The notes under the pieces: model-generated
The model's database searches: none
Seen by the model: the letters and a program-made list of their open reading frames with translations, nothing else
What the model was told of the DNA's origin: nothing
Shown here: positions 1-64,000 of the stretch, in pieces
Numbering within the stretch: position 1 is the first letter of the stretch
Layout of the letters: every line of letters begins with the position of its first letter
Assembly (NCBI GenBank): GCA_944474755.1
Contig: OX104115.1
Span: 71,338,993 to 71,402,992, forward strand
Length of the DNA: 64,000 nt
Direction: 5' to 3'
Origin: Limnoperna fortunei
Taxonomy: Eukaryota > Mollusca > Bivalvia > Mytilida > Modiolidae
Translations under genes and position numbers: made by a program

Positions 1-1055
1 CTAATTACTACGGTATGGAAGTAAAGCGAAAACAACATTTAAGTAAGATTTAAGTCCAATCTCCCCACGTAAAAATCTCCACTGTCTAAATGCCCCAACT
101 TTTTGCAAAATAGCCCCCACCGTAAAATCGTCCGTCGTAAAAATGCCTCCCTCATTAAACAATATCTCCCCACTAATCAAAATCGCCACCATCAAACATG
201 CCCTTACCCTTTGCAAAATCCCCTCCTTACAAACATTGCTATATAGTATAAAATTATTTCTGTTTCTATTTGTGATATTGTATATTAAGATAAGTCATAA
301 ATCAGTGTTATTTACTTGGTCTTATATATATTTGTGTATGTAAAAAGTTTTTAAACGCTTTTCTGTTCATTGAATATATTACTTAAGACTTGATGCGTTT
401 ATGGTACCATGCAGCGAAAGTAGTGTGTTTGTGCTGATTTTTAGCGGTGTACTGGTCATAAAATGCCTTTCTGCTGGTTGGTCAGGCTGCTCTGTCGACT
501 GGTTTATGGTTACTGGTTACTGTGTCTGGCTGTAGACAGTGTTGCTCCAGAAAAGGCAGTAATGGTCTAGTACTCTCTGATGAAGGTTTGTTGTACAGTT
601 ATTACAAAATCAGTTAAAGGTGTCTTCACCTTTGGCTACTCGTCTATAAGATCTCGGTCAATGCCTGTACCACATTTGAGTTGCTGCCATTTTTCCCAAT
701 CATTGACCGGACAGTCTGCGAACAGTACCTGCCATTGTGTATAATGACAGTTCAAGAAAGAACGCGTTTATATTTCATCCTTTTCAGCATGGACACGCTT
801 ATGGTTTAAAATAATACAGCAATATTTCCTAAGATGGCTTTATTGGAATTTTCTACCATTATTTACTATTAATGTGTAGCATGTATACTCTTTTGATGTT
901 TTTATTGCGAAATTTAAATTAAAGGTAGAAAATATGTGTACAATTTAACAATTTTATTCTATATAGCGATTTTTGCTCAAGGTGGGGGCGATTTTACTTA
1001 AAGTGGCGTCGGTTTTATTCTACGGTCGGGGCGACTTGTAGATCAATTAGGAGTC
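1..1055. mobile_element. possible foldback/MITE-like element
   Basis: The left 240 bases repeat C-rich motifs of the type CCCCACCGTAAAATC and CTCCCCAC followed by AAAATC. Bases 975-1045 carry the complementary motifs (GGTGGGGGCGATTTTAC, ACGGTCGGGGCGAC), and CTAATT...CTAC at the left edge is mirrored by GTAGATCAATTAG near 1036-1050. This suggests a degenerate element with subterminal inverted repeats. The left edge may be cut by the window and no target-site duplication was found. Between 350 and 960 I see only AT-rich unique-looking DNA; short reading frames here have no recognisable content. Confidence 0.3.
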
Positions 1056-2735
1056 ACTAATTAATTTGTTTTTCTACAAAGACCATACAGCGTTCTTAAT
1101 AGTATATTGAACGAGTTTTTAAATAATTCGCCATGTTAATATTTATAATTATCTTTAAAATGTAGAACTTTTAGTCAAAATTGATAAAAACTAATTTTTT
1201 TTAAAATATTGAGCAACAGTGGGATTTTTTCAAGCTTAAATATTTTGAGTTAGGAAAATGTATTGCAACACTCGATTTTTTTCAATGAATTACCATACAG
1301 AGTCAATTCTTCATCAAAAATACAGCTAAATGCAACTGAACGACGAGTATGCTGATATATCAGTTGGTGTCATTCCTGATACAATACCTGGTCTAGTTCT
1401 GCTATATGTATGTACCGGAAATATTCGTTCTTGCTGACGACTACCGATGATATACGTGTTCAATTCGATTCAAGTTTGGACTTCTTGCTGGCCATTGCAA
1501 TATGTCCGCCCTCTCTCGTCAAGCATATAAACCATCATAACTCGAGCACAATGTCGTCTATGAAGATAATTCTCATCCTTAGTAGATGACTGACAAAATG
1601 AGGATCTACACTCGTTTCAAGAATGGCAAGCAGGTAACTTTGCGCAATCAAATACGTTGAACAGTTATGAGGTCAAGCTTAGTCATATGATATTACTGAG
1701 CCACCACCAAACAAAAACCATTTTAGCAATGTTGCAATCGGTATAAGCAGTGTTACGTTGCCCACATATTCGAACTTGCCGTCAGTTATATGCAACATAA
1801 CTTTAGACTTTCATGAGACCAATGGACCTTTCTCCAAGAGGCTAAATTCCATTGGAGAAGTGCTATGCGCCATTGGAAACGTGTAGCTTTATGTTTCTTC
1901 GCGAACAATTGACGTTTCAACGGTAACACAGCTTTGAGTAATATTTTTTTATGAAAACACACAGTTAGGGTTACCCCCGTCTTTTCAATGCAGTGCTGTT
2001 AAAAACATACATATCATCAATAACTTGTACGCTTCCATTAAAAATTAAACTTATATGAAAAATTGTATTTTTTTTAGATGCATACAAGTATATTGTCAAT
2101 TTCTTATTCCTGATTCATGTTGGCATTTCCTTATTTTCCCTGGGACCACACTGGGAGGGTTCCATGTGCTCGACCCACAGAGCTCCTAAGTGTGTCTCCA
2201 GGTGGTGGATTGTGGAGGACCTCTATTTTGGCTGTCGAGGCATAATACTAAAAGTCTGACCGGGGATCATATTGGTAAATTTGTAAACGTAATAAGAGTA
2301 ATAAGAGTAAGTTCGCTATAGCCGTTAAAAAGCTACATTTTCCGCTCCAACCCAGATACTCCATACTGTTACAGCGGCATTAAAATTGGTAAAAACCTGC
2401 TACAAAAAAGAAGCATCAAATATAGTATACAAGTTAACCATTACGATCGTATATCAATTGAAAAATAAGTTTTGCTTTAAAGAAGTTCGCGTGTGACGAT
2501 TTTGAAAACATTGCGCAACTCCAACTGTCGTAATTAACAAACGACATCGAATTTTATAAATAGGTACAAAAAAGTTATATTTGTCAAATTGATAAATCAT
2601 ATGTTGTCAAAACCTGAAAATGTTTTTTACGAACTGATATTTACATTTTACGACATATAATGTGGTTGCAGAAGATTTCCGGTCAAAAGGTAAACATTAG
2701 CCTTCAATCATTCTTTTTGTTACTGAATACTCTGA
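1056..2735. other. AT-rich region without recognisable feature
   Basis: No long reading frame, tRNA, tandem repeat or clear inverted repeat was seen. It lies upstream of the transposase-derived gene beginning at 2736 and could hold its promoter or upstream exons, but nothing specific supports that. Confidence 0.4.
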
Positions 2736-3066
2736 ATGGTAGCTGTGAAAGGACGTTTCACTACTAGTAAAGAGCGAAATCGACGGAACCAAGTATCTAA
2801 AGCCGCTACCCAAAAATGGTGTGTAAAGAGAATTGTAAATGACCATGACTATTCTTGGCCTTCGTCATCGTCGAAGCCGAGAAAACCACAAATACCAGAT
2901 ATTAGTTATGCCGCGTGTGAAGAGGTAGTTGAAAGTGACAATGACTGGAAAGAAGGAAGGGTAGTTGTAGAATTGAAGGTTTTGGCAGATGCTTTATCAT
3001 CGTGTAAAGAATGTGGAGTGCCACTGCATTTAAGCCATGCAACTTCCATTCGCAGTTATGGATTGG
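2736..3066 (+). pseudogene. Mutator-like gene, exon 1 (left part)
   Basis: The frame opens with an ATG at 2736 and encodes a basic N-terminus (KGRFTTSKERNRRNQ) followed by DWKEGRVVVELKVLADAL and CKECGVPLHLSH. These are the N-terminal landmarks of animal Mutator-like transposases, including a possible zinc-binding CxxC. After codon SYGL the frame runs into the terminal inverted repeat of the MULE at 3067. The start codon is uncertain because upstream exons cannot be excluded. Confidence 0.8.
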
Positions 3067-4661
3067 GGGTGTGTCTTTTTACCACAGGCTACCACCTGCC
3101 TCCCACAGGCCACCTAAAACAATACATTTTAAGTGAAGACCTTTGAGATAAAACATGTTTGTTTCTTATTCTAATAATTTTGAAGCCATAAATTACTGAA
3201 ATTCGAATTTATTGGACCAATCTTACTCACAAGAAAACAAAAAAATCACTTCTATTTGTTGTAATCATTATATTTTGCTAACAGATAAAATATTAAAGGT
3301 TGATTATGAAATCTTTTATTTTACTAGAATATAAAACCAAATGCACAAGGGCACAACTTCCTTCTGCTATTTCAATTCGATTGCTATCATTTCATTCTAT
3401 TCGTTATCTACCATGCCTAAACGTCGTATCAAATACAGTTCGAGGTCAGCTTTCTGGCCATGTAGAGTCTGTAGGGGCAACTGTGTCCAAGATTCCGTTA
3501 AGTGTGAAGCCTGTAATGGATGGTACCACTACACATGCCAGAATCTAACACTAGCCGACATCGAGTATGTATGCATGCCACAAAACACGTATATCTGTAA
3601 TGAATGCTTCAACGAGGAAGTCTGTGTTTACACGTATGTGTCTGCACATTTAGCAGTTGATTTGAACAATATAGAACTCCGACTAGACGAAAAAATAGAA
3701 TTCGGTAGTGATGACGAAAAAGCAATGACAAGAGCAATACAACATTCATTTCCAGACGCAAAAAGACGACTTTGTACTAAGCATATCAAGGACAATGTGA
3801 AACACTACCTTCAGAACAAAATAGGAGTTAATTCAAATGAGAGAAACGAGATTATGTCCGCCCTATTCAGTGATGATGGATTAGCCAATGCAGATGACAC
3901 GGTTATGTTTGGAGGCTGCATCATGAAAAGTTAAGGACATAGCCGGAAAGTATCCAAAATTCATCGAATACTTCGAACGTCATCTCAAAGCCAGAATCAA
4001 GGACTTTGTCACCGAACCTAACCAGCGAATTGACAGTAATAAACTATAGACTAACAACAATGCAGAATCTATAAACCGTGTCATGAAAGTATCCACAAAC
4101 TGGAAGCCACGATCAACTCCAGATTTGATAAACAAATTACACGATATCGTAGAATTTCAGTTCATTAATTTGCGTGCTGCATTACATTCATCAGGTGATT
4201 ATAAACTCTGTGTCGGCTACATGCTGGAAAAAAAAAACTAAAGAGCAAAAAGATAGAATCTTCACAAATTTTCTCAGCAATCAAAAGAAAAGAAAACCAG
4301 CTAAAGAGATGATCCAATCAACCAACGGTACCTACAAAGTAGTAAACAAAGCAGCAAGAATCGCAACAAAACGAACGACATGTGAAAGAACAAAGAAGAA
4401 ATAAATATTCCGTATTCAGTGACTTTACCCATTTATAGTGACGATATACCGAATTTAGAGACTAACCCATTTAAAGTAAATTAAATCAAATCACAAATAT
4501 TGATATTAAATATTTATTTTTCTAATATATTTTTCTATATTTCAATAAAAGGTATCATACAATGTCATATTATGTTATAAACAGGTGGCCTGTGGTAGGT
4601 CTGTGGTGGCCTGTGCTGGTCTGTGGTAGCCTGTGGTGGCCTGTGGTAAAAAGACACACCG
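3067..4661. mobile_element. MULE (Mutator DNA transposon) with TIRs and 9-bp TSD, deleted copy
   Basis: The left end GGGTGTGTCTTTTTACCACA (from 3067) is mirrored at the right end by TGTGGTAAAAAGACACACCG (to 4661). The host 9-mer ATGGATTGG is duplicated on both sides (3058-3066 and 4662-4670), the TSD size expected for Mutator. Subterminal CCTGTGGT motifs repeat at the right end (about 4585-4645), with an inverted pair at 3084-3113. Inside is a PHD finger plus MULE transposase remnant. The insertion interrupts exon 1 of another Mutator-like gene. Confidence 0.9.
3413..4404 (+). pseudogene. PHD-finger MULE transposase remnant
   Basis: From ATG 3413 the frame encodes a basic leader and a C4HC3 PHD finger (CRVCRGNC, CEACNGWYHYTC, CNECF). 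It then jumps to FGSDDEKAMTRAIQHSFP and LCTKHIKDNVKHYL, which match the second acidic residue and CxxH part of MULE DDE transposases. The first catalytic region is absent, so the coding region is internally deleted. The frame stops at 3934, resumes one frame over as DIAGKYPKFIEYFERHLKAR, hits TAG before TNNNAESINR (about 4047), and shifts again in an A-run near 4228 to end in a basic tail at 4404. Confidence 0.83.
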
Positions 4662-4670
4662 ATGGATTGG

Positions 4671-4684
4671 CAGCCATCTTAAAG
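4671..4684 (+). pseudogene. Mutator-like gene, exon 1 (right stub beyond MULE)
   Basis: Directly after the duplicated ATGGATTGG (4662-4670) the sequence CAGCCATCTTAAAG leads to a GTATTC splice donor at 4685. If the MULE and one copy of the duplication are ignored, the frame reads through as YGLAAILK and joins exon 2 in phase 0 as VQCSN. This fits the usual GLGSxLxVxC region of the family better than any donor inside the MULE does. Confidence 0.72.
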
Positions 4685-4900
4685 GTATTCATATCTTCTA
4701 TAGAAAGAGCAAGTATATATATTAATTAAAACTATTCAATGAAAAAATGCTGTGCCAAAAATGTTCCAAGATGACTTAGAAAGAATTCATTATTCAAAAA
4801 GAAAAATATGGAAATACATGTACAGTACATGTAGACTTCCAAATGTACATGTATGGTGACCCTCCTCAATTTAAAGTAATTTCAATATTTTATATTCTCA

Positions 4901-5610
4901 TACGATTCCATGCCAGATTGCCGAATCCCATATTGCCGACTCCCAATTTGCCGAGTCCATTTTGCCGATTCCCAAATTGCCGAATAAAACAAATTTATGC
5001 TAAAATATTTTTGATTTAAGGAATTACTTACAACTTATTTGAAAAAAAGTTTTAATTGTTCCGCAATATAACAATTAAAATTGGTTACCGATAGTTAAAA
5101 CAAAAATTGATTAATTTTGTGTAACTAAAAACACAACCTTTTCGCAATACAAGCTGATGTTCCGAATTCAACGAGTAACTGGACATGCTGGAGTAAAATT
5201 CTCTGTCAAAGAGCTGTCGATAATCCGACGATTTCAATGAGAGAGGTGTACTGTAACACTTATTCGACGCTGAAAACGCACTAACTTTAGATGATGATAT
5301 ATTAGTTGCTTTGTTATAAATCTAGTGCTTGATGGCAAATTAATGAAAAAATTTATAGGTCTTTCTATTGATTTTTTTATTATTATTTTAATAATTACGT
5401 CTATACGAAACAATACAAAGATCTTCATGAAACTAATTCCATGAAATCGATATATTAACAAACAACTTCTCCGACAAAACATTATTTTTTTCTAAAATCA
5501 TTAATAACATATACTTTAACTTTTTTCATTGTCGGCAATTTGGGAATCGGCTAACTGGACTCGGCAATATGGGATTCGGCAATTTGGAATCGGATATCTG
5601 GGATGCTACC
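4901..5610. mobile_element. foldback / MITE-like element with ATTGCCGA repeats
   Basis: Bases 4903-4985 hold alternating modules such as TTGCCGAATCCCATATTGCC and TTTGCCGATTCCCAAATTGC. Bases 5529-5610 contain their reverse complement in matching order, so the two ~80-base arms would pair around an AT-rich core of about 540 bases. No open reading frame of note and no certain target-site duplication. It lies in intron 1 of the Mutator-like gene. Confidence 0.7.
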
Positions 5611-6166
5611 TCTCAAACATGTACATTGGCATGTTATATTAAGAACTTTTGTGTGCTACACAATATTCCAAGGGTGTATTCTTTTAGATAAACATGATAA
5701 AGAGCAATTATTAATTAAAAACTATTTTGTAAAATAAACTAAAACAAAAGCTAAAATTAAATCATTTACTTCTTTCATTTTACCATGCCGACTTGGAAAG
5801 GATTTAAAAATGGGGAATCAAGAATAATAACTGATATCAATAAGTCCATCTGAGTTATAATTTATACATACAAACACATTGATAGACAGATACATGTACA
5901 TGAATAAACATAAATAAAAACATAAACACAAAAATCTACACTTGCACACGCACATGTACTCATTCAACAAAAAAGGATCTCTCTGGTTTATTGAACATTT
6001 GTCGATTTGATTTTCATTTTGTGTTATTTTGTAGTTTAATGGAGATTATAAATCGCCATTAGGGGGAAAGTTAGACTGCCACATTTTTATGTGCCTGTCC
6101 TAAGTAAGGAATCTTTTGCAACATGGTTGTTCTTGTCTTTTTCGTGTTATTGCTACATGTCCACAT
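5611..6166. other. intron sequence, AT-rich
   Basis: No gene is seen. The segment around 6055-6150 (TGCCTGTCCTAAGTAAGGA and neighbours) resembles a dispersed motif I associate with mussel genomes, which is weak support for the taxonomic guess. Confidence 0.3.
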
Positions 6167-7147
6167 GGCAGACCTGGGGTAATTAAAAATGTAATTGTAA
6201 TTAGCTGTAATTAATTACATGTTTTCCATGTAATTGAAAGTAATGCAATACTTTGCATATTTTGTTTGTAATGCCAAATTACATTTCAATTACATATCAT
6301 ACTGCTTATTCTAAATATTCATCTAATTTACACAAAAGCCATTTTAAGCACTAAAACAACACATTACCAAGCCCTGTACACTAATTTAGATCATTAGACA
6401 TAAATCTTTAATCAGCAATAACAACAAACTGATAGCTTTTGTCCAGTGAATCTCAAATATGGCTTCGAAAAGATAGAAAACTCTTTTGATTGTGTTGTCT
6501 TAATCATTTGTGAAATAATGACTGTCATAACAAAGTAAAGTGTTCAAGATAAATAATTTAGAATTTAATACAAGTAGAAGTTTTAAAATTTAAAAAGCTG
6601 AATCTTTAAAGAAATAGAGCATGTAAATTGAGAAAACAAATACTCAAATGTTACTTGTTTAGCTCTGGAAATAAAGTGTAAGCTATATTTAAGTCGCCAT
6701 TTTATGCATGTATGACTTGTATATTTTTTAAACTGGCTAGATGGATCCTAATATTCTAAGTTTTTTGGGGGGTTAGTTATGAATAAAGATGTAAGAAATG
6801 GTTGCCTGTAACTAGTCAGGTTAGATAAATAGAATAATATTTATATTTATTTTAGATACATGTTCCATATAAAATATTAAGTGCAACCTGTAATTGTAAC
6901 CTTCATGTACATTCATACGATGAAAAATAATAAAAAAATAAAATTAAAAATACCTTTTGGATAATGTGTTTTAATATTTCAAATAAAAGTAATTCAAAAG
7001 TACTTAATTACATTGCCAAAGTAATTGTAATGTAATTAATTACTTTTCAAATTTTTGGTAATGTAATGTGTAATTTAATTGAAAACAAATTGCATGTAAT
7101 TGAGTTGTAATTAATTACATTTGTATGTAATTGACCCCAGGTCTGCC
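6167..7147. mobile_element. MITE-like element rich in TAATTACA, ACAT target duplication
   Basis: The ends GGCAGACCTGGGGT (6167) and ACCCCAGGTCTGCC (to 7147) are inverted repeats, continued inward by several AATTACA/TGTAATT modules on both sides. ACAT flanks both ends (6163-6166 and 7148-7151). The interior has no coding potential. The superfamily is not assigned; a 4-base duplication is shorter than expected for hAT or Mutator. Confidence 0.72.
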
Positions 7148-7151
7148 ACAT

Positions 7152-7500
7152 AGTCCAGAAGGCAGTCTTTCTTTGATACTTCTGGGATCAGATTTGAATA
7201 GTGCATGTATACATGATTTTTTGTTCTAGCATTAATTTTCTACATGTTATAATAATTGATATAATGTATTTGACATCTTATATTATGAATATATTTTTTA
7301 CACATATATGTACACATAAAAAATATTATTATATTATACACATAAGTGTGACAAACAGTAAGACTAAGTCATTAGTATTATTAGACTAAATGATGGAGCC
7401 CTGTTGTTTTTTCGTTGAGCCACAGTGACACTAACATTGTGTATCTTAAGATTAAGAGGTTTGTAATTCAGAAGTTAATTTTTTTCTTTGTGAATTTTAG
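7152..7500. other. intron sequence, nothing recognised
   Basis: AT-rich DNA between the MITE and exon 2, ending in the polypyrimidine tract and acceptor at 7485-7500. No repeat or gene seen. Confidence 0.4.
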
Positions 7501-7606
7501 GTCCAATGCAGTAACACACGATGCCTTCATGTGAATAATGTTACAACTGGAAAAAGACATGGAGAACCAACTAGGAAGTGGGATGTAAACTCGAAACTTG
7601 CAAATG
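7501..7606 (+). pseudogene. Mutator-like gene, exon 2
   Basis: An acceptor TTTTAG ends at 7500 and a GTAAAC donor starts at 7607. The 106-base exon encodes VQCSNTRCLHVNNVTTGKRH, then TRKWDVNSKLAN, matching the CxNxC...VTTGKRH...WDVNSKLA block typical of Mutator-like transposases. It leaves phase 1, which exon 3 continues. Confidence 0.82.
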
Positions 7607-8326
7607 GTAAACTTATGTAAAATGAGCATATTTTGGGTGATATTACAGACTATTAATATGATTCTGCAGACTTTGCACAAAGGGGATCAAAGTCCATCAA
7701 GTTAAGTCTTAAGGACTTACATTTTCATGAATATGTAACAATAACCCACAAGTTCAATAAATGGTTATATTTTAACTGAAAAAAACCTAAGTTTATGCAC
7801 AAATATATTATATTTTGATCACTCAGGCCAGTCTTTGAAATGCATATTGTTTGCCCCTCCCAATGCCAACTCACCGATAGGTAGGTAGGTAAATTATTTT
7901 ATTTTATAGAAACAAAAAAAACAGTTTTAAAGTTCTTCACTAGAAAAACAAGTTAACATCATTAAAAATTATGATAAAATAAAATTCCTATTTGACTTTT
8001 GCAAAACAATATTTTGAGTAGGGGTCAATTTTAGTGGGTTGGTCGGGGAAGGGTAAACAAACTTAATTTTATTTTAATTAGGCCTCAGTACAAATACACT
8101 GCCATTCAATTCAAATATTCAAATATCATTTGACGTTTCACGTGCATGATACATGTGATAATCGTAAGAAATACATGTTCTTGTAATTAAACCACTAAGA
8201 AATATTATATTTTATATGGAAGGCTTAATTGAATCCTCGTTTATTAAATTATTCTTTGATGTCACCATGTTTTAAACTTTCAATTTTAAACTGTACGTCA
8301 TGTTTCAAATTGAATTTTCTTTATAG
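7607..8326. other. intron 2
   Basis: AT-rich intron. The only visible structure is a short GGTA/GTAG run at 7877-7892. Confidence 0.4.
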
Positions 8327-8507
8327 CTTTGACACATGCAGGAATTGGAGTGGCTCAGATAAATAGCATTTTTGCTGCATTGAATATCCCATCCATCCAT
8401 CATACTTTATTGAATGGCAGACAGACAGAAATGGGAAAAGCTGTTGAGTCAGTGGCTCTTGACTCAATTAGAGATAGCATTGATGAAGAGAAATTAATTG
8501 CTCAAAA
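8327..8507 (+). pseudogene. Mutator-like gene, exon 3
   Basis: The acceptor is TTATAG (ends 8326) and the donor GTATGT (8508). It encodes ALTHAGIGVAQINSIFAAL, NIPSIHHTLLNGRQTEMGKA and VESVALDSIRDSIDEEKL. HAGIG...LNIP is a signature of the family. Phase 1 enters and phase 2 leaves. Confidence 0.85.
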
Positions 8508-8963
8508 GTATGTTCATGTATTTATATTGTACAGAATCTTAGTTTTACAAATTACCATCACTGTTTTTTTTTCTATAAGTATTGAACACAAACATTAAAA
8601 ATTGTCCAAGCTACATGTATGGAGAAGAAGAAGAAAAGATACTTTATGATTGTAAAAACATTGGCAATTTTGGAGCATAATTGACATTTGAATAAAACAA
8701 GAAAACAATAAACAGAAAGTCAAACAGTACAAAAACATACATGTGGTGTAAAATTGCAAATAAATGGTATCAGTGTACTTCGGCTTAATTTAGTATATAA
8801 ATATATAATTTATGTTGGAAACACAGCTGTTCACATAAACAGACATTCCAGGATAAATAAACATATATTATTGAAAGGTAAAATAAATATCAGTAAATAT
8901 ATATGAAATTATAGTTTGCAAATTGCTCTATAAATTGGTTTATGCTGTAGTATATATTGCCAG
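8508..8963. other. intron 3
   Basis: AT-rich intron with GT at 8508 and a TATATTGCCAG acceptor candidate at 8953-8963. No repeat recognised. Confidence 0.4.
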
Positions 8964-9023
8964 CAACATTTCGACAAAAATGGCAGAAAAGGGGGAGTGG
9001 AAAAGCATATAATAGTTTGTCAT
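8964..9023 (+). pseudogene. Mutator-like gene, probable exon 4 (frame-damaged)
   Basis: Sixty bases between TTGCCAG and TGTAAAA carry WQKRGSGKAYNSLS, the expected SFDMGWQKRxxxxNSLTG segment that precedes GHA in the family. The entry phase from exon 3 reads NIS, then the frame must change by one base before WQKR. At the exit the joint with exon 5 would give TGA instead of a glycine codon. The exon is therefore identified by its content, with exact borders uncertain. Confidence 0.6.
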
Positions 9024-9513
9024 GTAAAATTTATGTATGCATTGTTGTTGGACATTATAATTAGTGCTCAACATTTCTCATAAAAATACGGCATATTACA
9101 GATTTTGTCATATATTATTCTCTATATATTATAATGAATACTTTTCTATTTCTTTTAAAATGAATCATATTTAAAATATCTGAACATTTAAAAATAGTTA
9201 AATAATAACATGTAGTGAAATGAGAAAAAAGATTAGAAGAAAATCAACAGTTATTTTAGAAAGTATTGGAGAGATTTCTGAAGGGCAAAATCATTGCGGA
9301 CACAATCATGCCTCTGTATGATTTATAAGAGGGTGACCTTTTCTGTGATATGTATTTTTCACAAAATGGCTTTGTGAAGGGGTGGAGGTATATAAAAATA
9401 AAACAAAATAACTTATTTCAAATGAACCATGTGATTTGAAGATTTTTCTATGACATAATTTATCACATAATTACATGTATATTTCTCTCACTGGCCAAAC
9501 AATACAATTTTAG
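9024..9513. other. intron 4
   Basis: AT-rich intron ending in TACAATTTTAG. Nothing else recognised. Confidence 0.4.
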
Positions 9514-9650
9514 GACATGCCACAATGATTGATACTGGTAAGGTTGTTGGATACAGTGTAAGAAGTAAGATGTGTCGAATATGCGATAGCTCAGAAAAAA
9601 AATAAAACTCTACCACCACCTCATGATTGCAGGAAAAATTGGCATGGCAA
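9514..9650 (+). pseudogene. Mutator-like gene, exon 5
   Basis: After acceptor TTTTAG (ends 9513) the frame reads GHATMIDTGKVVGYSVRSKM, then CRICDSSEK. It breaks in an A-rich run near 9594-9606 and resumes one base over as LPPPHDCRKNWHGK. TGKVxGY, CRxC and HDCxKNWxG are the conserved metal-coordinating or catalytic core of the Mutator-like domain. The 3' border abuts a dispersed repeat beginning TTTTGACCTGCGTTGC, which may have destroyed the original donor; the phase into exon 6 does not fit. Confidence 0.75.
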
Positions 9651-10520
9651 GTTTTGACCTGCGTTGCTGAAGGCGAAAGCAGGTCTAGTAGTCGGGTCAA
9701 TCCGTTCGTCCGTTCGTCCGTTGCGCTATATGGGTGCCTGTCTTGTGTAATCTGAATCTCAAAAACCAAACACTAGATCTTTCTGAAATTTTACACAGTG
9801 ATTACAGATATATTAAATATGTGCACCTCCCCTTTTGGGGTCATTTTATAATTTCGTTTAGAAATTAGGGGCCCTAAAGGGGCCAAAGAGCGACTGTTTT
9901 ATTTGTTTCCACAATAACTTTTGTTCTGGTTGACCAAATTCTATGAAACTTTACAGTAATGTTACTTACAATAAAAGGAAGGATGGGGTTGATTTTGGGT
10001 CTGGTTGACTGATTGCTATGAAATTTTACAATAATGTTTCTTACCATTAAATGATTGATTGGCATGATTTTTGAGGTCTCCTCTTTTTTCGTTGAAAAAG
10101 TAGGAGCCCAAAAGGGGCAAAAATCCAACTTTTTTTTATTATGGTCCGATTTTGAAAATGTTTTTGCAAGTTAATTTTTGTCATATATTGGATACAAAAT
10201 GGAGGATAAATTTCTTCTTGACCCTGCCTTTTCTGTTTAGCAATTAGGGGGTCAAAAGGGGCGAAATTGACAATATTTTTTGTCTGATTTTTTGTGTATT
10301 TTTTTATATACTTGTTAGATATAAGGATCTTAAATATTTTTATTTATAAATATTCATTGTCAGTCTATAAATTGGGTTGCATGTGACAAATATGCTTTGT
10401 CAGTCCACCATAGGATGCAAGTGTCAAAAATTATTGACTGTTCATATTGGGCCTAGAACGTACAGGGTTCAACGTTTTGCCGTGCGACGCAGGGCCAGAC
10501 ATAGATTGGTATTGTTAAAA
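9651..10520. repeat. dispersed repeat of bivalve type in intron 5
   Basis: It begins near TTTTGACCTGCGTTGCTGAA, has a short CCGTTCGTCCGTTCGTCCG run (9701-9721), and contains several degenerate copies of a module ending in GGGGTCAAAAGGGGC or GGGGCCAAAGAG (about 9868, 10093, 10245). It finishes near GCCGTGCGACGCAGGGCC (10479). No coding capacity. It sits against the 3' end of exon 5 and probably inserted there. Borders are approximate. Confidence 0.5.
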
Positions 10521-11265
10521 AATAAGGCATCTAATGGGACATTAAATGATACCCCACCACATTCAAAATAGCCTAATTAAAAAAAAGTTTTTCCAATCAT
10601 CCTAAAATTTTATATTGAGGTGTTTTCAAATTATAACGGGGAAACCTTCGGGAATCAGACAGACACTACACCAAACAGGGGGTATAAAATAATACCCCGC
10701 CACTTCCTGTGGTTGGGTATACAAAAATAACTACTCTAATAAGCATTATGTTTAAGATAAGATATTTAATACCCCATGCTTGTAATTTACAAAAACGGGA
10801 CTTCCCACCTGTATGTAATTAAGTTTGTCAGTTACCTGCCCAAGATCAGTGGTTTCCTCTGGGTGCCCGGATTCCTCCACAATGCATGCTTCGGATGCTG
10901 GCTGTGACCTATATTTTCCGCATGTATGATCACTTAAAATTTTGAATAGTTAAAGTAAATTCAAACTAAGTGACAATAATGCGTAACGAGGTGAGCTTCG
11001 TAATCGATAGATTACCTATGTTTAAGTCTTCTGGCTCACCATATACCAGAGATAAACTCGATCTCAAGAATCAAAAGTCTTTTATTCTATATGTAATGTA
11101 CATATACATTGTAAATAAATTTAAAAAAAATTAAACTCAAAATATTGAATGAAGCAATAACACAATATCAGTCATAGAATGTATATGCTGTATAAAACTA
11201 ACACAACTGTAACTCCAAATTCAATGCTGACAATATATTGACACCTTTTTGGTTTTTATTTATAG
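10521..11265. other. rest of intron 5, possible SINE fragment at about 10840-10930
   Basis: GGTTTCCTCTGGGTGCCCGG followed by ATTCCTCCAC resembles the central domain of the SINEs at 17.5-18.5 kb (TTTTCTCTGGCTACTCCGG then CTTCCTCCCCC). No tRNA-like head is visible beside it. The remainder is AT-rich and featureless. Confidence 0.3.
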
Positions 11266-11914
11266 GTAGTGCCAAAGAAATGGAGCAGGATATGGTTGTA
11301 GATATGATAAAAAATGCAAAGGTGAAGGAACAAATATCAGAACTATCATAGGGGATGATGACACTTCAACCATTTCAAAAATCCCCAAAGAAATCAACCC
11401 AAACATCAAAAAGAAGTCTGACAGAAATCATATCAAAAAATTATTCTCTAACCGTTTGTTTGCTCTGCAAAAGTCTCACCCTAAAAGGTCAACAAATACC
11501 ATCAAGTATATGAAGAAGTGTTGGAACTATATGATAGCCCAAAATAAGAATGATCCCCAAAGTATTTCTGTTGGACTAAGAGCTCTTTCTAAACATCATT
11601 TTAATGACCATTCATTATGTGGAGAATGGTGCGAGCATTTAAAAAATCCATCCAAAAAGTTCTCTGGTTTACCATATGGAAAGTGCTTAAATGACAAAAA
11701 CTTGCAACAGTCCCTTAGTCAACTTTTTGAAAGCTACCAGCCTCATTGTGAAAAGTTATCTGAATTAGGATCAACTCAAGATAATGAAAGCCTGAACAAC
11801 ACAATTGCTGCAAAAGCTCCGAAAAGACTTCATTTTAGTGGTTCAGCTAGTCTTAACTATCGGGTGGCTGCTGGAGTAGCACAAAAGAACTTAGGACACC
11901 TCTATGTTCCTAAG
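11266..11914 (+). pseudogene. Mutator-like gene, exon 6
   Basis: The acceptor is TTATAG and the donor GTACAA at 11915. It begins GSAKEMEQDMVVDMIKNA, loses one base near 11320, and resumes as GTNIRTIIGDDDTST, leading to KKSDRNHIKKLFSN. A long open stretch then runs to the end of the exon, with HFNDHSLCGEWC (a CxxxC/H-rich site), LPYGKCL, GSTQDNESLNNTI and YRVAAGVAQKNLG. GDxDSTT and NESLNN are typical of the second half of animal Mutator-like transposases. Confidence 0.83.
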
Positions 11915-12324
11915 GTACAATAACTAAATAAATATATCATGTAATCTTCAAATCAAGTTTTTTCAGAAACCCATTATGAGAACTAGTTGAAAGTTGACAT
12001 AATGGGTCAGTATGTTGAACTGTACATCCTAAGTGACTTTCTGACCTGTCGAACCACCACTTTCTGTTTTGCGTGGGCATCTGTGTCCCACAGAGACATT
12101 CCTTTACATTTTATACCTATATCTAGTAAGCTTATATTTAACCATATTGAGCAACTCAATAACTTGTGTCCTGAATGACACATATAACATGTTTATAAAT
12201 ATATATATTAAATACTAAAAATTGACCTTGAATACATGTACAGGGTATGTATACATGTCCACGCTTGTTTCCCTTTTTAAAACATGTTCAACCGGTATAA
12301 GATATATGTAATTTGTTGTTTTAG
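11915..12324. other. intron 6
   Basis: AT-rich intron with GTACAA donor and TTGTTGTTTTAG acceptor. A stretch near 11965-12140 resembles the dispersed repeat at 15350-15510 (CTAAGTGACTTTCTGACCTG against CTAAGCAACTTTCAGACCTA). Confidence 0.4.
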
Positions 12325-12464
12325 GTAAATATAAGAGCAGGACTTTCACCTGGTCAGTATACCTTGAGGTTGGAAAAACTGAGGGATTTACAACACAGAA
12401 AACGCAAAGCTTTGGCTTTGACAAGGTCTGCGAAAAGGAGGAGAGTAGAACTGAAAGCTGAAAG
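12325..12464 (+). pseudogene. Mutator-like gene, exon 7
   Basis: Acceptor TTTTAG ends at 12324 and the donor is GTATCC at 12465. It encodes VNIRAGLSPGQYTLRLEK and a very basic tail (QHRKRK...TRSAKRRRVELKAER). GLSPG followed by a basic helix closes the transposase domain and may act as a nuclear localisation signal. Phase 0 in and phase 2 out, consistent with both neighbours. Confidence 0.8.
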
Positions 12465-12654
12465 GTATCCATTTTTTAAACGATATTATACATAAATCCA
12501 TATTATACCTGTTATAATGATTAGAAATTGCTAAAATATCAGAAAATGAGATGTGGAATAAGTGTATATGGGACACAACCAACATAAACACGCAGCAACT
12601 CAAAGCTCCCCAAAAAAAACAATCAGCACCCTATTAATGTCTTTTATACATTTT

Positions 12655-12930
12655 TATGCCCCTGCGGCAACATGTCAGTAGGCATTAAGTTTTACTCATG
12701 TCCGTGGCGTATGTACCTTCTTTCGGTCATTATGAAAATTTCCCTCAAGCTTACTCTCAGGGACCATACCTGAGAATGAATTGAAAGTTGGCAAGATAGT
12801 CAGTAGACATTAAGTTTTACTCATTTCCGTGGCGTATGTACCTTTTTTCGGTCATTATGAAAATTTCCCTCAAGCTTATTCTCAGGGACCATACATGAGA
12901 ATGAATTGAAAGTTGGCAAGATAGTTTAGT
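12655..12930. repeat. dispersed repeat with ~118-bp internal duplication
   Basis: CATTAAGTTTTACTCATGTC and the following GGCGTATGTACCTTCTTTCGG are repeated at about 12684 and 12808 with few differences, giving a tandem period near 120 bases. The same family (GCCCC...CAACATGTC...CATTAAGTTTTACTCATGTC) recurs at 15172. It lies in intron 7. Confidence 0.6.
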
Positions 12931-13051
12931 ATGACAAACTGTATTAGTACTGGTTTGAGAAACATTGAGTGCAGTATCAACAAAATTTGAAATCATGATT
13001 TTGATAGCTTAATATTATATCAGACATTTAGATGTGACTATTTTTTTTCAG

Positions 13052-13254
13052 ACTTCAAAACAACTCGAGCAAAGAAACCAGAGAGGGGCAAACGTATTGT
13101 TCTGGAATAGGATTAGCTAGTGTTGATACATGTAAAGATACATTGGATCAGATTCCACCTCCCAATCCAATACCAGCAAATAATCCACTAGCAATCAACA
13201 AAGTCAAAGAGACTCAAACTGCAGTTTTCTTTGATTTGGAAACTACTGGGTTAG
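13052..13254 (+). pseudogene. linker and exonuclease motif I, exon 8
   Basis: The acceptor TTTTTTTTCAG ends at 13051 and the donor GTATGT starts at 13255. A low-complexity Ser/Pro/Asn linker (QIPPPNPIPANNPLAIN) leads to AVFFDLETTGL, the ExoI motif (DxE) of DEDDh exonucleases of the DnaQ fold. Phase 2 from exon 7 continues cleanly, so the exonuclease and transposase appear to be one gene rather than neighbours. Confidence 0.8.
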
Positions 13255-13957
13255 GTATGTACAAGTATTCTTCTTTTATTTTGCAGAGATTAATGTGCCT
13301 CCCTCTGGTCAAATGTTTTATTATGACATTGATGTTGAGCGATAACAGTTTTCTCAGTAACTACTTGTTGTTTGGTATATGCAGTAAGGGGTCCTATATC
13401 TTGAGATTTGATTTCAGATCTGTCACTCATCTACTTCTTGTTCAACGAAATCCAGCCATTTCTGTCTTTGACCCATTTCTTTATTTATAAAATAAGGAGA
13501 AAATTTATCACGTGTATTGTTGTTAGACATTTCGCAAAAATGGGAAATTTAATGGTTAAAATTTGAGTTTGTAGATAAAGTTTTTGTTTTTACCATCAGT
13601 GTCATGAAATTTTCCAACATAAGACCAATTTAAAAATATCCCAGATTCCCAATGCCCTCCCGCCCAATATTTTTAAGAAATTTGGAAGATAATTTAGGAG
13701 TTATTTTACGATGACCTAACTGAAACAAACTTTAAAAAAAACAACGATAAAAATGTGTATTTGTTGTAAATTTCAATATGATATCAGTGCTACATTAGGT
13801 TAAGACTATACATCATTGAATTTTGTTATGTAGATACATAAGTTCAACATATAGTCACTGCCATTGCCACTATAGTCAAAGTACTTATAACATATATAAC
13901 ATTTGTAAATATTGTCAATATTAATACTTGATGTTTCTTTTTATTTCATTTTTTCAG
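13255..13957. other. intron 8
   Basis: Intron between exonuclease motifs I and II, with GTATGT donor and CATTTTTTCAG acceptor. Nothing else recognised. Confidence 0.4.
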
Positions 13958-14769
13958 CTCGATCATCTCATATTACCCAGCTTGCAGCAATTTCAGATGA
14001 GAAGACATTCAGCAGTTTCATCCTTCCAAAATAGGAAATCAGCAAAGATGCCTCCATGGTTACAGGCATAACCATAAGAGATGGTACTATGTATCATACT
14101 GGGGAAGAGGTAAATGTAGCAAAGATTCCAAGTGCTCTCAAAAGTTTCCTCTCATTTCTTAAAAGTTTCCAGAAAAAAAATGTGCTTGTTGGGCATAACA
14201 TTTTATCATTTGACTGTAGAGTATTGCACAATGCTCTTCACTCATGTGATATGGTTAATGATTACAGGGACATTGTTGATGGTTATGTGGATACGTTGAA
14301 ATACTTTCGATCTGTAAATCCTGGATTAAAATCATACAGGCAAGAAGTTTTGTGTCAGAATCACAACATCAAGTACAGAGAACATGATGCTAGAGGAGAT
14401 GTTTATGCATTGCAATGTCTATGTAGGAAAGAGTGCTTTGAGTTGCAGTCTGTTGGCAGTAAATTAAAATGCACATGTGATTTCGAATCTGTTGAACAGA
14501 TGCTGACCTACTGCAAAGCACTGAATAAAAAATTACCATCTCTACAGCTACTTATTGATGGGAAGGTTTTGTCAAAAAGTATGGCAAGGGAAGTTGCAGG
14601 AAGTGGATTGAACTACAATAATCTTGACTTAGCATTTCAAAGGGACCCTGAAAATGGAATAAAAAACTTGTTTTATGATCAGACTTGCACAGGAACTAGT
14701 CGTGTCACAAAATCAAGCAAGATTGTAGCCAAAGTAGTGGAACATTTTTCTACATTGAGAGAATTTTAA
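13958..14769 (+). pseudogene. DEDDh exonuclease domain, exon 9 (last)
   Basis: The exon opens with ARSSHITQLAAISDEKTF, carries TAG at 14032-14034 where the family has a sense codon, and continues to a TAA at 14767-14769. ExoII is GHNILSFDCRVLHNAL and ExoIII is HDARGDVYALQ, giving the second and third catalytic acidic residues and the histidine (H-x4-D). A C-terminal extension with MAREVAGSGLNYNNLDLAFQ follows. The fold resembles the exonuclease-like domain of PML isoform I, as I recall it. All catalytic residues are present, so the domain decayed recently if at all; the TAG could also be an error or an allele. Confidence 0.82.
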
Positions 14770-14814
14770 AGCTTGTACATGTATATTGGCTGTATAGTGC
14801 ATTGTATATAAGTG

Positions 14815-15120
14815 AAAAATCCTCGTCATAAAATGGTGGATATCTGGTCATGGGGGACGGGAAAAATATTATGGTTATAGTTTTCTCAGCAGCTGCGAAT
14901 CACAGACTTGTGATATTTGCTGTGCAGCATCAGCATGTGGTCCAATTGTTGTCTGGATTTCGTGCAGTGAAAAATCTGGGTTATAAAATGTGAATGTCAG
15001 GTGGTGGGTTTTGGGGGTGGAAAAATAAGTTTAATAACAGTTTTCTCGACAACTTTTAATCACAGCCTCTTGATATTTGGTATGGGTTCTTCGATTTTGT
15101 TTTTTAGATCTGTTGCTTAC
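14815..15120. repeat. two related ~145-bp repeat modules downstream of the gene
   Basis: The block GTTTTCTCAGCAGCTGCGAA...CACAGACTTGTGATATTTG at about 14879-14922 is echoed by GTTTTCTCGACAACTTTTAA...CACAGCCTCTTGATATTTGG at about 15041-15080. Both follow a GGATATCTGG/GAATGTCAGGT-GGTGGG lead, so this is an old tandem duplication inside a dispersed repeat. Confidence 0.5.
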
Positions 15121-15171
15121 CCACTTACTGTCTATTGAGATTTGGCAATTTTTGACTTTGACAGATTTTTA

Positions 15172-15530
15172 GGCCCCAACGACAACATGTCGGGGGCATT
15201 AAGTTTTACTCATGTCCGTCCGTACGTACGAAATTTGGCAGGGTGGTTTAGTGTGACAAACTGTATGTCCTAAGCGAGTTTTAGACATGTCGGACTAATA
15301 CTTCCTGTTGGGATTGGGTCGATATGAACATTTACATGAAAATTTCCATCAAGCTTTTCTCAGAACCCATACAAGAGAATGGTTTGAAACTTGGCAGGGT
15401 GGTTCAGTGTGAAAAACTATGTGTCCTAAGCAACTTTCAGACCTATCGGACTTCGACTACCTGTTTGGGGCCTAGCGGGGGCATCCGTGTCCCATGCACA
15501 CATTCCTTCATAATTGTGTTTTAACATATT
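15172..15530. repeat. dispersed repeat, second copy of the 12.66-kb family
   Basis: It starts GGCCCCAACGACAACATGTC and contains CATTAAGTTTTACTCATGTC. Two degenerate halves (AAATTTGGCAGGGTGGTTTA and AAACTTGGCAGGGTGGTTCA) lie about 150 bases apart. It ends around GGGGGCATCCGTGTCCCATG. No coding capacity. Confidence 0.6.
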
Positions 15531-15839
15531 CCAAGCTTTTCATTATAAATAAGTCAAAACATATTGTTTTTTTATCAAGTTAGCAAATTAAATGGAATAT
15601 AGTCATGATAGTCAAGTGGATTAATTATTCTTAAAAAATTATAAGACCTGTTTAATATGCAAAAATAATTAAATGGGAAAAAAAATTATATATTTGTTAT
15701 CAAAAACAAATACATAGCTTAGTCAGTTAGTTACAAGTCTTAAATTTCTCACAATACATACATTGTAAGTTATAAAACTTGAAAACGAAAACGATTTTCA
15801 CAGTCCTAAATAGTAAAATTCTGATGATTTCAACGAGGG

Positions 15840-16560
15840 GGTGATTTTTTTATACCCGTGCAAACAAGGTTTGTTGGTATATAGGAATCACCGTGTCTGT
15901 CTGTCCGTCCATACGTCTGTCCGTCTGTCCACATACCTTGTAAGCGCAACTCCTCCTAAACCGCTTGATGGATTTTGATGAAACTTTGCTTAAAGGTAGA
16001 ACATGATATGCAGATGTGCATGAAGAATTTTAGTTGCTGTCAAATATCATTTAAGGGAGATAATTCGACTTAAGACTTTTTAAATTCTAATTATTTATAT
16101 CAAAATTACACCCATTAAGGTCAAGCAATACAGTAACTAAACAAACATACAAAACAATTTCAATAACACAATATAGCATCACATAAAAATAAATCAAGTG
16201 AAATTAAGCATTAACTGACATGGACCTGTAATATAGTTTAATTATAGTGTTCAGTGAGAGACCTCGTAAGCGCAACTCCTCCTAAACGGCTTGATGGATT
16301 TTGATAGAACTTCACACGAAGGAAGTACATCATATGGAGATGTGCATGAAGGATTTTCGTTCATGCAAGAAATCATTTAGGGGAGATAATTCAACTTAGA
16401 CTTTTTAAATATTGTGTTCAGTGAGAGACCTTGTAAAGGCAACTCCTCCTAAATGGCTTGATGGATTTTGATAAAACTTTACATGAAGGAAGTACATCAT
16501 ATGGAGATGTGCATGAAGAATTGTCATTGCTGTCGGGGTACAACATTATACTCCTGGCAT
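15840..16560. repeat. dispersed repeat with three copies of a CTCCTCCTAAA module
   Basis: After a TTTATACCCGTGCAAACAAG lead and a CTGTCTGTCCGTCC-like run (15896-15935), the module GCAACTCCTCCTAAA-C-GCTTGATGGATTTTGAT occurs at about 15947, 16269 and 16439. Each is followed by GATGTGCATGAAG and a GGGAGATAATTC-type motif. The GGGGAGATAA motif is shared with the large repeat units after 18.5 kb. Confidence 0.6.
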
Positions 16561-16839
16561 CAACTTCATGGTTCAGTGATTGCGTTAAAAAAAGGTTGCG
16601 GGATTGTCTCTGTCTCTGCCTCCTTCCCTGTGTATCTTGTCAGTGTAACTCCTATACATGTAGCAAGCAGGAGCTGCTTTACCTTACCATTCCAGAGCAC
16701 CTGGTTTTTTTTTAATTTGTGTGGTCTGTTGGTTTCTCTACATGTAAACCTCTAGATGAAATTTGGTATAACTTTGTTCATATCACTATGAACCAAAATA
16801 AGGACTGACATTACCATACACAGTTCAAATTTGATTGAT

Positions 16840-17300
16840 AGAAACTGACAGTTACTGTAAATGTACTGTTCACGATCTGTAAATCACTGTATACTATTCA
16901 TACAGTTCACGTCAGTCATTTACAATTTTTATCTTTTACTGATAGTTTCTGTCCTGAACTGAAACAGTTCATGACAGTTAAGTACAGTACTTTTGTTGGA
17001 CTGTAAAGAACTGTCAGTCACTGCATCAGATCGTGACAGTACTTTTAAATTTTCACCTGGATTTAGAATGACTGACATTCACTGTAGCAGTCCTTGACAG
17101 TGATTATCAATATTTACCTGTATTTAGAATGACTGATAATCACTGTAGCAGTCTTTGTCAGTCATTATCAGTTCTTACATTGATTTAGAATGACTGATGT
17201 TCACTTTAGCAGTCCTTGTAAGTCATCATTTGTTCTTACCTTGATTTATTATGACTGATGTTCACTGTAACAGTCCTTAACAGGGAATAGCAATATTTAC
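16840..17300. repeat. degenerate tandem repeat, ~62-bp period
   Basis: Modules of the form TTTAGAATGACTGA-ATTCACTGTAGCAGTCC-TTGACAGT recur at about 17062, 17124, 17187 and 17248. Older copies of ACTGACAGT/CTGTAAATC-type words reach back to 16840. Copies diverge noticeably, so the array is old. No coding. Confidence 0.65.
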
Positions 17301-17478
17301 CTTGATTTATAATAACTGATTTTTGACCATTGTTTTTTATTTTAGCCTTGCAAAATATGCTTTTTAAAAGGTGATGCAAAATGCATCAAAGTATATCAGC
17401 TTTTCATATGAACATTAACACTAATATTGCATTAAAGGGTGTTTTTTTAAAGTCACAATATTGTTTCAAGTCAATATG

Positions 17479-17735
17479 TTGTTTGTTTGTTTGAATGGTG
17501 TTTAACGCCACTTTCGGCAATTTTTAAGCTATATCATGGCGTCCAGTTTTTATTTGGGGAGGAGGAAGCCGGAGAAAACCCGGACCTTCGGTAGGAAAAC
17601 TGGCAATCCCTTTCAATTAAGATTGGAGTCGAGAGCACCTTCCCGCAGTGAGACCCTAACCGGCAATCTCAGTATTGACATACCACGTGACCAATGGTAG
17701 AGGAATTACCTTAACCACTCGGCTACCGAGGCCCC
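17479..17735 (-). mobile_element. tRNA-derived SINE, copy 1
   Basis: Read on the minus strand it starts GGGGCCTCGGTAGCCGAGTG, a tRNA-like head with a box-A region. A box-B-like region, diverged in this copy, follows. Next comes a conserved central segment (CCGGCTTCCTCCTCC) and a 3' tail of GTGGCGTTAAACACCATTCA with CAAA repeats. TTCAAGTCAATATG is duplicated at 17465-17478 and 17736-17749. The central domain may correspond to a known metazoan SINE superfamily, not verified. Confidence 0.85.
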
Positions 17736-17865
17736 TTCAAGTCAATATGAGTTCATCGGGAAAATAAAAAAAAGTTTCTTCAATGTTGATGTGGTTATAA
17801 GCAAAGTAAATCTCCTCCATGAGCTTTTTTTACTGACATAGTCATTGGGAACATGTTCATATATG

Positions 17866-18134
17866 TTTGTTTGTTTGTTTGTTTGATGGTGTTTAACGCC
17901 ACTTTCAGCAATTTTTCAGCTATATCATGGCCTCCAGTTTTTATTGGGGGAGGAAGCCGGAGTACCCGGAGAAAACCCCCGACCTGTGGTAGAAAAACTG
18001 GCAATCCTTGTCAATTAAGATTGGAGTCGAGTACACCCTGCCTGCAGTGAGAATCGAACCCGCAATCTCAGTGTTGACAGACCACGTGGTCAATAGTAAA
18101 CGAACTACCTTGACCACTCGGCCACCGAGGCCCC
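17866..18134 (-). mobile_element. tRNA-derived SINE, copy 2
   Basis: On the minus strand the tRNA-like head (GGGGCCTCGGTGGCCGAGTG) has box A and a good box B (GGTTCGATTCTCACTGC). The CCGGGTACTCCGGCTTCC core and (CAAA)n tail follow. The 12-base TGTTCATATATG is duplicated exactly at 17854-17865 and 18135-18146. The head is that of a tRNA pseudogene used as an internal Pol III promoter. Confidence 0.9.
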
Positions 18135-18150
18135 TGTTCATATATGGGCA

Positions 18151-18151
<1 letters not shown>

Positions 18152-18203
<52 letters not shown>
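18152..18203. repeat. (AT)n microsatellite
   Basis: About 52 bases of uninterrupted AT dinucleotides between two SINEs. Confidence 0.98.
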
Positions 18204-18205
<2 letters not shown>

Positions 18206-18243
18206 CTGAATTGAAATAGATAATAAAATAGAACACTGAATAG

Positions 18244-18510
18244 TTTGTTTTTGTTTGTTTGAATGATATTTAACCCCACTTTCAGTAATATTTCAGCTAT
18301 ATCATTGCGTCCAGTTTTTATATTTGGGGAAGAAGCCAGAGTACCCGGAAAAAACTCCCGACCTTCGGTAGGAAAACTGGCAATCATTGTCAATTAAGAT
18401 TGGAGACGAGCGCACCCAGTCCGCAGAATGAAACCCGCAACCTCAGTATGGACAGACCACGTGATCAATAGTAGACGAACTACCTTAACCATTCAGCCAC
18501 GGAGGCACCT
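18244..18510 (-). mobile_element. tRNA-derived SINE, copy 3
   Basis: Same family as the two copies to its left, more diverged (minus-strand head GTGCCTCCGTGGCTGAATGG). Imperfect target duplication GAACACTGAATAG (18231-18243) and GAACACTAAACAG (18511-18523). Confidence 0.82.
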
Positions 18511-18569
18511 GAACACTAAACAGATATACATCCGCCTTTTGTTATAAATGTATATACAAATTAAACTGC

Positions 18570-19619
18570 CATTTGTTCTGAGAACAAATGAGAAGGTCTT
18601 TCCCACTGTTCCTCTAAAGTCAGAAAAGTTAGGTATTGCTATGGGATTTTGTCTTGGTATAGCATAAAATGTCACTTCCAGTCATAAAAAAGAGTTATTT
18701 GAGTAAAGAAGGTGGTCTGGAACCAAAAAATATATGGTTGTTAAGGACTTTCATTCCGTTGCTAGGGACAAAAGGCCACTTCCGGCCATGTAATGACATA
18801 TTTCAGTAAAGTACATCATTCTGATTCTAAAAATATATATGGTTGCTAAGGACTTTTTATAAGAGTTACCTTGTTGTTATGGTATGACCTTGACCTATGA
18901 CCTTTGCCCTTAGGCTCAAATTGAAGCTCTTTTCCTACTGATCATGATAAACCTATATGTTTACTATATTATCTCTAACCGTTTTCAAGTTTTAACCAAA
19001 AAACCGATTAACCGAAACGCGTCAAGGGCAGTAACTCAAAAATGGTTCATTGTACAGCTTCGGGTCAAATGTACTAAATGAAGGTCTCAATAAGAGGAGT
19101 ATTTTTCCCATTTATTGTCTGCTTCTATCTTTTATGGTTTGTGAGATATAGTGCTAACAAGACCTATGGTGACTTTTGACCTTGATATTTGACCTTTGAC
19201 CTTGACATTTTTAAATGTAACACATGTCACTTTGGATCAATGGTGGTGGTCCCAAGTCTCTAGGACTTACAGTTTTTGAGAAAAAAATTTTGACGCGTTG
19301 CGACATTTTTCAGATCAAAAACACGTAAACAGGAAGTCGATTGGGAAAAAAAATTTTGTATGACAAATCATCGCTATAGGACCAGCGACATTTTTTACAC
19401 TTAAGATTTTAAGAATCGATTACGGTTTCTGAGTTTATCTGCTAACAAGGGTTTACGGTGTTGGGGCAGATAACTCTGTTACTAAAAATAGATCGAGTTC
19501 ACAGGGTGAACTGAGTCATCTGACAGTATGACCGATTAATGGTACCAAGTATGAAAATGATATGTCGCGACACTTTTTTGCAAATGATGGCGGAAAAAAA
19601 AAGAAAAATAATAATAAAT
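18570..19619 (+). repeat. train unit A1 (family A)
   Basis: The left palindrome CATTTGTTCT-G-AGAACAAATG (18570-18590) is followed by AGAAGGTCTTTCCCACTG. The body contains AAATATATGGTTGTTAAGG, a TGACCTTGACCTATGACC block (18889), a TGACCTTGATATTTGACC block (19180), and GGGGCAGATAACTCTGTTAC (19462). It ends GGCGGAAAAAAAAAGAAAA(TAA)n. Orientation (+) is my convention, hairpin to AAT tail. Small reading frames inside have no recognisable product. Confidence 0.85.
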
Positions 19620-21081
19620 ATAGGTTCAATCGTTCTAAAGAACGATTAATAGGCTTTCCACTTCAAAAGAAGACCTTAAATAAATGACCTTGAAACCAAA
19701 AAGCTAAGAAACATACGTAATTTGTCTATAGCAATTAATAAGAACAAAAAATATTAAAAAAACTATTTAGATATCTTTAAAAATAAGAAAGGTCATTAAA
19801 TAGAACGTAAGAAAACTTGAATGACCTTGACAACTGATCTTTTAATCTACGTAAATATTACTTATAGGCAATAGCATTAAAAGAAGAAGCCATTCAAAAT
19901 ACATAGTACCATGAAAAACATTTATAAAGGACTTTGACCTTGACTTTTACAGCATGACCTTGACCATGCTGAAGGTCAACAGTGATCAACATTGAAGATT
20001 TTATGCCAATATCTCTTAAAGTCATTAAGATATGACTACTTATAATATATACAAAAAATTAGAAAATGACCTTGACCTTTGACCTTGTATTTGTTTTCAA
20101 GGTCAAGGGTCCTAATGATCCATAGTGAAGACCCCATGCCTCTACTATCAATAGTTGATAAGTAATTAATGAAAAACTAATTATCAATGGTTGTAATGGG
20201 GGATAACTCCTATAAGATGAAGCCGGATCCTTTCCCTCTAAATAGAAAAAAGTTGCGCCTTTATGAGACCAACATTTTATCCATTATAACTTATAGCCTA
20301 TCTTTTACCGTTTCAAAGTAATAGCGATGACAAGACAATGACAAAATTTCAAACGTGACCTTGACCTTTGACCTTGTGTCCATTTTCAAGGTCAAGGTCA
20401 ATGATGACCAATGATATAAGGTTTCATATATATATCTGTTATAGTTACTGAGATATAGTGATATAATGCAACTCACAATACATTTTATTGGTCTAGGGGA
20501 GATAACTCTTATAAAAATGTCAAATAAAAAAAGTGACGATTCAAGATCTCAATATGATACACATTTTGGTAAAGCTTTCAGTTCCCTATCTATTATAGTA
20601 AAGGAGGAGATCTGCACACAACCAAGTGTCAAAAATTAGAACATGACCTTGACCTTTGACCTTGTGACCTTTTTCAAGGTCAAGGTCAATGATGACCAAC
20701 TGTGAAATATCTAGTCTATATCACCTCTGTTTCATGAGTTACAATGGTACAAATTGTACTTCCAATAAATAAGGGGAAATAACTCCTACAAGGATTCGTC
20801 AAAATACTTTGCGCGATATGTAACAAATTGTCGCAATCCATAGCTGACCATTTTGCAACAACTTTTTTTGCGAAATCTTTTACGGTTTCATAGTTTATCT
20901 GCACACAAGCTTTTCTGTAACAGGGGAGATAACTCCGTAAAGAACAAGTGTTCGGTGTGACAGGGTCAACTGCGAAAGCGTAATGTCTTATACATCCATA
21001 GTACAAAATGTCTTTACAACATGTCGCGAAACAAAATTTATAATGGGAAAAGAAAACTTGGCGGAAAAAAATAAGAATAAT
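19620..21081 (+). repeat. train unit D1 (family D)
   Basis: The left palindrome AATCGTTCTAAAGAACGATT (19628-19647) is followed by AATAGGCTTTCCACTTC. The body has four groups of TGACCTTGACCTTTGACCTT facing CAAGGTCAAGGTCA within ~50 bases, which can fold as hairpins (20070, 20358, 20644 and the weaker 19929 block). Repeated GGGGAGATAACTC-type motifs occur. The right end is CTTGGCGGAAAAAAATAAGAATAAT. Confidence 0.85.
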
Positions 21082-22528
21082 TAAAGTTCATTGGTTCTAC
21101 CGAACAAATGATGGCTTTCCACTTATCGCAAAAATGACTCTGACATTGACTTTGGTTTTATGGAAATTGACATTTCTTTTCAAATTAAACAAAGGAAAGA
21201 AAAAACCATTCGGCTATCTTTCGAAATAAAAAAGGTAAAAAATTAGGACGTTAATTGACATAAATGCCCTTGACCAGCAAGTTTTTGATATTTGGATACT
21301 TAATGCTTTAAAAACAAAGCATTTATTAAGAACTACCATTTTATTTACACGAAAAAGCAGAAGTTCCGAAAAATATGTTTTGACATTGACTTCTGTCAAT
21401 ATGACCTTGACCATGCTGAGGGTCAATAAAGGACAAACAGTGAAGATCTCATGTCAATATGTCGTATAATTATGAAGAAATGACTATTTATCATAAATAC
21501 CAAAATTTATAAGATGACCTTGACCTTTGACCTTGTTTCTATTTTCAAGGTCAAGGGTCATACTGGTCTATAGTGAAGACCCAATGCCTCTACTATCAAT
21601 AGCTGATAAGTAATTAATGAAAACCTAATTATCAGTGGTTGTAATGGGGGATGACTCCTATAAGATGAAGTCGGATCCTTTCCCTCCAAATGTAAAAAAG
21701 TTGCGCCTTAATGAGACCAACATTTTATCAATTATAACTTATAGCTTATCTTTTACCGTTTCAATGCAATTGCGATGACAAGACAATGTCAAAATTTCAA
21801 ACGTGACCTTGACCTTTGACCTTGTGTCCAGTTTCAAGGTCAAGGTCAATGATGACTAATGATATAAGGTTTCATATAAATATCTGTTATAGTAACTGAG
21901 ATATAGTGATATAATGTAATTCACAATATATTTTATTGGTCTAGGGGAGATAACTCTTATAAAACTGTCAAATAAAAAAGTGACGATTCAAGATCTTAAT
22001 ATGATACACATTATGGTAAAGGTTTCAGTTCTCTATCTATTATAGTAAAGGAGGAGATCTGCACACAACAAAGGGTCAAAAATTAGAACATGACCTTGAC
22101 CTTTGACCTTGTGACCTTTTTCAAGGTCAAGGTCAATGATGACCAACTGTGAAATATCTAGTCTCTGTCATCTCTGGTTCATGAGTTACAATGGTACAAA
22201 ATGTACTTCCAATAAATAAGGGGAAATAACTCCTACTAGGAGTCGTCAAAATACTTTGCGCGATATGTAATAAATTGTCGCGATCAATAGCTGAGCATTT
22301 TGCAACAACTTTCATTGCAAAATCTTTTACGGTTTCAAAGTTTTTCTGCACACAAGATTTTTATGACAGGGGAAATAACTCCGTAAAGAAAAAGTGTTCG
22401 GTGTGACAGGGTTAACTGCGAAAGCGTAATGTCTCATACATTCAAAGTACAAAATGTCTTTACGACATGTCGTGAAACAAAATTTATAATGGGAAAGGAA
22501 GAAACTTGGCGGAAGAATAATAAGAAAT
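21082..22528 (+). repeat. train unit D'1 (family D variant)
   Basis: It starts with CATTGGTTCTACCGAACAAA, an imperfect version of the left palindrome, then TGATGGCTTTCCACTTATCG. The left ~400 bases differ from family D, but the rest is collinear with it, including the TGACCTTGACCTTTGACC hairpins. It ends CTTGGCGGAAGAATAATAAG. Confidence 0.8.
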
Positions 22529-23989
22529 ATAGGTTCAATCGTTCTAAAGAACGATTAATAGGCTTTCCACTTCAAAAGAAGACCTTAAATAAATGACCTT
22601 GAAACCAAAAAGCTAAGAAACATACGTAATTTGTCTATAGCAATTAATAAGAACAAAAATTATTAAAAAACTATTTAGATATCTTTAAAAATAAGAAAGG
22701 TCATTAAATAGGACGTAAGAAAACTTGAATGACCTTGACAACTGATCTTTTAATCTACGTAAATATTACTTATAGGCAATAGCATTAAAAGAAGAAGCCA
22801 TTCAAAATACATAGTACCATGAAAAACATTTATAAAGGACTTTGACCTTGACTTTTACAGCATGACCTTGACCATGCTGAAGGTCAACAGTGATCAACAT
22901 TGAAGATTTTATGCCAATATCTCTTAAAGTCATTAAGATATGACTACTTATAATATATACAAAAAATTAGAAAATGACCTTGACCTTTGACCTTGTATTT
23001 GTTTTCAAGGTCAAGGGTCCTAATGATCCATAGTGAAGACCCCATGCCTCTACTATCAATAGTTGATAAGTAATTAATGAAAAACTAATTATCAATGGTT
23101 GTAATGGGGGATAACTCCTATAAGATGAAGCCGGATCCTTTCCCTCTAAATAGAAAAAAGTTGCGCCTTTATGAGACCAACATTTTATCCATTATAACTT
23201 ATAGCCTATCTTTTACCGTTTCAAAGGAATAGCGATGACAAGACAATGCCAAAATTTCAAACGTGACCTTGACCTTTGACCTTGTGTCCGTTTTCAAGGT
23301 CAAGGTCAATGATGACCAATGATATAAGGTTTCATATATATATCTGTTATAGTTACTGAGATATAGTGATATAATGCAATTCACAATACATTTTATTGGT
23401 CTAGGGGAGATAACTCGTATAAAAATGTCAAATAAAAAAAGTGACGATTCAAGATCTCAATATGATACACATTTTGGTAAAGGTTTCAGTTCTCTATCTA
23501 TTATAGTAAAGGAGGAGATCTGCACACAACCAAGGGTCAAAAATTAGAACATGACCTTGACCTTTGACCTTGTGACCTTTTTCAAGGTCAAGGTCAATGA
23601 TGACCAACTGTGAAATATCTAGTCTATATCACCTCTGGTTCATGAGTTACAATAGTACAAAATTTATTTCCAATAAAGAAAGGGAAATAACTCCTATAAG
23701 AAGGTGAAAAATTCTTCACTGCGATATGTTATAAAGTGTCGCAATCCTTAGATGAACATTTTGCAACAACTTTCATTGCGAAATCTTTTACGGTTTCATA
23801 GTTTATCTGCACACAAGCTTTTTATGACAGGGGAAATAACTCCGTAAAGAAAAAGTGTTCGGTGTCACAGGGTTAACTGCGCAAGCGTAATGTCTCATAC
23901 ATCCATTGTACAAAATATCTTTACGACATGTCGCGAAACAAAATTTATAATGGGATAACAAAACTTGGCGGAAACAAAATAAGAATAAT
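22529..23989 (+). repeat. train unit D2 (family D)
   Basis: The left ~1.1 kb is nearly identical to D1. Palindrome AATCGTTCTAAAGAACGATT at 22537-22556. The right ~300 bases carry a variant segment (AAGAAGGTGAAAAATTCTTC) shared with the units at 47.3 and 50.3 kb. It ends CTTGGCGGAAACAAAATAAG with AATAAT. Confidence 0.85.
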
Positions 23990-24160
23990 AAGAAACAGAC
24001 TAATAACAGTAAGTCTTTCCACTGGAAAGTGGAAAGCCTTAATAATAAGAAACAGACAAAATGCAATAAGTCTTTCCACTGGAAAGTGGAAAGCCTTAAT
24101 AATAAGAAACAGAAGAATAACAAGAAGGCTTTCCACTCGGAAAGTGGAAAGCCTTAATAA
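23990..24160 (+). repeat. three mini hairpin units (D-type)
   Basis: Three tandem units of about 55-59 bases have the form AATAAGAAACAGA-...-TAAGTCTTTCCACTGGAAAG-TGGAAAGCCTTAAT. The stem AGGCTTTCCACT/AGTGGAAAGCCT matches the word after the palindrome in the adjoining D unit. The third unit (CTTTCCACTCGGAAAGTGGA) differs in the loop. Confidence 0.88.
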
Positions 24161-24165
24161 AATGC

Positions 24166-24552
24166 CATTTGTTCTGAGAACAAATGAGAAGGTCTTTCCC
24201 ACTGTTCCTCTTAAGTAAGAAAAGTTAGGTGATGCTATGCGACATTTTTCAGGTCAAAAACGCGTAAACAGGGAGTCGATTGGAAAAAAAAATTTGCATG
24301 ACAAATCATCGCCATAGGACAAGCGACATTTTGTACACTTCAGATTTTAAGAATCGGTTACGGTTTCTGAGTTTATCTGCTAACAAGGGTTTTCGTGTTG
24401 GGGCAGATAACTCTGTTACTAAAAATAGATCGGTCTAAAAGCATGAGCCATGTCATCTCCGGATATGACCGATTGATGTTACCAAGTATCGAAATGATAC
24501 GTCCAGACACTTTTTGGCAAACCTCCGCGGAAGAAGAAAAATGATAATAATT
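24166..24552 (+). repeat. train unit A2, internally deleted family A copy
   Basis: It has the normal left palindrome (24166-24186) and normal right end (CTCCGCGGAAGAAGAAAAAT). However, GTGATGCTATG is joined directly to CGACATTTTTCAGG near 24239, removing roughly 660 bases present in the other A units. Both ends being intact suggests the termini alone suffice for mobility. Confidence 0.82.
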
Positions 24553-24559
24553 AAAAAGA

Positions 24560-27500
24560 CATTTGTTCTGAGAACAAATGTGAAGGTCTTTCCCGCATTG
24601 TCCCAATTTCCATAGAAAAAACTGACGTTAAATGTCAAACAATAAGCCCCAGAGGGTAAAAATCTATTATTTTATATTGTAAAATACCCGTAGACCTCCT
24701 TCTTCCCCCGGTTTCTTTTCTATTGTTTCTATAACATTCTAATTATTAAAAAAGGGCCCGGCCCCCAACCAGGGCCAGCATGTAAACTTATTTTGTTATA
24801 CATCTTGGTATTTTTGATTGATTGTCTCACATTGATTTAGAAATAGCTTTGCACTAATTTTGAGAAAAAAACGGAAAAATGGGACTCTGCAGATTTAAAT
24901 ATTGTGACAAAAAGTTTTAAAAATTCATTTACATTATTTTGGTGTGAAATAAATACTTCTTAGTCATTTTGCTCTATTTATAGTTACACATTAAATGAAC
25001 ACTATTTTTCACTGAGGTGTCTTCGTCGAAGCTCGCGTTCATAGCATTTTGTCAGCGTCTTCTGTCTCTCTCGTTCTGTGTGGATGTATACTACATAAAG
25101 CACGATCTTTAATCTCAGTGATTATTTATTTCTGGAGGACACGGAATATTATAAACGGAGCATGCCGACGATTATTTAAAGACATTATTTTCACATTATT
25201 TAATAGGAATTTCACGCTGGAAAATAAGGACACGAGTCACGTAGCAGACGACCGAATACACAAAAATTCACGTCGGAAATTGTTTCAATTTGATTAAAAT
25301 GTGAGGTAAAATGCAGTTCGGATAGTTAGAACAACTTGTTGAGAAACAATTTACACTATGATTCACTGAAGATAACTGAAATGGACATCACAGCAGACGA
25401 AATATACAAATAAGGGGGAGGGGTGGTCATGTGCTTCAATCTGGGATTTGAAGGATTTATTGACTCGTATACTTTGAGGAAATACGTTTTTAGACTGAAA
25501 TCCACATTCTAAACGGAAAGTATTTTCTTTTTACCTAACAAAGTAAGTTGATTAAATTTAGTGTTTTGGTTATGTACATTGAAAAAATGTACACTTTGAA
25601 AGTAGACCAAACTACATAACATTTTATGCAAACTTATTTTGTCATACATCTTGGTGTTTATAATTGATTGTCTCCATACAATATTATTATTATGGTTCAG
25701 AAATAGCTTTGTACTCATTTTTAAAGGAGAAACACACTAAAATGGGACACAACAGCTTTAAATATTTTGAATTTAATAATTAAACAATAAGGAAAAGAGG
25801 GAAACTTGTAGAAATCACAAGGTTTTGTTTTAGCATTGGTTTAAAATGTGTCGATTTAGGCTATTGTCACAGTGTTGAATATTTTTTCATGAAAATCTAA
25901 GGAATATAGTGTACCATTTTTAAAGTAATTGCACTTAAAATTGCTAGTTTCTGTATAAATGTGCAAGTTAACATCATTTCAATCATTTTAATAATTATCA
26001 CATTTGGTTCAATACAGCAATTTTGTAACAAAGTGCATGTTTTCTTCACTCAACACATAATTACGCATTGTAGGAACTCGCTCAATGTTCATTATTTTAT
26101 CAATTTTTGCCAAAAGTTAGTTTTTTATGTTACAAAAAGTACATTTAGTATGTACTTAAAATTTGAAATTATTAGTTAAGCCATTTTGAAATGTCCATCA
26201 TTGAAAAATTTTAAGTCTCATATGATTACCCCTTTCTATGCCAAAAAGTACTAATATCTTGATACATATTAATTCTTAGTTGTTTTTTTTTTCGCTCGAC
26301 CAGGCTTATCAGGTCCATATCAAATTAGCTCGAAGATATTTAAGATACTCTCTAGATACTGGTTATGTGTTACGTTTTATATATTGTAACACTTCTTAGT
26401 GTCTGGACAGGTCTGATTAATTGCATCAAAGATGTGTATTTTTTTTTTCGTGATGTATGTTTTCCTTAATATTCATGAGCTTTGGTCAGTGATGTACGAT
26501 TGGTCAAAAAGCTAGGCAGATTCTTCACGCACGACATATGACCATGACGATGCTGTTAACTATATAATCTCTAACCGTTTTCAAGTTAAAGTCAAAAACC
26601 GAATAACAGAAATGCGTCAAGACTGATAACTCTAATACAGTTCATATAACAGTTTCAGATACAAAATACTAAATGAAGGTTTTGATGAGAGGACCACTTT
26701 AAATATAGATGTTTACTATATTATCTCTAACCGTTTTCAAGTTTTAACCAAAAAACCGATTAACCCAAACACGTCAAGGGCTGTAACTCGAAAACGGTTC
26801 ATAGCAGTTTCGGGTCAAATGTACCAAATGAAGGTCTCAACAAAATTTAGCCGATACATGTCAAGGGCCATAACCTGGAAAACGGTTTGTCGCACAGTTT
26901 TCGACACTATATATCAAATGTAGATTTAAATGAGAGAAACATTTATCTAATATATTGTCTGCTTCAATTTTTTTATTGTTTTTGAATTATATTGAAAACA
27001 AAATTTAGCCGAAACAAGTCAAGGGCCATAACCATGAAAACGGTTTGTCGCACAGTTTTCGACACTATATATCAAATGTAGATCTCAATGAGAGGAACAT
27101 TTTTCTGATATATTGTTTGCTTCAATTTTTTATGGTTTTTGAGTTATATTGAAAACAAAATTTAGCCGAAACCTGTCAAGGGCCATAACCTCTAAAACGG
27201 TTTGTCGCACAGTTTTCAACTATTTATATCAAATGTAGACCTCAGTGAGAGGAACATTTTTTGGATATATTGTCTGCTTCAATTTTTTATGGTTTTTGAG
27301 TTATTTTGAAAACAAAATTTAGCCGAAACCTGTCAAGGGCAATAACTCCTAAACTGTTCATTGAACAACTTTTGACATAAAAGACCAAATGTAGGTCTCA
27401 ATGAGAGGAGTATTTTTCAAATTTATTGTCTGCTTCTATCTTTTATGGTTTGGGAGATATAGTGCTAACAAGACCTATGGTGACCTTTGACCTTGACTTT

Positions 27501-27924
27501 TGACCTTTGACCATGACATTTTTAAATGTAACATATGTCACTTAGGATCAATGGTGGTGGTCCCAAGTCTCTAGGACTTGCGGTTTTTGAGAAAAAAATT
27601 TTGACGCATTGCGACATTTTTCAGGTCAAAAACGCGTAAACAGGAAGTCGATTGGAAACAAAATTTTGCATGACAAATCATTGCCATAAGTCCAGCAACA
27701 TTTTGTACACTTCAGATTTTGATAATCGGTTAGGGTTTCTTAGTTTATCTGCTAACAAGGGTTTACGGTGTTGGGGCAGATAACTCTGTTACTAAAAATA
27801 GATCGGTTTCACAGGGTGAACCAAGTCATCTCTGGATATGACCGATTAATAGTACCAAGTATCGAAATGATATGTCGCGACACTTTTTGGCAAACCTCAG
27901 CGGAAGAAGAAAAATAATAATAAT
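24560..27924 (+). repeat. train unit B1 (family B, composite)
   Basis: The left palindrome (24560-24580) is followed by TGAAGGTCTTTCCCGCATTG. The first ~950 bases are a diverged relative of family C (AATAAGCCCCAGAGGGT, GGGCCCGGCCCCCAACCAGG, CACGTAGCAGACGA, TGCAGTTCGGATAGTTAGAA). A middle AT-rich part follows to about 26520. Then come ~155-base subrepeats with AGCCGAAACCTGTCAAGGGC (26.8-27.4 kb) and the family A right end. It may be a fusion of older units. Confidence 0.75.
26850..27410 (+). repeat. ~155-bp subrepeat array in B1
   Basis: About four copies of a module ACATTTTTCTGATATATTG-TCTGCTTCAATTTTTTATGG-TTTTTGAGTTAT-AGCCGAAACCTGTCAAGGGC. The same module is multiplied in A3, B2 and F, showing independent expansion or contraction. 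Confidence 0.8.
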
Positions 27925-27932
27925 TAAACTGC

Positions 27933-29302
27933 CATTTGTTCTGAGAACAAATGAGAAGGTCTTTCCCCCTGTTCCTCTAAAGTCAGAAAAGTTAGGTACT
28001 GCTATGGGATTTTGTCTTGGTATAGCACAAAAATGTCACTTCCAGTCATAAAAAAGAGTTATTTGAATTTAACCGAAACCTGTCAAGGGCCATAACCTCT
28101 AAAACGGTTTGTCGCATAGTTTTTGAACCTGTATATCAAATGTAGATCTCAATAAGAGGAACATTTTTCTGATATATTGTCTGCTTCAATTTTTTTATGG
28201 TTTTTGAGTTATTTCGAAAACAAAATTTAGCAGAAACCTGTCAAGGGCCATAACCTCTAAAACGGTTTGTCGCACAGTTTTTGAACCTGTATATCAAATG
28301 TAGATCTCAATGAGAGGAACATTTTTCTCATATATTGTCTGCTTCAATTTTGTATGGTTTTTGAGTTATTTCGAAAACAAAATTTTACCGAAACCTGTCA
28401 AGGGCCATAACCTCTAAAACGGTTTGTCGCACAGTTTTTGAACCGTTATATCAAATGTAGATCACAATGAGAGGAACATTTTTCTGATATATTGTCTGCT
28501 TCAGTTTTGTATGGTTTTTGAGTTATTTTGAAAACAAAATTTAGCCGAAACCTCTCAAGGGCCATAACCTCTAAAACGGTTTGTCACACAGTTTTCGAAC
28601 CCTATATCAAATGTAGATCTCAATGAGAGGAACATTTTTCTCATATATTGTCTGCTTCAATTTTGTATGGTTTTTGAGTTATTTCGAAAACAAAATTTAG
28701 CCGAAACCTGTCAAGGGCCATAACCTCTAAAACGGTTTGTCACACAGTTTTCGAACCTTTATATCAAATGTAGATCTCAATGAGAGGAACATTTTTCTCT
28801 TATATTGTCTGCTTCAATTTTTTATGGTTTTTGAGTTATATTGAAAACAAAATTTCAATGGCGGCCATTTTGAAAATGGTGGACCAAAAAAATTTTTTGA
28901 TCCGATACATGTAATTAGGACCCTCATATCTACTTGGAAACCAAGTTTTGTGTAAATCCGACAACTTTGACATTTTCGACAAACTTCGCGTCAAAATCGA
29001 GTAAACAGGAAGTGGATCCAAGAATGTTTTTTGCATGACAAATCATCGCCATAGAACCAGCGACATTTTGTACACTTTAGATTTTAAGAATCGGTTACGG
29101 TTTCTGAGTTTATCTGCTAACAAGGTTTTCGGTGTTAGGGCAGATAACTCTGTTACTAAAAATAGAACAGTCTCACAGGGTGAGCCAGGTCATCTCCTGG
29201 TATGAGCAATTAAACGTACCAAGTATCATAATGATATGTTGAAACCCCTTCTGGCAAACCCATTTGGAAAAATGGGGAGAAAAAGAAAAATAATAATAAT
29301 TA
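27933..29302 (+). repeat. train unit A3 (family A, with subrepeats)
   Basis: A-type left palindrome at 27933. The interior is replaced from about 28067 by five to six copies of the ~155-base CCGAAACCTGTCAAGGGCC module. A segment with GGCGGCCATTTTGAAAATGG (28860) shared with unit F follows, then the family A right end at 29285. Confidence 0.82.
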
Positions 29303-29308
29303 AACTGC

Positions 29309-30375
29309 CATTTGTTCTGAGAACAAATGAGAAGGTCTTTCCCACTGTTCCTCTAAAGTGAGAAATTATATGCGATGCTTTGGGATTTTGTGTCTTGCTA
29401 AGCACAAAATGTCACTTCCAGTCATAAAAATGAGTTATTTGAGTATAGAAAGTGGTCCCGAGCCAAAAAATATATGGTTGTTAAGGACTTTCATTCGGTT
29501 GCTAGGGACAAAATGGTACTTCCGGTCATAATATGACATATTTCAGTGCAGTACATCATTCTGAATCTCAAAATATATGGTTGCTAAGGACTTTTTATAA
29601 CAGTCACCTTGTTGCTATGGTATGACCTTGACCTATGACCTTTGACCTTTGGCTCAAATTGAAGCTCTTTTCATACTGATCACTTTAAACCTATATGTTT
29701 ACTATATTATCTCTAACCGTTTTCAAGTTTTAACCAAAAAACCGATTAACCGAAACGCGTCAAGGGCAGTAACTCAAAAATGGTTCATTGTACAGCTTTG
29801 GGTCAAATGTACCAAATGAAGGTCTTAATAAGAGGAGTATTTTTCCCATTTATTGTCTGCTTCTATCTTTTATGGCTTGTGAGATAAAGTGCTAACAACA
29901 CCTATGGTGACCTTTGACCTTGACTTTTGACCTTTGACCTTGACATTTTTAAATGTAACATATGTCACTTAGGATCAATGGTGGTGGTCCCAAGTCTCTA
30001 GGACTTACGGTTTTTGAGAAAAGAATTTTGACGCGTTGCGACATTTTTCAGGTCAAAAACACGTAAACAGGAAGTCGATTGGAAAAAAAAATTTTGCATG
30101 ACAAATTATTGCTATAGGACCAGCGACATTTTTTACACTTAAGATTTTAAGAATCGATTACGGTTTCTGAGTTTATCTGCTAACAAGGGTTTACGGTGTT
30201 GGGGCAGATAACTCCGTTACTAAAAATAGATCGAGTTCACAGGGTGAACTGAGTCATCTGACAGTATGACCGATTAATGGTACCAAATATGAAAATGATA
30301 TGTCGCGACACTTTTTTGCAAATGATGGCGGAAAAAAAAAGAAAAATAATAATAATAATAATAATAATAATAATC
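29309..30375 (+). repeat. train unit A4 (family A)
   Basis: Full A unit with palindrome at 29309. It contains GACCTTTGACCTTGACTTTT-GACCTTTGACC near 29910-29940 and ends GGCGGAAAAAAAAAG followed by a long (AAT)n run to 30375. Its right end is closest to that of A1. Confidence 0.85.
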
Positions 30376-30531
30376 ATAAGAAAGGTAAGAAGGTCTTTCC
30401 ACTGTAGTGGGAAAGACCTTAATAATCATAAGAAAGGTAAGAAGGTCTTCCCACTGTAGTGGGAAAGACCTTAATAATAATCATAAGAAAGACAAGAAGG
30501 TCTTTCCCTTGGAAAAGGGGAAAGACCTTAA
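30372..30531 (+). repeat. three mini hairpin units (A-type)
   Basis: Three units AATCATAAGAAAGGTAAG-AAGGTCTTTCCACTGTAGTG-GGAAAGACCTTAAT. The third has loop CTTGGAAAAGG. The stem AAGGTCTTTCC/GGAAAGACCTT is the word that follows the palindrome in family A units. Confidence 0.88.
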
Positions 30532-30554
30532 TAATAATAATAATAATAAAATGC

Positions 30555-31600
30555 CATTTGTTCTGAGAACAAATGAGAAGGTCTTTCCCACTGTTCCTCT
30601 TAAGTAAGAAAAGTGATGTGGGATTTTGTGTCTTGCTATAGCACAAAATGTCACTTCCAGTCATAAAAATGAATTATTTGAGTAAAGAAAGTGGTCCCGA
30701 GCCAAAAAATATATGGTTGTTAAGGACTTTCATTCGGTTGCTAGGGACAAAAGGCCACTTCCGGTCATGAAATGACATATTTCAATAAAGTACATCATTC
30801 TGATTCTAAAAATATATAGTTGCTAAGGACTTTTTATAACGGTCACCTTGTTGCTAGGGTATGACCTTGACCTATGACCTTTGATCTCTGGCTCAAATTG
30901 AAGCTCTTTTCCTACTGATCATGTTTAACCTATATGTTTACTATATTATCTCTAACCGTTTTCACGTTTTAACCAAAAAAGCGATTAACCGAAACGCGTC
31001 AAGGGCAGTAACTCGAAAATGGTTCATCGCACAGCTTCGGGTCAATGTACCAAATGAAGGTCTCAATAAGTGGAGTATTTTTCCCATTTATTGTCTGCTT
31101 CTATCTTTTATGGTTTGCGAGATATAGTGCTAACAAGACCTATGGTGACCTTTGACCTTGACTTTTGACCTTTGACCTTGACATTTTTAAATGTAACATA
31201 TGTCACTTAGGATCAATGGTGGTGGTCCCAAGTCTCTAGGACTTACGGTTTTTGAGAAAAAATTTTTGACGCGTTGCGACATTTTTCAGGTCAAAAACGC
31301 GTAAACAGGAAGTCGATTGAAAAAAAAAAAATTTGCATGACAAATCATCGCCATAGGACCAGCGACATTTTGTACACTTCAGATTTTAAGAATCGGTTAC
31401 GGTTTCTGAGTTTATCTGCTAACAAGGGTTTTCGTGTTCGGGCAGATAACTCTGTTACTAAAAATAAATCGGTCTAAAAGCATGAGCCATGTCATCTCCG
31501 GATATGACCGATTAATGGTACCAAGTATCGAAATGATACGTCCAGACACTTTTTGGCAAACCTCCGCGGAAGAAGAAAAATAATAATAATAATAATAATT
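30555..31600 (+). repeat. train unit A5 (family A)
   Basis: Palindrome at 30555, standard A body, right end CTCCGCGGAAGAAGAAAAAT with about eight AAT repeats. Confidence 0.85.
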
Positions 31601-31607
31601 AAACTGC

Positions 31608-32653
31608 CATTTGTTCTGAGAACAAATGAGAAGGTCTTTCCCACTGTTCCTCTAAAGTGAGAAAATTTAGGTGATGCTATGGGATTTTGCGTCTTGCTAT
31701 AGCACAAAATGTCACTTCCAGTCATAAAAATGAATTATTTGAGTAAAGAAAGTGGTCTCGAGCCAAAAAATATATGGTTGTTAAGGACTTTCATTCGGTT
31801 GCTAGGGACAAAAGGCCAATTCCGGTGATGAAATGAAATATTTTAGTAAAGTACATCATTCTCAATCTAAAAATATATGGTTGCTAAGGACTTTTTATAA
31901 CGGTCACCTTGTTGCTATGGTATGACCTTGACCTATGACCTTTGACCTTGGCTCAAATTGAAGCTCTTTTCCTACTGATCATGTTTAACATACATGTTTA
32001 CTATATTATCTCTAACCGTTTTCAAGTTTTAACCAAAAAGCCGATTAACCGAAATGCGTCAAGGGCAGTAACTCGAAAACGGTTCATTGCACAGCTTCCG
32101 GTCAATGTACCAAATGAAGGTCTCCATAAGAGGAGTATTTTCCCCATTTATTGTCCGCTTCTATCTTGTATGGTTTGTGAGATATAGTGCTAACAAGACC
32201 TATGGTGACCTTTGACCTTGACTTTTGACCTTTGACCTTGACATTTTTAAATGTAACATATGTCACTTAGGATCAATGGTGGTGGTCCCAAGTCTCTAGG
32301 ACTTACGTTTTTTGAGAAAAAAAATTTGACGCGTTGCGACATTTTTCAGGTCAAAAACGCATAAACAGGAAGTTGATTGGAAAAAAAAAATTTGCATGAC
32401 AAATCATTGCCATAGGACCAGCGACATTTTTTACACTTCAGATTATAAGAATCGGTTACGGTTTCGGAGTTTATCTGCTAACAAGGGTTTTCGTGTTGGG
32501 GAAGATGACTCTGTTACTAAAAATAGATCGGTCTAAAAGCATGAGCCATGTCATCTCCGGATATGATCGATTGATGTTAGCAAGTATCGAAATGATACGT
32601 CCAGACACTTTTTGGCAAACCTCCGCGGAAGAAGAAAAAAAATAATAATAATA
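31608..32653 (+). repeat. train unit A6 (family A)
   Basis: Palindrome at 31608, standard A body including the TGACCTTTGACCTTGACTTT block at 32208, right end at 32620-32653. Confidence 0.85.
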
Positions 32654-33685
32654 AAAAGACATTTGTTCTGAGAACAAATGCGAAGGTCTTTCCTGCGTTG
32701 TCCCTATTTCCATAGAAAAAACTGACGTTAAACGTCAAACAATAAGCCCCAGAGGGTAAAAATCTATTATTTTATATTGTAAAATACCCGTAGACCTCCT
32801 CCTTCCCCCGGTTTCTTTTCTATTGTTTCTATAACATTCTAATTATTAAAAAAGGGCCCGGACCCCCAACCAGGGCCAGCATGTAAACTTATTTTGTTAT
32901 ACATCTTGGTATTTTTAATTGATTGTCTCACATTGATTTAAAAATAGCTTTGCACTAATTTTGAGAAAAAACGGGAAAATGGGACTCTGCAGATTTAAAT
33001 ATTGTGACAAAAATTTGTTAAACTAGTTTTAAAAGTTCATATACATTATTTTGGTGTGAAATAAATACTTCTTAGTCATTTCGCTCTATTTATAGTAACA
33101 CATTAAATGAACACTTTACATTTTGCTGAGGTGTCTTCGTCGAAGCTCGCGTTCATAGCATTTTGTCAGTGTCTTCTGCTCTCTCGTTCTGTGTGGACGT
33201 ATACTAGATAAAGCACGATCTTTAATCTCAGTTATTTATTTCTGGAGGACACGGATTATTATAAACAGAGCATGCCGACGAACATTTAAAGACATTTTTC
33301 ACATTATTTCATAGGAATTTCACGCTGGAAAATAAGGACACGAGTCACGTAGCAGACGACCGAATACACAAAAATTCACGTCGGAAATTGTTTCAATTTG
33401 ATTAAAATGTGAGGTAAAATGCAGTTCGGATAGTTAGAACAACTTATTGAGAAACGATTTACACTATGATTCACTGACGATAACTGAAATGGACATCACA
33501 GCTGACGAAATTTACAAATAAGGGAGAGGGGTGGTCATGTGCTTCAATCTGGGATTTCAAGGATTTATTGACTCGTATACTTTGAGGAAATACGTTTTTA
33601 GACTGAAATCCACATTCTAAACGGAAAGTATCTTCTTTTTACCTAACAAAGTAAGTTGATTAAATTTAGTGTTTTGGTCATGTAT

Positions 33686-34328
33686 TAGCTACAATAATGT
33701 AGCTCCTTATTTTTTTTATATATATATTTTTTTATGGACGGAGCTACAAAGAGGTCCCATTACTCGTAATGGAGCAAGCCGGGAGTGATTCACACCCGGG
33801 GGTTTTATGCATATAATACGCTATTAAACTGTTTCCCTAAATTACTACATACTTTTTAATGTCTTTGAAGTGTTAACTGATATTTCTACAACACCTAATT
33901 AGTTAGTTTTACTCTTTATTCGTAATCATGGCATTGTTGTCAAAATTTGACTTCCGGAAGTGCGTGATTTCTGAATCGATTTAGTAAAAATTCATCCGGA
34001 TCAAGTTTTTTCCGGCTTTATTGCATTAGCTGGGATCAAATTTTTACCGATAGGATTTTACAATTATACACTCCACAATTTCAATTTTGTCAACAATGCC
34101 ATGATTACGAAAAAGTGTTAAAATTATTTAATTAGACATTGTAGAAATGTCAAATGAACGGCGGATAAAGGAAAAAATATAAATTGAACAAAAATAGCAG
34201 TTTAAAAGCGGAAAATATGTATAAATCTCAAGAGTGTTTTTGCTCCATTACGAGTAATGGGACCTCTTTGTAGCTCCGTCCATAAAAAAAATATAAAAAA
34301 AAAATAAGGAGCTACATTATTGTAGCTA
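33686..34328. mobile_element. foldback element with Mutator-like 9-bp TSD
   Basis: The ends TAGCTACAATAATGTAGCTC and GAGCTACATTATTGTAGCTA are inverted. The arms pair for roughly 300 bases each (TTTATGGACGGAGCTACAAA, CCCATTACTCGTAATGGAGC, TCGTAATCATGGCATTGTTG and their complements at the right). GTCATGTAT is duplicated at 33677-33685 and 34329-34337. The homologous place in B1 (about 25567) lacks the element, confirming an insertion. No coding region, so a non-autonomous element; the 9-base TSD suggests Mutator mobilisation. Confidence 0.9.
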
Positions 34329-34764
34329 GTCATGTATATATGAAAAAATGTACACTATGAAAGTAGACCAAACTTCATAACATTTTATGCAAACTTATTT
34401 TGTCATACATCTTGGTATTTTTAATTGTCTCCATACAATATTGTTATTATGATTCAGAAATAACTTTGTACTTATTTTTAATGGAGAAACACACTAAAAT
34501 GGGACACAACAGCTTTACATATTTTTAAATTTAATAATTAAACAATAAGGAAAAGAGGGAAACTTGTAGAAATCACAAGGTTTTGTTTTAACATTGGTTT
34601 AAAATGTGTCGATTTAGGCTATTGTCACAGTGTTGAATATTTTTTCATGAAAATCTAGGAATATAGTGTACCATTTTTAAAGTAATTGCACTTAAATTGC
34701 TAATTTCTGTATAAATGTGCAAGTTAACATCATTTCAATCATTTTAATAATTATCACATTTGGT

Positions 34765-35360
34765 TTATTACAGCAATTTTGTAACAAAGTGCATGTTTTC
34801 TTCACTCGACACATAATTACGCAGGGGCCTCGGTGGCCCAGTGGTCAAGGTAGTTCGTCTACTATTGATCACGTGGTCTGTCAACACTGAGATTGCGGGT
34901 TCGATTCGCACTGCAGGCAGGGTGTACTCGACTCCAATCTTAATTGACAAGGATTGCCAGTTTTCCTACCGCAGGTCGGGGGTTTTCTCTGGCTACTCCG
35001 GCTTCCTCCCCCAATAAAAACTGGACGCCATGATATAGCTGAAAAATTGCTGAAAGTGGCGTTAAACACCATCAAACAAACAAAAAACATAATTATGCAT
35101 TGTAGGAACTCACTCAATGTTCATTATTTTATCAATTTTTGTTTAATACAGCAATTTTGTAACAAAGTGCATGTTTTCTTCACTCGACACATAATTACGC
35201 ATTGTAGGAACTCGCTCAATGTTCATTATTTTATCAATTTTTGTTTAATACAGCAATTTTGTAACAAAGTGCATGTTTTCTTCACTCGACACATAATTAC
35301 GCATTGTAGGAACTCACTCAATGTTCATTATTTTATCAATTTTTGCCAAAAGTTAGTTTT
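34765..35360 (+). repeat. ~122-bp tandem triplication
   Basis: The segment TACAGCAATTTTGTAACAAA...CACATAATTACGCATTGTAGG...TTCATTATTTTATCAATTTT occurs three times here (one copy split by the SINE) but once in B1 (26015-26115). Confidence 0.85.
34824..35086 (+). mobile_element. tRNA-derived SINE, copy 4
   Basis: Same family as the three minus-strand copies. Head GGGGCCTCGGTGGCCCAGTG, box B GGTTCGATTCGCAC, core CTACTCCGGCTTCCTCCCCC, tail CATCAAACAAACAAA. Target duplication ACATAATTACGCA (34811-34823) and ACATAATTATGCA (35087-35099), one mismatch. The empty site is visible in the neighbouring repeat copies (35190, 35290). Confidence 0.93.
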
Positions 35361-37000
35361 TTATATTACAAAAAGTACATTTAGTATGTACTTAAAATTT
35401 GAAATTAGTGTTTAAGCCATTTTGAAATGTCCATCATTGAAAAATTTTAAGTCTCATATGATTACCCCTTTCTAAGCCAAAAAGTACTAATATCTTGATA
35501 CATATTAATTCTTAATTGTTTTTTTTTCACTCGACAAGGCTTATCAGGTCCATATCAAATGAGCTCGAAGATATAAGATACTCTCTAGATACTGGTTATG
35601 TGTTACGTTTTATATATTGTAACACTTCTTAGTGTCTGGACAGGTCTGATTAATTGCAGCAAAGATGTGTATTTTTTTTATCGTGATGTATGTTTTCCTT
35701 AATATTCATGAGCTTTGGTCAGTGATGTACGATTGGTCAAAAAGCTAGGCAGATTCTTCGCACACGACATATGACCATGATAACTATATTATCTCTAACC
35801 GTTTTCAAGTTTTAACCAAAAAACCGATTAACCCAAACACGTCAAGGACTGTAACTCGAAAACAGTTCATCGCACAGCTTCGGGTCAAATGTACCAAATG
35901 AAGGTCTCAACAAAATTTAGCCGATACGTGTCAAGGGCCATAACCTGGAAAACGGTTCGTCGCACAGTTTTCGACACTATATATCAAACGTAGATCTCGG
36001 TGAGAGGAACATTTTTCTGATATATTGTCTGCTTCAATTTTTTTATGGTTTTTGAGTTATTTGGAAAACGAAATTTAGCCGAAACCTGTCAAGGGCCATA
36101 ACCTCGAAAACGGTTTGTTGCACAGTTTTCAACTATATATATCAAATGTAGATCTCAATGAGAAAAACATTTTTCTGATATATTGTTTGCTTCAATTTTT
36201 TATGGTTTTTGAGTTATATTGAAAACAAAATTTAGCCGAAACCTATCAAGGGCCATAACTCTTAAACGGTTTGTCGAACAGTTTTCAACTATTTATATCA
36301 AATGTAGATCTCAATGAGAGAAACATTTTTCTGATATATTGTTTGCTTCAATATTTTGTGGTTTTTGAGTTATATTGAAAACAAAATTTAGCCAAAACCT
36401 GTCAAGGGCAATAACTCCTAAACGGTTCATTGAACAATTTTTGACATAAAAGACCAAATGTAGGTCTCAATGAGAGGAGTATTTTTCCAATTTATTGTCT
36501 GCTTCTATCTTTTACAGTTTTCGAGTTGTTATGATAACAAGATTGGAGGCCTAAGGTCGAGGTCATATCTGAACTTTGACCTTGAGATTTTCTTTAAGGT
36601 AATATCACAGAACAACAAATGGTGAAGACCCAAGGTGTTTTCGACTTCCGGTTTGTGAGTTTAGGTGATGACCGGAGTGATTGAAACATTCAAGGTATAC
36701 CGCTCGCCTTCGCTCGACAAAATTTTTTGGCCAAATTATGGCACAAAGTTGTCTCAAAAGTTCCTTAACATTTCTCACTTTTCAGTTTTTCTCTAAATTT
36801 TATAGTTTCTGAGTTTATCTGCTAACAAGGGTTTTCGTGTTGGGGCAGATAACTCTGTTACTAAAAATAGATCGGTCTAAAAGCATGAGCCATGTCATCT
36901 CCGGATATGACCGATTGATGTTACCAAGTATCGGAATGATACGTCCAGACACTTTTTGGCAAACCTCCGCGGAAGAAGAAAAATAATAATAATAAAAGTT

Positions 37001-38055
37001 CATTTGTTCTGAGAACAAATGAGAAGGTCTTTCCCACTGTTCCTCTTAAGTAAGAAAAGTTAGGTGATGCTATGAGATTTTTGTGTCTTGTTATAGCACA
37101 AAATGTCACTTCCAGTCATAAAAATGAATTATTTGAGTAAAGAAAGTGGTCCCGAACCAAAAAATATATGGTTGTTAAGGACTTTCATTCGGTTGCTATG
37201 GACAAAAGGCCACTTCCGGTCATGAAATGACATATTTCAGTAAAGTACATCATTCTGATTCTAAAAATATATGGTTGCTAAGGACTTTTTATAACGGTCA
37301 CCTTGTTGCTAGGGTATGACCTTGACCTATGACCTTTGATCTTTGGCTCAAATTGAAGCTCTTTTCCTACTGATCATGTTTAAAATATATGTTTACTATA
37401 TTATCTCTAACCGTTTTCAAGTTTTAACCAAAAAACCGATTAACCGAAACGCGTCAAGGGCAGTAACTCAAAAATGGTCCATCGCACAGCTTTCAGTCAA
37501 ATGTACCAAATGAAGGCCTCAATAAGTGGAGTATTTTTCCCATTTATTGTCTGCTTCTATCTTTTATGGTTTGCGAGATATAGTGCTAACAAGACCTATG
37601 GTGACCTTTGACCTTGACTTTTGACCTTTGACCTTGACATTTTTAAATGTAACATATGTCACTTAGGATCAATGGTGGTGGTCCCAAGTCTCTAGGACTT
37701 ACGGTTTTTGAGAAAAAAATTTTGATGCGTTGCGACATTTTTCAGGTCAAAAACGCGTAAACAGGAAGTCGATTGGAAAAAAAAATTTGCATGACAAATC
37801 ATCGCCATAGGACCAGCGACATTTTGTACACTTCAGATTTTAAGAATCGGTTACGGTTTCTGAGTTTATCTGCTAACAAGGGTTTTCGTGTTGGGGCAGA
37901 TAACTCTGTTACTAAAAATAGATCGGTCTAAAAGCATGAGCCATGTCATCTCCGGATATGACCGATTGATGTTACCAAGTATCGAAATGATACGTCCAGA
38001 CACTTTTTGGCAAACCTCCGCGGAAGAAGAAAAATAATAATAATAATAATAATAA
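37001..38055 (+). repeat. train unit A7 (family A)
   Basis: Palindrome at 37001 and standard A body. It ends CTCCGCGGAAGAAGAAAAAT followed by AAT repeats to about 38055, where minis begin. Confidence 0.85.
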
Positions 38056-38219
38056 TCATAAGAAAGACAAGAAGGTCTTTCCCTTGGAAAGGGGGAAAGA
38101 CCTTAATAATCATAAGAAAGACAAGAAGGTCTTTCCCTTGGAAAAGGGGAAAGACCTTAATAATAATCATAAGAAATACAAGAAGGTCTTTCCCTTTGAA
38201 AGGGGGAAAGACCTTAATT
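38052..38219 (+). repeat. three mini hairpin units (A-type)
   Basis: Units AATCATAAGAAAGACAAG-AAGGTCTTTCCCTTGGAAAG-GGGGAAAGACCTTAAT, three copies with small loop and lead changes (AAGAAATACAAG in the third). Confidence 0.88.
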
Positions 38220-38226
38220 AAAATGC

Positions 38227-39270
38227 CATTTGTTCTGAGAACAAATGAGAAGGTCTTTCCCACTGTTCCTCTAAAGCTAGAAAAGTTAGGTAATGCTATG
38301 GGATTTTGTGTATTGCTGTAGCACAAAATGTCACTTCCAGTCATAAAAATGAATTATTTGAGTAAAGAAAGTGTTCCCGAGCCAAAAAATATATGGTTGT
38401 TAAGGACTTTCATTCGGTTGCTAGGGACAAAAGACCACTTCCGGTCATGAAATAACATATTTCAGTAAAGTACATCATTCTGATTCTAAAAATATATAGT
38501 TGCTAAGGACTTTTTATAACGGTCACCTTGTTGCTAGGGTATGACCTTGACCTATGACCTTTGACCTTTGGCTCAAATTGAAGCTCTTTTCCTACTGATC
38601 ATGTTTAACCTATATGTTTACTATATTATCTCTAACCGTTTTCAAGTTTTAACCAAAAAACCGATTAACCGAAACGCGTCAAGGGCAGTAACTCAAAAAT
38701 GGTCCATCGCACAGCTTTCTTTCAAATGTACCAAATGAAGGTCTCAATAAGTGGAGTATTTTTCCCATTTATTGTCTGCTTCTATCTTTTATGGTTTGCG
38801 AGATATAGTGCTAACAAGACCTATGGTGACCTTTGACCTTGACTTTTGACCTTTGACCTTGACATTTTTAAATGTAACATATGTCACTTAGGATCAATGG
38901 TGGTGGACCCAAGTCTCTAGGACTTACGGTTTTTGAGAAAAAAATTTTGACGCGTTGCGACATTTTTCAGGTCAAAAACGCGTAAACAGGAAGTCGATTG
39001 GAAAAAAAAATTTGCATGACAAATCATCGCCATAGGACCAGCGACATTTTGTACACTTCAGATTTTAAGAATCGGTTACGGTTTCTGAGTTTATCTGCTA
39101 ACAAGGGTTTTCGTGTTGGGGCAGATAACTCTGTTACTAAAAATAGATCGGTCTAAAAGCATGAGACATGTCATCTCCGGATATGACCGATTGATGTTAC
39201 CAAGTATCGAAATGATACGTCCAGACACTTTTTGGCAAACCTCCGCGGAAGAAGAAAAATAATAATAATT
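38227..39270 (+). repeat. train unit A8 (family A)
   Basis: Palindrome at 38227, standard body, right end at 39240-39270. Confidence 0.85.
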
Positions 39271-39277
39271 AAAATGC

Positions 39278-40360
39278 CATTTGTTCTGAGAACAAATGAG
39301 AAGGTCTTTCCCACTGTTCCTCTTAAGTAAGAAAAGTTAGGTGATGCTATGGGATTTTGTGTCTTGCTATAGCACAAAATGTCACTTCCAGTCATAAAAA
39401 TGAATTATTTGAGTAAAGAAAGTGGTCCCGAGCCAAAAAATATATGGTTGTTAAGGACTTTCATTCGGTTGCTAGGGACAAAAGGCCACTTCCGGTCATG
39501 AAATGACATATTTCTGTAAAGAACATCATTCTGATTCTAAAAATTTATAGTTGCTAAGGACTTTTTATAACGGTCACCTTGTTGCTAGGGTATGACCTTG
39601 ACCTATGACCTTTGACCTTTGGCACAAATTGAAGCTCTTTTTCTACTGATCATGTTTAACCTATATGTTTACTATATTATCTCTAACCGTTTTCAAGTTT
39701 TAACCAAAAAACCGCTATACCGAAACACGTCAAGGGCAGTAACTCAAAAATGGTCCATCGCACAGCTTTCGGTCAAATGTACCAAATGAAGGTCTCAATA
39801 AGTGGAGTATTTTTTCCATTTATTGTCTGCTTCTATCTTTTATGGTTTGCGAGATATAGTGCTAACAAGACCTATGGTGACCTTTGACCTTGACTTTTGA
39901 CCTTTGACCTTGACTTTTGACCTTTGACCTTGACTTTTGACCTTTGACCTTGACATTTTTAAATGTAACATATGTCACTTACGATCAATGGTGGTGGTCC
40001 CAAGTCTCTTGGACTTACGGTTTTTGAGAAAAAAATTTTTACGCGTTGCAACATTTTTCAGGTCAAAAACGCGTAAACAGGAAGTCGATTGGAAAAAAAA
40101 ATTTGCATGACAAATCATCGCCATAGGACCAGCGACATTTTGTACACTTCAGATTTTAAGAATCGGTTACGGTTTCTGAGTTTATCTGCTAACAAGGGTT
40201 TTCGTGTTGGGGCAGATAACTCTGTTACTAAAAATAGATCGGTCTAAAAGCATGAGCCATGTCATCTCCGGATATGACCGATTGATGTTACCAAGTATCG
40301 AAATGATACGTCCAGACACTTTTTGGCAAACCTCCGCGGAAGAAGAAAAATAATAATAAT
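39278..40360 (+). repeat. train unit A9 (family A, expanded TGACCTTT block)
   Basis: Standard A unit, except that TTGACTTTTGACCTTTGACC is present in three extra tandem copies at 39887-39953, a 20-base period expansion. Confidence 0.87.
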
Positions 40361-40368
40361 TAAAATGC

Positions 40369-41409
40369 CATTTGTTCTGAGAACAAATGAGAAGGTCTTT
40401 CCCACTGTTCCTCTAAAGTGAGAAAATTTATGTGATGCTTTGGGATTTTGTGTCTTGCTAAGCACAAAATGTCACTTCCAGTCATAAAAATGAGTTATTT
40501 GACAATAGAAAGTGGTCCCGAGCCAAAAAATATATGGTTGTTAAGGACTTTCATTCGGTTGCTAGGGACAAAATGGCACTTCCGGTCATGATATGACATA
40601 TTTCAGTAATGTACATCATTCTGATTCTAAAAATATATGGTTGCTAAGGACTTTTTTTAACAGTCACCTTGTTGCCATGGTATGACCTTGACCTATGACT
40701 TTTGACCTTTGGCTCAAATTGAAGCTCTTTTCATACTGATCACTTTAAACCTATATGTTTACTATATTATCTGTAACCGTTTTCAAGTTTTAACCAAAAA
40801 ACCGATTAACCGAAACGCGTCAAGGGCAGTAACTCGAAAATGGTTCATCGCACAGCTTTCGGTCAAATGTACCAAATGAAGGTCTTGAGAAGAGGAGTAT
40901 TTTTCCCATTTATTGTCTGCTTCTATCTTTTATGGTTTGTGAGATATAGTGCTAACAAGACCTATGGTGACCTTTGACCTTGACTTTTGACCTTTGACCT
41001 TGACATTTTTAAATGTAACATATGTCACTTAGGATCAATGGCGGTGGTCCCAAGTCTCTAGGACTTACGGTTTTTGAGAAAAAAATTTTGACGCGTTGCG
41101 ACATTTTTCAGGTCAAAAACGCGTAAACAGGAAGTCGATTGGAAAAAAAAATTTTGCATGACAAATCATCGCCATAACTCCAGCGACATTTTGTACACTT
41201 CAGATTTTAAGAATCGGTTACGGTTTCTGAGTTTATCTGCTAACAAGGGTTTTCGTGTTGGGGCAGATAACTCTGTTACTAAAAATAGATCGGTCTAAAA
41301 GCATGAGCCATGTCATCTCCGGATATGACCGATTGATGTTACCAAGTATCGAAATGATACGTCCAGACACTTTTTGGCAAACCTCCGCGGAAGAAGAAAA
41401 ATAATAATT
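40369..41409 (+). repeat. train unit A10 (family A)
   Basis: Palindrome at 40369, standard body, right end about 41385-41409. Confidence 0.85.
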
Positions 41410-41417
41410 AAAAAGTT

Positions 41418-42463
41418 CATTTGTTCTGAGAACAAATGAGAAGGTCTTTCCCACTGTTCCTCTGAAGTAAGAAAAGTTAGTTGATGCTATGGGATTTTGT
41501 GTCTTGCTATAGCACAAAATGTCACTTCCAGTCATAAAAATTAGTTATTTGAGTAAAGAAAGTGGTCCCAAACCAAAAAATATATGGGTTGTTAAGGACT
41601 TTCATTCGGTTGCTAGGGACAAAAGGCCACTTCCGGTCATGAAATGACATATTTCAGTAAAGAACATCATTCTGATTCTAAAAATATATAGTTGCTAAGG
41701 ACTTTTTATAACGGTCACCTTGTTGCTAGGGTATGACCTTGACCTATGACCTTTGATCTTTGGCTCAAATTGAAGCTCTTTTCCTACTGATCATGTTTAA
41801 CCTATATGTTTACTATATTATCTCTAACCGTTTTCAAGTTTTAACCAAAAAACCGATTAACCGAAACGCGTCAAGGGCAGTAACTCAAAAATGGTCCATC
41901 GCACAGCTTTCGGTCAAATGTACCAAATGAAGGTCTCAATAAGTGGAGTATTTTTCCCATTTATTGTCTGCTTCTATCTTTTATGGTTTGCGAGATATAG
42001 TGCTAACAAGACCTATGGTGACCTTTGACCTTGACTTTTGACCTTTGACCTTGACATTTTTAAATGTAACATATGTCACTTAGGATCAATGGTGGTGGTC
42101 CCAAGTCTCTAGGACTTACGGTTTTTGAGGAAAAAATTTTGACGCGTTGCGACATTTTTCAGGTCAAAAACGCGTAAACAGGAAGTCGATTGGAAAAAAA
42201 AAATTTGCATGACAAATCATCGCCATAGGACCAGCGACATTTTGTACACTTCAGATTTTAAGAATCGGTTACGGTTTCTGAGTTTATCTGCTAACAAGGG
42301 TTTTCGTGTTGGGGCAGATAACTCTGTTACTAAAAATAGATCGGTCTAAAAGCATGAGCCATGTCATCTCCGGATATGACCGATTGATGTTACCAAGTAT
42401 CGAAATGATACGTCCAGACACTTTTTGGCAAACCTCCGCGGAAGAAGAAAAATAATAATAATA
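41418..42463 (+). repeat. train unit A11 (family A)
   Basis: Palindrome at 41418, standard body, right end CTCCGCGGAAGAAGAAAAAT with AATAATAATAAT, after which C1 begins within seven bases. Confidence 0.85.
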
Positions 42464-42469
42464 AAAGGA

Positions 42470-43853
42470 CATTTGTTCTGTAGAACAAATGCACGGGAAG
42501 GTCTTTCCCTGGCTTTCGTTTCTATAGGAAAAACTGGCGTTAAACGTTAAACAAGAGGCCCCAGAGGGTGAAAATCTATCATTTTACATCGTAATATACC
42601 GGTATACACCCCCCCCCCCCTTTCGGGGTTTCTATTCCATTGTTTCTAGAACGTTCTAATTACAAAATTGAAGAAAAAAAAAGGGCCCGGCCCCTCCACC
42701 CCAGGGCCAGCATGATATATTGTTTTTGACATGCTGTCCCTGGGTGGAGAGTTGGGCCCTTTTTGGGTTCATAGTTTTATATGCAACTATGGTTATATAA
42801 AAACCGGGAACCAGTTTTTTTTGTTTATTTGTTTGTTTGTTTACTTTTCTGTTTTTAACTATATGTTTGGTATTTTAATGACTTTTCTTGACTTGTAGGG
42901 GAAGAGAAAGAGATTTATGGTAAAAGGCAAAGAACAGAACTGGCTGGAGTCACGTGACATTGTTATATAATATCACGGAGATAGTTTTATTTTATCATTC
43001 TAGGGAGTTACGATGGTCTAAACGGACCTATATATGACATGATGCACGATCTGTAATCTCAGTGATTGTTTATTTCAGGACGACACGGATTAATATCAAC
43101 GGACCATGCCGACAATTAATAAAAGACTTTTTTATTTTATTTTAGTGGAATTTTACACTGTAAAATAATTACACGAGGCACGTAGCAGACGATGGAATAC
43201 ACAAAAAAGTGACGTCGGAAATTGTTTCAATTTGTTATTGTTTCAGGTAAAATGCAGTTCGGACAGTTAGAACAACTGGTTGACACACGATTTACACGGT
43301 CATTCACTGACGATGGCTGAAACGGACATCACGACAGACGAAATTTACGTGGCTGGGGGGAGGGGTGGTCACGTGTTTCAACGTGGGATTTTAAGGATTT
43401 ATTGACTCGCACACCTTACGGGGGGACATTTTTAGACTGAAATCGACATTCTAAAGCGAATGGCGAGGGTTTCAAACAGCTGGGATGCATCGTTTTTCGG
43501 GAAATTACGATTTTTACATAAAAAGTGGTGTTGGACTTGCACGACTGGTAACTTTTTACTGGTTGCGCCCAGCGATTTTCTACCTATCGACAATTCGAGG
43601 ACATCGATCGCAGATGCAATCGGCGTCCATTTTATTGTACCATTTTGTGTGCCTTAGGAGGAGATGTGATAACAACGTTTTCATGGGGGGTCCCTGCCAC
43701 GCCCTCATTTTTGACGGGGCATGCTAACAGGGTGAATGGGAGAAAGCCCACGGGGTATCCATCACACCGCCAAATTTTCAGCTCGATCGGATAAGAAACT
43801 TTTTGGCAGCACTAAATTGAATTTTAGATCGGAAGAAAAGTAATAATAATAAT
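42470..43853 (+). repeat. train unit C1 (family C, isolated copy)
   Basis: The left palindrome CATTTGTTCT-GT-AGAACAAATG (42470-42491) is followed by CACGGGAAGGTCTTTCCC. The body carries a C12 run, a GC-rich hairpin (42683-42765), TGGTTATATAAAAACCGGG (TATA-like), and GTCACGTGACATTG. The right end is AACTTTTTGGCAGCAC...GATCGGAAGAAAAG(TAA)n. Two overlapping short frames (43460-43657, 43485-43727) exist in all C units but show no domain or signal. Confidence 0.87.
42683..42765. repeat. GC-rich stem-loop within family C
   Basis: GGGCCCGGCCCCTCCACCCC...AGGGCCAGCATG pairs with CATGCTGTCCCTGGGTGGAG...GGGCCC around an AT-rich loop ATATATTGTTTTTGA. The stem is about 33 base pairs with a few bulges. 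The same structure recurs in every C unit, and its left arm survives in B1 (24755) and B2. Confidence 0.85.
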
Positions 43854-43860
43854 ATAAGTT

Positions 43861-45307
43861 CATTGGTTCTACCGAACAAATGAGAGGCTTTCCACTTATC
43901 GCAAAAATGACCTTGACATTGACTTTGGTTTATGGAAATTGACTTTTATTTTCAAAATTAACACACGAAAGAAAAACCATTCGGCTATCTTTCGAAATAA
44001 AAAAGGTAAAAAAATAGGACGTTAATTGACATAAATGTTCTTGATCAGCAACTTTTTGATATTTGCATACTTAATGCTTTAAAAACAAAGCATTTATTAA
44101 GATTTACCATTTAATTTACACGAAAAAGCAGAATTTCCGAAAAATATGTTTTGACCTTGACTTCTGTCAATATGACCTTGACCATGCTGAGGGTCAATAA
44201 AGGACAAACAGTGCAGATCTTATGTCAATATGTCGTATAATTATGAAGAAATGACTATTTATCATAAATACCAAAATTTATAAGATGACCTTGACCTTTG
44301 ACCTTGTTTCTATTTTCAAGGTCAAGGGTCATACTGGTCTATAGTGAAGACCCAATGCCTCTACTATCAATAGTTGATAAGTAATTAATGAAAACCTAAT
44401 TATCAATGGTAGTAATGGGGATAACTCCTATAAGATGAAGTCGGATCCTTTCCCTCCAAATGTAAAAAAGTTGCGCCTTAATGAGACCAACATTTTATCC
44501 ATTATAACTTATAGCTTATCTTTTACCGTTTCAATGCAATAGCGATGACAAGACAATGTCAAAATTTCAAACGTGACCTTGACCTTTGACCTTGTGTCCA
44601 TTTTCAAGGTCAAGGTCAATGATGACCAGTGATATAAGGTTTCATATAAATATCTGTTATAGTAACTGAGATATGGTGATATAATGTAATTCACAATATA
44701 TTTTATTGGTCTGGGGGAGATAACTCTTATAAAAATGTCAAATAAAAAAAGTGACGATTCAAGATCTTAATATGATACACATTTTGGTAAAGGTTTCAGT
44801 TCTCTATCTATTATAGTAAAGGAGGAGATCTGCACACAACAAAGGGTCAAAAATTAGAACATGACCTTGACCTTTGACCTTGTGACCTTTTTCAAGGTCA
44901 AGGTCAATGATGACCAACTGTGAAATATCTAGTCTCTATCACCTCTGGTTCATGAGTTACAATGCTACAAAATGTACTTCCAATAAATAAGGGGAAATAA
45001 CTCCTGCAAGGAGTCGTCAAAATACTTTGCGCGATATAAAACAAATTGTCGCGATCAATAGCTGACCATTTTGCAAAAAGTTTTATTGTGAAATCTTTTA
45101 CGGTTTCATAGTTTATCTGCACACAAGCTTTTCTGTAACAGGGGAGATAACTCCGTAAAGAACAAGTGTTCGGTGAGCCAGGGTTAACTGCGAAAGCGTA
45201 ATGTCTCATACATCCATAGTACAAAATGTCTTTACGACATGTCGCGAAACAAAATTTATAATGGGAAAAGAAAACTTGGCGGAAAAAAAAGAATAATAAT
45301 AATAATA
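43861..45307 (+). repeat. train unit D'2 (family D variant)
   Basis: Begins CATTGGTTCTACCGAACAAA like D'1 and is collinear with it. It contains the TGACCTTGACCTTTGACC hairpins at 44285, 44576 and 44862, and ends CTTGGCGGAAAAAAAAGAAT with AAT repeats. Confidence 0.82.
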
Positions 45308-45415
45308 AACAGACAAATAACAGGAAGGCTTTCCACTCGGAAAGTGGAAAGCCTTAATAAGAAACAGACTAATAACAATAAGGCATTCCACTCGGAAGTG
45401 GAAAGCCTTAATAAT
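45302..45415 (+). repeat. two mini hairpin units (D-type)
   Basis: ACAGGAAGGCTTTCCACTCG-GAAAGTGGAAAGCCTTAATA, then a second copy with one mismatch and a one-base deletion in the stem (AAGGCATTCCACTCGGAAGT). Confidence 0.85.
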
Positions 45416-45422
45416 ATAGGTT

Positions 45423-47618
45423 CATTTGTGACTTCGCCACAAATAATCATGGCTTACCACTTCCATCGACATTTTTTACACCGCGGCATAAAAAAAATTT
45501 CATTTTTTTTTTTTTTCTATATAAAAATCCATAACTGCATAAAATATACGTGAAACGTAGCAAAAAACCATGCAAAAATGACTTGTCACATCCTAGGCTC
45601 GAACCGACGATGTCAGTATTGGAAGACAGCGATGTAACCACTGCGCCACGGAAGCTTGTTGTTGAAATGTCAAATTTTGACATATATATACCTTCTACGT
45701 GTTTTCGACATTTAAAATACAAAGACATTTTATATTGTTTTCGTGTATTTACCAATGAAATAAATAAGAAAGAGATAAAATTCTATGATTTTTATTTATG
45801 AAATACATATAGAACGCTTTGATCTGAAAGTCACGTGACATTTCTATATATTATCGTGGACTTAGTTTTAATCAAGTCACTTGGGGGGCTGACATTGGCC
45901 AGATAACATGGATATATTACATATGATCGCGATATACATATAAGTATCATCAAAATTACGTTTCGCGACGTCAACAGTGATGCTATTTTGACAGTTTAAT
46001 TCAAAGGAATGTTACTTTCAATTCATTGTAATAGGGAAACCGTTTCTTTGTTCGGTAAAATACAGCAGTCGTGCTTACCGGACGACACTCGATCGCGTCC
46101 ATTTTATTGTCATTTCAAATAAATGCAAGTAGAAAAAATGTTTGTTTCAGCTAGAACAACTCATGAAGACATAATTCAGATGTATATTTTAAGGATTTAT
46201 CAATGCACAAACATTCAACCGCTGAAATCTAGGGGGTACCGATGGGGTCTCGACATTTGATTTTTTCTGCCGATTTTCGAGTGTGTTGACATTTATGCAC
46301 ATCCGAGATACTTGGTTGGGGTAAAATCGACATTCTAAATCGATTGGCGCCGTTTTCAAAAGGCTAGGATTTATGGTTTTTCTGAAAATTGCGATTTTTG
46401 CATAAAAAACCTATCTTCAACTTTCATGACCTGGGAATTTTTTTATCGTTCGTCCGAATGATTTCTACTGTAGCGACAATTCAAGGACATGGATCCCCGA
46501 GCTATTTGGCGTCCATTTTGTTTCACCATTCTCTGCGGTCTAGGATGAAATCTGCACACTACATTCTAATGGGGTCCCTTAGAAACACCCCCCCCCCTTT
46601 ATTTTTGCAGGCTGGCGGAATACCCTAAAATTCCCCATGTTTTTGCCCATGCCTGGCACCAAATTGTATTGCGACATGTAGCAAGCTAAAAATACAAAGC
46701 GAATCCAAAGGTACAAAAATTCACATGTTGCTGTACTGAAACACATGTGACCTTGACCTTTGACCTTGTGACCTTGGGCAAGGTCAAGGTGAAAGTTGAC
46801 ATTTTACCTATTACAAGTTATTGCCTATCTTTTACCGTTTCAAGGGAATAGCGATGGCGAGACAATGTCAAAATTTCAAACGTGACCTTGACCTTTGACC
46901 TTGTGTCCATTTTCAAGGTCAAGGTCAATGATGACCAATGATATAAGGTTTCATGTATATATCTGTTATAGTTACTGAGATATAGTGATCTAATGTAACT
47001 CACAATGCATATTATTGGTCTAAGGGGAGACAACTCTTATAAAATGTCAAATAAAAAAAGTGACGATTCAAGATCTTAATATGATACACATTTTGGTAAA
47101 GGGTTCAGTTCTCTATCTATTATAGTAAAGGAGGAGATCTGCACACAACAAAGGGTCAAAAATTAGAACATGACCTTGACCTTTGACCTTGTGACCTTTT
47201 TCAAGGTCAAGGTCAATGATGACCAACTGTGAAATATCTATTCTCTATCACATCTGGTTCATGAGTTACTATGGTCAAAAATGTACTTGCAATAAATAAG
47301 GGGAAATAACTCCTATAAGAAGGTGAAAAATTCTTCACTGCGATATGTTATAAAGTGTCGCAATCCTTCGCTGAACATTTTGGAACAACTTTCATTGCGA
47401 CATCTTTTGCGGTTTCAAAGTTTATCTGCACACAAGCTTTTTTATGACAGGGGAAATAACTCCGTAAAGAAAAAGTGTTCGGTCTGCCAGGGTTAACTGC
47501 GAATGCCTAATGTCTCATACATTCATAGTACAAAATGTCTTTACGACATGTCGCGAAACAAAATTTATAATGGGATAACAAAACTTGGCGGAAAAAAAAT
47601 AAGAATAATAATAATAAA
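45423..47618 (+). repeat. train unit E (composite, ends like D)
   Basis: The left hairpin is CATTTGTGACTTCGCCACAA-AT (stem ATTTGTG/CACAAAT), followed by CATGGCTTACCACTTCC. It includes a minus-strand tRNA-like head (45582-45657) and a middle part distantly like family C (AGTCACGTGACATTTCTATA, C-run at 46590). From about 46740 onward it is collinear with family D, with D-type TGACCTTGACCTTTGACC hairpins. Likely a fusion of an old C relative with a D right half. Confidence 0.75.
45582..45657 (-). repeat. tRNA-like SINE head within unit E
   Basis: On the minus strand: AAGCTTCCGTGGCGCAGTGG with box A (TGGCGCAGTGGTTA) and box B (GGTTCGAGCCT). It lacks a credible full cloverleaf with matching acceptor ends, so this is a tRNA-derived repeat head rather than a functional tRNA. 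It belongs to a different SINE family from the 17.5-18.5 kb copies. Confidence 0.65.
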
Positions 47619-47627
47619 TATAGGTTC

Positions 47628-49089
47628 AATCGTTCTAAAGAACGATTAATAGGCTTTCCACTTCAAAAGAAGACCTTAAATAAATGACCTTGAAACCAAA
47701 AAGCTAAGAAACATACGTAATTTGTCTATAGCAATTAATAAGAACAAAAATTATTAAAAAACTATTTAGATATCTTTAAAAATAAGAAAGGTCATTAAAT
47801 AGGACGTAAGAAAACTTGAATGACCTTGACAACTGATCTTTTAATCTACGTAAATATTACTTATAGGCAATAGCATTAAAAGAAGAAGCCATTCAAAATA
47901 CATAGTACCATGAAAAACATTTATAAAGGACTTTGACCTTGACTTTTACAGCATGACCTTGACCATGCTGAAGGTCAACAGTGATCAACATTGAAGATTT
48001 TATGCCAATATCTCTTAAAGTCATTAAGATATGACTACTTATAATATATACAAAAAATTAGAAAATGACCTTGACCTTTGACCTTGTATTTGTTTTCAAG
48101 GTCAAGGGTCCTAATGATCCATAGTGAAGACCCCATGCCTCTATTATCAATAGTTGATAAGTAATTAATGAAAAACTAATTATCAATGGTTGTAATGGGG
48201 GATAACTCCTATAAAATGAAGCCGGATCCTTTCCCTCAAAATAGAAAAAAGTTGCGCCTTTATGAGACCAACATTTTTATCCATTATAACTTATAGCCTA
48301 TCTTTTACCGTTTCAAAGTAATAGCGATGACAAGACAATGCCAAAATTTCAAACGTGACCTTGACCTTTGACCTTGTGTCCATTGTCAAGGTCAAGGTCA
48401 ATGATGACCAATGATATAAGGTTTCATATATATATCTGTTATAGTTACTGAGATATAGTGATATAATGTTCTTCACAATACATTTTATTGGTCTAGGGGA
48501 GATAACTCTTATAAAAATGTCAAATAAAAAAAGTGACGATTCAAGATCTCAATATGATACACATTTTGGTAAAGGTTTCAGTTCTCTATCTATTATAGTA
48601 AATGAGGAGATCTGCACACAACCAAGGGTCAAAAATTAGAACATGACCTTGACCTTTGACCTTGTGACCTTTTTCAAGGTCGAGGTCAATGATGACCAAC
48701 TGTGAAATATCTAGTCTATATCACCTCTGGTTCATGAGTTACAATGGTACAAATTTTACTTCCAATAAATAAGGGGAAATAACTCCTACAAGGAGTCGTC
48801 AAAATACTTTGCGCGATATGTAACAAATTGTCGCAATCCATAGCTGACCATTTTGCAACAACTTTTATTGCGAAATCTTTTACGGTTTCATAGTTTATCT
48901 GCACACAAGCTTTTCTGTAACAGGGGAAATAACTCCGTAAAGAACAAGTGTTCGGTGTGACAGGGTCAACTACGAAAGCGTAATGTCTTATACATCCATA
49001 GTACAAAATGTCTTTACGACATGTCGCGAAACAAAATTTATAATGAGAAAAGAAAACTTGGCGGAAAAAAATAAGAATAATAATAATAA
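47628..49089 (+). repeat. train unit D3 (family D)
   Basis: Palindrome at 47628-47647. Nearly identical to D1 with scattered substitutions (for example CATTGTCAAGGTCAAGG at 48382). Confidence 0.87.
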
Positions 49090-49099
49090 ATATAGGTTC

Positions 49100-50552
49100 A
49101 ATCGTTCTAAAGAACGATTAATAGGCTTTCCACTTCAAAAGAAGACCTTAAATAAATGACCTTGAAACCAAAAAGCTAAGAAACATACGTAATTTGTCTA
49201 TAGCAATTAATAAGAACAAAAATTATTAAAAAACTATTTAGATATCTTTAAAAATAAGAAAGGTCATTAAATAGGACGTAAGAAAACTTGAATGACCTTG
49301 ACAACTGATCTTTGAATCTACGTAAATATTACTTATAGGCAATAGCATTAAAAGAAGAAGCCATTCAAAATACATAGTACCATGAAAAACATTTATAAAG
49401 GACTTTGACCTTGACTTTTACAGCATGACCTTGACCATGCTGAAGGTCAACAGTGATCAACATTGAAGATTTTATGCCAATATCTCTTAAAGTCATTAAG
49501 ATATGACTACTTATAATATATACAAAAAATTAGAAAATGACCTTGACCTTTGACCTTGTATTTGTTTTCAAGGTCAAGGGTCCTAATGATCCATAGTGAA
49601 GACCCCATGCCTCTATTATCAATAGTTGATAAGTAATTAATGAAAAACTAATTATCAATGGTTGTTATGGGGGATAACTCCTATAAGATGAAGCCGGATC
49701 CTTTCCCTCTAAATAGAAAAAAGTTGCGCCTTTATGAGACCAACATTTTATCCATTATAACTTATAGCCTATCTTTTACCGTTTCAAAGTAATAGCGATG
49801 ACAAGACAATGCCAAAATTTCAAACGTGACCTTGACCTTTGACCTTGTGTCCATTTTCAAGGTCAAGGTCAATGATGACCAATGATATAAGGTTTCATAT
49901 ATATATCTGTTATAGTTACTGAGATATAGTGATATAATGCAATTCACAATACATTTTATTGGTCTAGGGGAGATAACTCTTATAAAAATGTCAAATAAAA
50001 AAAGTGACGATTCAAGATCTCAATATGATACACATTTTGGTAAAGGTTTCAGTTCTCTATCTATTATAGTAAAGGAGGAGATCTGCACACAACCAAGGGT
50101 CAAAAATTAGAACATGACCTTGACCTTTGACCTTGTGACCTTTTTCAAGGTCAAGGTCAATGATGACCAACTGTGAAATATCTAGTCTATATCACCTCTG
50201 GTTCATGAGTTACAATGGTACAAATTGTACTTCCAATAAATAAGGGGAAATAACTCCTATAAGAAGGTGAAAAATTCTTTAATGTGATATGTTATAAAGT
50301 GTCGCAATCCTTAGCTGAACATTTTGGAACAACTTTCATTGCGAAATCTTTTACGGTTTCATAGTTTATCTGCACACAAGCTTTTTATGACAGGGGAAAT
50401 AACTCCGTAAAGAAAAAGTGTTCGGTGTCACAGGGTTAACTGTGAGAGCGTAATGTCTCATACATCCATAGTACAAAATATATTTACGACATGTCGCGAA
50501 ACAAAATTTATAATGGGATAACAAAACTTGGCGGAAAAAAAATAAGAATAAT
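49100..50552 (+). repeat. train unit D4 (family D)
   Basis: Palindrome at 49100-49119. It is D-like to about 50260, then carries the AAGAAGGTGAAAAATTC variant right part seen in D2 and E. Confidence 0.87.
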
Positions 50553-50606
50553 AAGAAACAGACTAATAACAGTAAGTCTTTCCACTGGAAAGTGGAAAGC
50601 CTTAAT
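50548..50606 (+). repeat. single mini hairpin unit (D-type)
   Basis: AATAAGAAACAGACTAATAA-CAGTAAGTCTTTCCACTGG-AAAGTGGAAAGCCTTAAT. Matches the first mini at 23990. Confidence 0.85.
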
Positions 50607-50613
50607 GAAAAGT

Positions 50614-52363
50614 CATTTGTTCAAAGAACAAATGTGAGGTCTTTCCCGGCATTTTCTTAGTGTTATGTCTAGGTATATGGTTGCTAATTTTGAAAATTGC
50701 TGCCCATAACCATTGGACTTTGGTCCTAAATCGAAGGGCTTGTTGAGACGGTCACAAAAAACCCATGTTCACTATATTATCTCTGACAGTCTGACGTTTA
50801 AAAGTTATAAGCCATAAACTGATTAGCCGAAAAATGTCAAAGGCCATAACTTGAAAACGATTTGTCGCACAGTTTTCAATAATTTAAATCAAATGTAGAT
50901 CTCAATGAGAGCAACATTTTTCTGATATATTGTCTGCTTAATATTTTTATGGTTTTTGAGTTATTTCGAAAACAAAATTTAGCCGAAACCAGTCAAGGGT
51001 CATAACCTCTAAAACGGTTTGTCGCACAGTTTTTGAACCTGTATATCAAATGTAGATCTCAATGAGAGGAACATGTTTCTGATATATTGTCTGCTTCAAT
51101 TTTTTATGGTTTTTGAGTTATTTCGAAAACAAAATTTAACTGAAACCTGTCAAGGGCCATAACCTCTAAAACGGTTTGTCGCACAGTTTTCCAACTGTTA
51201 TATCAAATGTAGATCTCAATGAGAGGAACATTTTTCTGATATATTGTTTGCTTCAATTTTTTACGGTTTTTGAGTTATTTCGTAAAAAAATTTAGCCGAA
51301 ACCAGTCAAGGGCCATAACCTCTAAAACGGTTTGTCGCACAGTTTTTGAACATCTATATTAAATGTAGATCTCAATAAGAGGAACATTTTTCTGATATAT
51401 TGTCTGCTTCAATTTTTTATGGTTTTTGAGTTATTTCGAAAACAAAATTTATCCGAAACCTGTCAAGGGCCATAACCTCTAAAACGGTTTGTCGCACAGT
51501 TTTCGAACTGTTATATTAAATGTAGATCGTAATGAGAGGAACATTTTTCTCATATATTATCTGCTTCAATTTTGTATGGTTTTTGAGTTATTTCGAAAAC
51601 AAAATTTAGCCGAAACCTGTCAAGGGCCATAACCTCTAAAACGGTTTGTCGCACAGTTTTAGAACTGTCATATTAAATGTAGATCTTAATGAGAGGAACA
51701 TTTTTCTCATATATTATCTGCTTCAATTTTGTATGGTTTTTGAGTTATTTCGAAAACAAAATTTAGCCGAAACCTGTCAAGGGCCATAACCTCGAAAACG
51801 GTTTGTCGCACAGTTTTCAAACCTATGTATCAAATGTAGATCTCAATGAGAGGAACATTTTTCTCATATATTATCTGCTTCAATTTTTTATGGTTTTTGA
51901 GTTATATTGAAAACAAAATTTCAATGGCGGCCATTTTGAAAATGGTGGACCAAAAAAATTTTTTGATCCGATACATGTAATTAGGACCCTCATATCTACT
52001 TGGAAACCAAGTTTTGTGTAAATCCGACAACTTTGACGTTTTCGACAAACTTCGCGTCAAAATCGCATAAACAGGAAGTGGATCAAAGAATGTTGTTTTG
52101 CATGACAAATCATGGCCATAAATCAGGCAACATTTTACTCACTTTAGATTTTTGATATCTGTCATTGTTTCTGAGTGTATCTGAACACAAGGGTAAACAG
52201 TGTTTGGGGAGATAACTCTGTTTCTAAAAATAGATCGGTGTCGCAGGGTGACTCGGGTCGAGCCCAAGTAGTGTCGGTTAAGTGTGCCAAGTTTCAAAGC
52301 GATACGTCAAGACACTTTTTTGACATCTGTGGCAGAAGAAAAAAAATAATAATAATAATAATA
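50614..52363 (+). repeat. train unit F (relative of A3)
   Basis: The left palindrome CATTTGTTC-AAA-GAACAAATG (50614-50634) is followed by TGAGGTCTTTCCCGGC. It contains about seven ~157-base subrepeats (50.87-51.9 kb), the GGCGGCCATTTTGAAAATGG segment shared with A3, and an A-like right part with GGGGAGATAACTCTGTTTC. It ends GTGGCAGAAGAAAAAAAATAAT. Confidence 0.82.
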
Positions 52364-52475
52364 ATCATAAGAAATACAGTAAGGTCTTTCCCTCGGAAAG
52401 GGGAAAGACCTTAATAATAATAAGAAACAGAAGAATAACAAGAAGGCTTTCCACTCGGAAAGTGGAAAGCCTTAA
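52362..52475 (+). repeat. one A-type and one D-type mini hairpin unit, adjacent
   Basis: AAGGTCTTTCCCTCGGAAAG-GGGAAAGACCTT (A-type stem, next to A-like unit F) is directly followed by AAGGCTTTCCACTCGGAAAG-TGGAAAGCCTT (D-type stem, before unit D5). It is the only junction in the window with both types, and it lies between an A-like and a D unit. Confidence 0.88.
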
Positions 52476-52491
52476 TAATAAATATAGGTTC

Positions 52492-53960
52492 AATCGTTCT
52501 AAAGAACGATTAATAGGCTTTCCACTTCAAAAGAAGACCTTAAATAAATGACCTTGAAACCAAAAAGCTAAGAAACATACGTAATTTGTCTATAGCAATT
52601 AATAAGAACAAAAATTATTAAAAAACTATTTAGATATCTTTAAAAATAAGAAAGGTCATTAAATAGGACGTAAGAAAACTTGAATGACCTTGACAACTGA
52701 TCTTTTAATCTACGTAAATATTACTTATAGGCAATAGCATTAAAAGAAGAAGCCATTCAAAATACATAGTACCATGAAAAACATTTATAAAGGACTTTGA
52801 CCTTGACTTTTACAGCATGACCTTGACCATGCTGAAGGTCAACAGTGATCAACATTGAAGATTTTATGCCAATATCTCTTAAAGTCATTAAGATATGACT
52901 ACTTATAATATATACAAAAAATTAGAAAATGACCTTGACCTTTGACCTTGTATTTGTTTTCAAGGTCAAAGGTCCTAATGATCCATAGTGAAGACCCCAT
53001 GCCTCTACTATCAATAGTTGATAAGTAATTAATGAAAAACTAATTATCAATGGTTGTAATGGGGGATAACTCCTATAAGATGAAGCCGGATCCTTTCCCT
53101 CTAAATAGAAAAAAGTTGCGCCTTTATGAGGCCAACATTTTATCCATTATAACTTATAGCCTATCTTTTACCGTTTCAAAGTAATAGCGATGACAAGACA
53201 ATGTCAAAATTTCAAACGTGACCTTGACCTTTGACCTTGTGTCCATTTTCAAGGTCAAGGTCAATGATGACCAATGATATAAGGTTTCATATATATATCT
53301 GTTATAGTTACTGAGATACAGTGATATAATGCAATTCACAATACATTTTATTAGTCTAGGGGAGATAAATCTTATAAAAATGTCAAATAAAAAAAGTGAC
53401 GATTCAAGATCTCAATATGATACACATTTTGGTAAAGGTTTCAGTTCTCTATCTATTATAGTAAAGGAGGAGATCTGCACACAACCAAGGGTCAAAAATT
53501 AGAACATGACCTTGACCTTTGACCTTGTGACCTTTTTCAAGGTCAAGGTCAATGATGACCAACTGTGAAATATCTAGTCTATATCACCTCTGGTTCATGA
53601 GTTACAATGGTACAAATTTTACTTCCAATAAATAAGGGGAAATAACTCCTACAAGGAGTCGTCAAAATACTTTGCGCGATATGTAACAAATTGTCGCAAT
53701 CCATAGCTGACCATTTTGCAACAACTTTTATTGCGAAATCTTCTACGGTTTCATAGTTTATCTGCACACAAGCTTTTCTGTAACAGGGGAGATAACTCCG
53801 TAAAGAACAAGTGTTCGGTGTGACAGGGTCAACTGCGAAAGCGTAATGTCTTATACATCCATAGTACAAAATGTCTTTATGACATGTCGCGAAACAAAAT
53901 TTATAATGGGAAAAGAAAACTTGGCGGAAAAAAATAAGAATAATAATAATAATAATAATA
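52492..53960 (+). repeat. train unit D5 (family D)
   Basis: Palindrome at 52492-52511, near-identical to D1 and D3. Its AAT tail (53939-53960) is longer than in the other D units. Confidence 0.87.
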
Positions 53961-54014
53961 AGAAACAGAAGAATAACAAGAAGGCTTTCCACTCGGAAAG
54001 TGGAAAGCCTTAAT
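53958..54014 (+). repeat. single mini hairpin unit (D-type)
   Basis: AAGAAACAGAAGAATAACAA-GAAGGCTTTCCACTCGGAAA-GTGGAAAGCCTTAAT, immediately before the first C unit of the array. Confidence 0.85.
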
Positions 54015-54022
54015 TAAAAGGA

Positions 54023-57000
54023 CATTTGTTCTGTAGAACAAATGCACGGGAAGGTCTTTCCCTGGCTTTCGTTTCTATAGGAAAAACTGGCGTTAAACGT
54101 TAAACAAGAGGCCCCAGAGGGTGAAAATCTATCATTTTACATCGTAATATACCGGTATACACCCCCCCCCCTTTCGGGGTTTCTATTCCATTGTTTCTAG
54201 AACGTTCTAATTACAAAATTGAAGAAAAAAAAAGGGCCCGGCCCCTCCACCCCAGGGCCAGCATGATATATTGTTTTTGACATGCTGTCCCTGGGTGGAG
54301 AGTTGGGCCCTTTTTGGGTTCATAGTTTTATATGCAACTATGGTTATATAAAAACCGGGAACCAGTTTTTTTTGTTTATTTGTTTGTTTGTTTACTTTTC
54401 TGTTTTTAACTATATGTTTGGTATTTTAATGACTTTTCTTGACTTGTAGGGGAAGAGAAAGAGATTTATGGTAAAAGGCAAAGAACAGAACTGGCTGGAG
54501 TCACGTGACATTGTTATATAATATCACGGAGATAGTTTTATTTTATCATTCTAGGGAGTTACGATGGTCTAAACGGACCTATATATGACATGATGCACGA
54601 TCTGTAATCTCAGTGATTGTTTATTTCAGGACGACACGGATTAATATCAACGGACCATGCCGACAATTAATAAAAGACTTTTTTATTTTATTTTAGTGGA
54701 ATTTTACACTGTAAAATAATTACACGAGGCACGTAGCAGACGATGGAATACACAAAAAAGTGACGTCGGAAATTGTTTCAATTTGTTATTGTTTCAGGTA
54801 AAATGCAGTTCGGACAGTTAGAACAACTGGTTGACACACGATTTACACGGTCATTCACTGACGATGGCTGAAACGGACATCACGACAGACGAAATTTACG
54901 TGGCTGGGGGGAGGGGTGGTCACGTGTTTCAACGTGGGATTTTAAGGATTTATTGACTCGCACACCTTACGGGGGGACATTTTTAGACTGAAATCGACAT
55001 TCTAAAGCGAATGGCGAGGGTTTCAAACAGCTGGGATGCATCGTTTTTCGGGAAATTACGATTTTTACATAAAAAGTGGTGTTGGACTTGCACGACTGGT
55101 AACTTTTTACTGGTTGCGCCCAGCGATTTTCTACCTATCGACAATTCGAGGACATCGATCGCAGATGCAATCGGCGTCCATTTTATTGTACCATTTTGTG
55201 TGCCTTAGGAGGAGATGTGATAACAACGTTTTCATGGGGGGTCCCTGCCACGCCCTCATTTTTGACGGGGCATGCTAACAGGGTGAATGGGAGAAAGCCC
55301 ACGGGGTATCCATCACACCGCCAAATTTTCAGCTCGATCGGATAAGAAACTTTTTGGCAGCACTAAATTGAATTTTAGATCGGAAGAAAAGTAATAATAA
55401 TATTAAAAGGACATTTGTTCTGTAGAACAAATGCACGGGAAGGTCTTTCCCTGGCTTTCGTTTCTATAGGAAAAACTGGCGTTAAACGTTAAACAAGAGG
55501 CCCCAGAGGGTGAAAATCTATCATTTTACATCGTAATATACCGGTATACACCCCCCCCCCCCCTTTCGGGGTTTCTATTCCATTGTTTCTAGAACGTTCT
55601 AATTACAAAATTGAAGAAAAAAAAAGGGCCCGGCCCCTCCACCCCAGGGCCAGCATGATATATTGTTTTTGACATGCTGTCCCTGGGTGGAGAGTTGGGC
55701 CCTTTTTGGGTTCATAGTTTTATATGCAACTATGGTTATATAAAAACCGGGAACCAGTTTTTTTTGTTTATTTGTTTGTTTGTTTACTTTTCTGTTTTTA
55801 ACTATATGTTTGGTATTTTAATGACTTTTCTTGACTTGTAGGGGAAGAGAAAGAGATTTATGGTAAAAGGCAAAGAACAGAACTGGCTGGAGTCACGTGA
55901 CATTGTTATATAATATCACGGAGATAGTTTTATTTTATCATTCTAGGGAGTTACGATGGTCTAAACGGACCTATATATGACATGATGCACGATCTGTAAT
56001 CTCAGTGATTGTTTATTTCAGGACGACACGGATTAATATCAACGGACCATGCCGACAATTAATAAAAGACTTTTTTATTTTATTTTAGTGGAATTTTACA
56101 CTGTAAAATAATTACACGAGGCACGTAGCAGACGATGGAATACACAAAAAAGTGACGTCGGAAATTGTTTCAATTTGTTATTGTTTCAGGTAAAATGCAG
56201 TTCGGACAGTTAGAACAACTGGTTGACACACGATTTACACGGTCATTCACTGACGATGGCTGAAACGGACATCACGACAGACGAAATTTACGTGGCTGGG
56301 GGGAGGGGTGGTCACGTGTTTCAACGTGGGATTTTAAGGATTTATTGACTCGCACACCTTACGGGGGGACATTTTTAGACTGAAATCGACATTCTAAAGC
56401 GAATGGCGAGGGTTTCAAACAGCTGGGATGCATCGTTTTTCGGGAAATTACGATTTTTACATAAAAAGTGGTGTTGGACTTGCACGACTGGTAACTTTTT
56501 ACTGGTTGCGCCCAGCGATTTTCTACCTATCGACAATTCGAGGACATCGATCGCAGATGCAATCGGCGTCCATTTTATTGTACCATTTTGTGTGCCTTAG
56601 GAGGAGATGTGATAACAACGTTTTCATGGGGGGTCCCTGCCACGCCCTCATTTTTGACGGGGCATGCTAACAGGGTGAATGGGAGAAAGCCCACGGGGTA
56701 TCCATCACACCGCCAAATTTTCAGCTCGATCGGATAAGAAACTTTTTGGCAGCACTAAATTGAATTTTAGATCGGAAGAAAAGTAATAATAATATTAAAA
56801 GGACATTTGTTCTGTAGAACAAATGCACGGGAAGGTCTTTCCCTGGCTTTCGTTTCTATAGGAAAAACTGGCGTTAAACGTTAAACAAGAGGCCCCAGAG
56901 GGTGAAAATCTATCATTTTACATCGTAATATACCGGTATACACCCCCCCCCCCCCTTTCGGGGTTTCTATTCCATTGTTTCTAGAACGTTCTAATTACAA

Positions 57001-60000
57001 AATTGAAGAAAAAAAAAGGGCCCGGCCCCTCCACCCCAGGGCCAGCATGATATATTGTTTTTGACATGCTGTCCCTGGGTGGAGAGTTGGGCCCTTTTTG
57101 GGTTCATAGTTTTATATGCAACTATGGTTATATAAAAACCGGGAACCAGTTTTTTTTGTTTATTTGTTTGTTTGTTTACTTTTCTGTTTTTAACTATATG
57201 TTTGGTATTTTAATGACTTTTCTTGACTTGTAGGGGAAGAGAAAGAGATTTATGGTAAAAGGCAAAGAACAGAACTGGCTGGAGTCACGTGACATTGTTA
57301 TATAATATCACGGAGATAGTTTTATTTTATCATTCTAGGGAGTTACGATGGTCTAAACGGACCTATATATGACATGATGCACGATCTGTAATCTCAGTGA
57401 TTGTTTATTTCAGGACGACACGGATTAATATCAACGGACCATGCCGACAATTAATAAAAGACTTTTTTATTTTATTTTAGTGGAATTTTACACTGTAAAA
57501 TAATTACACGAGGCACGTAGCAGACGATGGAATACACAAAAAAGTGACGTCGGAAATTGTTTCAATTTGTTATTGTTTCAGGTAAAATGCAGTTCGGACA
57601 GTTAGAACAACTGGTTGACACACGATTTACACGGTCATTCACTGACGATGGCTGAAACGGACATCACGACAGACGAAATTTACGTGGCTGGGGGGAGGGG
57701 TGGTCACGTGTTTCAACGTGGGATTTTAAGGATTTATTGACTCGCACACCTTACGGGGGGACATTTTTAGACTGAAATCGACATTCTAAAGCGAATGGCG
57801 AGGGTTTCAAACAGCTGGGATGCATCGTTTTTCGGGAAATTACGATTTTTACATAAAAAGTGGTGTTGGACTTGCACGACTGGTAACTTTTTACTGGTTG
57901 CGCCCAGCGATTTTCTACCTATCGACAATTCGAGGACATCGATCGCAGATGCAATCGGCGTCCATTTTATTGTACCATTTTGTGTGCCTTAGGAGGAGAT
58001 GTGATAACAACGTTTTCATGGGGGGTCCCTGCCACGCCCTCATTTTTGACGGGGCATGCTAACAGGGTGAATGGGAGAAAGCCCACGGGGTATCCATCAC
58101 ACCGCCAAATTTTCAGCTCGATCGGATAAGAAACTTTTTGGCAGCACTAAATTGAATTTTAGATCGGAAGAAAAGTAATAATAATATTAAAAGGACATTT
58201 GTTCTGTAGAACAAATGCACGGGAAGGTCTTTCCCTGGCTTTCGTTTCTATAGGAAAAACTGGCGTTAAACGTTAAACAAGAGGCCCCAGAGGGTGAAAA
58301 TCTATCATTTTACATCGTAATATACCGGTATACACCCCCCCCCCCCCTTTCGGGGTTTCTATTCCATTGTTTCTAGAACGTTCTAATTACAAAATTGAAG
58401 AAAAAAAAAGGGCCCGGCCCCTCCACCCCAGGGCCAGCATGATATATTGTTTTTGACATGCTGTCCCTGGGTGGAGAGTTGGGCCCTTTTTGGGTTCATA
58501 GTTTTATATGCAACTATGGTTATATAAAAACCGGGAACCAGTTTTTTTTGTTTATTTGTTTGTTTGTTTACTTTTCTGTTTTTAACTATATGTTTGGTAT
58601 TTTAATGACTTTTCTTGACTTGTAGGGGAAGAGAAAGAGATTTATGGTAAAAGGCAAAGAACAGAACTGGCTGGAGTCACGTGACATTGTTATATAATAT
58701 CACGGAGATAGTTTTATTTTATCATTCTAGGGAGTTACGATGGTCTAAACGGACCTATATATGACATGATGCACGATCTGTAATCTCAGTGATTGTTTAT
58801 TTCAGGACGACACGGATTAATATCAACGGACCATGCCGACAATTAATAAAAGACTTTTTTATTTTATTTTAGTGGAATTTTACACTGTAAAATAATTACA
58901 CGAGGCACGTAGCAGACGATGGAATACACAAAAAAGTGACGTCGGAAATTGTTTCAATTTGTTATTGTTTCAGGTAAAATGCAGTTCGGACAGTTAGAAC
59001 AACTGGTTGACACACGATTTACACGGTCATTCACTGACGATGGCTGAAACGGACATCACGACAGACGAAATTTACGTGGCTGGGGGGAGGGGTGGTCACG
59101 TGTTTCAACGTGGGATTTTAAGGATTTATTGACTCGCACACCTTACGGGGGGACATTTTTAGACTGAAATCGACATTCTAAAGCGAATGGCGAGGGTTTC
59201 AAACAGCTGGGATGCATCGTTTTTCGGGAAATTACGATTTTTACATAAAAAGTGGTGTTGGACTTGCACGACTGGTAACTTTTTACTGGTTGCGCCCAGC
59301 GATTTTCTACCTATCGACAATTCGAGGACATCGATCGCAGATGCAATCGGCGTCCATTTTATTGTACCATTTTGTGTGCCTTAGGAGGAGATGTGATAAC
59401 AACGTTTTCATGGGGGGTCCCTGCCACGCCCTCATTTTTGACGGGGCATGCTAACAGGGTGAATGGGAGAAAGCCCACGGGGTATCCATCACACCGCCAA
59501 ATTTTCAGCTCGATCGGATAAGAAACTTTTTGGCAGCACTAAATTGAATTTTAGATCGGAAGAAAAGTAATAATAATATTAAAAGGACATTTGTTCTGTA
59601 GAACAAATGCACGGGAAGGTCTTTCCCTGGCTTTCGTTTCTATAGGAAAAACTGGCGTTAAACGTTAAACAAGAGGCCCCAGAGGGTGAAAATCTATCAT
59701 TTTACATCGTAATATACCGGTATACACCCCCCCCCCCCCTTTCGGGGTTTCTATTCCATTGTTTCTAGAACGTTCTAATTACAAAATTGAAGAAAAAAAA
59801 AGGGCCCGGCCCCTCCACCCCAGGGCCAGCATGATATATTGTTTTTGACATGCTGTCCCTGGGTGGAGAGTTGGGCCCTTTTTGGGTTCATAGTTTTATA
59901 TGCAACTATGGTTATATAAAAACCGGGAACCAGTTTTTTTTGTTTATTTGTTTGTTTGTTTACTTTTCTGTTTTTAACTATATGTTTGGTATTTTAATGA

Positions 60001-63000
60001 CTTTTCTTGACTTGTAGGGGAAGAGAAAGAGATTTATGGTAAAAGGCAAAGAACAGAACTGGCTGGAGTCACGTGACATTGTTATATAATATCACGGAGA
60101 TAGTTTTATTTTATCATTCTAGGGAGTTACGATGGTCTAAACGGACCTATATATGACATGATGCACGATCTGTAATCTCAGTGATTGTTTATTTCAGGAC
60201 GACACGGATTAATATCAACGGACCATGCCGACAATTAATAAAAGACTTTTTTATTTTATTTTAGTGGAATTTTACACTGTAAAATAATTACACGAGGCAC
60301 GTAGCAGACGATGGAATACACAAAAAAGTGACGTCGGAAATTGTTTCAATTTGTTATTGTTTCAGGTAAAATGCAGTTCGGACAGTTAGAACAACTGGTT
60401 GACACACGATTTACACGGTCATTCACTGACGATGGCTGAAACGGACATCACGACAGACGAAATTTACGTGGCTGGGGGGAGGGGTGGTCACGTGTTTCAA
60501 CGTGGGATTTTAAGGATTTATTGACTCGCACACCTTACGGGGGGACATTTTTAGACTGAAATCGACATTCTAAAGCGAATGGCGAGGGTTTCAAACAGCT
60601 GGGATGCATCGTTTTTCGGGAAATTACGATTTTTACATAAAAAGTGGTGTTGGACTTGCACGACTGGTAACTTTTTACTGGTTGCGCCCAGCGATTTTCT
60701 ACCTATCGACAATTCGAGGACATCGATCGCAGATGCAATCGGCGTCCATTTTATTGTACCATTTTGTGTGCCTTAGGAGGAGATGTGATAACAACGTTTT
60801 CATGGGGGGTCCCTGCCACGCCCTCATTTTTGACGGGGCGTGCTAACAGGGTGAATGGGAGAAAGCCCACGGGGTATCCATCACACCGCCAAATTTTCAG
60901 CTCGATCGGATAAGAAACTTTTTGGCAGCACTAAATTGAATTTTAGATCGGAAGAAAAGTAATAATAATATTAAAAGGACATTTGTTCTGTAGAACAAAT
61001 GCACGGGAAGGTCTTTCCCTGGCTTTCGTTTCTATAGGAAAAACTGGCGTTAAACGTTAAACAAGAGGCCCCAGAGGGTGAAAATCTATCATTTTACATC
61101 GTAATATACCGGTATACACCCCCCCCCCCCCTTTCGGGGTTTCTATTCCATTGTTTCTAGAACGTTCTAATTACAAAATTGAAGAAAAAAAAAGGGCCCG
61201 GCCCCTCCACCCCAGGGCCAGCATGATATATTGTTTTTGACATGCTGTCCCTGGGTGGAGAGTTGGGCCCTTTTTGGGTTCATAGTTTTATATGCAACTA
61301 TGGTTATATAAAAACCGGGAACCAGTTTTTTTTGTTTATTTGTTTGTTTGTTTACTTTTCTGTTTTTAACTATATGTTTGGTATTTTAATGACTTTTCTT
61401 GACTTGTAGGGGAAGAGAAAGAGATTTATGGTAAAAGGCAAAGAACAGAACTGGCTGGAGTCACGTGACATTGTTATATAATATCACGGAGATAGTTTTA
61501 TTTTATCATTCTAGGGAGTTACGATGGTCTAAACGGACCTATATATGACATGATGCACGATCTGTAATCTCAGTGATTGTTTATTTCAGGACGACACGGA
61601 TTAATATCAACGGACCATGCCGACAATTAATAAAAGACTTTTTTATTTTATTTTAGTGGAATTTTACACTGTAAAATAATTACACGAGGCACGTAGCAGA
61701 CGATGGAATACACAAAAAAGTGACGTCGGAAATTGTTTCAATTTGTTATTGTTTCAGGTAAAATGCAGTTCGGACAGTTAGAACAACTGGTTGACACACG
61801 ATTTACACGGTCATTCACTGACGATGGCTGAAACGGACATCACGACAGACGAAATTTACGTGGCTGGGGGGAGGGGTGGTCACGTGTTTCAACGTGGGAT
61901 TTTAAGGATTTATTGACTCGCACACCTTACGGGGGGACATTTTTAGACTGAAATCGACATTCTAAAGCGAATGGCGAGGGTTTCAAACAGCTGGGATGCA
62001 TCGTTTTTCGGGAAATTACGATTTTTACATAAAAAGTGGTGTTGGACTTGCACGACTGGTAACTTTTTACTGGTTGCGCCCAGCGATTTTCTACCTATCG
62101 ACAATTCGAGGACATCGATCGCAGATGCAATCGGCGTCCATTTTATTGTACCATTTTGTGTGCCTTAGGAGGAGATGTGATAACAACGTTTTCATGGGGG
62201 GTCCCTGCCACGCCCTCATTTTTGACGGGGCATGCTAACAGGGTGAATGGGAGAAAGCCCACGGGGTATCCATCACACCGCCAAATTTTCAGCTCGATCG
62301 GATAAGAAACTTTTTGGCAGCACTAAATTGAATTTTAGATCGGAAGAAAAGTAATAATAATATTAAAAGGACATTTGTTCTGTAGAACAAATGCACGGGA
62401 AGGTCTTTCCCTGGCTTTCGTTTCTATAGGAAAAACTGGCGTTAAACGTTAAACAAGAGGCCCCAGAGGGTGAAAATCTATCATTTTACATCGTAATATA
62501 CCGGTATACACCCCCCCCCCCCCTTTCGGGGTTTCTATTCCATTGTTTCTAGAACGTTCTAATTACAAAATTGAAGAAAAAAAAAGGGCCCGGCCCCTCC
62601 ACCCCAGGGCCAGCATGATATATTGTTTTTGACATGCTGTCCCTGGGTGGAGAGTTGGGCCCTTTTTGGGTTCATAGTTTTATATGCAACTATGGTTATA
62701 TAAAAACCGGGAACCAGTTTTTTTTGTTTATTTGTTTGTTTGTTTACTTTTCTGTTTTTAACTATATGTTTGGTATTTTAATGACTTTTCTTGACTTGTA
62801 GGGGAAGAGAAAGAGATTTATGGTAAAAGGCAAAGAACAGAACTGGCTGGAGTCACGTGACATTGTTATATAATATCACGGAGATAGTTTTATTTTATCA
62901 TTCTAGGGAGTTACGATGGTCTAAACGGACCTATATATGACATGATGCACGATCTGTAATCTCAGTGATTGTTTATTTCAGGACGACACGGATTAATATC

Positions 63001-64000
63001 AACGGACCATGCCGACAATTAATAAAAGACTTTTTTATTTTATTTTAGTGGAATTTTACACTGTAAAATAATTACACGAGGCACGTAGCAGACGATGGAA
63101 TACACAAAAAAGTGACGTCGGAAATTGTTTCAATTTGTTATTGTTTCAGGTAAAATGCAGTTCGGACAGTTAGAACAACTGGTTGACACACGATTTACAC
63201 GGTCATTCACTGACGATGGCTGAAACGGACATCACGACAGACGAAATTTACGTGGCTGGGGGGAGGGGTGGTCACGTGTTTCAACGTGGGATTTTAAGGA
63301 TTTATTGACTCGCACACCTTACGGGGGGACATTTTTAGACTGAAATCGACATTCTAAAGCGAATGGCGAGGGTTTCAAACAGCTGGGATGCATCGTTTTT
63401 CGGGAAATTACGATTTTTACATAAAAAGTGGTGTTGGACTTGCACGACTGGTAACTTTTTACTGGTTGCGCCCAGCGATTTTCTACCTATCGACAATTCG
63501 AGGACATCGATCGCAGATGCAATCGGCGTCCATTTTATTGTACCATTTTGTGTGCCTTAGGAGGAGATGTGATAACAACGTTTTCATGGGGGGTCCCTGC
63601 CACGCCCTCATTTTTGACGGGGCGTGCTAACAGGGTGAATGGGAGAAAGCCCACGGGGTATCCATCACACCGCCAAATTTTCAGCTCGATCGGATAAGAA
63701 ACTTTTTGGCAGCACTAAATTGAATTTTAGATCGGAAGAAAAGTAATAATAATATTAAAAGGACATTTGTTCTGTAGAACAAATGCACGGGAAGGTCTTT
63801 CCCTGGCTTTCGTTTCTATAGGAAAAACTGGCGTTAAACGTTAAACAAGAGGCCCCAGAGGGTGAAAATCTATCATTTTACATCGTAATATACCGGTATA
63901 CACCCCCCCCCCCCCTTTCGGGGTTTCTATTCCATTGTTTCTAGAACGTTCTAATTACAAAATTGAAGAAAAAAAAAGGGCCCGGCCCCTCCACCCCAGG
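54023..64000 (+). repeat. 1392-bp tandem satellite array of family C (C2-C9)
   Basis: Units begin at the palindrome at 54023, 55412, 56804, 58196, 59588, 60980, 62372 and 63764 (partial). The period is 1392, except that C2 is 1389 because its C-run has 10 rather than 13 C. Units are almost identical by eye; a visible difference is A to G at 60840 and 63624. Each carries the GC-rich stem-loop, the TATA-like TGGTTATATAAAAACC, a GTCACGTGAC motif and the GGAAGAAAAGTAATAATAAT end. The array continues past the window. No coding function is supported. Confidence 0.95.

Follow-up and report, generated by a model that had tools for sequence, protein, structure and literature searches.

A train of probable non-autonomous Helentrons in Limnoperna fortunei, with signs of nesting in older (ATT)n microsatellites

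How do more than 20 small elements come to stand one behind the other over at least 45 kb of the Limnoperna fortunei genome, and what kind of element are they? To our knowledge, Helentron target choice is little understood. The window analyzed here is a 64,000-nucleotide stretch of contig OX104115.1. From 18.56 kb to its end, 31 units in one orientation were found, the last of which is truncated by the window edge. On the plus strand, all 31 units show the order palindrome, AGGTCTTTCC or AGGCTTTCCAC (or a similar sequence), body, and AAT run, as an earlier note had described for about 31 units with different interiors. Reverse-complement motifs (≤1 substitution) were confined to 15 hairpin mini-units, so no unit of the opposite orientation was found. 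The bodies belong to seven families, some with common segments, but 54.0–64.0 kb is a single 1392-bp unit repeated, and for this part the claim of differing interiors did not hold.

The same note had the units joined head to tail at AAT. The order and orientation stood, but the 15 mini-units had been overlooked; they occupy 7 of the 30 junctions, with 3, 3, 3, 2, 1, 2, and 1 copies in the successive runs. Each mini-unit reads AAGGTCTTTCC..GGAAAGACCTT or AAGGCTTTCC..GGAAAGCCTT, or deviates from these by a single base, and measures 46–50 bp excluding its own ATT run. The box that had been described before the AAT run, GGCGGAAGAAGAAAA, is carried by other units but is absent from the 1392-bp units, which carry GATCGGAAGAAAAG, and from unit 27955 (numbers of this kind are anchor positions), which carries ATGGGGAGAAAAAG.

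We put the probability at roughly 75% that non-autonomous Helentrons (HINEs) on the minus strand make up the train and are nested through insertion into older (ATT)n. From 5′ to 3′, a complete element comprises a T(T)-AAGG(T)CTTTCC.. subTIR, a complementary inverted repeat (IR), a 15–19 nt spacer, (ATT)n, the body, a 3′ subTIR, a terminal palindrome, and a T-rich end, with the subTIR and IR together forming a 5′ hairpin. When left ends were assigned to bodies by last-in-first-out (LIFO) pairing, the subTIRs matched exactly over 11–15 bp in 14 of the 15 pairs, including 7/7 adjacent ones, and over just 7 bp in the exception; such matching discriminates class only. The IR arms pair over 13 bp with 0–1 mismatch (one bulge permitted) in 15/15 left ends, the left-end search itself having required both arms. 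Two left ends folded as DNA gave −11.7 and −14.2 kcal/mol, and 0/200 shuffles folded equally well. Both the (ATT)n microsatellite and the terminal palindrome were found in the elements. Arrays of ~157-bp central repeats, which are not required for a HINE, occur in four units (24582, 27955, 32682, and 50635) and are absent elsewhere. The "AAT tail" corresponds to the (ATT)n microsatellite in the left end of the element, and the "palindrome start" to its 3′ end. The polarity originally given, in which AAT formed a 3′ tail and the palindrome opened the unit on its 5′ side, is not supported and has to be reversed: the AAT run lies internally near the 5′ end and the palindrome near the 3′ end.

HINEs insert at TT with no duplication of the target. 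Here the left-end junction reads ATT|AAGG and the right-end junction T-rich|ATT, which would suit insertion within TT, but the ATT repeats leave the exact cut site ambiguous. The class-B right-end subTIR mostly starts with TAGG, and the left end with AAGG. Canonical Helitrons have 5′ TC and 3′ CTRR-type ends. The ends of the train do not agree with this, the left ones starting with T(T)AAGG and the right ones being T-rich; TC and CTAG are the Helitron ends named in the accessible part of PMC2267711. The idea of a group of non-autonomous elements with common termini is supported, and among the alternatives in the earlier note the anatomy favors the Helentron-like one, with the sequence read on the opposite strand. 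That note knew of no named superfamily with this structure, but the parts match HINE as described in the accessible sections of PMC4067079 and PMC7492417.

Microsatellite-targeting LINEs exist, and the A-rich, tail-like box followed by AAT would also suit LINE- or SINE-like retroposons on the plus strand, whose (AAT)n 3′ tails prime on older tails. This reading is extremely improbable. The mini-units have the subTIR class of the adjacent body in 7/7 adjacent cases, and subTIR, IR, and palindrome are placed as in HINE; tail priming leaves left ends with matched subTIRs unexplained, and these subTIR classes and part positions count against it. No RT match was found in the train ORFs scanned (18 of the 24 of ≥90 aa), which is weak evidence against retroposons because non-autonomous ones also code for nothing. 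Likewise, no Pfam match above cut-off was present in these 18 ORFs (the remaining 6 are copies of the A' ORF), and no Rep, helicase, or RT domain was detected in them or in 6 ORFs to the left of the train, with weak matches below cut-off in the train only. Neither an autonomous Helentron nor a direct trace of rolling-circle movement was seen in the window. The window contained no Rfam match at gathering score. Relatives were not found in IMG/VR (0 matches with three DNA patterns) or GTDB genomes (0 matches with one DNA pattern). Isolated HINE copies were not found by BLAST in positions 1–18540 of the window, where the only three matches were to the SINE-like insert of unit 32682; a pattern search that tolerated ≤5 mismatches yielded a single weak match, near 5344.

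The units were located via the subTIR, and a palindrome was then found alongside in 31/31, three of them with weaker stems. Perfect stems of 9–11 bp are present in 28 units. Units 21111 and 43884 have stems of 9–10 bp with one uncompensated mismatch, and unit 45448 has a 7-bp stem with a 7-nt loop. A score of ≥8 was reached by 27 of 2000 random 40-mers taken elsewhere in the train, and the weakest observed score (6) by 281 of 2000, so that the weakest stems by themselves are within chance. The evidence for the palindrome is its constant location rather than the strength of the weakest stems. The palindrome had been said to change in sequence while it keeps pairing. This is the case between CATTTGTTCT and AATCGTTCT, where the changes are compensated, and in most families, but not in units 21111 and 43884.

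If the units are HINEs, a Helentron Rep/helicase/endonuclease supplied elsewhere would copy single strands by rolling circle and insert them at TT, and the (ATT)n of an older HINE may be the preferred landing site, which the tests below address indirectly. Landing in the (ATT)n of a host splits the host between left end and body. Repeated insertion would then give left ends followed by bodies in the manner of nested brackets (LF-LF-LF-body-body-body), with the youngest element innermost and the oldest outermost. We lean slightly towards the view that HINEs bring a landing pad with them, in that further HINEs of several families preferentially target the left-end (ATT)n, and that the locus grows by nesting. 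The bracket order would then be the insertion chronology, and a mirror run of left ends would be expected at the far end. The earlier note had proposed that units target the AAT of a previous copy. This is supported, and all 30 right ends within the train adjoin a HINE (ATT)n run or a left end.

The oldest element would be the outermost one, whose body and right end (A1, anchor 18592; 18571–19617; all features are on the minus strand) adjoin unique DNA at ~18560. It is followed by the bodies and right ends of B1b (19650; 19628–21081), B2 (21111; 21089–22523), and the innermost B1a (22559; 22537–23991), and then by three class-B left ends at 24011, 24068, and 24125 (23992–24155), each consisting of subTIR, IR hairpin, spacer, and ATT. 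LIFO pairing assigns the adjacent 24011 to B1a, 24068 to B2, and 24125 to B1b. An A1 body with an internal deletion (24188; 24166–24551) has no left end in the window. The next bodies with right ends are a long A3 (24582; 24560–27924; 157-bp repeats at 26839–27451), A2 (27955; 27933–29300; five such repeats at 28066–28855), and A1 (29331; 29309–30374; intact (ATT)n of 30 nt). Their predicted left ends are 30497, 30442, and the adjacent 30390, respectively, all of class A (30375–30529). After an A1 unit without left end in the window (30577; 30555–31599) come A1 (31630; 31608–32654), A3 (32682; 32660–36995; 157-bp repeats at 35909–36527), and A1 (37023; 37001–38056), paired with the class-A left ends 38183, 38126, and the adjacent 38072 (38057–38215).

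Four serial A1 bodies with right ends (38249, 39300, 40391, and 41440; 38227–42464) again have no left ends in the window. They are followed by A' (42497; 42470–43854), which has 4 mismatches to the 1392-bp array unit, and B2 (43884; 43861–45305), with two class-B left ends (45306–45409), of which 45325 is adjacent to B2. The other, 45380, falls to A', a partner of the wrong class and the one LIFO exception. A B3 unit with a hybrid body (45448; 45424–47617) is without left end in the window. B1b (47650; 47628–49089) encloses B1a (49122; 49100–50554) with its adjacent class-B left end 50574 (50555–50603), and A2 (50635; 50614–52365; seven 157-bp repeats at 50823–51921) with its adjacent class-A left end 52381; the class-B left end 52443, predicted for B1b, follows (the two left ends occupy 52366–52473). 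Then come B1b (52514; 52492–53961) with its adjacent class-B left end 53981 (53962–54011) and the bodies and right ends of the A' array (54023–64000; 1392-bp period from 54050), which extends past the window. Altogether, the window contains no left end for 16 bodies, 8 of them in the A' array, which leaves most outer brackets out of view.

Class matched in 14 of the 15 LIFO pairs and in 7 of the 8 non-adjacent ones. Identical left ends went with similar bodies: 24125, 52443, and 53981 with 19650, 47650, and 52514 (≤2.0% apart), 24011 and 50574 with 22559 and 49122 (1.6% apart, and 3.2–3.9% from the former three bodies), and 30497 and 38126 with both A3 bodies, the sole two in the train. Each identical group is held to one body subfamily in 24 of 2592 permutations within runs, and in 1 of 16 orders when adjacent pairs are fixed. 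By correlation of left-end with body similarity, LIFO ranks 72 of 2592, and with adjacent pairs fixed it tops just 8 orders; within classes, the coefficient is a weak 0.17 (rank 221 of 2592), and an order other than LIFO scores best. Mean (ATT)n length is 18.7 nt for the 7 intact elements, two of which have runs of just 8 nt, while the split parts average 11.8 (n = 23) and 8.75 nt (n = 8). As a test, length carries little weight (one-sided p = 0.039 for 7 vs 16 junctions, A' array excluded). The LIFO sums of split parts are 15–26 nt (mean 20.6), approximately the intact length. No further HINE ends were found inside bodies at ≤2 substitutions, except two motifs that recur at matching places among A1 copies and are therefore native to A1. 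A MITE-like repeat (33686–34328) and a SINE-like copy (from 34824) do sit within body 32682. The case for nesting comes from one locus, with modest statistics.

Alternatively, HINEs may have been added head to tail at the last right end, with left-end hairpins later lost, or a few of them multiplied, by slippage in (ATT)n. A 5′ hairpin flanked by direct ATT repeats would be a classic deletion set-up, left end-(ATT)-right end junctions occur at 7 places, and the 16 units without left ends in the window fit this loss. Left ends 30390 and 30442 differ by 1 edit, as do 38072 and 38126, and class-A left ends are nearer within runs than between them (4.3 vs 6.5 edits). However, in class B the relation is inverted (6.0 vs 4.7), and with both classes pooled, left ends are no closer within a run than across (5.0 vs 5.4 edits, a result equaled or undercut by 6672 of 20000 shuffles). 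Furthermore, two subtypes in the run 24011-24068-24125 recur with identical sequence in other runs, the left-end order agrees with that of the body subfamilies taken in reverse, and slippage does not predict split ATT parts that sum to about the intact length. We consider this explanation unlikely.

The 1392-bp A' block, judged by its sequence, is a recent tandem amplification, since the six full periods that were compared deviate by 0–1 bases from the first one and share an identical 11-nt ATT junction. It may have been amplified after nesting, by unequal exchange or rolling-circle read-through. That the whole train is such a tandem array is highly improbable, although the A' block would fit. 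The seven body families, some sharing segments, and divergences of 1.6–10.4% in the two families measured speak against it. Of 14 bodies, 11 have their closest relative elsewhere than in the adjacent unit (3 bodies show ties that include it), and close pairs lie far apart (37023-41440, 2.3%; 19650-52514, 1.7%). Map neighbors in A1 resemble each other slightly more than shuffled ones do, with 4.3% of shuffles giving as low a value; for B1 this share was 96.7%. Unequal exchange, which the earlier note had listed, was therefore retained for the A' block and ruled out for the rest of the train by body divergence.

Thomas et al. urge biochemical work in the part of PMC4067079 available, and the oyster HINE microsatellites are described as eroding segments in that of PMC7492417. 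If the own microsatellite is a landing pad, the (ATT)n segment acquires a role, HINE clusters could form without read-through, every train would be a dated insertion record, and dispersed elements would have a way to become satellite-like blocks, as in the A' array.

Such a train was not found in the titles and opening lines of abstracts covered by the literature search. Coates is said to have described, in 2010, Helitron-like elements of Lepidoptera in (GAAA)n microsatellites, the likeness, by title, being insertion into microsatellites. Our comparison draws on accessible parts of PMC4067079, PMC7492417, PMC2267711, PMC12628747, and PMC8268682. In maize and bats, different Helitrons stand head to tail by successive insertion (PMC2267711, in part), but the maize case concerns two abutting elements, not many nested at an internal microsatellite. 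Plant arrays of truncated Helitrons (Xiong et al. 2016, via PMC12628747, in part) are products of rolling-circle tandem amplification, which may likewise underlie the A' block; many of them combine several 5′ ends with a single 3′ end, whereas the unit here is body plus 3′ end. Within this literature, the nearest precedent is the "shuffled" Helitron loci of Crassostrea gigas, with truncated or tandemized Helitron parts within other Helitrons, although the accessible part of the review (PMC12628747) gives no single landing site, bracket order, or train. Cg_HINE of the Pacific oyster and Pearl/MgE/DTC84 of bivalves (PMC7492417, in part) have the same left end (subTIR, IR, and microsatellite) and right end (subTIR and palindrome), 140–180 bp central repeats, and several families with unrelated bodies; unlike here, their microsatellites are mostly 4-nt units and the elements are described as dispersed, with no train. 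HINE/DINE-1 elements (Thomas et al. 2014, PMC4067079, in part) share 11–15 bp subTIRs, an IR near the 5′ subTIR, a microsatellite, a 3′ palindrome, T-rich ends, and clustering, but their clusters are put down there to missed termination or neighboring insertion, without nesting in the own microsatellite.

The train from ~18.56 kb to the end of the window comprises 31 units of the HINE type (non-autonomous Helentrons, here on the minus strand), all in the same orientation, and the order of parts proposed in the earlier note was correct on the plus strand. At 7 of the 30 junctions, mini-units (left ends; n = 15) were found in runs of 3, 3, 3, 2, 1, 2, and 1. Each consists of a 30–33 nt hairpin and a 15–19 nt spacer (46–50 nt in all), followed by an ATT run. 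They fall into class A (AAGGTCTTTCC..GGAAAGACCTT) and class B (AAGGCTTTCC..GGAAAGCCTT or a version differing by one base), and the long units start with these two classes as well.

BLAST of the unit bodies, designated by their anchor positions, gave the families A1 (nine full copies and one deleted), A2 (27955 and 50635), A3 (24582 and 32682), A' (42497 and a 1392-bp array), B1 (five bodies), B2 (21111 and 43884), and B3 (45448). Some segments are common to A1, A2, and A3, others to B1, B2, and B3. Divergence was 2.3–10.4% within A1 and 1.6–3.9% within B1. Map neighbours were slightly more alike than in shuffles for A1, where 4.3% of shuffles reached so low a value, and no closer for B1 (96.7%). 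The HINE carrying B3 (45424–47617) is a hybrid, with part of the body B1-like (90–92%), the remainder unlike B1, and a diverged right end.

The proposed insertion of HINEs into the (ATT)n of older HINEs was modelled by last-in-first-out (LIFO) pairing, in which, scanning leftwards, left ends open brackets and bodies close them. All 15 left ends were joined, and 16 bodies had no partner. The classes agreed in 14 of 15 pairs (adjacent 7/7, non-adjacent 7/8), the exception being left end 45380 with body 42497. The B1 bodies paired with the identical left ends 24125, 52443, and 53981 are ≤2.0% apart; left ends 24011 and 50574 are also identical, with paired bodies 1.6% apart. These two body groups differ by 3.2–3.9% and were separated in the tree. 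Likewise, the identical left ends 30497 and 38126 were paired with the sole two A3 bodies. Identical left ends were each kept on one body subfamily in 24 of 2592 within-run permutations and, with adjacent pairs fixed, in 1 of 16. In the correlation test, LIFO ranked 72 of 2592 overall, 221 of 2592 within classes, and best of 8 with adjacent pairs fixed. The pairing tests favour nesting at this one locus, as moderate support rather than proof, and we infer the outer brackets of the nest.

If newcomers split (ATT)n, the run of an intact element is expected to be longer than each split part. Intact runs measured 8, 30, 24, 17, 8, 21, and 23. Body-side parts averaged 11.8 (n = 23, seven from the A' array) and parts between left ends 8.75 (n = 8), the ATT joins being ambiguous by a few bases because right ends are themselves T-rich. 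With the A' array excluded, the comparison of intact runs with body-side parts (7 vs 16) gave a one-sided p = 0.039. The summed parts of the seven testable LIFO pairs were 26, 21, 24, 19, 22, 17, and 15.

As a slippage control, left ends of the same class were compared, with a mean of 5.0 edits within runs (10 pairs) vs 5.4 between runs (39 pairs); 6672 of 20000 shuffles were as low within runs. The classes pointed opposite ways: class A gave 4.3 within and 6.5 between, whereas class B gave 6.0 and 4.7. At 54023–64000, near-identical HINE bodies and right ends form the 1392-bp A' array, which continues past the window end. Six full periods compared differ from the first by 0–1 bases, and units 54050 and 55439 align with no mismatch and 3 gap columns. 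The array may be an emerging satellite or an artefact of the assembly.

Thirty of the 31 right ends adjoin a HINE microsatellite or left end, and one adjoins unique DNA. A scan allowing ≤2 substitutions, which more decayed copies could escape, revealed no further HINE end signatures in bodies beyond two A1 motifs. These are native to A1, because they were found again at matching places across A1 copies. HINE bodies are open to other elements, as 32682 contains two. The first is a 643-bp inverted-repeat MITE-like element (33686–34328) with GTCATGTAT on either side, which would be consistent with a 9-bp duplication of the Mutator type; its two ends agree at only 66 positions when their first 120 bases are compared without gaps. 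The second, from 34824, is a SINE-like copy with ACATAATTACGCA and ACATAATTATGCA on its two sides, a 13-bp repeat with one mismatch. This ~280-bp dispersed SINE-like repeat, tRNA-like by eye, has three further copies at 17475–18511. The window also holds an ORF with a Mutator-like transposase domain (11270–11920; PF20700, E 5.1e-19), an ORF with PML C-terminal and RNase_T exonuclease domains (14035–14766; one relative, 88% identity), and short tandem repeats of 61 bp (17034–17320), 125 bp (12666–12925), and 102 bp (35087–35345).

Where a mini-unit precedes a long unit on the minus strand, the sequence runs ATT-AAGGTCTTTCC (subTIR), the complementary IR, spacer, (ATT)n, and body; after the body come GGAAAGACCTT (subTIR), the ATTTGTTCT-AGAACAAAT palindrome, and a T-rich end. 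The subTIRs match over 11–15 bp in 14 of 15 LIFO pairs and over 7 bp in one. The DNA folds of two left and five right ends were equalled by 0 to 4 of 200 shuffles (z −2.75 to −7.74). Right-end stems show compensated change between the CATTTGTTCT and AATCGTTCT types, but in 21111 and 43884 one mismatch in the stem is left uncompensated. The minus-strand order is that of HINEs in the passages of PMC4067079 and PMC7492417 describing it: 5' subTIR, IR, microsatellite, central repeats, 3' subTIR, and palindrome. Four units contain 157-bp central arrays, comparable in size to those of oyster elements (PMC7492417).
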